A DNA stretch of 64,000 bases from Flectonema sp. DT1601 (Eukaryota; Euglenozoa; Diplonemea; Diplonemida; Diplonemidae). The position numbers and the translations under genes are program-made. Positions 1-64,000 of the stretch are shown one piece after another (the stretch's first letter is position 1; every line of letters starts with the position of its first letter). The stretch lies in the NCBI GenBank assembly GCA_964019425.1, contig OZ025809.1, positions 658,588 to 722,587 of the forward strand, given 5' to 3'. The notes beneath the pieces are model-generated. The model searched no databases. It was not told the origin of the DNA and saw only the letters and a program-made list of their open reading frames with translations.

Positions 1-679
1 TGTAAGATGAAAAGAAAACGGGGCATCCTGGTTCCAAACCTTACGAACAACAGTGGTCTACTAGAACAAAGGAAGACGGTACACTTTTATTTCTTATTTT
101 TTTTTTTTTTTTACCTAAAAGAGATGATGTGCGACCAGCGACCCTCCCTCTCTTGTTTTTCCCTTTTTATTGCCTGAGAAGGCAAATAACCTCTCCGAGT
201 ACTCTTCCTTTTTTTTTTTTTCCCCCCCATTCTTTACTTCCTTAACAATTTTTTGCTATGGAAAAAAAAGAAATAGGAGAAAAAGAAGGAAAAAAATAAC
301 AGAGGGAAATTTAAAAAGAAAGTGAGAGAAAAGAGTCGTCACATATCTTGGAGTTAAGAGGCTAGGGGAAAAGAAAAAAAAAACATAAAAACTGAAGGTA
401 TTATTTTAGTAAGAAAACAAAATAGAACCAAAGGTGACCAATACTAAAGAGAATTTGCGTACGAGTTTAGCTTCTCAATTAATAAGTTTTTTTTTTTTAT
501 ATACTTAACAAAACATGGGGAGGGAAAAAAAAGATTACACAAAACTTACAGTTCACTTCAAATTAATGAAAAAAACATTCTCTCTTCTCCTTTTTACCCT
601 TATGAAAACACGATGAGTTTTAGTTGGTAATTGCATTGCCAAGTTTAAATCAGATTTCAACTTTGGCTAACAAACTTTT

Positions 680-710
<31 letters not shown>

Positions 711-1052
711 CGTAATAATAATCGTTTACTTTCAACTTTAGACAAGTCAGAAAAAGAAGAGGAAATAAATATCGTAAAAGAAATGAGGGGAATGTTAATA
801 TATCAGTCATTCCTTTTTTTTGCGAACAAAAAACACCATTTTCTCACCGCCTGAGCAAGGTTACACGATATGTTACTTTTGCTCGATTTTTTATTTTTTG
901 GAATCGGGGAGGGTGCGATCTGTAAAATTAGGCATAGGGATATACTTTTAAACATGGTAAGTGCTGCTAAAAAGAGATAAACGTCTCTTTGCAAAATTTC
1001 CTTGGTACTACTCAATGATAAATATTAATCCCAGACCTGGAATGGAAAGATC

Positions 1053-1438
1053 GAGAAAATCTGAGTAAAAAACACCCCTAATTTTTTTTTTTTCACTATT
1101 TTTTCCCCCTTCTCCCGCACTCAAGAGATATGCACCTTTTTACTAACAAATCAACCCTAGTAGCAATTATGTAAGGAAAATGTTGCATCTGTGGTGGTGA
1201 TAATGATCATTAAGTATCAAAGTAGGTCCAAAAAGACAGGTAGTAACAATCTGCCTCACCGGCACATGCTTAGTACTCTTTAATATATTTTTGCTCGATT
1301 GTTTTTTCTCTGGATCCCGCTGGACCAGCAGTGTAAAATTAGACCCTTCGATTAATTTTTAGTTTTGGTACTTGTCCACGGCTGAGCTGATTTAGTAAAC
1401 CACAAAATCTCTTTTCTCAATTCGGGTGACAAGTATGT
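1053..1438 (+). repeat. 386-bp dispersed repeat, copy 1
   Basis: This segment matches 53980-54364 in the same orientation with only about four differences (three substitutions and one single-base indel), roughly 99% identity over 385 bases. The match starts at GAGAAAATCTGAG and stops at ACAAGTATGT, and sequence on either side is unrelated. It has no coding potential that I can see. Such near-identity in otherwise unconstrained DNA implies a recent mobile or duplicative event. No terminal inverted repeats are obvious. Confidence 0.9.
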
Positions 1439-3288
1439 GATGCCAACCTCCCGATTTCGGACGGAAATGAACCCAACGATGCAGCGCATTAAAATGCCGC
1501 TTCGATCGAAAATTTTACAATTTTTTTTTGAAAATCTTTTTCAATGTCCAAAATTTGTTCGCAAAAAAAAGGAATGACTGATATATATTTTTTTTTCTTG
1601 CTGATTACCGTTTTGATAGATACAGCGACAGTTGTGGCATGTTGCTTTCCAGAAAGGGGTGAAACTTTGACAATTTCTCCAGAAAGGAAGAAAAAAAAAA
1701 ATTTTTAAAACAAAACTATTAAGAATAACAGAAGATGAACGGAGCAAGGAAAAGAAAGGGAGAGGGAAACCTCTCCCCCTCTCAACCCACTCCTTTATTA
1801 TTCTTTTTTTTACTATCTCTGTATCTTGTACTATTCACAAATCCTACTAACATACCATAACAAAGTTACTACGGGTTATAAACAAGAGAAAGCGTGTTAG
1901 CTTTGTACCTTTTTTTTTTTTTTTTTTTTTTGAATTTTTTTTACAGAAATCGCATGATACTGGAGGGGGGAATATAAATCTATTGTCCATTTACTTTGCC
2001 AATGCAAGTAACGGTGTAATGTGTGTTATTTTTTTTTTTTTTTTTTTGTTCTCCCAAGGTTTTTTGGGAAGTACGACCAACGGAGGAGTTGCAATACTAG
2101 GGAACAATATAATATACACAGTTGCCGAATTTTTTGGCAGAAATCTTTTTTTAAAAAAAAAAAATAATAATAATAAATTGTTTAAACTACCCTAATATTA
2201 TTTTGTTGTCGCTGAATTGCAGACACAAAATTTTGTAATATTAAGGATCACAACACAATAGAAATACTTTTTTTTTTTTTTTTTTTTTCTTCAATGTAAA
2301 AGCATACAAACTTAGGGTACAGTGTATAGGCACCTATATAAAGCTTGTTTCTTTTTTTTTTTTTTTTTCAATAATAACATAACAGATTTTCTGACATTGG
2401 TTAAAAAAAAGGGGGTACCATGAAGCGTACCTATAAGAAAATTAGTTGACTTTGTTCATGCGTGGTGTATGATTAATAGTTGTCAACGAATCTCCAAGAA
2501 AAGGAGATAACAATAATTATGAAACGATACCCCGCTTGCCCGCGTTTTTTTTTTTTTCTTTTTACTGCTTAGCAAAAAAAAAGAAGAAAAAAAACGAAAA
2601 CGAAAACGAATAATGTAAAAATAAAGTATGCAGACCATCACCAATGAAGAAGAATAGTTGCAAAATTGTTGTTACTGGGGCATGGTATGGGAAATAAGTG
2701 GTTGAATGCCATTGTCCAAACACCGTTAATCGGGGGGAGTACATACACATAAAAAACAGTTGCAAACAAAAAGGGAAATGCAAGCAGGAAAATCTGTTTT
2801 TTTATATTGGTGCATAAGGCACTTCACTACTACGAAATACAGGAGAGGGAAAATGTTTTTAAACATAAAATTTTAAATTACAGAAAAATGTAGCACTCTT
2901 TACATCATTATTCATAGATGCTTCCCTTTTCCTGAGGGCTAAACAACAACAACTTTTTTTGATTTGTTTTTTTTTTTGTTTTTTGTTTTTTTTTGTTTTC
3001 GTTCAAATTCATTTATTTTTAGTGGACGATGGATTTTTTTCACTACGCAAGAGTTAACACAAGGCACAATACGAATGCGTAGCAGTCTATAAGATCAAAT
3101 CACACAGGGTGGATGTCACGTCTGTGAAAAAAGACATTTTCGACTCTTCTAAAACTAGCGAGAGCTGAATAGGTACCAAAAAAATGAATTAGTTCAAAAA
3201 AGATGATAAAAAATACAGCTCTCACGACAACAAAGAAAACCGTGTCAATATGCCATGGAAACACGTCAAGTAATGTCATCCTTTCATT

Positions 3289-3324
<36 letters not shown>

Positions 3325-3903
3325 AGACACGCATATTCATAGGCAGGAAGGAAATCTTCTATTTTTTTTTTTTCAATCATTCCATTCTACATAAGAAAAA
3401 AGTTTATTGTATTCTACTAATCAACGAAACAGATTGTGTACCAATCTCGTAACGCCTACAACAATAAAAATATATTTTAAAAAAAAAAAAAAAAATCTCT
3501 GATTAAGAACTTAAGAGGGATAAGAAAATCATCCCTCGTAAGAAACTAACTACCGCTTTCCTTGCGCTGCGTGACAAGCGCTAGGAACTATTACGAGGTT
3601 TGAACCACACATGCAGAGGCTTCGGTAACCATGATGGTATCACAAAAAAAAAAAAAAAGATGTATTTTTTTGAAAAGAGAAAAATACAAAATAAGGTTGT
3701 AACACCAAAAAAAAAAAATAAAATAAAATAAAATAACAGAAAAGAGTGAGGGGAAAAAATAAAATAAAATAATAATAAAAAAAAAGAAGAAAGAATCCAG
3801 CTGCAAAAAAGCTACAAACCTTTATAACGTTTTGTCCTCTTCTTTTTTTTTTTTTTTTTCCCCTGCACTCTTTCCTTTCAATTAGTATCAAAAAATAAAA
3901 ATA

Positions 3904-3938
<35 letters not shown>
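3904..3938. repeat. ATT trinucleotide microsatellite
   Basis: About eleven uninterrupted ATT units lie in gene-free DNA. The neighbourhood also carries AAAAT-type pentamer runs around 3716-3770. Confidence 0.9.
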
Positions 3939-3939
<1 letters not shown>

Positions 3940-5195
3940 GTAAAAGCCTTTTCGAACGAAAAACAAGACGCAACAAGTCCAGCTTTTGCTCATGTCATCG
4001 TCGTCATAAATCACTGTTTTCCACAATTAAAATAAAAAACTTTTTTTTTTTTTAAAAAAGAGTGCGGCTCACAGTAGCACCTTGACAAAAACAAAACAAC
4101 AATAAAAAAAAAAACAGGGGTCCACCGCAAGGAGGTATATCAAATTGTTATTTTTTTCTTGTTTTTTTTGTTTTTTTGTTTTTTTTTCGTGTTTGTTTGT
4201 TTGTTTGCACCTATCTACATCTTACTGCAAATAAACATAAAAATTTTAAATAAAAATAAAAAAACGTCGGTATAAGAAATACGGTAATTACCCAAGTACC
4301 TATAATGATTGGGACTCAAAGTAGTTTAGTTTTTTTTTTTTTTTTTCGCAAAGAAAGGATAAAACAAAGGGAAAGTATTGCTGTCTTGTAATTCTGGTGC
4401 CTGGATGTTGTTTTGTTTGCTGAATGCGAACACAGAAAAAAAAAAAGAAAAAGAAGAAAAAAAACATCCTCACCACGTTCAATCGAGACGCTAGTAAAAG
4501 AAACAGAAATTATGTCCAGAAGAAACACTTCCTTTTTTTGTTTGTGTGTTTGTTTTTACTTTCAATCATGATGTCGGTTTTTGCTTGTTTGTTTTGTAAC
4601 CTTAGACACCCGAACAAACATAATTTGTGTATTATGATTTTGCTTTCTTTTTTTTCTTTTTTTTTTTTATTCCCCCAATTCGGGTGGGTGAAAACATGTT
4701 TGCTTACTCAATATTCCCTATGAATAACCAAGAAACGCAAAACAGGTAACACTTTCTATATGGCGCAGACTCAAAAACTGCATATTGCTTGCTGGGGAAA
4801 GTTATTTTAATTAAACCTAAAAAAAAGACAGAAAGATAACAAAAGAAATACATAACAATGATACCAGTCCCAGTTATAAACACTATCGGCTAACTCAGAA
4901 AAGAAATTAGCGCTGATTTAATTGTCCGGAATTTCAGATACAATCAGTATCTTAATTAGCAACGCAACCTTCGAGTATTATAATGACCTTTCGGTTGCTT
5001 TTTTTCCTGATAAAAAGCAAGCACAGATAGATAACAAAAAAAAAAAAAGAAAATGATTAAAAAAAAAAACTTAGTAAAAAAAAACACACATTAGTGGGAC
5101 ACTTAAGCCGCGAGAAAGGTAAATAAATAAAAAATCAAAACGAACAACAATGAGATAAACCGAGAGATCGTGTTTTTTTTTTTTTTTTGGGACAA

Positions 5196-5395
5196 CCTCT
5201 AATTCCGCACAAAGTTTTTCAAAATTCCTGATTTTAAGTATAATTTCCGGAGGCTGAGAACACTATCAGGACCTGAAGCACAGCCTATAAGCCTGTACGA
5301 TAATTTGTGTGGAGCTGGCGATTTCCTCAAACTTTGTGTTTGGAGCTGGCGGTTTTTTGAAACTTTGTGTTGAAAACTTTGTGCGGAATTAGGGG
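5196..5395. mobile_element. MITE-like element with inverted ends
   Basis: The left end (5198-5217) begins CTAATTCCGCAC and is a perfect 20-base inverted match to the right end (5373-5392), which ends GTGCGGAATTAG. The match extends imperfectly outward (CCTCTAATT versus AATTAGGGG). Inside lies a 31-base direct duplication (about 5310-5340 and 5341-5371), each copy carrying GGAGCTGGCG and AACTTTGTGT. The element sits between two T-runs. At about 200 bp with no coding sequence, it fits a miniature inverted-repeat element. No clear target-site duplication can be read because of the flanking homopolymers. Confidence 0.65.
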
Positions 5396-5402
5396 TTTTC
5401 CC

Positions 5403-10946
<5,544 letters not shown>

Positions 10947-11519
10947 GTGAGTATTCACTAGTCGTTTGATTAAAAAAAAATATTCTGCGCAGCTTTTATT
11001 TGAGTGACAATTGCTCCACACATATTGTCGACTCTGATTTCGGGAAGTTGGTCGTCCTGATTGATGAGCGGAACGTACCTGCTATGCAGAAAGTGGGAAT
11101 ACCTTTGTGAGTATTCACTAGTCGTTTGATTAAAAAAAATATTCTGCGCAGCTTTTATTTTGAGTGACAATTGCTCCACACATATTGTCGACTCTGATTT
11201 CGGGAAGTTGGTCGTCCTGATTGATGAGCGGAACGTACCTGCTATGCAGAAAGTGGGAATACCTTTGTGAGTATTCACTAGTCGTTTGATTAAAAAAAAT
11301 ATTCTACGCAGCTTTTATTTTGAGTGACAATTGCTCCACACATATTGTCGACTCTGATTTCGGGAAGTTGGTCGTCCTGATTGATGAGCGGAACGTACCT
11401 GCTATGCAGAAAGTGGAATACCTTTGTGAGTATTCACCGGTCGTTTGATAAAAAAAAATATTCTGCGCAGCCTTTATTTGAGTGACAATTGCTCCACACA
11501 TATTGTCGACTCTGATTTG
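10947..11519 (+). repeat. 160-bp tandem satellite, 3.6 copies
   Basis: Units begin with GTGAGTATTCAC at 10947, 11107, 11267 and 11426, so the period is 160, 160 and 159 bases. The last unit stops early, after ACTCTGATTTGG near 11519. Copies differ by a few bases, for example CTGCGCAG versus CTACGCAG and ACTAGTCG versus ACCGGTCG. Each contains a short A-run, a TTGTCGACTC segment and GAGCGGAACGTACC. The translated frames repeat with the DNA and carry no family signature, so it is non-coding. Confidence 0.95.
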
Positions 11520-12850
11520 GTTATAGACTATTCTTAGAGGCATTTAAAAGGTTGATAACAAAACAAAAGAAAGTATATCGTCGCCCTGATTGGCGATGAA
11601 TAGGGGAAAATGGGCACCTTGTCACAAAAGCACGAAATTATGTTAAATTAGTTGTTTAGCAGTAATGCTGCAAAGTTGTAAACTTACGGTACTGTATTTT
11701 TTTTTTTTTTTTTTTTTTTAAAAATACAGCACCACAAACAGCCCTTGCATCTAAATTCCATAACTAAAGGTGACAACTGCTCTCACGCATCTCGTCACGC
11801 TCGGCTATTTTATTTTATTTGCTTGAAAAGAAGCAGAGAACTGAAGCTCCATCAATGATAAAGCGTGAGACATCATTTCAGAGATGTACTTACAAAGTAA
11901 GACACAACTCCAGACACGCAAAAAAAGAAGGGGGAAAAGAAAAAAGAAATGTCTTCAAAAACCTGAACTGCTTTCTTTTTTTATAATCAAAAAAACAGAT
12001 AAGGAAAAAAAAAAGAAAAGGAAGGGGTGAAACTTTGACAATGTAAAAACAGTAACAACTATATTTTTTGTCTTACTGACCAGAAGACGTTGTCGAATCT
12101 GGTAATTCGGGAAAAGGAAGGGGAAAATAAAATAAAAATATAAAGAAAAGAGAAATCAGTGTATACGCGCATCAAGCGCCACTTCTTTTTTTCTTTTTTT
12201 TTGAGAATAATTGAGACTTTTAACTGCGTTTTCTGTTTTTTGTGAGAAAATTATTTGCTGAGAAAATAAAAAATAGGTGTGTTATGCAAGGCAAAATAAT
12301 TACAGATACTTGTTAAGGGTACAAAAAGGAAACTAAAAATTCCTCTTTTTTTTTTTTTTTTTTTTTTTGGAAAAAATACTTTGGAGAGGGAAGCTCCCCT
12401 CACATGCATACTGTCATGAAAAGCAGACGGCAAAGTACTTTTTTTTATTGTACGGGGGGGGGGAAAAAAAATTGTTAATAATAGTAGCATAAAAAATGAA
12501 TGACAAAAACAGAATTAAGAAACAAATGATCGGTAGAATGAGTGCCGCGAGAAGGATAGAAAACGAAGATTTAAAAAAAAAAAAAAAGTGATCTGGAATC
12601 GTGTGTCGTTTTTTTTTTCTTTTTTTTTCTTTTTTTTGCATGTTTAAGTTACTATGAGTAATGAAAAAAATATTTTGCTAGAACGTTGTGGCTGGGAATG
12701 GGATAGAAAATATTTCCCTACATCGGTTGTGACAGTCGCTACAGAAAAAACACTGATCGACCACAGCCAGGGACAAACAACCTTTGCGACTGCACTGGCA
12801 TTTATCTAGGGCAGAATACGTATAGGTCGATGGGGGAAAAAAAGAGGGCA

Positions 12851-12888
<38 letters not shown>

Positions 12889-14889
12889 AATAAAATTATT
12901 TAAATAATAATAACTAAATAGTAGCTTTCACGTCTACAAGAAAGAACTGTGATATTAGCAAACTGAGGGACTCTGACTGACATGTTATTTTTCGTTGTAT
13001 CGGTCATCTTACTTTAAGATCGTAAGGCAGGTTCTTCATAGAGGTTTTTATTTTTATTTTTTTTATTTAAATGTTGTAATATTGTTAATTTCCCTAAACC
13101 ACGCGAAAAATAAAAAGGTTCGGGTCAGCGCGCTCCCACCAAAAACAAGGAATGGGAAAGACCCGAAGAGAAAAAAAAGAAAAAAAAGCAAGAATGTCAA
13201 GACAACCAAAAAACAGTATCTGGTCACGACAGCAGAACAACCAATTCAGCACCTAACTGCGTAGGCTAACTAAATTTACATTACTTTGGTCACGACAATG
13301 TCAGTGGTACGGTTGATGGTACTTTTTTGTTTCTATATTTTTTTATATTACGAGATTTTTGTTTGTTTTTTTAAGGGAAGGAATTTTTTTTGTTTTAATG
13401 TTAACCATATATATGTCAAAGAAATAATATTATTCAGCAACACAATTTGGTTTTTTGATTTTTTTTTTATATAACTCAGAAGAAGGGAATTACCCACCAC
13501 TGCAAAAGCACCAAGCAGCTGAACTGGGCATAACAAATATCACAAATAAGTTTCGGTTCAATCCGGGGAAACTCTTTGCTCTACTTAATTTAAAACGAAT
13601 GTAATGGAAATTCAGGGGGGTAAAGCGCATATAAGCCTCAAGAACACGTCGAAAAACAACAGTGATACAAAAATAAGAAGCCTACGCACAGGTCAACGCG
13701 CACCCCTGATTAAAGGAATAACAAAACATAAATTTGAAGAACAAAAAAGAAGGAATAAATACGTAAGTGCTATGAACTAATTAACGATACTAAATGGCTA
13801 ACTTTAAATATTACTGTATATTATGAGTACTGGGGTAACTCACAGCAACAGAAGACCCAATCCGTAGCCGTTTCCGAAGACTCAGCAATGGATTGTTAAA
13901 TTAGCTTTCAACTGAAGGAATGCAATTTAAATTTATAAAAAAAATTAAAGAAAATCTTCAGTATTCCACCTTGCCTAGCTTAAGGAACTATTTTAATAAA
14001 GGCGAGCAAGTATATATCCTACGTCAGTCTTCAAAAAAGAAAGAAAAAAAATAAATAATAATAATAATACGGAAGGAAGAATAGAAAAGAAGAATAGAAA
14101 ATGACAGGATTCCCGTCGGGAAAAAAAAAAAGGGGGTAAATTGATACTTTTTTGAGGTCCCACACACTGAAGGAAAAGAACTATCAGTTACAGCGTAGTA
14201 CGCAATTGAAAAATAAATACCGTTGGAGGCCACGTGAGCACCTCTTGCCCATGTTACCGCAACAATCATAACTCATGAGAAAACACAAAGTAATAAAACC
14301 TTTCTGAAGATAACCAATCCAGTATAAAATCCTCAAGGTAGGGAAGCAGCCTTATAAATAGTCATACGGTTGGGTAGCAGGCAATGCCAACATGAAAATG
14401 AAAGAAAAAAAAACTGTCTAAAGCGAGCAAGCATCGGAAGATAGGCAATATTCTTACTTCTCAACATGCAAAGCCTAAAAACAAGGAGGAAAATTGTAAC
14501 CTGCGATTACAGTCCCCTAGTCGATACCTACTATTATAGCTACAGACACTCACTCGTATTTGAACTATTTTGGTCTCCTATCTAGACCAGGTATTTTGTT
14601 TTATATTTACGACAAATGGCAGCGAGGTTAAGAAGTTAGGGACAGTGGGCGCAGTAGTATTGGCAAGTCTTCCTCATTTTTCTTGCTGTCAGGGGATAGT
14701 CAATGAACGGAAACAAATCATAAGTAACAAATGAAAAGACACATAGGAAGAAGAAAAAGAAAACTAATAGATTATCGTGCAAAAACACAGTAATTTTAAA
14801 AAAAAAAAGATTTAAATCCTACACTAAATGAATAAAGTTTTTTTTCGCAGGGTCGGATTAAAAAAAATAAATAAATAAATATAAAAAAT

Positions 14890-14927
<38 letters not shown>

Positions 14928-15658
14928 ATGATCTTTGCTTTTGCGAAAAGAAATCACAAGATCACACAATTAGATTAGATCAAACTACTACTCCGAATCG
15001 TACCCAGAATGAAATCCGTTGGGAAATTAAATGCCACTTCTTAGTTATTTTGTCCACCACAAATTAAATCAAGGGAACAGAAACCAACTTCATTTTTTTT
15101 TATTTTTATTTTTTCATTACACTTTTCCCTACCAGTATTATTACATTCGAGGTGAGCAGAGATGATTGGCTCGACTTAACTTTCACTCACCGAGAGCGAA
15201 AAAAAAAAAATGCGAGGGATTTTTTGGGTGGGAAAAAATAATTCAATAGAAATCAGAGAAACATTGATTACCACCGAGCATAACAGTAATTACAAAGTAA
15301 CTGAAATGTGTACAGATGACAATGCTAACATGACATGTCAGACGGTACCACAACAACCGTGAGACTAAGAATAGAAAGATTAGAATAGATATATTGCACC
15401 GATTGATGTCACACATTAGATCATCATAACATACGCTCACACCCTCTCCTGATTAGCAATGTACAAGAGGAAATATTCCTTTGAATAAGACCAATAGTAA
15501 CATAAACATCCACAATATACAAAAGGATTATAAGAAAAATATTAAGCGCAGCATTCACCACATTTAGCATCAGTAAAAACAGGAAAAACGGCTTTGTGAG
15601 CGCGAATAATCCTTCTTAGGCGCCAACAGTTGGGAATGCAGCTTGCGCAAGGAGGGGG

Positions 15659-15690
<32 letters not shown>

Positions 15691-15849
15691 CAATACCAAT
15701 TACCAATAAACAAATGAATAAAACGTTGTAGGAATTAAAAAACAATAATGGTCTATCCCAGACTTCGGATTTTTTTTTTTTTTTTTTATTTATTTATTTA
15801 TTATTATTATTAGTTACTTGGCACGTCCAGTACTGATTAATGCAGTCTG

Positions 15850-16000
15850 GGTTACCCGCCCCAGTAGAGGACCCAAGTGTTTTTATAGCTTCGAATTAAC
15901 CTTGCCCAGAGACGAACAAAAAGGGAAAAAAAAAGAAATAAACAGGGATTTTGAATGTTTGACTTTGTAAAATACAAAACTGTATCGCGTAAGTATTAGG
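15850..16000 (+). repeat. dispersed repeat family fragment
   Basis: The block CAGTAGAGGACCC followed by CCTTGCCCAGAGAC (about 15860-15912) matches CAGTAGAAGACCC and CCTTGCCCGGAGAC near 20055-20142. The next block, GAATGTTTGACTTTG (15952-15966), followed by AAAATACAA and TGTATCGCGTAA, matches 61336-61377 and, in part, 21104-21129. This is a patchwork family of unknown type. Confidence 0.6.
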
Positions 16001-19000
16001 CGGAACTTGTCTATGGAGTGGATGGGAGTAAATAAACAAAATATCATTTTTTCTATTATTTAAAAAAAAAACAAAAAAAAAAAAAAAAAAAATCTTTTCC
16101 ATGAGAAAAAAAATTATCAAAATACCGTCAAAAGGGCGGGCGACTAACAGAGAAGCAACAGTAGAAAAAAAAGTGTACCCCCCCCGCACGAAGTAAAAAT
16201 CTTTTTGAACCACACGAATACTCACATAAACAAGGCTCACAAATCAATAGCAATAAACAAGTAAAGCAAGGATATGAACTTGAAAAGAAACACAGTACCA
16301 ACACACGGAATACCAGTGACACAAAAGAACAAGTCGGCAGACCACCGATTAGGGTACACCAGATTACTGATAATATAACAGTTTCCAGCAAAGAGTACTC
16401 AATGAAATTAAACCAAGATGTCAAACCAAATTGTGTATTTTCATCGCCAGGTCTTCCAGAAAAAGTACTCTCTGATATGTTATCTGTTATTGTTTTTTTT
16501 TTTTTTTTTTTTTTTTGTTGTTTTTTGAAAGAAAAAAAAAAAAAAAAAAAAAGAGCAAGCGTAATCGTCATAACAAAACGGAATCAATGGAAATAACTGG
16601 TGGGGGAAGAAAAGAAAAAGAAAAGAGAGAAAGAACCCCCTTCTCGGCACCCGACAGGGACGTATGTATGAGAAAATGGAATAAATCATTTAAGACTATT
16701 ACATCTAGGAAGCCAACTTAGGAACAGCTCTACGGTGTTGAAACCAGACATCCGTGAGACACTCACCGGCGGGAAGAAACATAGACTTTACTTGAATTTT
16801 TTTTTTTTTTTTTTTTTTTTCAAAATTATTTTATTTTTCATTTTGTTTGACGATGAATAGTCTAACGATCATAACAAAAATAAAAAAAATAAATTAAAAA
16901 AAACAAAAAAAAAAAAAAAAAAAAAAAGGAAAGGAAAGAAAGTCATCCATGCTGCCGCTTCATAACTCTGAGCGCATGCCAGTCTGGATAAGTTACTTAC
17001 AAGTGCAATACTTGTCAGCATTGATAATTAGAAAAATTAGAACCTTTTTAAGGAGCTCCTATCATATGCGGGTCGATAAAAAGGACAATATAACGCAAGT
17101 GAAGACAAACTCAACAAAAATTGAAAAAAAAAGATTTTTTTTCAAATAAAAAAACAAAATAAAAAGATATCGTGAGTTCTTTCCAAACCATTAATCCGCG
17201 AGAGAACAAACTACATAGCTACACCGGAGCATGAAGGAGAGGGATGCTAACTCTAAGAAGTTACTACAGCCATCGAACTACACAGCTGTAGTAGAGCCTC
17301 TTTCCAACAAGAAAAGACAGTTAATTCCTCCCGCGAAACAAAAAGTGCAGTTGCAGAGAAGTAAATGCGGAATAAAAGATAAAAAACTTGAACTAAAAAA
17401 ATAGGTGGATCAAAAGAATGCAATGAAAAGCAATCCATCCGTAGCGCAGTGGCCTATAGTTTTTTTAACACCATTCGTCATCATGAACGAGTGGAAGAAA
17501 AAAAAAAGAAAAAAAAGAGGCAAAAAAAAAGAAAAGGCCTGCCTATCACACAAAAGGCCACTGACACTGTGCAAAATCGGGGGGGGTAGAAAAAGAGATA
17601 ACCAACCATGTTTAACAAGAATAGTAGATAATTGCTGGATGACAGTACGACCGTCAGCAATCTGCTAGTTTTCATGCCTAGTAGAGAGGGAAAAAAAATG
17701 CAGAGCATAGAGTTGTCGTTAAAACAGAATAAGAGGTGGGAAAAAAAACAAATCGTATTTTCAGTGAATACGGCAAAAGGTGTAATAAATGAATACAAAT
17801 CCCCTAACGAGAATACAATTGTGCTCTTTTATTTTTAAGGTCAATATCAAAAAGAGATAATCTTAAGATTTACACTAAAATACAAAGTAGTGGTTGGTTC
17901 AGCACTGATGGCGGTTGAGATCTGTTATAACGTAATCACAAAACCAAAGATATTTTATGTTTTTTTTTTTAAGGGTATCATTTGTTTAATTACAAGGAGT
18001 CGGATGCATCCATAGCCGCCCTTTAGAAAAGATACTTCGTTTTTCAAGAGTCGTGTACCCAGAAATAAAAAAAACACCCAACGAAAACGGAATAAAGAAA
18101 TAAGCAACAGAAAGGGGTAATTTGATAATAAGGGGGGAAAGAAATCACAAAGGGAGGATGAATAAATAAGTATTCTTTCTAATAAGCTTTTGTTTAGCCA
18201 GTGAAGCACACGAATCTGTCGTTCTCCTTTCACAATTATAGCGATAACACCTCGGGCAATCAAACGAGAAGCCTTTCCCTTTTGACAAATCAAAGGCATA
18301 GCTATCAATAATAATAAAACGAAAAACACAATTTTTTTTTTTTTTTTTGCACAAAAAAGTTTGCTTTTTCCTTAATATTGTTGATGTAGTTGTTTTTTTT
18401 CCCTCCCTTCTTGTTGCCGTTGCTATTTTTTTCACAACCATTGTGGCTCAGCTTTATTCTTTTAACAAAACGGAAGCGTTATTCGAAAAAAAAAAAAAAA
18501 AAACCAAGAACAAGAAAAATGGATAATAAATAAAAACCTTACAAAAGAAATTATAGATAAAAAAAATAACAAAACAAAGAATGAGACATCATTCCGCACA
18601 CAAGAATAAAAAAGAAGGGGGGGAAAAAAAAGTGCTCCACCAACCATTTAAATCCCTTATGAAAAAATATAGTTGTTGCTGTTGTTGTTGTTTTTTCTCT
18701 CATTCCCCTAATCCAGAAGCCGTGAAGGAATCCTAACTTACCGAAAGGAAAAGTATCGCTACGCGCACTTATGGATACAGGAAGCGAGAAGGGCTCAGAG
18801 GAAGAAGAAGAAGAAGAAGAAGAAGAAAAACAATACAGTAGTTTACGCCTGACCAGATGAAAATAATTTCAGGTTTAAAAAAAAAAAAAAAAAAAGAGTA
18901 TTAGAAACCAAACCTAAATATAAAAAGTAAATCAAAATAAAGTTTGTTTTATTCTCATTTTATTCAATTTGCAGCACGACTTCAAAAAATATCACAAACC

Positions 19001-19921
19001 GATATCGTACCGTGAGACACTCACTGGACATTAACAATAAAACAAGCTTGCTCAAACAGACAGCCGCAGAGTACCAGGACAGTAAGTATCGAAAATAATA
19101 AAATAAAAAAATAATAAATTATTCTTCTTAATTCCATTGCCTTGTTGTAGAATCTGTACGCGGTAAGTCTGAAAAAATGACGAGAAGACGGATCTTATTT
19201 TCATTTTTCATTTTTTTTTCTCTCTTCGCGCGTGAAGGAAGACAGGGCCCAAAAGGCGCCACATTCCTTAACGTTAACAGGGGGGGGAAAAAAAAACTGT
19301 CGGGGGAAAGGGCTTAAGCTGTTTTATCATACTGTAACAGGAACTATTCTTGCTTTTCAGAAATCTCCAAATTTACAAGAAATTTTCCTCACAAATAATT
19401 TCTGATCAAAAAGAGGCAAAAAATAATTTCCCCTAAGAGTTTAGTCTTGTGAGTTTTTTTTTTTTTATTTTATTTTTTCAGCTTAAATTCACGAGAAATA
19501 TTTCTTCACAAGAACTATTCCTTTTTTTTTACACTATTCACAAAAGAAATGATGTGAAAAAAGAAATATCTACTTTCTTTTTTAACTCATCTCAAAGAAA
19601 AAAGAAAAAAGAATGTAGGGGGACGACAGTCACCGAAGGAACACCAATCGCTTCAGGTTTTTTAAAAGAGTATAAAGCAACAATTAAAATTACAAAGTTC
19701 AATCACAATCAGTAAGAGAATTTCTGTAAAAGCTCTCACCCATAGGGGGAAATTTGATACGATACGAAAAGATTTATCTGAGAACACCCAATAGGGAGGG
19801 TTAATTTAGGTTAATGTAAATATATAAAATACCGAACCGCAACAACGATAATAACATCAAAAGGGGGGGTATATTGATAAGCAGGGAAAACGACTGATTA
19901 GTTGGTTTTTATTAAAAAAAG

Positions 19922-20142
19922 AAAATACAAACTGTGTTGCATCATAATATAACCCTTAATGCAGCATCCGTTAAGGATACCGTGACTATGGTAACCGCTC
20001 AACTCAGCCTTTTTTAAGGGTAACCAGCAAGCAAGTCAGAACTAGTAACCATACCAGTAGAAGACCCTATCACGGAGATTGTGTTTTCAGAACTTTGGCT
20101 GGAAGGATCATTTCCCAGCTGTCTACCTTGCCCGGAGACTAA
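19922..20142 (+). repeat. dispersed repeat family fragment
   Basis: It contains GTTAAGGATACCGTGACTAT (near 19970), also found as GTTAAGGATACAGTGACTAT near 61402, and later the CAGTAGAAGACCC...CCTTGCCCGGAGAC blocks shared with 15860-15912. A related piece, TTGAGAGCAATCCATAC, lies at about 20491. The repeat is therefore at least bipartite and scattered through the window. Confidence 0.6.
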
Positions 20143-20590
20143 CAGGTTGAAAACAAAAAAGAGGAAAAAAAAAACATGATCATGGGAAAGTGGATTTAAT
20201 AATTTAAAAAATGTCATTTCTATTCCACCTCTCTTCATGAAATAACCACAAAGTGTTCTAAATGCCCCCCCCCCCCCCCATAACACGAAAAAGCAATACT
20301 CGGAACATGACCGAGCCACCCGGGTTCACCCCTAATAGTTCCAGTATTGATATTGTAAGGGGATTACCGAAGGCTTTAAAAATTCGTAGCACAAGATTTG
20401 GACAAACACGAAAATAACCATACCAATCTGTAAAAAGGAAATCAGTTTTGAGTCATTATTGCTCAGGACTGTTTTGGTAAATTAGGTTTTTTGAGAGCAA
20501 TCCATACGTCTGACAGACGCAGGTTGTGTGATGGTTGAGCGGATTGAATTGAAATGAACGATAATTACCGGAGGGTAACAAGTTAACAAG

Positions 20591-20624
<34 letters not shown>

Positions 20625-21196
20625 TTTTTCTACTTCCTAATGGATAAGTGACAGTAGTCAGATTATCATTTTTTTTTAAGTCGCAGCACAAATAGTAGTT
20701 TTTTTTTTTTTTTTTTTTTTTTTTAGTTTTTGTTCCACAAAGTAACAATACTAATATTAATAGAGGTCTGATTTTTTTTTTTTTGCTTCAAATTAACTTT
20801 TGCTACCAATAGAAGTTATTAGTTAGAAACTAAAGTAGATAAAAATAGTATTTATTGATTTTTAATGGTAGCCTCAGTTCAGAATAGTAGGGGAAATTTT
20901 TTATTCCCCTGACCATAATTCTCTGTAAGCCATTTTGAAACTTCAAAAATAAAATAAAAAAGCTGAATTTAGACATTGCCGTTTGTGTAGGAAATTACAC
21001 TGCTCCTACTAATACAATGCGATTGATTGGTTTTTTTTTTTTTTTTTAAATTAAAACAAGACTTTGACTTGAATGTAAAAACAGTAACAATGTGGGTGGG
21101 GGTTGAATGTTTGAATTTGTAAAATACAAGAAAGACGGTGAGGGGGAAATTATTTTGTACAAGGAGATATAAGAATGCCAACTACAACGAACGTAA

Positions 21197-21592
21197 CGCC
21201 GTGCTACTACAGGAACAAACATTTCCCGGGATCGCAACGCAGTCTCTCTTCTAGTGGCCTCTACTCCAATGTTTTATTTATATTATTTGTATTGCGGTAC
21301 TTGAATAGAAGAAACTGCGACACCAAGCGTCGTGCTACTACAGGAACAAACATTTCCTGTGATCGCAACGATAGTATTGGCTCGCAATCTCATCTCAAAT
21401 CACTTCATAAAAAATGACTATTTTCAATTGATCGCAATAATTTATTTACGCGGTTCAAAGTGAGTGAGTGGTGACGAGTGGTGACAACTAATTATATTAT
21501 GGGCAACATGTAAATTTTTTTTTTTAAAGGGAACTACTGCTATACCAAGCGTTGTGCTACTACAGAAACAAACATTTCCTGGGATCGCAACG
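21197..21592 (+). repeat. triplicated 45-base motif
   Basis: Three direct copies of a block reading GTGCTACTACAGGAACAAAC then ATTTCC and GATCGCAACG lie at about 21197-21239, 21321-21370 and 21543-21592. The second and third copies share an extra left flank (ACCAAGCG). Spacing is uneven (about 130 and 220 bases), so this is not a simple tandem array. The DNA between the copies is unrelated. Confidence 0.8.
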
Positions 21593-22640
21593 GCTTGTTG
21601 GCAATAAAACAACCCTTTAAACGTACCTGTTGCATTGTGAATATTAATTACTATTTTGGTATAATGTGTGTTAAATTGTAGCGGGAAAAGAAGGTAGGGG
21701 TAAGGGTTAATATATAGTGCCAGATTCACAAAACAAGATAGCAGGGAACCAACCATCCGCATGTATTGTAGGTCGGCAACCAAAGAAACTAAAAATTAGA
21801 CATTTTTTTCAATATTTTTTTTTTTTTAAATTGTCTTCGCAAAAAAAAGTAAAAAAAAGGAAAAGAGTCGGGGGGAGAAGTTTGATACGATACGAAAAAG
21901 GGAGCGGGGGTTGAGATATTTGAACATACTTATGAAGAAATAAACATCTGTATTTGTACCGGAGTTAACTAAAATAAACAATTAGTTATAATACAGTAGA
22001 CTAAAAGTAATGTTAGTAAAGGCAAACACTCTACATGACGTAGAAGACCTTATATCGTAATCAATGGTTTAAGGGGAAAAGGGGGAAGAGGGGGAAGAGG
22101 GGGAAAAAAAAAAAAAAAAGGGGGGGGTTGGGTAGCTACGACGTCTAAGTAAAAAGATTTTTTTTTTTTTTTTAAAAGAAAGATGAAAAAAAAAAAAGAT
22201 GAAAAAGAAACGGAAATAAAAAATAAATAAATAAAAAAAACAAACACGACGATTCAGATCACCCTTTCGCTATTCGAATAAAATAAAAAAAAGAGGGAAA
22301 AAAAAGCGCGAACGCACACCTACGTTTTTAGTAAAAGAAATAGGGGGATAAAGGTAAAATCAATCCTTTTTTTTTTTTAAATTTGTTTCTTACAGTACAA
22401 AAAGAATAAATCCTAATATCAAGGAAGTTATTATTAATCTTTTCTCTTTTTCTTTTCTTTTTTTTTTTTTTCTCAAAAAAAGTTGAAAGAACAAAACAAA
22501 AACAAAAAACACAGTTAATAGTCTCTATTTTTTTCTCTATTTTTTCTTTTTTTTTATTCAATTTTTTTGTTCCTTTTTTTTTTTTTTTTAAAATCTCATA
22601 ATCACGATCCTAACGGAGGGCAAGAGCGTGAAGGGGAAAC

Positions 22641-22671
<31 letters not shown>

Positions 22672-22979
22672 GAACCGCTATTTAAAGTAAAAGCATTCTC
22701 TCTTTTTTTTTTTTTCCGGAAACCACACATGAACCAGAGCACCATAAAGTCTCTTCCCTCAAAAAAAAAAAAAAAAAAAAATGTTTCGGAGGGCAAAAAA
22801 GTAATTATAAATAACGTCGAATGAACTTGTGAAAGGCTTGCAAAAATAAACAAATTAATCCCCAGAGGCTACTCAAAGCTATAACTGAGGGAAAATAATA
22901 AAACGGGTTATGTTTCATTCTCACGGATGAGCCTAAACCGTACAAATGCCACTGCAGGAATATAGCCTGCGAGTGATGT

Positions 22980-23011
<32 letters not shown>

Positions 23012-23288
23012 ATTGTTTGTTTGTTTGTTTGTATCTTTTATTCTATTTCAGTCTGTGTTTGTTATATTTATATTCGTTTCTTTTTTTTTTTTTTTTTTCC
23101 AGGAATCGTCCTGGAAGAAGTCAAACGTCACCTGCCGAAGGTTTCTTTTTTTGTTTTCGAATCGAACTTCGCGCAATTTTCCGTTTTCGAGATCACCAAT
23201 ATACCTAACATACACAAGGTCACACAAGACACTTACAAAGACAAGAAATGGCTAGTTTCGCGTTTTACTTATTTTTATCGTTTTCAAC

Positions 23289-24893
23289 CTAAATGTCAGG
23301 TACAAACTGAGCATGGGAAGTAGACACAGGTTGCGGAGATGATTTTTTACTTCTGAAATTGTGGTACATAGAACGAAGGGCTTGCATTGGTGCCTTCGCT
23401 GGAGAAGCAGTGCGAGAAGAGCTTGGTTGAATTACTGTCAAAGAACGCTGACGGGATGAACGAACAGGCGGGGTGACCCCCCTCGGGGTAACGCTACCCT
23501 CTAACGGAAGTAGTGCCGGAGGACTGTTTACCGAACCAATACTGCTCTCAGGTGTAATCCCATAGGTTGATGAACCAGCATCGCATGTCGACAGTGGTGT
23601 TTCAAACACTTGCTCTTCTATAGTTGGTGATAATACACTTTGTAGTCTTTCTTCGACGTCCGATGAAAAGTCCATGTCTGCTTCTCTACAGATCAATACC
23701 ATTTGTCTTCCATGAGTCTTTAATAGACTTACAATATCAACAGATGAACTACTTGATAAATATTCTATAAATGATTTAATCCCACTTACATCAGAACTTG
23801 ATAATAGTTTGCAAAGACAGAGACTGACCACAGCCAGTTGACTACTTTTCATCAACATGTGAATTGCGTCCTTCACCATTGTTGTAAGAATCTTTTCACT
23901 CGTTTTTAAAAATCGATTGTTTGGTAAAAATGGGATTCCCACATCTCCGGACATACACATAAATGATATGTTCTCACTTAGACATGCGAAGACTTGTTGT
24001 TCTGCTACCCAACCAAGTTGTGCTGCAGTATCCTTCAGGTTAATAAGCCTGGCAGTAACAATCTCTGTGTCTTGATTGCCTGAGACAGTATAAAGTTTTA
24101 GTGGTTCTCTCTCTAAGCATTTTGAAGGAATTCCTAATTTTTGAGCTATGTACGATGTCTGGGCACTCAATGAAACGTTAACTGATATCGAAACACCCTT
24201 ATTAATTAGGTTGGGAGATGAAGAGTCCGGTGTACATATTCTTATGATCGTTCTCTGAGTAGATTTATCGACAACGGAATCCGATAATGAAGATGCCGAT
24301 GGTGATAATGACTGCTGTGATGAAATGAGAGACTTCTTTGGAACTGGAGTAGCATCTTTGAAAGCAATTAATGAACAAACTGCTGCATTTAGAAATGAAC
24401 AACTAGCAGGGATAGCGATATCACCAGACGTGTGGTAGTTTAGAATTGTTTGAGTCATGCTAACTAATCGATGTGATGATACGGTTGGTCCTAATGCTGC
24501 TTCCCTTAAGAAATCAGACGGAGATACATGGCATGTTGATCTCGCTGGTTCATTGTACTGCGCAGATACATATAATACAGAAGCTGCTAAGAGGTTAACT
24601 TCCCATTCTGGTATAGTTGATATGTTGTGTAGTATTATCTTTTCTAAAGTCTTTATAGTACTCTGAATAGTAATATCACCCCATCCGAAACCTTCTGATA
24701 TTCTGTATATCATTTCCACAACTTCCTTCCTCTTTTCAAAATTATATAATTTGCCAGTTTCTAACTTTGCGATGGTTTCGAGATCGCCTTCCTTCTCTCC
24801 CTTCGTCTCTTTCTTCTTCATCATTGCCCACATATTACATCCGTGAGCACCGTGAGCACCCCTCAGGTAGACACATCGCCTTCCTTGAGTCAT
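23289..24893 (-). CDS. cyclin-fold protein
   Basis: The 534-codon single-exon frame encodes a probable cyclin-box protein. Residues of about 50-175 follow the cyclin N-domain plan: an initial helix KRKEVVEMIYRIS, then TIKTLEKIIL, then EWEVNLLAASVLYVSAQYNE in the place of the usual LLAxxxLxIAxKxxE helix, then a final stretch with MTQTILNYH and a PASCSFLNAAVC segment. The second half (about 330-430) is helical. The last 100 residues are Ser/Pro-rich and basic (PPVRSSRQRS), probably disordered and phosphorylated. Cyclins activate Cdk-type kinases or act in transcription; which class this is I cannot say. The start is the first Met; MMKKKE 23 residues in is an alternative. A CAG lies 25 bases upstream. 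No breaks are seen. Confidence 0.6.
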   Translation of the reverse strand: MTQGRRCVYLRGAHGAHGCNMWAMMKKKETKGEKEGDLETIAKLETGKLYNFEKRKEVVEMIYRISEGFGWGDITIQSTIKTLEKIILHNISTIPEWEVNLLAASVLYVSAQYNEPARSTCHVSPSDFLREAALGPTVSSHRLVSMTQTILNYHTSGDIAIPASCSFLNAAVCSLIAFKDATPVPKKSLISSQQSLSPSASSLSDSVVDKSTQRTIIRICTPDSSSPNLINKGVSISVNVSLSAQTSYIAQKLGIPSKCLEREPLKLYTVSGNQDTEIVTARLINLKDTAAQLGWVAEQQVFACLSENISFMCMSGDVGIPFLPNNRFLKTSEKILTTMVKDAIHMLMKSSQLAVVSLCLCKLLSSSDVSGIKSFIEYLSSSSSVDIVSLLKTHGRQMVLICREADMDFSSDVEERLQSVLSPTIEEQVFETPLSTCDAGSSTYGITPESSIGSVNSPPALLPLEGSVTPRGVTPPVRSSRQRSLTVIQPSSSRTASPAKAPMQALRSMYHNFRSKKSSPQPVSTSHAQFVPDI

Positions 24894-25617
24894 TGTGAAT
24901 CTCGTAGGCGATGGTATTCTGGAATGATAAAATGGAATTATTTATTTATTTACGAAGCCTAGGAAGCCAAAAGCCAGGAAAAGCTCACAGAGTAACAGTT
25001 ATATCGAAGGAATAAGAGAACATATTTATTAAATAAAAAAAAAACGAAAAATCACCTTTCACTTTGTCAATTGACAGCTCTTTCCGAAAGAGTTGTCTTC
25101 ATGGAACCTGTCATAAGAAATATAAGTTTTAAAAAAAGAACTTTTTTTTTTTTTTTTTTTAATTTAATCAAAAGTTAGGTATAATAAGTTATTATACCTC
25201 ACCTCATGTAGAAACTTTACTTGTTTAATTATAATATTGTGAGCAGCTCTCTTTTTTATTATTATTAATTTCGTTATAAGGGGAAATTTGTCGATTTTAC
25301 CTTCGAAAACAACAAGTATGTTGTTACGTTGGACAGCACACGTAAATCTTCTCAACCGTGCTGAGGTTAAACTTCGAAATCCTCACAAATACATTCCTAC
25401 ATGATGTGTGTATCTGATGGTCGGAATTACCATGTCTGGAAGACACGATTCGAGAGACTGGGGTTGGAAGCAGTTTCGAGTCCAACCTAAATTAGTTTTT
25501 GAATCAGGTCAGCATGTTGTATTTGTTTCTATTTTATATTACACAATACTCTACCCTCTCGCAGTGGATGTCAAGTATTTGTGAGTCTATTCTCGTCATT
25601 GTCAGAGTTTACAATTA
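24894..25617. other. intergenic, nothing recognised
   Basis: This is the space between the glycosyltransferase stop and the cyclin-like start. A perfect 7-bp hairpin (GGTTGGA/TCCAACC) lies at about 25463-25488, but its arms do not form a tRNA. A poly-T run lies at 25141. Confidence 0.6.
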
Positions 25618-26988
25618 TCAATCTTCTTCACTATTCTCTTTGTGATGATGATGATGATGATGCTTTTTCTTTTTCTTTTTTTTCGGAGTCGGCAACGGAG
25701 GTAAGGTGTCTCCATGTGACTCCTTGAATGCCGCTTCTCGATATTCACCAAATTTCTGAGTGTATTCCCATTCAGTGTCTCGGAGCATCCACACATGGGT
25801 ATTGGGTGAAGTTTCAGCCCCCCATTTTTGGGTCCATTCTTCACTGTCGTCATCAGATGTGAAGTATTCACGATGCAGTAGTTCATATGCTGCCCACCAC
25901 TTAGAATGACCTTTTCCGAAATGTTCACTTGAGCGAAGGCTTTCATGAACAGCTTTAAGTTCAGATCGATCCCCCCATCTGTTATACCATGGCTTCCATG
26001 TTCCTGATAAGTGTAGTCCTACTACCCAGTCTGCTGTTACTTGCTGAGCTGAATATCTATTTCCTAAAAATACAACTCTCGCATCAATAAAATATCTCAT
26101 CACGAGACCATCTCTTCCATTAGTGGACCTAAACTTATATTTATCTTCTTTACTATTGCGTTCAGTGTTATAGAAGTTAAGTAATTCATCAAGTAGTTTT
26201 GATGAAGGTCTAATAACCATCGCTCCAGTGTGAAAATATCCTCTTGAAGAGTGTCCAGGAACAGCAGCAATCCAATGCTTGTCTTTGGGTAGTTCAATTG
26301 AGAATATTGAATCTGGATTACGTAAGATGACTATGTCAGCATCAAGAAACGCGATAACATCATATTCTGTTAAATTATAAAGATGAAACTTATCAAAAGT
26401 AGTCCCCCAAGTAGTTCCACTTATCTTTCTTGCTAGACTGTCACCATTCTTAATCTGAATAACGTTGTCGAAGACCCTTTGAAGTCGTTTCTTACCATTG
26501 GATGAGACATCAGGAGACATTAAAATTGCTGAGAAGCAGCGACGGTTTCCGTCTCCGTCTTTTAGCTTTATATATTTACTATGCTGTTGTAAAGAATAAC
26601 CAAGAACTAGAGCGCCGTCAATATATTTTTCATTTCCTATGAAGGTTACGAATGCAGCATTTCCATCGCTAGTATCTGGCGACCATGCGACGGTTGCTTC
26701 GCCATCGTACGGAGGTGCTTCCCAGGCAGATTTTCTTTCAGGTTGTTGTGGAGCAGTCGCGATGGGCATCTCATTGTCCTGTTCAATGTGTTGTGTTGGT
26801 GCCGCTGTGACGACGTTGTGTTTTTTCTTATGATGTTGATGTTGCTTAGCTTCATCGGTCACAATTCCAACCCTACTCTGTTTTGCTTTCCCTAAATTAA
26901 GCATCCCAGACACCAATGCCATTACTCCAATCGTTACTATTATTCCAACTGCAAGGGCAGAAGTCGGTATTCTCCCCTTCCTCGTCAT
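25618..26988 (-). CDS. Golgi-type family 8 glycosyltransferase
   Basis: The 456-residue protein resembles GT-A fold glycosyltransferases of the glycogenin/GT8 type. It is a predicted type II membrane protein: a short basic N-terminus, one hydrophobic segment (about residues 11-32, ALAVGIIVTIGVMALVSG), a His/Gln/Pro-rich stem to about residue 105, then the catalytic domain. AFVTFIGNEKYIDGALVLG is the nucleotide-sugar binding start, and FLDADIVILRNPD (about 213-225) carries the DxD metal site. FHTGAMVIRPS and GLVMRYFIDARVVFLG follow, as in GT8 enzymes. The tail is odd: a Lys run followed by a His run and an acidic end. The donor is probably a UDP-sugar and the acceptor is unknown. A CAG lies 18 bases before the ATG. 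Confidence 0.8.
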   Translation of the reverse strand: MTRKGRIPTSALAVGIIVTIGVMALVSGMLNLGKAKQSRVGIVTDEAKQHQHHKKKHNVVTAAPTQHIEQDNEMPIATAPQQPERKSAWEAPPYDGEATVAWSPDTSDGNAAFVTFIGNEKYIDGALVLGYSLQQHSKYIKLKDGDGNRRCFSAILMSPDVSSNGKKRLQRVFDNVIQIKNGDSLARKISGTTWGTTFDKFHLYNLTEYDVIAFLDADIVILRNPDSIFSIELPKDKHWIAAVPGHSSRGYFHTGAMVIRPSSKLLDELLNFYNTERNSKEDKYKFRSTNGRDGLVMRYFIDARVVFLGNRYSAQQVTADWVVGLHLSGTWKPWYNRWGDRSELKAVHESLRSSEHFGKGHSKWWAAYELLHREYFTSDDDSEEWTQKWGAETSPNTHVWMLRDTEWEYTQKFGEYREAAFKESHGDTLPPLPTPKKKKKKKHHHHHHHKENSEED

Positions 26989-27491
26989 TTTTTTGAGAGG
27001 GGAAACCTGATATTAAAGTGACTCAGTGCTTTTGCATATATCAGAACAACGGGGCGAGAAGCAATCCTCACAACAGGCAGAAATCGATCATTTTTTTCCT
27101 TCTTTTTTTTTTTTTTAAAAAAATGGATACCTGACTTAAGTTAGGAATATCATTTTTAAAAAAAATTTAAAAAAAAAAAAAAAAAAAAGAAAGAAAGAAA
27201 AGGATAGCATCGTGTGTGGTTAAATTCAGATTAAAATAATATTTAAATAAAATAAAACGAAATAAAATTTGTCAAAGAAACGAAAACATGCCTGCCGTTA
27301 TTAACTTACCATCGGATTGGATGAAAAGGAGGAGGGAATATAACTAATTAATAAATTGTAATGCCAGGTTAAGGGTTAGTAAAGACTGCCCTCCTTTCCG
27401 AGAGGGTTTTTATTGTTTTTTTTTCTCTTGTTTTTTTTTTTTTTTTGCTTCCATTTCATCCTAAACCAAAAACGTCAAACACTGGCAGACA
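26989..27491. other. intergenic, A/T runs only
   Basis: The space between the SNARE gene stop and the glycosyltransferase start holds long A and T runs and nothing else that I can identify. Confidence 0.6.
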
Positions 27492-28212
27492 TCACCAGAA
27501 GAGCCAAATCAAAAATAAACAAATTGCAATCAGGACTCCAAGAACCCTGTGTTGTTGTTTTTTTTTTTTTTTTGGTTTATTTTTTTTTTGTACTATTAAA
27601 AAATATATATATCACATACAGGGTATCACGTTGTCTTTTGCTTCTTATGTTTCCAAGAATTGCGTCGATACCGGGAATTGAACCAACGATGTCACCAACA
27701 CGACCACCAGCACGTTGAAGGACAGAGGCCTGATTGTCTAATGAATTTTGACTTGCTAAGGCTGCGTCAGCAAGTCTTTGAGTGGCGAGGGTAGCCGAGG
27801 CAATTGAATCCGCTTCTTGATTGAGAAGACGAGACCCCTGAGACTCAGCGTATTCTTCTAACTCATGATGAACGTCATCTAATAATTGTGATCTTTGTCG
27901 TTTATTATTTAATGATTGAAATATCTGTGCTAACGATCTGTCCTTTTCCGATGCAACTTCCTGATATCTCTCTGCTTGCTGTCTTAGAAGGGGACCTTTT
28001 TCATTTTCTGCCCAATCTGCCAGTGTTCTAGCACTAAGCCTAAGACTGGATATTAAAGACTTTGCGTCATTATACAATGATGTGATATGATCAGGGTCAG
28101 TTGTCACATCCATCTTCTCAAGTTGGATAAGGTGAGATTCGATTTCTACTTCCAGTTTCCGGACTTCTAACTTTTTACGTTCCCACATTTGGTGGTCGTC
28201 TCTTTCCCGCAT
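27492..28212 (-). CDS. GOSR1: GOS28-like Qb-SNARE (2 exons)
   Basis: Exons are 28212-27620 and 27546-27492, with a 73-base GT-AG intron (GTATGTG...ACAG) joined in phase 2; together 215 residues. The join completes RDTLVLGVLIAICLFLIWLFW, a C-terminal membrane anchor missing if the first exon is read through. The N-terminal half is coiled coil (ERKKLEVRKLEVEIES). The SNARE helix runs from about residue 140 (LLNQEADSIASATLA), with the zero-layer Gln in SLDNQASVL. IPGIDAILGNIRSKRQRD then matches the GOS28 pattern FPxxNxLxxxIxxRKRRD before the anchor. GOS28 acts in ER-Golgi and intra-Golgi fusion. The start MRERDDHQMW fits family length; an upstream in-frame Met would add poly-Lys. A CAG lies 44 bases before the ATG. 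Confidence 0.82.
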
Positions 28213-28638
28213 TTTTTTTTTTTTTAAAGCTTTTTTTTTTTTGGGAGGGGTGTGTTCTGATCGACAATTAAATTGAAATTTAAACTTTTTCACCAACGTA
28301 ATTAGTAGATCCATTTAAAAAAAAAAAAACAGCTGAATATTGAAAAAAAAAATAAAAATACGAGTTGCTCGCCAAGGTATCGCCTTGGTAGGCGCATTGC
28401 TCTACTTTCCCGTTCTTGTCATTATTGCGTGCAACAGAAACTGTTCTCATCGCTCATATTCTTTGTAGTCCACCCATAGTCGGCTGAGGTTGTATTTAAA
28501 AGCCGGTTTTAGAGTTGTTTCATGTGTCATTTTTAACTATCCTCTCACTAACATCAGGTAATTGCTGCTGTTTAATAAAATAAGATTCTGAACATGGAAC
28601 TGACAATAACAGCCATCATCATCTCAAAGTAACAATAC

Positions 28639-28669
<31 letters not shown>

Positions 28670-28832
28670 GTGTTTCTTTTTAGGGTGTTAGGGTAGGAGG
28701 AACCGAAACCACAGATGCCAAACACGGCAAAAAAAAACAAAAAATAAATAATAATAATAAAAAATAAAGTTTAGTAGCGGGGTTGTGTTCCTTCTTTCCG
28801 AAGTCAAGTCCATTGAACTCGTCAGTGTGATT

Positions 28833-28869
<37 letters not shown>

Positions 28870-29497
28870 CCCCGCTTCCCCTTCCCTATGTGCTTTTGTC
28901 GAGGATCACAACCGCCGCAAATTCGCAAAACATCCCCTAGTGTTAACCATAAGCATACAGGATAACATAACAACATAAGATCCGATCGTGTCTAAGGATA
29001 CCCAGAAGATAAAACTTAGACGGGTCGGGTTTAAGGCGCTTACGTGTCGAACAAGCGGGTCACGTTTTTCACTTTTTTTTTCCCTTTTTCAAAAAAAAAA
29101 AAAAAAAACTAAACAAAACAACCGAAACATAAGAAGAAAATAATAGAAAGGGGAATAGAAGAGGCCTTTCTTCGTTTTCACCCTCACCACATGCAAGCAG
29201 GTCCAACACATTACTGCGAAAGTACAGAAAATGTGAATTTTCACGTTGCCGTCTGGATACTCTTCCTTTTTCGTTTCATTTTTTTTTCCTCACGTCACCA
29301 TCCTTTGTAAGATAGTGTAGTAGTAATGTAAAAGAATTTTAAAAGGAAAAAAAAAAATGGAAAACAAACAACTTGACAGACAACATTCCTTTTCGTTTCC
29401 CTTTTTTTTTTTTTTTTTTTTTTCTCTCATGTGCAAGGATTGTTTTTTTCTCCACTCGAATCAACAGAAGAAGCTATTTGAGTATTCAAGTGAAAGT

Positions 29498-29530
<33 letters not shown>

Positions 29531-29550
29531 ACGAATTCTGGTAGTGTTCT
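28213..29550. other. intergenic, no gene recognised
   Basis: There is a hairpin CCAAGG/CCTTGG at about 28373-28389 within mixed sequence, poly-T runs at 28641 and 28836, and an AAC microsatellite at 29498-29529. I recognise no gene. The plus-strand frame through the AAC run continues into the antisense of the golgin gene and is not credible. Confidence 0.6.
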
Positions 29551-32500
29551 CTACTCTCCATTAAGATCCTCATCAAGAGGTGGAGGAGGTGGAGGAGAAG
29601 GTTTCGTAGGCCGGTCTGGTGTCTGTGCCGTCAGCTGCTCAACATCTGATTTCAATGTAACAACAGCGGGTGGAACATCACTGCCATCTGTTTCCTTTAG
29701 AAGAAAGTTTACCCACATGTCAGAGAGCGAAGGTGCATTTGCGTCATTGTCTTTTGATGGTGTGAGTGCCTGCCACCAACTGGTACCTTGTGGCTGCTTA
29801 CGTGTGAGACCCGATGTCTCGTTTTCGTCCTCTGTCCAATTCATTGCTGAAGATATAATTCGTAGTACGTCAGCAGTCTGTTCTCTGTTTCTAATTTTTG
29901 TGATGTACGAAAGAATTAATTTCGATATTACCTTTTTATTAATTGAACTTTCTGGATCTGCTTTCAACATAACCTCGTCATGAACTTTCCTGAGATACGC
30001 CAGTTTATTTTGTAATGTTTGAATTATGCTGTTTTTTGATCCAATCTCCTTTGCCATTCCCTTCCTAACTTCTTCTAATTCAGAAGTTCTGGTTGAAACC
30101 ATCGTGTTACTCTCATGTAGTTGTTGCTGAGCTTTGCACATGTCTGACATTAGAGAGTCTGTTCTTTTTAGTATTTCAGACTCCTTGTCTGCTATAAAAT
30201 GATCCAGTACAGATTGCAAATTTATAATTTTCTCGTTTGAAACTCGAAGTTCGGAAATACGTTGCCCATCATCAGTATGAATAGCGTCAATCTGATGACC
30301 CAATTCAGTTATCTCATCTTCTTTAAGTGATAGATTACTTTCTAAGTCGGCAACCTTGTGATTTAATTTATTTTCCATATCGATGTAGTTCGAGTCCGCC
30401 AGACGGAGTTTTTCTTGAAGAGCAGCATTTTTATTACTTTCATCTTCGCAGCGGTGTAGCTGAGATGTAACGTCTTTTAATTGAGTTGTCAAACGAGTAA
30501 TAGTGAGAGAACTTTGTGATTCAGAGTCCTCGTTGTCAAGTAAGCTATTTTGTAAAATTTCATTTTCGGAAACGACGTCTCGCAAGATTTGTTTTGTTTT
30601 CGATAGTTCCGTTGATTTAACGTCGCAAAGTTCTTTCATTTCCATGACCTCAATCCCCTGCTGCTTTAACGACTCATTCAGCTGTCGTACTTGAGTTCTA
30701 TAGTCGTCGAGTTTACTAAATTGCTGATTGAGTTCTTCTTTTCTATTTTCAGCCAGTTTACTCATCGATTCGTATTTTCCAGAATTATCTTTATGCCAAT
30801 CATGATACTTTGATAAGTTAGTATCGTAGACCTGTTTTTGATTCTTACCAGATTCTTCTAAAGCTTGTAATTGCTGCTCTAATGCAATTCGTTGTTGCTG
30901 TAGGGTCTTTACCTGGTTTTAGTTTTAGTTTGGTGTTATAAATAAAATGATTCAAAAAAAAAAAATATGAACAAATAAAACACTAACTCAATTCATACCT
31001 CATCATTTTTATCAGATAGTACCTCAGTGAGTGATGTTACTTTTTGATCAAGAGATGCATTCTGATAGTTTATTTATTATTATTTTTTTTTTTTCTCAAG
31101 AAAGAACATTCTTGTTAAGACTGGTATTATCAATTGGAATGATTTACAATCTTGGAAAGGGTTTAGTTTCGTATTACCTCAGAAAAGGTTATTTGAACTG
31201 ACTATTTCGGTTATACAAAAAACAGATTATCAGATTCGAAAATAAAAAATAAAAAGAACTCCACATACCTCAGCAGCAAGGGAATCGCTGGCTTGCTGTT
31301 GCAGTGGTGTGGCTTCAACTGACAGGAGTTGCTGTTGTTGCTGCAGCTCTGCGTTGAGAGATTGTATTTCATTTTCAAGGCTTTGACGAATTTGCTCTGA
31401 TTCTGATAGGTTGTTTTGCATGACAACGATATCCTCATTGAGTTTAGTGACCTTTAAAACATCCTCATCTCTTTCTGACAAGGCTGAGTTGGCTTTTTGA
31501 AGTTCATCGTCAGTCGATTGAAGAAGACCTTTCAATTCAAACATCTCTTGAGATTCACACTCGAGGACATCAATCTGAGCTGTTAAAGTGTCTTTATCAG
31601 AAACTAATTTTTCATTTTCAGACTGCACTAGCGAAAGGCGCTCTTTCAACTCCTCTACGAAGTCGTTAGCAGAAGGATCTTGTTCATTTGTTTGGTTTAA
31701 TTTCATGTTTTCATCAGTTTCTTTCTTTTCCTCGAGTAAGATAACGTTGTCCGATCGAAGAGTATCTGTTTCTGTTTTTAATTGTTTAATTTCTGTTTCA
31801 AGTGAAGCAATTTTTGATTCATCCCGCGCGGTGACATCTTTCAAAGAACGGTTTTCAGATTCAGTCGTCAGGAGTTTGTCGTTGTTGATATTTAAGTTTT
31901 CAATTTCTTGTTTTAATGAATCGATTTGTTGTAAAAATTCTAATTCATTTGATGAGTTGGCGGCCTCCGTAAAACTATCACACTGCTCTTGTAATATTAA
32001 TTTATCCGAAGACAAAACCTCCACTTCAGATCTCAACGAACCATTTTCATCTAAAATAGTAACATGAGCCTCTTGCAAGGCTTCCTTCTCCGTCGATGTA
32101 ATTCCTATTTTCGATTGCAGGTCTTCAATTGTGGATCTGAGTGTTGAATTGTCGTTAACAACATCATAATGAGAAGACTGCAACTGCGATAGTTGTTCCC
32201 GTTGTGATAATGAGACTTCTAATTCTGCTTTGAGTGACTGATTCTCATCTCTGAATTGAATGACTTCACTCGTATCATTAGAAAGCTTTTCCACTTCATC
32301 TTCCAACTTGGAGAGTTTCTTCAGAAGGGATGACTTCTCATCTGTTAGAGTACTATAATCACTTAGAGTTGTATTGTGTGATGATTGTAGTTGGGATAAT
32401 TGGTCTTCCAACTTAGAAACTTTTCCTTGATCAGATTGATTGTCTTTTAGTGATTTCTGATGATCAACTTCTTCTTGTAATTTACCGACACGTTCTGCGA

Positions 32501-33662
32501 GAGCTGAGACCTCAGTCGGATCAGAGTCGGATAAAATTAATTCATTAAGAGCTTTGTTCTCTTCTTGACAAGCTGTGAGCTTTCTTTGTACATCAATGAG
32601 TTGTGGATCGTTGTTGTCTAAATCTGTTCTGGACTCTTCACTGGCCTCAAGTCTACTGAGAATATCATTCTTGACGTCGATTGAATCAGATAGTTTCTTT
32701 TCTAAAACTTCTGCTGCAGCGGTCATCTCCAACAGCTGATTGTCAGAATGCTGACGAGCAGCTTCTGTTGCCGTCAGTTGATCAGTCAACTCTCTAATGT
32801 CCTCAGTAAGAGAATTAGATTCGTGTTGTTGCTCTAGGAGGTGTGCTCTTGCTAATTCACTTGCAGCCAATTGCTCCTTTAATTCAGTGATTGTATTGTA
32901 ATCAGTCTCTTGAATATTTGATAGTTCATTCGCATGGTCCTCTCCATTCTCTTTCAACTGGATCGCAAGATGTTCACGAGCTTTTTCACTCGCTTCCAAT
33001 TGCTCTGATAATTCATTTATTTTATTGTTTAGTTCGATTCCGTCGCAATCATTTTTTTCTGTAGAGTCCGAAGTGATCTGTTCGGATTTTTTTTCTTTTA
33101 ATAGCGTCTCGAGATCCCTACGACCTTCCTCACTGGCTTCCAGCTGATCTGAAAGAGTTTTAACTTTCTCTTCTAATTGGTTGTTAAGAGTGTCCAGTTC
33201 GATCCCGGGAGAGGGATCCTTTTGGACCTGTTCTAAAGCGGAAGTAAGTTCGGTGTTTGAAGATTCGGAGACGCGGAGCTGTTGCTCGAGAGAAGAAACT
33301 TTTGTTTGAAGAATGGATGCGGAGTCTGAGTTGACGAGTTGCTGCTGGAGCGAGTTTATTTGCTTCTCAGCGTCAAGTAGTTTTGATTCTCGCAACTGGT
33401 CGTTATCATTCTCCTGAAGTGATTTAATTAGTTCGTCTTTGTCGGCAAGTTCTCTTTGTAGAGATGAACAAGTCAAGAGTAAAGTTTTATTTTGTCGTTC
33501 GTATGCGTTTGCGTCATTCACATCGTCATCGTCGCCGTCGTTTTCATTTTTGATGAGTGCCGGGGATTCGTCTTCTCCGTCGCTGTCGGCGAACTCGGGC
33601 TGAATTAATTCGTTCACTCCCTCAGTCACAGCTCCCAGTAGAGCTTTACCCCAACCAGCCAT
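29551..33662 (-). CDS. GMAP-210/Rud3-like golgin (3 exons)
   Basis: Exons 33662-31269, 31061-30999 (63 bases) and 30912-29551 join in phase 0 through GT-AG introns of 207 and 86 bases, giving 1272 residues. The N-terminus, MAGWGKALLGAVTEGVNELI, is a short amphipathic helix like the membrane-sensing segment that begins GMAP-210, followed by an acidic stretch. Most of the protein is coiled coil rich in Glu, Gln, Leu and Ser. Near the C-terminus (about 1137-1185), NKKVISKLILSYITKIRNRE then LRIISSAMNWTEDE matches the GRAB domain of Rud3/GMAP-210, which binds Arf1. The tail ends in a Pro-run. The expected role is tethering vesicles at the cis-Golgi, alongside the SNARE encoded next door. A CAG lies 12 bases before the ATG. 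Confidence 0.82.
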
Positions 33663-35022
33663 CTTGTGGACAACCTGTTTTATGAAAAATATTACACTTC
33701 CTTCAGTAGATGAACAAATAGAAAAAGAATGGATTCACAGCATCAAACATCTCTTGCGGTTGGCGGACTGGTTTTTTTATTTTTACATTTTTTTTTTTTT
33801 TTTTTTTTTTTTAATAACTTTTATTGCACGAAATCACCTGTCATGTAACGAAAAGTTATTTTACTATTTTGTCTATACTTTGATATGTAGTGACGTAGTG
33901 ACCCAAGCCAATCATGGTGCTTGGAAAGATGTTTTTTTTTTTTTTCTTTTTTTTTTTTTTTTCCTCTTCTTGTTTTTCGTTCATTCTCACTTTCCATCTT
34001 TTTTTCTCTTTTTTATTTTCATAATTATTATTCTTCTTGTATTTTTTTTTTTTTTTTTGTTTTTTTTTCAGTGCGAAGAGTGAGCAATGAGTATGGCAAA
34101 CAGAGAACTTGTCGATAATTATAACAATATGACAACTTGCAAAAGGAAAAAAGAAAAAAAGGGGAGGGGGAAGGTGGGAATAAAATGAGAGAAAGAAAAA
34201 AAAAAACAGAAAACTAACTTGCACTAAAATAACTGTAAATAAATTGATATCGTTTCTTTGTACTTACTGCTTTCCTTTTTCTCCCTTTTGTTCACTGAAC
34301 TTACGATTGCATTGTTGCATCAAGGAAGAAACGAGGAGTGGGCTTAGTTCGTTCTCGATTTCGTTTTGCGGGCAAAAAAATCCCAATCCTGTCCTAGTAA
34401 CCTTCTATTGTTAATGAACTCGTTTTCCCCGCCTACACTTGATCTCACTTCTTTTCTGCATCTTTTTTTTTTTTTTTTTTTGATTTTATTCTTGTTTTTT
34501 TTTTTTTTCGTTGTTTTTTTGTTGTTTTTTTTTTTTTTTGCCTCCCCTTTCCCTTCCCCGGGTTCTCCTCCTTCCTTTCGCAGTATTTTTATGACGCGAT
34601 GGAGAAAGTGAATCAAATCCGATCTGCACGACAGCAATACAACGCACGAAGTAAGTCCCCTAAATTAGCAAAAATCAAATTGTGTATTTTGTACAAAAAG
34701 AAAATCTTTTTTGTACCCATCTCGCGCCTCTTTTCCCCATTTTGAATGACAAAAAGCATAGGACACAGGGGAGGGACACATGTGAAGGGAGGGGAGGTAA
34801 GCGGGAAATAGGGGCAGGGAAAGGGGCAGTGAACATAAAATAAAAAGCACGAACGAAACGTAACCGATGATGCCTATTTAAGGCTTGAAATTTTTCTTTT
34901 CCTTGTTTTTTTTTCTTCTTCTCCCTCATCTTTTTTTCGGATGTGAACTCAGTGCGTGCAATAGAAGTTCCTCCAACACTTGCGCACCGATAACAGTAAG
35001 CATGCTTACAACTAGTGAATGA

Positions 35023-35054
<32 letters not shown>

Positions 35055-35745
35055 CAATCCTCACAAGGAACGTTAATTCATCTAAAGCTGTGCATTGTGG
35101 AATTGAGGTCTTGATCTGTACAGCTATGCTCAAAACAAGCGAGAGAAAAAAAAAAAAAAAAAAAAAAAAAAACTGAAGTGAAGTGAAGTGAAGTGAAGTG
35201 AAATGAAATGAAAAAGAATAATAACCCAGATTCATGGTTCCAAAAGAGATGGATGTGCCGTAAATAGAGATTAATTACTTTCCTTTTTTTTTTCCTTTTA
35301 TTCATATCTTCTGTTGCTTATAAGTGATTTATACTTGACCCGAAGGGAGAAAAGAACAAAATAAATAATATTTTAAAAAAAATAAAATAAAAATTCAAAA
35401 GAAAGAAATAAAATAAAATAAAATAAAAAACGAAAACAATAATTTTTGTCCCAGTAACTATTCCGAAAGAATCACAACCAGCATAGGTAGGCAACCTGCT
35501 GGCTGCGAAAAATGATAGCAATAAAAATACTACCCTTATTTCTTTGTATTCCCCCATCACAATTCACTGGTGTGTCCTCGGGTTCGATGCCCCACAATAA
35601 ATCTTGTCTGTCAGTATTACGACATGACACATAGCACCACACGAGTGTAGAGAATAAATGGAAAAGGAACGGGGAAAAGAAAGAAAAAAAATGAAAAATA
35701 AACCAAACAACAGAATGTGCTAAGGACAGTAATTGTTTATTCCGC
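33663..35745. other. intergenic, homopolymers and a pentamer repeat
   Basis: Two kilobases with many T and A runs and no credible gene. Frames through it are poly-Phe or poly-Lys. A GAAGT pentamer repeat lies at 35174-35208. Confidence 0.65.
35174..35208. repeat. GAAGT pentanucleotide microsatellite
   Basis: About five GAAGT units followed by two GAAAT variants, immediately after a 30-base A-run. Confidence 0.85.
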
Positions 35746-37155
35746 TTAAAAAGTTTCCCAGTTTTGCTGACTGCTGGCTGGCGGAGGGTTTTGCTGAGGG
35801 GCGGTGACGTCGACCCAGCCAGATGGCGATGCGCCAGATGCAGGTGGTGGGGCAGTTGCAGTTGAGGAGGAGCTCGGAGCACTGAACCATCCATTATCTA
35901 TTTCTGGGCGAGATATCTGTTGGGAAGCGGGGGAAGTTGTAACGTCCTGTTTTAATTGTGCGAGGGTTCTGACGTCTTCATGTTTTGATGATGTTGAAGA
36001 ACGAGATCCCGACAGGTCATCAAGATCCCCTACCAGGTTGGCTATCGTATCCATAACGAGATTATCAACATCGGGACCACCAACTGGCTGTTGTTGTTGC
36101 TGTTGTTGCTGCTGCTGCTGCTGTGGTTGCTGTTGTTGCTGCGGTTGCTGTTGCTGCTGTTGTTGTGGCTGCTGCGCCTGCACCTGTGTAACCGACTGCA
36201 CTGTTGGTCTCGGTACACTTGGTGGCGACGCTGTTGGTGTTGGTGCTGGAGGGGCCATTAAAGGTGGGGCCACATCAGTTGTTTGAATTACATTTTGTTG
36301 AGGAGATCCTCCCACTGCTGTCTCGCCCTCCGCAATACAAAATTGAATTGGCGATAACGGCATTTCTAACTGTGTGTTAATTGTATCACTATTAAAGTCT
36401 GGTATCTCTTGAGATTCCTCTCCTCCAGTCCAACCTTCACACTCACCTGATTCATCAGGATCAGTTACTGGATTCACCCAATGATGAAATGTGTTACCAG
36501 CAGTAGTACTTGGAGGAGGTGCAGCTGTTGGCATTTGTAAATTTATCACTTCTTCCGCATCATCTTGTTGATGTACAGCTAGATGTCTATCAGAACCCCA
36601 GTCATCATCACCAACAACACCATCAGGCATCATGTACACTCCTTGTTCTTTTCTCTTTTCTAATTCCTCTTCGAGGTATGGTGCAAGGCTGTCATGCTCT
36701 TCAGCGCTGTGGTTGTTGTTTTTCCCCAAATTTCCTTTCATCAAACCACCCCTGCCGTCATTATACTGATCGAGAACTACATACCTGAGGAACACTCTGG
36801 TGTCAACCTCTGACTGCATTACTTTCACAAGTTCATAAAGGTACCCAGTGTATGCAAGAGTTTCTTCTTTACCTTTTAAGTATAATCTCGCAATCCATGA
36901 AGGAACGTTTGCTTCGCGAATGAGATCATCCTGTTTGGCAGGTTTTATTAACTAGACTCTAATGTGATCAATTCTTCAACACACACAACAATGAACACAT
37001 ACCACTTCAGCACCAGCTTGAAAGCAGCTCCTTATTGTTCCAATTACCAAGGAGTGAACTAAATTATTATTTTCATAAGTCTCAACCAAGTCCATCATCA
37101 GTGTGAGAATACCTTCCTCAAAGAACCAACTGTTTTTATTTTATTTTGAAATAGA

Positions 37156-37190
<35 letters not shown>

Positions 37191-38567
37191 CAGGGACAAG
37201 TAATATAATCCATACCTGTAGACTTCTGGTAAGTTTACTAAGCTGATTGCTCTGACAATTTCTAGTATTTTTAGACGCATAAGACCTGTGTTGTATTATT
37301 TAAAAAAAAAAAAGGTTTATATTGATAACTAATAACATAGTAAAGGTAATAAAAACATACCAAACGGGACAACAATTGTACTGGTCTGCAATACCAGAGG
37401 CTGGGAATTTGGAGGAGGTGTCCGAAGTAATTCTTTGAACTCACCACTTCTCTTTAACAAATCACTTAAACTCGGAGTCATGACGTGAAGATCGTTACAG
37501 TTAATTGTGTAAGCGCGAACTACTCTTTGTAAAATATCAGAACTGATGGAAACAATCGCAGATTGAGGATTCGTTTTACAAGTTTCTATCAGCAGAGATA
37601 TAATTTCATTGACGAATGGAGGCTCGTCTGAGTCTTCTGAAGAAGCTAACCACTTGGTTAGAACCCTCATACTGGCAAGTATATAAGCATTCTGGCTGTC
37701 AAGAGAGAGTAACCCAACGACTAACCAAAGCGCTCCAATTTTATGATTTTCATCTTCTTGCGGATCATCTGAAAAACGTTCAGTTATACATTTACCCAAC
37801 TCCGTAGTAAATCCATTCTCAACTGCCCAGCTTACAAAATTACTTCCATCCTCTACAACACTTGGACCTGGAACGTAATCTTCATTAAGGGTACACAACG
37901 TTAATAAACATTGCTGAACACTTGTAACTGAAATATGTTGAAACATGCATTGAATGATGTCCAACTCACCTGATGTTTTTACTTTACAAAACCAGGTAGG
38001 AATCCTAAGAGCAAGCCCTCCGTTTCTTAAAAGAGCAGATAAAACTTTTGTCAGGTAGGCTGAAGACTCTGCGAGTGGTTTTGGTGATTGAAAAACACCA
38101 AAGATTTTCATCAAAAGCGTTGGATCACTTGTGATTTTCTCAATAATTGGAATTGCGTCTGACGAGAAAACTTCAGAAGCAGCGAAGGCTAAACGAGCTC
38201 TTCTCTGCTCTTCTGGAGTTAGAGCATGTGTTTGAACTGCAGACGCACCAGTTCCTTGAACACCACCAGCTATTGCATAGCTATCCATCGTACCGTTGGC
38301 TGTTGTTTGTTGATCAGCGTCTGACTCCTCAGTGGGAGGATTGTTCTCAAGATACGGTACTTGTTCATCAAGTGGTGTTAACATTAAGTCCAGCATTGCT
38401 TCAATCTGATCTTTCTCAGAAAGAAATGAAAGCAACGCGTGATTACCAGACAAACATTCTTGAAAACACTCACCCGCTTCCAATACTTTCTCCAGTGTCA
38501 CATCCGGTCGGTTTAAAATCCGTTCTATCTCCGCAGTCTCGAAGAACTGCGAGAAAAACGCCGTCAT
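35746..38567 (-). CDS. SAPS-domain PP6 regulatory subunit (4 exons)
   Basis: Exons 38567-37361, 37285-37216, 37129-37003 and 36930-35746 join through GT-AG introns of 75, 86 and 72 bases, giving 862 residues in frame. The N-terminus matches the SAPS family: a start followed by RPDVTLEKVLEAGECFQEC, then HALLSFL, then PTLLMKIFGVF and the repeat-rich helical body. The joins restore FGLMRLKILEIVRAI and SWFFEEGILTLMMDLVETYE, both family hallmarks, and ETLAYTGYLYELVKVM matches the GYxGHLxxIA region. The C-terminal third is disordered, with Asp/Glu patches, a Gln-rich run (about 720-748) and a Ser/Pro tail ending NWETF. SAPS proteins bind the PP6 (Sit4) phosphatase catalytic subunit and give it targets. 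A CAG lies 29 bases before the ATG. Confidence 0.88.
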
Positions 38568-38838
38568 ACTTACCTCTCAGAAGTATGTGACCTGATCTGA
38601 ATAAAGAAAGATAATAATATTTAAAGTTCGATAAACTTTTCTGAGTTCATTGATTCTCCTTCTTCTTCGAGTTCGTAGTTAGACTTCTGAATGGGAGGTA
38701 AGAAAATAATATAAATAAATATTAAATAAAAAAAAATATATCAACAAAAAAAAAAAAAAAAAAAAAAAAAACACAACAAAACAGAAACTAATCGTAAAAT
38801 CAGAGAGCGAAACAAACAAAACTTTTAAATTCAGACAA

Positions 38839-39579
38839 TCACAAACCAGAAACACTTGGAGACCATAATTTATAATCCACTTCATCAATCCACAAGATCC
38901 CTTCTTGTTGTAATGTTGTTACCGTTAAGTGAGTTCTTTCACTGGACCAAGAGAGTTTTGACTTGATTTGTTGTTCAGTTGCACATGGAAGAGAATTCTC
39001 ATCTTTCAGCTGATTAAGAAAATCAATAACTAACAAACCATCAGTACTAAGGACTCCAGGTATTGATTGAACGTATTGAGTACCAGATGATAAAGTCTTA
39101 ATTTCAAAACCAGATCCAAGCTTGTCAAGTTTCTGAATCGCATACGAAATATCTTCAGAAGTTATCTGAGATGCTTGTGAAGGACGTCGTTTTTTTATTT
39201 TCTCAGTCAGATCATTTAAAGGAATTAATCCACCATTCGTAGAACGAGTTAACATACAGAGCTCAGATGCTTGCATTGCTAATTCATAATAGAAGTCTCC
39301 TATTCCTAATGTCTTTGCCCAGAATCCTTTTCCACTCGATAAAGGATCCACTCCCATCTTTGAGCACATGCTGCTAAAATGAAATCGGAAGACCGAATCA
39401 TTTTTAATCCTTTTCCCATGTTGTTCAGCAAACTGTTGTAATTTTTCTTTAAATATTCCCATTCTCTTTTCTAAATTTCCGACTCTCTCTTCTTCAACTT
39501 TCTCTCCAAGGTTAGCTAGTGTCCTGTCAGCTTCTTGTTTCTTTGCGATGTAGCCCATTCCTAATCCTCGGCGCTTCAT
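38839..39579 (-). CDS. SNF8: ESCRT-II subunit SNF8/Vps22
   Basis: The single-exon 246-residue protein is clearly Vps22/EAP30. It begins MKRRGLGMGYIAKKQEA, the family's basic N-terminus, followed by a coiled coil. GVDPLSSGKGFWAKTLGIG and DFYYELAMQASELCM are near-diagnostic, and NGGLIPLNDL opens the first winged helix. The second winged helix (about 180-245) carries KSKLSWSSERTHLTVTTLQQ and EGILWID. Family members are about 230-260 residues, so it looks complete. ESCRT-II sorts ubiquitinated cargo into multivesicular bodies and nucleates ESCRT-III. It starts only 272 bases upstream of the PP6-subunit gene's exon 1 end and is transcribed the same way. A CAG lies 26 bases before the ATG. Confidence 0.95.
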   Translation of the reverse strand: MKRRGLGMGYIAKKQEADRTLANLGEKVEEERVGNLEKRMGIFKEKLQQFAEQHGKRIKNDSVFRFHFSSMCSKMGVDPLSSGKGFWAKTLGIGDFYYELAMQASELCMLTRSTNGGLIPLNDLTEKIKKRRPSQASQITSEDISYAIQKLDKLGSGFEIKTLSSGTQYVQSIPGVLSTDGLLVIDFLNQLKDENSLPCATEQQIKSKLSWSSERTHLTVTTLQQEGILWIDEVDYKLWSPSVSGL

Positions 39580-40179
39580 TTTTTAGTTGTGTTTTCTTTC
39601 AATATCTGCAATTTATTATTTTAAAAAGAATTTTTTTTGTTTTGTGAATAATAATAATAACAACTAGCCTTCATACAACGCACGCTGAGAATAATAATAA
39701 GATTAAAAAACAAGAGTAGCAACCACTAAATACTAATAAAGTAAACCTGAGGAACTCAATCCCCTCTACTAAACTAATAAGATGCTTACAGTCGACGAGG
39801 GGAGGGGTACAACACTGTTGTGGGCCACCTTATTCAGTTCTTTTGTTTGTTTGTTTTTTTTTTTTACTTGGAGGTTTGTCTTCCGATTGCGAGCAAAAAA
39901 TAAAAAGACAAAAAAAAAAAAGAGAAAAAAAGGTAGCTGTTAGGTTTCAAGCAAGTCTGGAGTGTAGTTACTTTTTAATTGTGCCCGACAACCAACTTAA
40001 ACTGAGAAAGCTAAAGGAGGTTTACGTGTGCTAACATTCTTGTTCCTCTTGCGATAATTGTTAATGCAAAAAATAAATGGCTAGGGGGGGGGTGCTACTG
40101 CTACAATTTTTTTCTCTTCCTTTGTACAAAGGCGACGAGACGCTATCATTATTGATACGGGGGGTTAAGGACATTGTAC
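39580..40179. other. intergenic, nothing recognised
   Basis: Between the formin stop and the SNF8 start there are short AT-rich runs and no credible gene on either strand. Confidence 0.6.
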
Positions 40180-43100
40180 CTAAGCCACAATGTCTTCTTG
40201 AATAGTGGAGTCTACCAGCGAGTTCATATCCACATTCTTTGCTGTGATCCTTCCTCCCACATTCTTTTTCTTTGCAGCTGCAGCTGCTTCCTGTGACATT
40301 ATATCGGCTTCCTTCTTAAAGCTTTCGTAAAACTGGAACATCGACTCAAAGAAGTCTTCTGGTTGTGGTTTCTTCATTTTAATCTTTGGTGTTGACCACA
40401 TCAGAAGAATACTTTCAAAGTTGGACTTCAGACTTGTGTATTGTTCTTCGAGATCTTTCATCTTTGCTTCAGCAGCTTCTTTAAAGGATGATAACTTTGC
40501 TTTGTATGGATCGTTTGTGAATCCATTCTTATCAGAGAACTGACAAACACTTTTGTACTGGTTGCCAAACTTTGCAAGTTGATCACGGACCTGTCCAAAA
40601 GCAGAATCTAAATCCTCGTATTTAATATCTTTGACACCATGAACAGCTGCATCTTTCAAGTCATCAACTACTTTCATCGCTTGTTCTCTGTTCTTCTTTA
40701 CGGTGTGTACAAGATGCTGAATCAAGTTTATCTTTCCTGACGTATCTCTCGCTGCTTCCAACTGGGTAAGAGTTCTCGGAGCAAAAGCTCCAGCGTTTCC
40801 TTTTTTACTGCCGGCGTTCATCATGTTTCCGAATCCGAGTAGGACTCCTGTTATGAGTTTGTTGTGGTTATTATTCCTCTTTAATCAGAGAAATGGGGCA
40901 AGAACAAAATTTTAAATTTTAATTAAAAAAAAAAAACTCACCACCAATAACATACCCATAATATAAGGAAGTTCCTCGCATGCGGTGACGGCGTCAATAG
41001 CAGTTCGTAACTTTAAAAGAGGTTTCGTAAAGTTCATCGTAATTTCACCCCAATCCTGAGAGAACAACCAAGTCTCAGCACGCTTCTTGAAATTACCGCT
41101 ATTGTAACTGTTTGGTAAGTGTTGGAAATTGTTGTTAATATTAAATAACACCGCAGCAGCTGAAGATAAACATTGGGCTAGTTCAAGAAAGACATACTCG
41201 TGGATCATCTTCATGTATAATTCTGGTTTCTCCCAATCTTCTCCCTTGGCGTTCTTCTCGTCAATCTTAGACACAAACATATCTTCCTCATCTTCGTTAG
41301 GGATCTGAGCCTTAATTGCTTCAAGGCAGTCTCTGTTGAGAAGTTCAGAATCAAGATTGTCAATAGCCTTCTTAATATCATCAATAGCAGGCATCTTGTG
41401 AAGCATAATGGATACGTTTTGGAACTTCTTTGCGTCCATCATTTCGATTCTCTTTTCTTCGACCTTCTTGCTGCCTCCGGTCTTCTTCGGTTTCGTCTGA
41501 AACTTCGCGACGAAATCCTCCTTATCGAATGAGCAGTCAATCTGATGATGAACTTTGTTCCAGATAGTACCCGTCGCCATGGGTCCGTCAACGGTTGCCT
41601 TCTCCCAATGGAAGACTCGAAGAGGGATGGCAGACTTGCCTCCTTTCCACCATTCGATGGTAGGTGCAGCTGCGGCGGCTTTTCGAGGTGGTGCAGGCAT
41701 TCTCTTTTTCGCTGTACCTGGTGGTGGTGGAGGACCACCCGGAGCAGCAGGTGGCGCAGGAGCCCCACCTGCTGTTGGAGGAGGTGGTGCTACCGCTGTA
41801 CCCGGTGGTGGAGGTGCTGGAGCTCCACCTGCTACTCCTGGTGGAGGTGCACCACCAGCAGGAGCACCCGCACCTGCATCAGCAGGCGGTGGAACTCCAC
41901 CACCAGCAGCTGCAGCAGCTTGCTGAACAGAGTTTTCATATATTGCCTGCTGTTGCTGATGAATAAGTTGCTGTTCAGGACTGGCATCAGCAGGTAGCGG
42001 AGGTGGTTGATCGGCCGGAGGAAGAACATCATCCGAGTCATCGGAATCGCTGTCGCTGTCGCTCTCTTCTGAAGAGGACGGCGGCAGGTCATCATCGCTA
42101 CTCGGCGGCTCCTCATCAGACGGCGGGAGAACATCATCTTCGTCTTCGTCACTCGGAGGGACATCATCGTCTTCATCACTTTCACTGTCCAAGTCACCAC
42201 TTCCAGTACCTTTTTTAACGCCTTTTTTACTTCTCACATTTGAGACACCACCATCCCCTTCAGGTCTAGCAATAGGCCCAACTATCTTCTCAACGTGTGA
42301 CATAAAGTCTGGTGCGGACATATAAACTTGAAATAACTTATTTCTGATATCTACAAGTCCCGCATCACTTGGGATGGCTCCGATGTTAACTGGCTTAGAA
42401 GGAAGCTGCTGGGTCTTAGTGGGAATAGGGATGCCACCTCCCTCAGAGAATCTCTTTGCAGGATGATAATTGGGTGACAGGCCCATCTGAAGAGAAATTG
42501 ATCTCATAGTCTCTTGATATTTTGTAATATTTACCTTAGCATGTCGTACTCTACCTTGTTGCTGTTCAAACATGAATACTTCATTAGATACTTTATCATA
42601 CGCCTTCTTCTCTTGATCAAATTTTCCTTTTAATTTTGTAGCCTCCAACCAGCAACCAGGAACCTTTATTGTACCAAGTCTTTTATCAAAGGTTGCTAGT
42701 AAACGTTTTAAGGTAGGGTCTTCTGATTGCATTGATTTGACTTTGTCAATGAGTCCACACTGAGACCATAAAAATAGTAGTTTCTTTGCTTTTAGTTTTG
42801 AAGCTGTAACTGCTTTGCTCAGTAAAATGTTAAGTAGACCCAGAACATTTGTTTGAAGATGAGTTTCGGGTGTTGATAATAAATTTATAAGTGATTTGTA
42901 ACAATTTAATCCTTCTTTCTCTCTCATGAGACGTTTTACTGATCTGTGGACTACCTGTCGACCAGCGTCAGACTTATCAGATGAATCGCGAAGAAGATGA
43001 TTATCTTCTTGATTTAAAGATCCTAAATGCTTCACAGTCACAATCAGTGTTTGAATGGCTGGTTTGCTTACTCTGATTCTCGCACATCCAGACTCATCTA

Positions 43101-43407
43101 CAGAAGTAGCACATCTCCAAATACGGTCAACAATATCAGGTTGAGTTGCAAGTTGTTGCATTGCATTCAAGTACAGCAGTAAACAACAAACTGCTTCTAG
43201 CAGATATCCAACGTCAGATCCAGTCCCATCACCCATCATGTCAAGTAGCTGTAGGATACCTTTTTCATCTACTAGTTCTTCAGCAAAGTCTGCATCTTCG
43301 TTAATACGTTCTTTTAATTTATAAATTAAGGCACCACGACTTCGACTACCTGGTTCATGTTTTAGGATTTCAGCAAGGACTGCCTTGGGATTGCCGTCCT
43401 CCCCCAT
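40180..43407 (-). CDS. diaphanous-type formin (2 exons)
   Basis: Exons 43407-40956 and 40847-40180 join in phase 1 through a 108-base GT-AG intron, giving 1039 residues. Reading through the intron instead would end the protein inside FH2; the join makes LPYIMG-VLLGFGNMMNAGS, the conserved FH2 helix. Order: an armadillo-like GBD/FH3 region (about 1-330, with GILQLLDMMG and CCLLLYLNAMQQL); a Ser/Asp linker (about 402-465) repeating LPPSDE-like units; an FH1 Pro/Gly/Ala run (about 470-572) that would bind profilin; and FH2 (about 590-990, starting IPLRVFHWEK). Formins nucleate and elongate actin filaments and usually answer to Rho GTPases. The tail lacks an obvious basic autoregulatory motif. 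The start MGEDGN is preceded by a CAG 30 bases upstream. Confidence 0.92.
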
Positions 43408-44215
43408 CTTATTTTTCTTCTTTTTGTAACGTATTTCCTGTGAAGTAGAATGATTATTTTTTATTTGTAGTTTTCTCCAAAATCTTTTTTTTTTTTTTTT
43501 TTTTTTTGACAACCTTTGAGGAAGCCGGGGGTTCACACACATGCTGGTAGTTCTTTTGCTTTTCTTTTGTCAGCTGGAATTGCATCTGAGAAAATTAGCA
43601 GTCTTTAAAAGCTGCCACCCGTCACAGTCGTACGGGTAGGTGTAAAACTTTGTGAGTAGAGCTCTCAATAACACTCTCCACCGTGGTCGACCTTAATATG
43701 TGACACGAGACGCGTTTCTTGTCCTGTCCTAGCATGTTACATAATATGGTTTAAAAAAACAAAAAAAAGATCATAAGTCGAGAGAGGGATTTTGTTTTAC
43801 TTGGGTATTTCTTCTTCCTTTTTATGTAAACACCTCATTATCAGTTTTTTTGTTTTTGTTTTGTTTTTGTTTTTCCCTCCAACTGACAACAGAGGGCAGT
43901 TTATCCCTAACGTGGTTTGCCTTGTTTTATTTTGTTACTGCTTTTTTTTTTTTTTTTTTTCTGTTCAAGAAATAAATTTTCTATTTTATCCGACAATAGA
44001 AAACTGTTAAGGGAAGGAAGTGAGAGAGGGAAAAGGGAACTTTGGGAGGAGAAAAACAACCTCAGTTATTATACCTAGTACCTGCTAAGTGTAACGTCCT
44101 CTACAGTATCACAGTACGCTTTGTAGCGAACAAGCACTCGTTGAAAAAGAAAAACAGTAATGGAAAGAAGCTGTAATGTTCTTTAATAAGAAGAAGATTG
44201 TCCCATCCCCAGAGT

Positions 44216-44247
<32 letters not shown>

Positions 44248-44744
44248 AATAATGTACAAAAAAAAAAATTTTTTTCCTTTTTCTTAATTCACAGAGCCGT
44301 ACGAGGTTTTTTTTCCGATGAATTTAAGGGGGAAATTTTTTCAACAAAAAAAATCATGTGGGGGGAAAAAAAAAAAAAAAAAAAGGAAAAGGAAAAAACC
44401 AATTGTGTATTAAAATAGTGTATAAAAATAAAATAAAAACTAGAAAAACTGTGAAAAACAGCCGCAGCACACAGGATCAGAACAAAAAGGTCATCAATTT
44501 AATTAGCATTTGAATTTCAGTAATTCTTTTTTTTTCACATCAAACTAATAAAAAAAACCAATGTAAAAAAAAAAAAAAGGAAAAATAATAGTTAAACGAC
44601 ACAGGTGCTACGGTGCTTTGTATAAAGTAAATGTTTGAATGAAGAAAACGTAATTTTTTTTTTTTTTTTGTCTATCTGGAGGGGTAATTTAAATATTGTG
44701 GATAGATATATTAACAAATGAAAACGAAGAATTAGAATTAGTTC
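43408..44744. other. intergenic with GA repeat and A/T runs
   Basis: This holds a short GA microsatellite (about 44216-44248) and several long A or T runs. I see no gene. Confidence 0.65.
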
Positions 44745-46162
44745 CTAAACACTTTTAATCTCACGTTCGACTTCAGCTGATTTTCCTTCCTCGAGCATCT
44801 TCTCCCAGCGAACGATTCTTGAATTACCTTTGATCATAATGTTAACTAACTCTACTTCGGATTTTCCGAGTCTGTCTGCATTTGAAATGTCCCACTTCCC
44901 TCCAACGGATGCTGAGTCAACACCAGCTGCTCCTCTTGCCTGTAGACCCATCTTCTTACAGATATCTTTGAAGTCTTTTCTCGCTGAAATCTTTGGGATT
45001 TGAAGCATCTGTCCAGCACGTAGTCCAGTTCCAAGGTTTGATGGACAGGTCAGGATGTAACCAAGATGTTTGTTGTGCCTGTTATTGTTGTTTAGTTTAA
45101 TTAAATAATTAAATAAAGAGAAACTATTATAAACACATACATGAAATCATAACCCTCAGACTTCAACACTTTCTGAACACCATCGCAAGCGGAAGTAAAC
45201 CTGCTGAAGACATCCTTAATGTTGTCTCCTTTTTGCATCGATACAATTCGGAGATGATCTTCCTCACCGACCCAAACAAAGAAGTTCTTTGCTTCGTTGT
45301 GGTAGATACCTCTTGCGTCAGGCCAGTGACGTCCCATACCACTGGCAAGAAGAAGTGTTGAATCAGGTTCCTGAAAGAGATTACCAGCTGAACGAAGATC
45401 GTCTTCCTTTTGCTCAGACATACCTCCAATCTTTGGAATGTAACTCATGCTACCGTGTAGAGGGTAGTAATCACCTTTTAAGTTTCCTTTTAAGTTGAGG
45501 AGACCCTTTACACAAACTCTTTCCAGTTCTCTCCTTTCATTGAATCCAATTGCAGGAGGTAAGTTGATTCCACGAACAGATCTACCAGTGCGAACGCGAG
45601 ATGTTAGAACGTATTTACCGCTTGGGTCAATCTTTGTATCTAAAACATTATTAATATTCATATCAGTCGGGTGAATAGCTGTTCTCGGGTATCCATTGTG
45701 TCTCGCTGAAATAATCGGCTCAAATAGATCAGCGAATACAGAGAACGATTCCTCATCACCAGCTACGATACCACAAGTTTTAATCATTGGATGGCCAGGG
45801 TTGTCAACACCTGTTTTAATACACTTTGCGAGAGTGACACCATTCTTAGTTTTAGTATCTTTGTACTTCTGGTACACGTCTGGGTTCTTTGATAAAAACT
45901 CTGCCATAAAGTTTGAGTGCTTTGATAGATCTGGCATGTCATCTGGAGTGAAGTCTGCTGGGAAAGTTGCGTTCTTCTCAACACAGTAGTACTCTTTATC
46001 ACCACAGCCTGCTTGAATCCACTTTGGAAGCTTTCTTACACCTGCTGACATGTGCTCTGGTGGGTATCCCAAAGTTGCACACTGAACCTCATCCTTAGCA
46101 CATGAAACACCAAACCCAAGCGCACCAGCTGCTAGTAAGCGAATTCCGGAACGACTGTACAT
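44745..46162 (-). CDS. phosphagen kinase, creatine-kinase type (2 exons)
   Basis: Exons 46162-45141 and 45078-44745 join in phase 2 through a 62-base GT-AG intron, giving 451 residues. The join yields [20 protein letters not shown], the catalytic Cys segment. [26 protein letters not shown] and [13 protein letters not shown] are phosphagen-kinase hallmarks. The substrate-specificity loop [20 protein letters not shown] has creatine-kinase length rather than arginine-kinase length. Two positions are odd: Tyr where creatine kinases have Trp (RGIYHN), and Gly in VGEEDH where NEEDH is usual. The N-terminus is about 60-70 residues longer than cytosolic enzymes, and [20 protein letters not shown] looks like a mitochondrial presequence. 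Likely role: reversible ATP to phosphagen transfer for energy buffering. The true guanidino substrate is uncertain. A CAG lies 23 bases before the ATG. Confidence 0.9.
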
Positions 46163-47210
46163 TTTACTTTTTATAAGTTGTGTAGCTGTTTAAAAATATA
46201 TATTATGATCTGAACAACAGCACGCTGTCAAACCTGAATAACCAATTCTATTTTATTTACTGGGGGGATCGAATTTATTGTTACACAACCGATTACACAA
46301 CAGGTCAAAAAAAAAAAAAAGTATGCAGCTAATAAAGAACTCTGTAGACCAAATCTTGTTAGGATTTAGGGGTCATCATTTACCTAATAAGCAATGACAC
46401 ACACACGTTAACGCGTTCTCATATTGTTGACAAGCTTACTGGAAAATGAATGAATAATAACAATAGTCAACTATAAGATGATTAACCACAAAACTATTGA
46501 ATAAGAATAATAACAGTAAAAGAGATACAGTTTAAAGAAAAAACATAAATTTTGGAGTGTTTTCTTTCTTTTTTTTTTTTTTTTTTTTTTTCATTCTTTT
46601 ATCAGTAGTGCAAGTACTAAATTACTAAGATACAATGGGAAAACTACTACCAGAGGGGGGAATAAATCGTTTGATTTTGTAAAAATGCAACTGCTTTGTA
46701 CCATAATAAAGTAACAATGATAAGTTACTACAGTGACCAAGGCGATGCGTAACTAAGCCTTTCATCCATATACCTCTTAACCTCTATTCTACTCATCATC
46801 AGCTATGGTTTAGAAGTCAGTCAGTCAACTACTGAGACAGTCGGGGGGTAAACTGTTTATACGATATGTAAATCTCTGTATTATATCAAAGCTAAATAAT
46901 GAAATCAGCAAAAAAAAAAAAAAAAAAAACTCATGCCACAATGACTAATAATGTTAATACAGGCTAACACTCCGCAATTGACGTAAATAATCCATGTCTC
47001 TTTTTTCCGTGTTGTACGGAATCGAGTTATTCAATTACTTCAACCAAACCTGGGTATGATGTAATACGGCAGAGTGTCTAGTCTCGTCAAGAAATAAACA
47101 ATCTAACAGTCGGGAGAATTAACATATGATATAAGTATATGCGTTGTATCAAACGTTAACTAATAACCAGGGAGATAAAATTGATACTCTTTTTTTTGAG
47201 GATGGGAAAG

Positions 47211-47242
<32 letters not shown>

Positions 47243-47329
47243 GGAAATAACAACAATAATAAATCTATCAATAAATAAAACAATACGAAACAAGACGAAA
47301 AGAACGAAAAGAACCGAAAAACGGAACTA
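46163..47329. other. intergenic with dispersed repeat
   Basis: The centre (about 46657-46860) is a copy of the dispersed repeat also seen at 61328-61545; the rest is AT-rich with A or T runs, the longest near 47210. I see no gene. Confidence 0.6.
46657..46860 (+). repeat. dispersed repeat family copy
   Basis: TTTGATTTTGTAAAAATGCA and CTGCTTTGTA (46670-46700) parallel GAATTTGTAAAATACAACTG and TTTTGTA at 61344-61370. Later, CCATATACCTCTTAACCTCT (46767-46786) parallels CCATATACCTCTTACCTCT at 61471, and GTCAGTCAACTACT parallels GTCAATCAATTATT near 61520. The copies are diverged and similar in length, about 210 bases. Confidence 0.65.
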
Positions 47330-49375
47330 CTAAATATCAAGATCGTCTAACACAGAAGGAGGTCTCAATGACGCCTCTTCGATGATCATACAACGGTGGC
47401 TGACTGTACTGATGCCCATCGTCAAGAGGTCGGAGTGTCTCTGTGTTTGGTTTTGTAAGAAATATAACTTTTTAAAATAATACTCCATGTTACCCACATA
47501 TATAATATCTCTCCTCTCATATTGAAGCTAGTATCTACAATATGCTACTCGATCACTAAAGTAATATAATTGAAGAACTATAAAACATACCATGAGTGGT
47601 ATCTCAGTACATGTCAAGTTATGAGTTATAAATAAAGACACATAGGACTCAAGATTGATGCGGCGAAGAAAACGAGAGATCGCTGCTGTCTCCGCTTCTT
47701 GTTTAGCACGTGTGCGAGTTATTTCATTTATCTTACTCTGTCGACGAACCATCTGAGAGGTCTCTGTTTTGAGACGAGAAAGAATATCCTGCAGTTCACG
47801 GGATGCCTTTTTCTTAAAGGAAGGAGATGAGGGCTTCTTGTCACGGTTTGTAGCAAACTGTTTCCTGCCTGCTGAATGATCCTGCTCGCGGTGGTGTCTC
47901 TGGGGAAGTGCATCTCTCTTCGACCTTCTGGTATATCGGACATGGTCATTTTGTTTATGGGTTGCTACCTGTGGCTTTGCAGTAACAGTTTGTACTGCAG
48001 CAGAGACCATTTTCGCTGGCAATAAGTTGCTCCGTTGGTGCGCTTGGTGTGTCTGGGCTGGAACATTTCTGTGCGAAAGTTGTTTTTCTGACAAAAAGTT
48101 TTCCACTCCGTGGCCTAACTCCTCATCATACGGGTGAGCTTCCCCCACATCTTGTATTCGGTGCTGGTTGTCTAGTTGTTGCTCTAAGGCTCGAACGCGA
48201 TTTTCCATCACCGAGCCGCCACTCTTTCCGGATTTTAAAACTTTTGTCAGAATAGTATCGAGCATTGAGCAAACTTTCTCAAACACCTTCGGCTGAGAAC
48301 CTTCCGGAGTTTTGCCCACAACTTTAGGAGGCAATTCTGAATGTGGCACATCGTGTTTCAGCTTAGAGTGGTATTGTTCATTGTCGGTTATTTCATTCTC
48401 GAGTGAGTCTTCAGACACTGACCTGTGAAACTGCAGTACCTTACCACTCTCTCTTGCAAAAGTTGCAAATTCCGGCTTTGGTACAATTGCAGGCTCTTGC
48501 ACTATTGGTGCCTTTCTGACGTCTTTCATTTTCTTCTTCACCCGAGCTTGCTTTTCCCGCTCATTTTGCCTCATTGCAGTCGCCGCGAGTTGCATTCCCA
48601 ACTGAAGCATTTGGGCTTGTACAGGGTGGACACTGACATTCGTGTTCGAGGGATTTATGTCTGCAGGTAGCTGCCTAGGCGGCAACTGAGATATGCCAAC
48701 TGGGTTATCAGTATTTAGATCCCGCAGAAAGGATTTATTATTATGATATACTCCAGAAGAGGCAAGTCGTTGTTGGAAGTTAGTACTAAGTGTATTTGGA
48801 TGTGGTGTATTTCCGTTAGGCACCTGCAATGGTCCATTATTAACCAAGTTAGCAGTTCCTTGTAAAACAGGAGGTTGTGCGTTGTGTGTTGTTTGTAGTG
48901 CATTAACGTTGGTGCCCGGTGCCTGCAGTACTGGATTAATTAAGTAACCGCTCCCTTGTAAAATAGATTGTGTTTCTGCGTTTACTAATTTGCTAGCTTC
49001 TGGTAGAGGATGTTGAATACTTGGCTGCGACGTATTTTGTTGAACACCATTAGTTCTGTCTACCAACTGCGATGGCACATTTGAGTTGGCTTTTGGCATC
49101 TCAATAGGAATTTCCTCAAAATTAGCCATAGTGTTGGTGTTGGTGTTGGTATTGGTACCATTGTTGGGATTGGTATTGGTTTCTTGTCGTATTTTATTTA
49201 TTTCCTGGTTCTCGAGTGGTACCCCAGCTGGGCTATTCATGACTGACGGATGCTGAGTTGGAAAGTAGGGAGAAGTCTGATGCGTCCCAACAGGTGGTTG
49301 AAACGGCATGGCAAGGGGGTGAGTAAACGCAGGATGTGAGTACATCGGCGGCGCGAATGGATAAGGATGATGTAA

Positions 49376-49414
<39 letters not shown>

Positions 49415-50598
49415 GTGATGGTGGTGTTGATGGTGGTGTTGATGGTGGTGCTGATGGTGCTGAAAGTAATAATCCCAGCCAGGAGGCACCTGAGGGTGCG
49501 ATGGCGAATCTTTTTTCACTTCCTCAGGTGTGCTATTCCGATCAACAGGCGCTTCTTTTTCAGGTGATTTCTTCTTCTCGTTTGCATCCTTTTCAGGTGT
49601 TAGTGGAGGAGTGGGTGTTCGCAAACGTTCCTTCTTTGTGCTGTTATCAATACCCTCCTCAGCTGCTTCAATGCTCGCATCATCTTGAACGTTTTCATTG
49701 CTCTGAGAGGTGGCCTTAACGCTGCTGGCTATGCTCCCGACAGAAGGGGCGGGTGACGGTGCTTTTTTCTCCTCTTTTTTTTTTGATTTTTTAGGTGTTG
49801 GGGGTGTTGAAGTCTTCTTCTTTTTTTTCTCCTTCGGCGATCGCTGCTTTGAAGAATGCCCCGACTTGGCCTCCGACTGCTGCATTGCGGCTTCCTGTGC
49901 GAGTCTCTCTTTTACTTTGTCTATTTTGGATTCCATCACTTTTGCCTCTGCAGATCCCTTTTTTGGGGCTGCATCCCACTCGGCTACCCCCTTATAGAAT
50001 TCTAAAAAGCTTGATTTTGGGTAGTACTCGCCATCGGTGCAATCTAACCGCAAGTCTTCCTTTTTTTCTTTCCCTCCATCACCTTTTCCTTTTTTTCCAC
50101 TTTTTTTCGCCGAGTTTTTCTTCTTGCTCTTCTCTGGACTCTTTTTATTCGATTTCTTTACATCCTTCTTGGCATCACCCCCATCTCTTGATTTATTTTT
50201 TTTACCAATTTCGTTTGGGTGGGTGAAACCCTTCCTATGATGAGAAAAGTTGTATTTTATCTTAAAATAGCAATTTCATAATCCACAAATAGAGTCTACT
50301 GCGAATGTTGACTGTATTATTCGGGAGAATAGCTAACTCGAAATCAAACAAATAAACAAAACAAAAACCACCGAGAAAACTACACTAACATTGCTCATTC
50401 ATTTGCGATTATTTTCTCTATGTCTTCCTCTCTCTCAGGGCGGTCACAATGATATTTTCATTTTAAAAAGCTGTATACAATAATGTTGTGAAGTCAAGGC
50501 ACCGAAGCAACGAATTTCGTCATTAAGTTATTATTATTTAGCACCTACTTGCTGAGAAACAGGTACGTACCCTTTATCTGTACTTTGTAATCTGACAT
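47330..50598 (-). CDS. SAM-domain protein, His/Lys-rich (2-3 exons)
   Basis: The main exon is 50234-47591. It is open in frame from the AG acceptor ATAG|G but has no ATG at its start. The last exon, 47440-47330, joins in phase 0 over a 150-base intron. That join completes a C-terminal SAM domain: ISRFLRRINLESYVSLFITH...EIPLM, then RHSDLLTMGISTVSHRCMII. A possible first exon, 50598-50567 (MSDYKVQIKGT), fits in phase but its donor GTACCT is weak, so the start is tentative. Total about 928 residues. Features: Lys-rich N-terminal tract; DGEYYPKSSFLEFY; Lys/Ser/Pro region; a His run (about 49374-49460) between Pro segments; an Asn/Thr run; and a basic C-terminal coiled coil. I know no full-length relative. 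SAM domains usually self-associate or bind partners. The cellular role is unknown. Confidence 0.7.
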
Positions 50599-50749
50599 GT
50601 TGGCCTTTACCGCCAGTCAGCGGAAGCGAAGAAGGGTGAGGAAGTGCATGCATCGCAGTAAGCTTTGAGCTACACACTTCTGTGGCTTTGCTCTCATTCC
50701 TTTACTTATGATAAAAAACGTGAAAGCTGTTTTATTAAAACTTTTGAAC

Positions 50750-51180
50750 CTGCCTTTGTTGATGTTGTTATCTGCAAGTCATCGGCAAATTCCGCAAGTA
50801 GCAAATCAATCTCTTCTGTGTTCTTCAAAGAAAAGTGATATGCTTCTTCCTTAATTCAGGCAAGCGTTGCAAGTAATCACTGAAAGACAAGATTAAAAAG
50901 GGTCGACGATACAACACATCTCTGGAAGACTCGCCTGATTCAAAGTCCACTGGTTCTGTGAGATCACCTTTCACTCTTATCTGCACTCGCAGCTTTGAGT
51001 AATAAAACTTTAAAAATCAATCACACTCTTGCTAATTCCGAAGTATTCCATCGCGAAAAAAATAAGTTGGCGTTTAACAGAGCCAAAGGCATCTGCAAAG
51101 CCCACCCATACAACTACCAAGTTTCTCTTGTTCATCTTGGCATCCTTCAGTGCTTCTCCTGTTATCGAAGCATGTTCGAA
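50750..51180 (-). pseudogene. non-LTR reverse transcriptase fragment
   Basis: Reading the minus strand from about 51165 gives EALKDAKMNKRNLVVVWVGF then ADAFGSVKRQLIFFAMEYFG, which matches the DxxxAFDSV core of RT motif A, here with changes (ADAFGSV). After stops and frameshifts come VKGDLTEPVDFESG, then ILSFSDYLQRL in the place of motif B, and finally EFADDLQITTSTK (about 50760-50795), the motif C FADD box with both catalytic aspartates. The reading frame is broken several times and no start exists. It is an old fragment of a LINE-type element, just upstream of the SAM-protein gene. It covers a different RT segment from the plus-strand fragment near 55.7 kb, so the two cannot be compared directly. 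Confidence 0.8.
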
Positions 51181-51252
51181 TTATTTAACCTAACAAAAAC
51201 AAATGACCGCAAATATCGGTACACTTATATATAATATTGTCTACATATTATT

Positions 51253-51507
51253 TGAGGCGATCGGCAGGGTGGAGGTGTTCACGATTTTTTACTTTGCTAC
51301 ACGAAAATTCACAAATTTTCACGATTTTTCACGATTTTTCACGATTTTTCACGATTTTTCACGATTTTTCACTTAATTTTTTGCTGTTTTCTGCTAGTGA
51401 AATCCCGTGAAAATGTGTGAAAATGTGTGAATTCTAGTGAAAAAAGTGAGTGATATCCAGATGGTACCGTTGGTGCTGGTGTGCTGTGCGATGTCAAACC
51501 TGTTCAG
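51253..51507 (+). repeat. foldback-type direct repeat, copy A
   Basis: It begins TGAGGCGATCGGCAGGGTGG and ends CAAACCTGTTCAG. Its left half holds TTTTTCACGA units (about six) and its right half GTGAAAATGT units (two), which are roughly complementary, so the single strand could fold back. The copy at 53676-53980 has the same ends in the same orientation. The two copies enclose about 2.2 kb of broken coding sequence. I see no primer-binding site, polypurine tract or target duplication, so they do not behave like ordinary LTRs. Confidence 0.8.
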
Positions 51508-51660
51508 TTTGCCATACATGTCACTTTGACAACTAAATGGGCATCGCTTGTGCCCAGTGACCCATCACCCTTCCTTACCATCGCTTGTGGTGAGGTTCCG
51601 GACTTTGGACCGGCGCATCGCGTGTGCGGTGGGTTTAATCACTGAGGGGCTCATTCTCGT

Positions 51661-53419
51661 TCAGACTGTTCTGTTCTGTGATGTCTTTCCATTACTCCTC
51701 CCATCTCTGCCAGGAGACAGCCTGACAACCCATATTGATATTGCTTGAGAGACAATGAGAGGTAATTCATTGGGGTAGAAATGGCTGTGGCCTGTACTCC
51801 TTAATATTCCCTTAATCACACCACAGGTACCCTCAGAGAGACCACAATTCATGTGTGTGGGAATTACGACGTCTGCGAGATGCACACATAAACAGCAGAC
51901 CACCGATAGCATGAGCGTTATCCCTTCCAGGTCCTCCAGGTCCTTCGCCTGAATCCCCTTCTTGCGAATTGTTGTAAGGAAGCTGCGGTACTGTAGAAAA
52001 CTTTCCTCTATACTCATGAGGGACTCACGTTCGCAAGGCAGGGAACACTTTTCGACAGTACTGTGTGTTTTCATCATAGTATAAACGAAACAACCATCAG
52101 GGGTGGACTCCTCAGACAATGTGAATGCTGGTTCTGTAAGCCAGATATCGCGAACAACCCGACCATGATCATTCAGCAAATATGAGATGTCAATTGTGGC
52201 TGCCTCTGACATGTCACGTGCAACCTCTGCCCAAAACTGGAGAAGTTGTCGCGGAGTGCGATGCTCCCGGGAGAATGAGATGAGACGTCTGAGCACACCA
52301 TTCACAATACTATATTGTGCACACATGAACTCCATGATGTTGCCCATTTCCTCGTTACTGAGAGACATCAGGTAAGCGTATGCCCGCCTGCGACGATGAG
52401 AGTACTTGATGAGGCGCTTGTTGCGCTGCAAGAATGTGAGAACCCACCTGAGGAATGGAATACCTCGAAGCGGGCATGATAACACATAGCATGCAAATGC
52501 TAAGGTTCAGAAGCGCCCATTCGTAACCTTCTCTTTAAATGGGCACGCCCTAAAAGAGATGCAGTGCTTCTTGTGAAGCCAGTAAGCAAACGACCGATTC
52601 CCACGTATGAAGAAGCACAGCGTTACTATTGAACGGAGGAAGTCACTGAGGCCAAAGTACTTCGCAATCCAGGAGGCAATGCAATGAATATTGCCATCTT
52701 GGTCAAATAATTTAAACCCCCTGTATTCTGATCCACCCCGATCACTGAGCGCAGAGGTAATCGTGCAGGTTGACAGAGGTGGTGGTGCCGGATCAGTGAT
52801 TAAGATTCCGAGCTGCTGGAAGTGGTGCAGCGCACGTCGTAGTGTGTCACAGAATGATTGAGCTTGGTGGCTCTGTGTCAGTCTGCATGCAAGACTATAG
52901 CATGCAGTCGTATGCAGTCGTAGCTGTAGCAGCAGTGATGTGTAGCGCTGACGAGTTTTCTGTCACAGATGTTGCGTCACTTACTAGGCAGAAGGTACTC
53001 TCCCGGTTGCGAATGAGAAACACACAATCCTGCACATACAACCACCGGATCATCTCTCTTCGTGCAGCCCAATAACTGACGGAGTCAAGACCATGAAGCT
53101 GGCGGGTAAACTGCGGAATGCGGCGCATGGCGATGTGCTGCAAGAGGATCGGGACAACTGTACTTGGTGGCTGTGGGCGGAGATGCAGGGTCCCAGCAAC
53201 AGTGTATTGCGATACACCGTCAACCTCACCAATCTTCTCATCGCACCAGATCAGCATGCCATCTGTGCCAGCAACACGAGCCCTAACCTCCAAGTCATCT
53301 TCAACTTCTAGTCCCATACCACCCAATACATCTAACAGCTTTGATCTGCTAGTCACATACAGCAAGATCTCTGCTGGCAAGGAATCGCGAAGTTGCACTG
53401 TTACTCTTACGAGAGCCAT
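51661..53419 (-). pseudogene. broken gene, possibly hAT transposase-like
   Basis: Three coding blocks follow one another on the minus strand. Block 1, 53419-52895 (174 codons, starts MALVRVTVQLRDSLPAEIL), contains CLVSDATSVTENSSALHIT. Block 2, about 52890-52510, is in another frame and contains CDTLRRALHHFQQLG, ALSDRGGSEYRGFKL and HCIASWIAKYFG. A TGA at 52509-52507 then interrupts the frame, and block 3 (52506-51661) continues it, with FLRWVLTFLQRNKRLIKYSH and CGLSEGTCGVIKGILRS. The order of a DxT segment, a DG-like segment and an HCIA segment recalls hAT transposases (MxDxST, TDGAS, HCIAH), but the match is weak and by eye. The blocks are less AT-rich than their surroundings. Frameshift and stop mark it as inactive, unless unseen introns remove them. 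Confidence 0.5.
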
Positions 53420-53675
53420 GTGAATGCATTACCACAATAAACTTTAGAGAACGATAGGATTAACAAGCACCACCACTTCAACGATCACCACACATGCCTA
53501 TCAACCCACCTGTGCTAGAATAGTTCAGCAAGCACATGAAACTGTAACAAGAGCTGGATTAAAGAGAAGTAGTATTAACAATAAACTGTAGAGAACGATA
53601 GGATTAACAAGCACCGATGACAACTAAGAAGCAATGCAGTTCAGGCCCCCCCTGAGTAGTTTTTTTTACCAAACC

Positions 53676-53980
53676 TGAGGCGATCGGCAGGGTGGAGGTG
53701 TTCACGATTTTTCACTTTGCTACACGAAAATTCACGATTTTTCACGATTTTTCACGATTTTTCACTTAATTTTTTGCTGCTTTCTGGTAGTGAAATCCCG
53801 TGAAAATGTGTGAAAATGTGTGAAAATGTGTGAAAGTGTGTGAAAATGTGTGAAAATGTGTGAAAATGTGTGAAAATGTATGAAAATGTGTGAAAATGTG
53901 TGAATTCTAGTGAAAAAAGTGAGTGATATCCAGATGGTACCGTTGGTGCTGGTGTGCTGTGCGATGTCAAACCTGTTCAG
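53676..53980 (+). repeat. foldback-type direct repeat, copy B
   Basis: This is the second copy of the repeat at 51253-51507, with the same outer ends. It is 50 bases longer, mostly because the right-hand GTGAAAATGT array has expanded to about ten units while the left-hand TTTTTCACGA array is shorter than in copy A. Its right end abuts, base for base, the start of the 385-base repeat at 53980. Confidence 0.85.
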
Positions 53981-54364
53981 AGAAAATCTGAGTAAAAAAC
54001 ACCCCTAATTTTTTTTTTTTCACTATTTTTTCCCCCTTCTCCCGCACTCAAGAGATATGCACCTTTTTACTAACAAATCAACCCTAGTAGCAATTATGTA
54101 AGGAAAATGTTGCATCTGTGGTGGTGATAATGATCATTAAGTATCAAAGTAGGTCCAAAAAGACAGGTAGTAACAATCTGCCTCACCGGCACATGCTTAG
54201 TACTCTTTAATATATTTTTGCTCGATTATTTTTTCTCTGGATCCCGCTGGACCAGCAGTGTAAAATTAGACCCTTCGATTCATTTTTAGTTTTGGTACTT
54301 GTCCACAGCTGAGCTGATTTAGTAACCACAAAATCTCTTTTCTCAATTCGGGTGACAAGTATGT
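53980..54364 (+). repeat. 385-bp dispersed repeat, copy 2
   Basis: About 99% identical to 1053-1438 in the same orientation. Its left boundary coincides exactly with the end of foldback repeat copy B. Confidence 0.9.
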
Positions 54365-54561
54365 ACTCTGATTTTTCTGTTTTAGAGCGTAGCTCGTTTT
54401 CCTTTAAACAGTATTTACCAAAAAAAAAACTCTAGGGTTAGCTGCCCGAAATTAAAAAAAAAGGAATAGTTTAAAAAAAAAGATCTTAACTCATCGATAT
54501 TGTTTCTGAGCCATTCTCTTTTCTATTTTTTTTTTTTTTTATTATTGCTACTTCACAACAA

Positions 54562-55980
54562 AAAAAAAAAGAAACACCGGGCCGGCGATGTCATAAAGAT
54601 ACTGGCAACCATCTCTCAGCCAACCCAGCCCCCGAGGCTTTACAAGAGGCTATTTCGAGATCGGCTCTGGATGGGGATAAAACTTTAGTAGCCAAATGTC
54701 CTTTATGTTTTGAGACATACCTCAAAGGTCCAGTTGCGCATTTTAGACGTAACTGTAAGTTTAGTAAAGAATTTAAGGACTATAAGTCACGTTTTCCCCC
54801 ATCTACCCACTCCCAAGTTAAAGATTGTTACCACTTACCTTGTCCAGAATGTGGTAAGCTTTTCAAAAGTATCGCTACGAGAGCGAAACACTGTGTTAAC
54901 GGTACATGTAAAGGTACACCTCTGTCTCCCCTCACAGGGAATAATTCAGACCTGGAACCTCCCTTTGTAGGAGAATCTGTAGATTTTAAAACTTCACAAA
55001 CAGCTTTCGTTCCTTGTAACTCTACAACACCCACTTTTACCCCGTTACACCCGTCTCGTCTCAAATTCCGATCTTTTGGAACTGAATGGAAGGACATCGA
55101 CGTTTCTGCTGCAGAAAAACTCCAAACTTTCACCGTCGAAACAGAAAACTCTTTAAAACCTGCCGACCAACTTGATAAACTACTCAAAACGTTTTATCAA
55201 ATATGTAGCAGTTTCTTTGAAGAAACAAAGCGGAATTTACCCCGCAAACAGAAATCAAGGGAAGAGGCCATCCTCGACCAAGAAAAACATGAATGTCGTC
55301 TGGGAATGAAACAGCTAAGACAGGAGCTCCGCAAATCTGGGCCTTCTATAGAGAACGCTGTCAAATGGAAAGAGGCAAGAACGAGAATGAAAAGGATTTT
55401 CCGAATGTATCGGAATTTAGAAAAGAAAAATTTATTCAAAAAATTACAAGATAAATTTCGTCAAAATCCGTTTACTGCCATAAAAGAAGAACTCCAAAAA
55501 GAAGATCCTCAACCCCCCTCCCTTGATATTCCAGAGGAAAAAATAATTGAACATTTTAAAAACAATTATTGTGACAATGAAAAAAAAAAAACTGATTTCA
55601 CCCATCCCTCTTTTTTACCTAAGTCTGACTACAAGACAATGGATGATATCCAGTTCCTGAGCTTCAAACAGTTTGGTATTCTCTTATCAAAGAAGAAAAA
55701 CAAATGTGCCCCTGGTCCCAATTGCATACCTTATGTTGTATGGAAAAAGGTCTCAACTTTTATGGAAGCACTTTACAAGGTATTAAAGAGAATTTTCGAA
55801 CTCAAGGCCTATCCGGATAGTTGGGGCTTAGCATTTGTAACAATGCTCCCAAAGCCCAACTCCGATGGGAAAGACATCTCGAAAACGAGACCGATAGCTG
55901 TGGGCAACTGCGACGGGAAAATTTTTAATACGGTTATTCAGGAAGCCGTCGCAAACCACACTCTTTCTAAATTTAATTTC
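54562..55980 (+). pseudogene. 5' part of R2-like non-LTR retrotransposon
   Basis: An open frame without a clear ATG begins in an A-run near 54562 and stays open to the tandem array. It encodes two N-terminal zinc fingers, CPLCFETYLKGPVAHFRRNC (C-x2-C-x10-H-x4-C) and CPECGKLFKSIATRAKHC, then a linker and basic coiled helices. The start of the reverse transcriptase domain follows: CAPGPNCIPYVVWKK, YPDSWGLAFVTMLPKPN and KTRPIAVGNCDGKIFNTVI, which are motifs 0-2 of non-LTR RTs. No APE endonuclease lies before the RT, and N-terminal zinc fingers are typical of RLE elements (R2, NeSL groups). Motifs A to E, the catalytic aspartates and the endonuclease are missing: the frame runs at about 55978 into a hairpin array. 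It is therefore a truncated, inactive copy, though its frame is otherwise clean. Confidence 0.8.
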
Positions 55981-57283
55981 CTGATTGTTTTTTTTTCAAA
56001 ATTAATAAAAAAGAATATAAAAAAAATAAAAAAAAAAAGAATAAACAATGTTATCATTGTTTTTTTTTATCGTTCGACTTTGTTGACTAATTTCTATTTT
56101 CCATTTTTTTTTCTTTTTAAAAATAAATAAAAAGAATTAAAAAAAAAAAAAAAAAAAAGAATAAACAATGTTATCATTGTTTTTTTTATCGATCGACTAT
56201 GTCGATTACTTTCTATTTTCCGTCCTGGTCAAGACGCTAAACTGATTGTTTTTTTTTTCAAAATTAATAAAAAAGAATACAAAAAAATACAAAAAAAAGA
56301 ATAAACAATGTTATCATAGTTTTTTTTTATCGTTCGACTTTGTCGACTAATTTCTATTTTCCGTTTTTTTTTCTTTAAAAAATAAATAAAAAGAATTTAA
56401 AATAAAATAAAAAAAAAGAATAAACAATGTTATCATTGTTTTTTTTTATTGATCGACTATGTCGATTACTTTCTATTTTCCGTCCTGGTCAAGACGCTAA
56501 ACTGATTGTTTTTTTTTTTCAAAATAAAAAAAATATTAAAAAAAAAAATAAAAAAAAAGAATAAACAATGTTATCATTGTTTTTTTTTATCGTTCGACTT
56601 TGTTGACTAATTTCTATTTTCCGTTTTTTTTTCTTTAAAAAATAAATAAAAAGAATTTAAAATAAAATAAAAAAAAAGAATAAACAATGTTATCATTGTT
56701 TTTTTATCGATCGACTATGTCGATCACTTTCTATTTTCCGTCCTGGTCAAGACGCTAAACTGATTGTTTTTTTTTTCAAAATTAATAAAAAAGAATATAA
56801 AAAAATACAAAAAAAAGAATAAACAATGTTATCATTGTTTTTTTTTATCGTTCGACTTTGTCGACTAATTTCTATTTTCCGTTTTTTTTCTTTAAAAAAT
56901 AAATAAAAAGAATTTAAAATAAAAAAAAAGAATAAACAATGTTATCATTGTTTTTTTTATCGATCGACTATGTCGATTACTTTCTATTTTCCGTCCTGGT
57001 CAAGACGCTAAACTGATTGTTTTTTTTTCAAAATTAATAAAAAAGAATATAAAAAAAATAAAAAAAAAAGAATAAACAATGTTATCATTGTTTTTTTTTA
57101 TCGTTCGACTTTGTTGACTAATTTCTATTTTCCATTTTTTTTTCTTTTTAAAAATAAATAAAAAGAATTAAAAAAAAAAAAAAAAAAAAGAATAAACAAT
57201 GTTATCATTGTTTTTTTTATCGATCGACTATGTCGATTACTTTCTATTTTCCGTCCTGGTCAGGACGCTAAACTGATTGTTTC
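55981..57283 (+). repeat. tandem array of ~257-bp hairpin units
   Basis: Five units end with a CCTGGTCAAGACGCTAAACT block at about 56224, 56484, 56742, 56995 and 57254. Each unit has two half-units, so the motif AACAATGTTATCATTGTT recurs ten times (about 56044, 56164, 56304, 56423, 56564, 56683, 56822, 56934, 57074, 57194). That motif is a 7-bp hairpin with a TTAT loop, lengthened by the flanking A-run and T-run. One half-unit carries ATCGTTCGACTTTGT and the other ATCGATCGACTATGTCGAT, a second small palindrome. A poly-A run of about 40 bases follows at 57303. It is non-coding. Confidence 0.93.
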
Positions 57284-57297
57284 CTTTTTTTAAATAA

Positions 57298-57347
<50 letters not shown>

Positions 57348-57465
57348 ATCTCCCTGCTATCCCTCATATCCCCACAATAATATTATACCTTTTCATTTTC
57401 TCTTTCCTTTTCTGGTCTTTTTTTTTTTTTCTTTTTTTTCCTTTTTCATACAACGTTTTTTTATT

Positions 57466-59246
57466 TATATATACTGTAATTATAAATATCACGGTGTATA
57501 AAAAATTTGGAGTATAACAACTTTGGATATAAAAAAGATGGTGGATTCTCGGAAAAAAAACTTGGTGGATTTTTATAAAAAAGTATGAAAGTACACATTT
57601 TGACTGTAAAATGGTTGTTTTTGGGGATGAAATTTTTCACACTATGCGGAATTTTTTGAAAAAACGGGATCCTTTTGAACCCCTGAAGACGTCGGTAAGC
57701 AAGGTGGAGCTGGGTTTGATAAAGAAAGAGGAGCGGGTAAAAGAGCACAAACGTCTCGCTGCTATGAGAAGTGGTCAAGGGGGGAGTTGCTTAACGTTGG
57801 TGAGATGGTGAACTCTGCCACCAATGTGTCAAGGGCGATTGCATACTTCAACACGGACCATAAGAAGAGATCAACAGTGCAGGCAGGGCAATGAAGCTCT
57901 TTGTTGAGGAACAAAAGAGGAAGACAAAGGGAGAACCACTAGAAGGGCAGGTGACATCTGGGAGACCAACCATCTTAACCACTGATGAGGAAGCGGGTGC
58001 TCGATTTAATTGAGAATATCCGTGCCTATGGTGGCTCTGTGTTTGCTTCTCTTCTCTGGTTTCAAGCACAGGTGATACGCCGGAACGCGTGGATTCCGGT
58101 TACCTACAAGCAACATGGACCTACAAGTTCCTGGAACGGAAGGGTTGGATACCGTCTTGGAACCACTGCGAAAGTAGCGCCTGAAGCAGAACTCCTATCA
58201 GCTCGGTCAAGGTTTCTGGAGCAATAGTCCCATACTTTATTAAGAAACGCTCCAATCGGATCTAAACTAACTAAAAAACACTCCAATCGGATCACCCTGG
58301 CCTCGCAGTATATGCCCAGTTTAGGGGGCAGATAACTGAAGAAGTCCTTCGTCGATTTGAAGAAGCCAATACCACGGTTATACTGGTGCAAGGCGGATGG
58401 ACTTCTCATCTCCGGCCGCTGGAACTAACTGTCATGGCCAACTTCAAAGAAGCATCAAGCTTTCTTGGTGAGTGGATGACAGAGCAGATGCGCAAGCGGG
58501 AGGAAAAGTTGAAAAAATCAAAGCAAAAAGCTGATAGAAACTTTAAAGCGCGCTGCGAAAGGGAAGGGTCCAAAGGGAGCTCCTGAATCCGAACCCATGT
58601 CAAAATGGATGAAGGAGCTCACAAAAACGAAGTCGCAAATTGGGTGGATAGTGACAGCCCTTGATAGTATTACGAAAAATACTATCATGGCTGGTTTTAT
58701 AAAAGCAGGTATTGTCAATCCTGCAAATCCACCCGAGCTCCTGAAGTCTGTAGTTGTGAACATGAGTTCATGTTTCTTAATACCGCACCTCATACCTCGG
58801 TGTATTACAACGATTGGAGAAGGGAACTCCTTCGTTGTAGTTGGCCTCGTCTAGACTACTACTTGCTGCTTTTAGGAATTTTGACATCATTCATTAAGAC
58901 TGGTGTGCAACCAGCTACCAACAACGTTATTTGTGGATATGTTGTCCTGATATGTATCTGGAAGCAACTTCAACATTAGTTATCAATCCCCCACCAGGTT
59001 GGTACACAAGACCAGCCTGTAGAACTTTAACCAGTTCAAAATGTCGATAATTTAGTACCAAAGTCAAAAGAAAAAGGTCAAAAAAAAAAAAATTTTTTTT
59101 TTCTGGAATCCGAATTTTGCTAAGTGTTTTCTGTGAATGATTGTACTAAAAAAACTTTGGATATAATAAAGATGGTGGATTTGGCCATTTTTTGCTGATT
59201 TGGAGACTTTTTATACACCATGATATTTATAATTACGGTATATATA
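57466..59246 (+). mobile_element. pogo/Tigger-like DNA transposon, decayed
   Basis: The ends are inverted repeats: 57466-57502 starts TATATATACTGTAATTATAA and matches the reverse complement of 59210-59246, TATATATACCGTAATTATAA, over 37 bases with two mismatches, and both go on through GGTGTATAAAAA. Inside both ends lies a direct subterminal motif, CTTTGGATATAA, followed by AAGATGGTGGATT. The outer TATA fits a TA target site, as in the Tc1/mariner/pogo superfamily. The 1.78-kb interior carries remnants of a DDE_1 transposase. The element is complete at its ends but its gene is broken. Confidence 0.85.
57780..58860 (+). pseudogene. DDE_1 (pogo-type) transposase remnants
   Basis: Pieces in shifting frames give the plan of a pogo/Tigger/CENP-B-like transposase: MVNSATNVSRAIAYF and GRPTILTTDEEA (helix-turn-helix and linker), LDLIENIRAYGG, then a WTYKFLERKGWIPSWNH segment like the CENP-B-type HTH end. 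Further on, VLVQGGWTSHLRPLELTVMA matches the GGLTxxLQPLDVxVN block that holds a late catalytic Asp, here Glu (PLEL). SQIGWIVTALDSITKNTIMA and GFIKAGI match the C-terminal AWxxIxxxxIxxSFxxCGI helix. Stops and frameshifts (for example a TAG near 58163) separate the pieces, so it cannot be active. Confidence 0.72.
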
Positions 59247-59547
59247 TGAGAACGTGCCAAAAGTAGGGTACAATTTTGGGCCACGGGTATCTGACAGTCC
59301 CTAAGTGTGAATCCGACCACTTTTCACAAGATATTTTATACTCAAAAAATGCAATTCCGTGTCTGGGAAGTGATTTTACTCACCGCTGGTTTCAAAATTC
59401 CATATTTTCCCTAAGAGCTTACCTGTAGTATAAGGAGAATGGTAGTGATACTAAGTTCGACCAGGTGCTTAATAGGCAGTACTGATAATACAATGATGTG
59501 CTTTCTTTTTTATAAAAAATCATTGATTTTGCTGAAGTTCTTAATTG

Positions 59548-61314
59548 CTACACGTCACTAGGAGTACTGGAAGTACTGCTACTAGCACAGGTACTACTGA
59601 TACTGGTACACATACTGTCACTACTGGTAGTGATGCTACTGGTGCTGCTTTCAAATTCTGATCCAGGGCAGTTGCGCAAGTCGTGGTCAACCCCACCGCA
59701 CCCCTTACACTGACGCTGCTTTCTTTTCCTTTTGGGTATCTGTGTCCCTTTTCTTTTTATCTTCTTCTTCTTCTTCTGCTCTTCAACTTCTTGCAGCTTG
59801 GTAAAGAGGTCCAGTTTGTGTATCCTCTTGGTCTTCAGAGACTTGACCAACTCATTCTCCTCGATGGTTTCATCGATCTGGGCTGCCTTCTCTTCTCCAC
59901 CTGGGTTATGTGCATCCCCGATAATTGCCTTCTCATTAGGGGTCAGTGGAAGTTTGTTAGAAACCTTCGGTACATGTTCGAAGTTTGTACTGGTCGTGCT
60001 CCGGTCTATTTCGAAGTGCTTCTTCTCATCGGAGAATGTGGCTATAAATATCTTCCCATCACTAGTCTTTCGGTAAGTGAGGATACTGGTTATACCAGAG
60101 AGAGAAAGATTTTGGACTGTTACAGTTTGCTTCGGGAAGAACAGAAAACAAGGGTGTGTATTCTGAAGGGTCCGAAGTACACCTGCGACGTCAGTTAGAG
60201 TTTTAATAGGCTCGACATTAGAAGCAGCCTGGATGGCATTGGATATGCTACCGAAGTGCCTGTCGCAGTGGCTCTTACCATGCCGACCAGGGAAGAAGTT
60301 CACACTTGAAACACGAGGGTGTGAGAGCACTTCAGTAATTACTGTGATGTTCTGAAAGTGCGTACCGCTATCAAACCAGAAATGCATAGGTTTGTCTTTA
60401 GAGACAACCTCCATGTTCCAAAGCTTCTTCAGTGCGAGGTAGGTTACTATACTAGTCTGGTTTGTGTGTGGCAACAAGAAGTTAACAAAATGCCTTTCAG
60501 TTTTATTTCCAGACCTGGTATGAATGCAAACCCCCAAGCAACTGTATTTCCCCTGCTCGTAGAAATGGCTGTTGCCTTCCTGCGGAACCTGTGGCAATGT
60601 ACCCTTTTCTTTGTAGTCTAGGGTGATCACCAGACTGTCACCTGGGTCTTGTGTTTTTTCAGCGTAAATCGCGTTCTGCCGTCGGAATTCCTCAGTGTGA
60701 AGATCAATCTCCACGAGTTGCTGAATGTATTCTGCAGCCTGAAGTTTAATATTTTGGGGTACACTTCCAGGAGAATTGAGCATGCACTGGAGAATAAGAC
60801 CACTTGAGCGAGAGACATTCCAGACACTCATCGAGTAACCGGACTTCCCTTTAGCACTTTTAAGGAGCTTCCCCAGTTTCTTCCTGATTGACTGGCCTGC
60901 CAGGCAGTAGTTACAAACATCAGTTCGGCGGGCCAGTTTGCGGAATTCTTCTTTTCTCATCCTACGAAAGGTTGTCATTGAAATCTTATCTCTGAGAGAG
61001 CTGCTCTCATAGATGCTCCGGAAAGTTGGCAAGACATTCTGGATGGTGACGGTTGAGTCTCGCACCTTCGACAGCCTCTTCAGTGTGATAGAGGTTTCCG
61101 CCGATGCTGCCCTGTGCTCGCTGTCGACAACTTCTGCCATCTCCTCATTGGTTTTTCTTGGCCGTCCTAGCATCTGAGCCTCACTGTTTCTCTCATCCCA
61201 TGCCTTCCTTCCGATCTTAATACCGGCTTCTGCAAAGTGTTTAAACTTCCACCCGTTGCTGTCAAGTGTTTTAAATACTCTCCTCCTCTTTCCAACTTCT
61301 AAACTACTTATCAT
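59548..61314 (-). CDS. transposase-like protein with zinc knuckle
   Basis: An uninterrupted 588-codon gene. The N-terminal third is basic and helical. CNYCLAGQSIRKKLGKLL (near residue 135) may be half of a metal site. Then come SLVITLDYKEKGTLP, HFWFDSGTHFQNITVITEVL and FFPGRHGKSHCDRHFGSISN. This order of Asp, Asp and a HGKSxCD block recurs in uncharacterised transposase-like proteins of invertebrates and suggests an RNase H-like DDE/D domain; the family name is uncertain. The C-terminus has a Lys-run, a knuckle CKGCGGVDHDLRNC (C-x2-C-x4-H-x4-C), and a Ser/Thr/Cys-rich tail. It is the only intact transposase-like gene in the graveyard, just after the pogo-like element and in the opposite orientation. 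No inverted ends were found around it. Confidence 0.6.
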   Translation of the reverse strand: MISSLEVGKRRRVFKTLDSNGWKFKHFAEAGIKIGRKAWDERNSEAQMLGRPRKTNEEMAEVVDSEHRAASAETSITLKRLSKVRDSTVTIQNVLPTFRSIYESSSLRDKISMTTFRRMRKEEFRKLARRTDVCNYCLAGQSIRKKLGKLLKSAKGKSGYSMSVWNVSRSSGLILQCMLNSPGSVPQNIKLQAAEYIQQLVEIDLHTEEFRRQNAIYAEKTQDPGDSLVITLDYKEKGTLPQVPQEGNSHFYEQGKYSCLGVCIHTRSGNKTERHFVNFLLPHTNQTSIVTYLALKKLWNMEVVSKDKPMHFWFDSGTHFQNITVITEVLSHPRVSSVNFFPGRHGKSHCDRHFGSISNAIQAASNVEPIKTLTDVAGVLRTLQNTHPCFLFFPKQTVTVQNLSLSGITSILTYRKTSDGKIFIATFSDEKKHFEIDRSTTSTNFEHVPKVSNKLPLTPNEKAIIGDAHNPGGEEKAAQIDETIEENELVKSLKTKRIHKLDLFTKLQEVEEQKKKKKIKRKGTQIPKRKRKQRQCKGCGGVDHDLRNCPGSEFESSTSSITTSSDSMCTSISSTCASSSTSSTPSDV

Positions 61315-61327
61315 CTCACCTACACAA

Positions 61328-61545
61328 GGGGGATTGAATGTTTGAATTTGTAAAATACAACTGTTTTGTATCGCGTAACATAGCGATGGTTTAACATCTG
61401 TTAAGGATACAGTGACTATGGTGATGCTTAACTTAGCCTTTTAAAGTAACTATTAGGTTTCGAGAGTAATCCATATACCTCTTACCTCTATTCTCTCATC
61501 ATCAGTATGGTGTAGAAGTAAGTCAATCAATTATTTAGACTGAAG
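61328..61545 (+). repeat. dispersed repeat family copy
   Basis: This begins with a G-run and GAATGTTTGAATTTG, passes through TGTATCGCGTAACA and GTTAAGGATACAGTGACTAT, then CCATATACCTCTTACCTCT, and ends near AGACTGAAG. Parts match 15945-16000, 19960-20000, 20490-20510, 21104-21129 and 46657-46860. It is the longest copy in the window and may be closest to a full unit. Confidence 0.7.
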
Positions 61546-61844
61546 CACTCCAGTTTGCAGGACTGGAGTGTAGTTACTTTTGTTTCTTTTATTAAAATAT
61601 AAAAAAAAACTTTATATCATTATTACTAGTTCGTAGCGCACTACTAGTGGAGCACTCTTCTACAATAAATGTAGAAAGTGTGATAACTAATTGTCAAAGT
61701 CTGATACATCTTCGAAGTCGTGAAGCTCTGGTGTTGATGAGCGTTGCGGGCTGTTCGTCTTGTCCGTCTCGCTTTTTTGTTCCAGCGTGGCTTCATCGTC
61801 CTGTTTGTTTCTCTTTTTCTGATTGCATTTTCTGAGAAGTGGCC

Positions 61845-63526
61845 TTAACGACAAAAGAGCTAACGGGGGGCTCGGAAAGGTGATGTGACAAAGTGAACCG
61901 CCATTGCCTGCCCGTTAAAAATACACACACATTCACCACCTAAAGGGTGAACAGAACAAATGAAAACACCACCAAAGACAAAAATAAGCTCAGTTCTTAT
62001 GACTCCCTGCGCCTCTTCAATTTTGATGTTGTTGTGAGTGCAGGGGTCTTCCCCTTCGTACATTCTTCCCGGATAGCACCGACACAGAGGTGGTGGTATG
62101 GGACGCAAATGTTCTCCCCTTTGTAAGATTTAAGTGGTATTTGCCAAAACAGGGTGCAGGACACATAAAAACCTTACACCCCTGGCATCCATAAGTAGTC
62201 CTCACTCGAGTATTGTGATACTTACATTGTTTAGCAGCGCCAAATATTGATGGATAGTGCTCAGTGGTGCTGAACATGTGTGAAAAGTGCGAACCCGAGT
62301 CAATAGTAGATGTAGTATTGGTTGTCTTGTCTCTCGACGTCCCGTCACTGACGAGTTGCATAGCGAGCTCCTCTACATACCGTATGTAGGTACCAGTATC
62401 CTTACCGCATTTTGAAGGGTAAACGTGTTGAACATTGAAACTTTCAGCAAGTAGTCGAAAACCTTTAGATGCCATCGTTTAGTTTGAAGGTTTCTGTTCG
62501 CCCTTCCCTTCAAGCTATCCATCAGGTTAACACCTCCCATCGTTTTGGTGTACCTGTCTACTTGCACGGTAGTTTGATCGGCACTTTTTCTTTTTTATTT
62601 CTCTTCCTAATCCAGCGATATGCATCGACACGGTGCTCACGTAAGGGAAGAGTACTGAAAAGATGCACATCCTTTGAGTCTCTCCACTTTATATGGTGGA
62701 TGCCGTGCTTGACTGAAGGTAAGAAGCAGAAAGATTCTTCGGTCTTTCTTTCACTTCCGATTTGCTTAGTCGTCCCGGTCCAGGAGTAGCCTTCGGTTTT
62801 GTAACATCAACAGAACTCCCTTTCTGTTCCGTCAGGCTGTTCCAACACAGTGGAACCCTTTCGCTAACATCAAAACAAGAAATGCGTATGACGAATTGAA
62901 ATTGTCAAACGTCACCCAATGCCCTTTATTATTATGGGGTTTAACAAGACTATGAACATAAGAAGCAGGAATGTGTTTGTTAGCAGTGTGGAAATTACGG
63001 AGAAAGCATTTCAGTTCACCAACTTCTAGTGACTTCATGGACGTCTCTTTGTCAATCGGGTAGGCAAGAGTGTGTCGAAATATCATTTTAAGCACATGAT
63101 CAGTGAAAATGAGTTGGATGCCTTCAATTCGCTCATTTCATTAAAGTCGCTCACACTCTGGGTAGGTCCTTTCCGTTTTTCCCTGGGGATTCTCTTGGTT
63201 TTGCCCCCCCACTTTGATACCTTTGCTGTGTTGCTGTCAGATGACGACTCCGATACAGAATCCATCATCATCAGACTTTCATAGGACGCCGAACTTGTAT
63301 CAATTTCAACAGGCACACGAAACTTCTTGTTAGGTGGTAAAATTTCGATTATTAGTTTTGAATTTCATGAATGAAAACACAGCGAACCACGCCATCCCAC
63401 CCAAGATTCGTCGCGAAACGGCCTTGATTACACCCCCCCTGGGTAGCGTTAGCCGGGTTTTCCCCTTAGCGAAAATAAAATTTCAAAATAACCACTGTAG
63501 TGGACCCCCCGTCCTTAATGGGTTAA
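61845..63526 (-). mobile_element. piggyBac-like element, decayed
   Basis: Read on the minus strand, the right-hand end (63526 downward) begins TTAACCCATTAAGGAC followed by a G-run and TCCAC. This is the layout of piggyBac-like ends: a TTAA target site and a CCC start. The other boundary is less sure: TTAA at 61845, with a matching G-run and CTCG at 61864-61873, is a weak candidate. Between them lie remnants of a piggyBac-type transposase on the minus strand. At about 1.7 kb it is shorter than typical autonomous copies. Confidence 0.62.
62017..63316 (-). pseudogene. piggyBac-type transposase remnants
   Basis: Fragments in order on the minus strand: an acidic N-terminal piece (63316-63083, with DSVSESSSDS); HWVTFDNFNSSYAFLVLMLA (in 63095-62832), which matches the DNFYSS block holding a catalytic Asp; YTKTMGGVNLMDSLKGRANR (62567-62373), the YNxxMGGVDxxD block; and, in another frame, CKYHNTRVRTTYGCQGC then VFMCPAPCFGKYH (62475-62017), the C-terminal cysteine-rich zinc domain. 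A frameshift near 62420 separates the last two, and stops lie between the others. The catalytic core between the acidic N-terminus and the DNF block is largely missing. It is not functional. Confidence 0.82.
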
Positions 63527-64000
63527 TATAAAAAAAAAATTAAAAATAATATTTCTGCTCAGAAGTGATTTTTCTCCAGCTGCATTTTTCTGCTGGTGCC
63601 TTACACAGCAAAAAAGCAACCAATTTTTTTTCTACCACCAAGTGGAAAAAACCGCACTAATCTTTTCTCAAAAAAACCGCACTAATTTTTCCGCGCAGTA
63701 ATATTTCCCCGCAGTAATTATTCAGCACAGTAATATTTCCAGTTGCAGTAAGTGTTTCTCACTTAGATTTTTTTTTTGCTTTTCAGCTCCTTAAAAGCTG
63801 CTAAGTGTTTCTGCTAAGTGTTTCTCACTTAGAATTTTATTGTTATGTTCGTTTTCTATCCCCTCTTCTATCCCTTTTGTTCAAAAAAAGCGATGAGAAA
63901 TTCTCTCATTCATGCTAAGATGCACTCTGAACTTTGATTTTTTGATCTGAGTGTGAGGGAATGACCTGTTAGTGCATTGGGCATAAGCTGGGCTGCAGGA
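63527..64000. other. end of window, nothing recognised
   Basis: AT-rich DNA with short direct repeats (CAGTAATATTTCC near 63696 and 63729; AAGTGTTTCTCACTTAGA near 63750 and 63817). I see no gene. Confidence 0.6.

Follow-up and report, generated by a model that had tools for sequence, protein, structure and literature searches.

Do nine genes on one strand, eight of them with a CAG just before the start codon, mark a locus whose messengers receive a spliced leader (SL) by trans-splicing? A sequence-only reading of a 64,000-nt stretch of DNA (the window) had proposed so, and its proposal is supported by the SL RNA genes, the strand run and the diplonemid host described here. The window is almost certainly diplonemid nuclear DNA, in which clustered genes carry acceptor-like CAGs 12–44 nt before the ATG and their transcripts would gain an SL. 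Diplonemids are marine relatives of trypanosomes. The best named match of the creatine kinase of gene 8 is Diplonema papillatum (78%; EukProt transcripts score higher, up to 91%) and therefore, judged from this one protein search and the SL, the host is a diplonemid (Euglenozoa).

Genes of the window

The features of the window are collected in Table 1. Pfam domains back the names given earlier to the glycosyltransferase, SNF8, formin and phosphagen kinase genes and, weakly, to the golgin (GRAB domain, 4.7e-05, below the Pfam cut-off), while the names cyclin, SNARE, PP6 subunit and SAM protein find no Pfam match at 1e-3 in the ORFs scanned (the ORF of gene 1, exon 1 of gene 3, two exons of gene 5 and the long ORF of gene 9). 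An Rfam search of the window gave no match. Cis-introns within the genes, read by eye, have GT donors and the same CAG acceptor: the intron of gene 3 ends in CAG (where exon 2 ends was judged by eye), and a GT..CAG intron separates the two formin exons, both of which match PF02181. Compared by eye, gene 8 and the EukProt protein P0005 align at their N-termini.

Table 1 Features of the window, with predicted trans-acceptors and start codons
Feature	Position	Strand	Details
Gene 1, cyclin-like (earlier name)	23289..24918	-	CAG 24921-24919; predicted mRNA body start 24918; ATG 24893
Gene 2, glycosyltransferase family 8	25618..27006	-	CAG 27009-27007; ATG 26988; Pfam PF01501 2e-06
Gene 3, SNARE (earlier name)	27492..28256	-	Two exons; trans-acceptor CAG 28259-28257; ATG +44 nt
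Gene 4, golgin (earlier name)	29551..33674	-	Several exons; CAG 33677-33675; ATG 33662
Gene 5, PP6 regulatory subunit (earlier name)	35746..38596	-	Several exons; CAG 38599-38597; ATG 38567
Gene 6, SNF8/EAP30	38839..39605	-	CAG 39608-39606; ATG 39579; Pfam PF04157 3.3e-46
Gene 7, formin (FH2)	40180..43437	-	Two exons; trans-acceptor CAG 43440-43438; ATG +30 nt
Gene 8, phosphagen (creatine-type) kinase	44745..46185	-	Two exons; CAG 46188-46186; ATG 46162; PF02807/PF00217
Gene 9, SAM protein (earlier name)	47330..50275	-	Long exon; short last exon read by eye
Repeat over tentative first exon of gene 9 (~50598)	50455..51500	.	blastn within 264 kb

Gene 9 shows a TAG acceptor-like site near 50233 and has no assignable acceptor. 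Its first exon is tentative, as it lies inside a repeat; homologues sought to locate the start numbered none at 1e-10 among 7,983 candidates scored. The repeat, at least 1,046 bp long, has an inverted and 98% identical copy on this contig at a distance of ~78 kb; it may extend further, as the query ended at 51500. It holds a remnant that, read by eye, resembles a reverse transcriptase.

A one-way gene run with acceptor-like CAGs close to the start codons

All nine genes indeed lie on the minus strand, and the run continues through the 100 kb of neighbouring DNA to the left on this contig. Over 264 kb of the contig, 42 consecutive coding-like ORFs or exons occupy the minus strand, followed by a stretch in which both strands are represented (4 plus, 5 minus) and by 16 consecutive plus-strand ORFs at the right end. 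Long unidirectional runs of the kind that characterizes polycistronic directional clusters are present on this contig, and the nine genes are part of such a cluster, which is very probably co-transcribed.

The eight CAGs stand where they had been reported, with 25, 18, 44, 12, 29, 26, 30 and 23 nt between CAG and ATG (genes 1 to 8). The chance rate of a quarter to a third that had been put forward is close to our controls for the window's 13 ORFs, in which CAG occurs in 32–38% of same-size windows further upstream and in 25–32% of dinucleotide shuffles. Eight of eight is, as claimed, improbable by chance (~2e-4 at a rate of 35%), a figure that is optimistic because the ATGs were chosen by eye. 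In a sample of 45 ORF starts from the 264 kb we further took the first in-frame ATG, a mechanical rule that fails for internal exons and for the ORFs of elements and that, in gene 3, selects an ATG at 28314, upstream of the CAG. An acceptor-like CAG stands shortly before the start codon in all eight chosen genes and, by the mechanical rule, in 31 of 45 ORFs (at −50 to −5), compared with 45% of upstream windows and 34% of shuffled ones (p ~0.001 against 45%). Among all 64 trinucleotides, CAG shows the strongest enrichment in this sample (29 of 45 observed, 19.0 expected from upstream windows). Under the mechanical rule the excess of CAG is moderate. Taken by itself, the left 100 kb yields 12 of 18 ORFs against a control of 46% (p ~0.06); in the right flank the count is 8 of 14, with a control of 51% and thus no clear excess. 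Antisense windows contain CAG in 17 of 45 cases overall; for the 13 ORFs that belong to the window the figure is 8. The 20 bases preceding the eight CAGs are only 50–80% pyrimidine. Immediately 5′ of the ATG of the PP6 gene stands a donor-like GGTAAGT, which counts against the SL reading.

SL RNA genes in the assembly

A tandem SL RNA gene, for which the sequence-only reading had called, is present in the same assembly. A 60-nt SL exon–intron pattern with up to 3 mismatches has at least 619 matches (239 + 380) and none (0 + 0) in the reversed control, repeat counts being lower bounds. The genes are multicopy and in tandem, as expected for euglenozoan SL trans-splicing, with spacings of 623, 606, 436 and 610 bp among the places listed, and at the two C16 loci scanned, on one contig, a 5S rRNA gene precedes each SL on the same strand. 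We compared the leader with the ‘Euglenozoa 14’ SL, which we take to be that of Diplonema. The SL exon is 39 nt long, has the conserved euglenozoan 3′ end followed by a GT donor, and is identical to this reference at 37 of 39 positions in the available text of PMC3795323. The SL RNA is predicted to form stem-loops and by eye has U-rich stretches, with RNA ends guessed and folds calculated without a shuffle control. A first, blind SL-like pattern (GTATGT...TTTTTGG) was uninformative, with 4 matches against 3 in the control. Nearer the window, three 16-mers of the SL had no match in the 264 kb; a 13-mer had one, which we disregarded.

From sequence we infer SL addition to eight transcripts of the window. 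The nine genes would be co-transcribed as part of the long directional cluster, each pre-mRNA would be cut at the CAG 12–44 nt before its ATG, and the spliceosome would join to it the 39-nt capped leader of a separate SL RNA, which several hundred repeated genes, 5S rRNA-linked in the inspected units, encode.

The eight CAGs might instead be acceptors of ordinary 5′UTR cis-introns, each gene having its own upstream exon and promoter. The shared CAG acceptor and GT donors of the window's cis-introns agree with this, and at a single gene the sequence cannot separate a cis- from a trans-acceptor; across the locus, however, it would require that all eight genes have a 5′UTR intron, and at similar distances. 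Just ~240 nt are free from the stop codon of SNF8 to the acceptor of the PP6 gene. These points, the hundreds of matches to the SL RNA gene and the transcript copies that carry an SL at their head in the genome make the cis-intron explanation very improbable. We give still less credence to chance, by which the CAGs and the strand run would be coincidences and the genes transcribed singly without an SL. A CAG does fall randomly into such windows in a quarter to half of cases, and the ATGs were selected by the earlier reader, but eight of eight CAGs, 31 of 45 in the mechanical sample, 42 ORFs or exons on one strand and the SL RNA genes all speak against it.

Repeated families headed by the SL

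The assembly further contains 82 dispersed places at which sequence other than the SL intron follows the end of the SL. We read 18 distinct loci, and in all 18 the SL stands at the head of a copy from one of six repeated families (A to F) and is followed, without the SL intron, by the family's own 5′UTR; the search patterns demanded the 3′ end of the exon, and the exact SL end is thus partly by construction. Families B, D and F encode the endonuclease, reverse transcriptase and RNase H of non-LTR retrotransposons (Exo_endo_phos_2, RVT_1 and RNase_H above the Pfam cut-off, one copy each), and the ORFs scanned in families E and C (~1.5 kb downstream of the SL) contain no reverse transcriptase domain. 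At eight SL-on-SL junctions in three families, the second SL piece begins exactly after the internal CAG of the SL, which apparently served again as trans-acceptor. As a guide to whether the SL-headed copies are oriented like the genes beside them, the 1.5-kb upstream flanks have a coding score >30 in sense at 6 of 18 loci (two of which, L041 and L042, share one flank) and in antisense at 3 of 18, the rest being undecided.

The reading that fits these SL exons best is that they are fossils left by transcripts that had been trans-spliced. Retrotransposon RNA would have been trans-spliced and then copied back complete with the SL, and the inserted SL would supply a CAG usable as acceptor for the next round anywhere inside a polycistron. 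Such an element would itself supply the start signal for making its mRNA, with no need of a promoter; if the CAG of the inserted SL is in use, the junction in the element RNA would read SL + TTTCTGTACTTTATTG. That non-LTR families took the host SL as their own 5′ end and its CAG as the next acceptor, without a promoter, is in our estimate an evenly balanced proposition.

For the dispersed copies only, the reverse transcriptase could have jumped from its own RNA to a free SL exon or SL RNA, without trans-splicing. Template jumping in LINE reverse transcription is described in the available text of PMC2104539, and all nine matched 5′ ends of family B have TTG, and none CAG or TAG, before the 5′UTR (AAG and GAG lay outside the pattern), so that no CAG-headed, unspliced master copy was found among these nine places. 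The passage from SL to the family's own 5′UTR without SL intron at 18 of 18 loci stands against such a jump, as do the SL-on-SL junctions of three families that begin exactly after CAG, as splicing predicts, and we consider template jumping unlikely. In family B, 6 of 9 copies have a clean SL.

Implications and comparison with known systems

The gene run and its acceptor-like CAGs are real, and both SL trans-splicing and one-way clusters are established in diplonemids (PMC10161547); what is newer is the SL at the head of retrotransposons. Acceptor placement and strand in 64 kb suffice to recover SL trans-splicing, and a contiguous diplonemid genome is added to a group that has few. The SL-headed retrotransposons suggest promoter-free mobility in polycistron-transcribed genomes and a means of seeing trans-acceptors in DNA only.

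Cis-introns are rare in kinetoplastids, whereas the diplonemid genes here retain ordinary ones, and the 5′ part of the SL differs. Shared with kinetoplastids are the 39-nt exon and the common 3′ part CAGTTTCTGTACTWTATTG (consensus table of PMC3795323) as well as multicopy SL RNA genes and polycistrons (available text of PMC8061765). From the ‘Euglenozoa 14’ SL in that table's source, the Flectonema exon differs at 2 of 39 positions. According to the available text of PMC10161547, essentially all mRNAs of D. papillatum carry the SL and its genes stand in one-way clusters; this likeness extends to GT-AG cis-introns and genomic retroelements, whereas the assembly here is smaller, at 89.5 Mb in 92 contigs against ~280 Mb.

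Dinoflagellate retrogene relicts, as presented in the available part of PMC6050394, likewise have an SL reverse-transcribed into DNA at the head of copies, and repeated rounds have left multiple relicts there. Their SL is unrelated, the carriers identified here are endonuclease–reverse transcriptase–RNase H elements, and the re-used acceptor here appears to be the internal CAG of the SL itself. The trypanosomatid SLACS/CRE elements are also non-LTR elements tied to SL sequence, but in the available text of PMC12278014 they insert into SL RNA genes, whereas in the elements described here the SL exon forms the 5′ end, and the SL-headed loci read lie outside SL arrays.

SL RNA genes and directional gene runs

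Diplonemids belong to Euglenozoa, which is among the groups named by the sequence-only reading when it proposed polycistronic transcription with spliced-leader (SL) trans-splicing for the window genes; for their transcripts we infer the same mechanism, and both the mechanism and the group were rightly named. Of the named matches to the phosphagen kinase in a protein search, the best is a creatine kinase from Diplonema papillatum (78%); four EukProt transcripts rank above it (91, 84, 82 and 82%).

We searched the assembly with the euglenozoan SL 3′ end followed by GT, allowing up to 2 mismatches, and obtained 775 places, which may include dispersed copies, versus 0 for the reversed pattern. The tandem SL RNA gene to be sought under the proposal is present: a 60-nt exon–intron pattern with up to 3 mismatches matched 619 places (control, 0). 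The SL exon, AACCAACGATTCTAAAGCTACAGTTTCTGTACTTTATTG, is identical at 37/39 positions to the 'Euglenozoa 14' SL (PMC3795323). Among the roughly one hundred matches listed, tandem SL RNA genes occur close to the ends of contigs C16, C22 and C28, and single places on C27 and C33. On C16, where 5S–SL linkage was examined, the unit is 623 bp long and includes a 5S rRNA gene in the same orientation (Rfam RF00001, 98.7 bits), with 3 such genes in locus L022 and 5 in L026, each ahead of an SL; an Rfam scan of L021, which is not an array, returned no 5S rRNA gene. Spacings outside C16 were 610, 606 and 436 bp, the last at a contig end (C28:357-27012 of assembly G000) versus units of 606–623 bp elsewhere.

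The one-way gene run described from the sequence extends along this contig. Coding-like ORFs and exons, scored by the codon use of the nine window genes, are minus in 28/28 cases in the left 100 kb and in 14/14 in the first 50.3 kb of the window. Strands are mixed (4 plus, 5 minus) between 54.5 and about 121 kb from the window start, and 16/16 are plus beyond that; these tallies are not gene counts, because exons were counted separately and some ORFs come from mobile elements. The minus and plus runs look like two diverging directional clusters. Within the minus run, window positions 1–23000 are nearly devoid of coding-like ORFs (one, 10178–10486) and have a GC content of 32–36%.

CAG ahead of start codons

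Re-examination of the sequence reproduced all eight CAGs, each at the stated distance from its ATG. The chance expectation of roughly a quarter to a third put forward with them was fair, since CAG occurs in 25–32% of same-size windows in dinucleotide shuffles and in 32–38% of upstream windows (the window's 13 ORFs). The pyrimidine share ahead of the eight CAGs is only 50–80%, not strongly rich. We enlarged the sample to 264 kb (the window and 100 kb on either side, with one masked stretch), using mechanically chosen ORF starts, a set that contains internal exons and element ORFs. CAG is present at −50 to −5 of 31/45 starts, versus 45% upstream and 34% in shuffles, and no other of the 64 trinucleotides is as enriched before these starts; antisense windows hold it in 17/45 cases. 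Counts per 12-nt bin between 3 and 51 nt upstream are 9, 15, 10 and 10, and 4 to 12 in each of eight bins further upstream (n = 45). The excess is uneven, with 12/18 in the left flank (control 46%) and 8/14 in the right (control 51%).

The ninth gene does lack a CAG before its tentative first exon (minus strand). That exon lies inside a repeat segment (window 50455–51500) with an inverted copy of 98% identity about 78 kb off on the same contig, so the gene is not a countable exception. As read by eye, the segment also contains a reverse transcriptase-like remnant.

Repeated families headed by the SL exon

At 79 places in the assembly the last 26 SL bases are followed by a non-G base, and at 3 extra places the SL end is followed by GTT, versus GTA in the SL intron; the search covered SL + non-G and SL + GTT, and some copies contain two counted places. 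We read 18 distinct loci, comprising the first ten of the 79-place list, the places from the double-SL search and the GTT places, and all fall in six families, none of which has fewer than two members.

SL-headed families, with coding domains as found in one copy, and loci with a second SL piece
Feature	Loci	Coding domains
Family A	L027, L029, L033	
Family B	L028, L030, L034, L043	endonuclease, reverse transcriptase, RNase H
Family C	L031, L032	
Family D	L035, L036, L039	endonuclease, reverse transcriptase, RNase H
Family E	L021, L046, L047	
Family F	L041, L042, L044	endonuclease, reverse transcriptase, RNase H
SL and second partial SL starting right after the internal CAG	L035, L036, L039, L041–L044	

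Coding domains were established for B, D and F; A, C and E were read over a shorter distance. The SL intron is absent from 18/18 loci, the family sequence following the SL directly or after a 10- or 16-nt SL piece. Of the 39 SL bases, 13 of the 18 loci retain 38 or 39, and the other loci 36, 36, 35, 26 and 22; the SL 3′ end, unlike the 5′ end, is there by construction, because the patterns required it. Downstream identity between copies of one family reaches 99.9%. Within families an upstream flank is shared by L041/L042 only (99%), and shorter upstream repeats are common across families to L027/L044, L029/L035 and L032/L034. Read naturally, these sequences suggest that the RNAs copied into the loci carried the SL at their head.

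Apparent re-use of the inserted CAG

At eight places, representing 7 distinct loci in families B, D and F, the SL is directly followed by TTTCTGTACTTTATTG, the SL's own sequence downstream of its only CAG. On the simplest reading, the CAG of the inserted SL would have acted as trans-acceptor in the following round, giving second-round trans-splicing, and such re-use would be independent evidence for CAG as trans-acceptor here. Nine 5′ ends of family B were matched: six clean (a single SL), one with a 10-nt piece, one with a 16-nt piece and one unmatched by the SL pattern. TTG precedes 9/9, and neither CAG nor TAG was found before the 5′ end at these places, AAG and GAG being outside the pattern. 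Clean copies may be renewed by collapse of the 16-nt direct repeat, from an unseen master or by template jumping. In L030, the SL is followed by a 10-nt copy of its own end (TACTTTATTG), whose start is not preceded by AG.

Genomic position

Of the 79 non-G places, 19 are less than 60 kb from a contig left end, and 19/19 of these are minus; on contigs of known length, 6/6 places in the last 80 kb are plus. Copies near contig ends thus read outwards. Over all 79, there are 30 minus to 9 plus places in left halves and 11 minus to 29 plus in right halves, with the remaining contig sizes interpolated from size rank. Two family D loci, L036 (1406–1478) and L039 (1411–1481), carry tRNA genes (Lys and Gly) on the strand opposite the SL, the SL match beginning 22 and 9 bases from the respective tRNA 5′ end; at the third (L037) the tRNA is 1,150 bases distant. 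Adjacency in 2/3 loci is reminiscent of tRNA-targeting elements.

Comparison with known systems

SL trans-splicing and one-way clusters are already known and are expected for a diplonemid. According to PMC10161547, D. papillatum has one-way gene arrays in nearly 90% of contigs >50 kb, the SL on essentially all mRNAs and introns in about 41% of genes, mostly GT-AG. Section 8 of that paper lists retrovirus-related, LINE-1, SLACS-like and R2/jockey-like gene models, with the SL at their ends unmentioned. Among the papers listed by searches of PMC full text, which excludes supplements and subscription journals, no description of SL-headed retroelements in diplonemids was apparent. What is added here is a set of SL-headed retrotransposons, which have a dinoflagellate counterpart in the SL relicts of retrogenes (PMC6050394).
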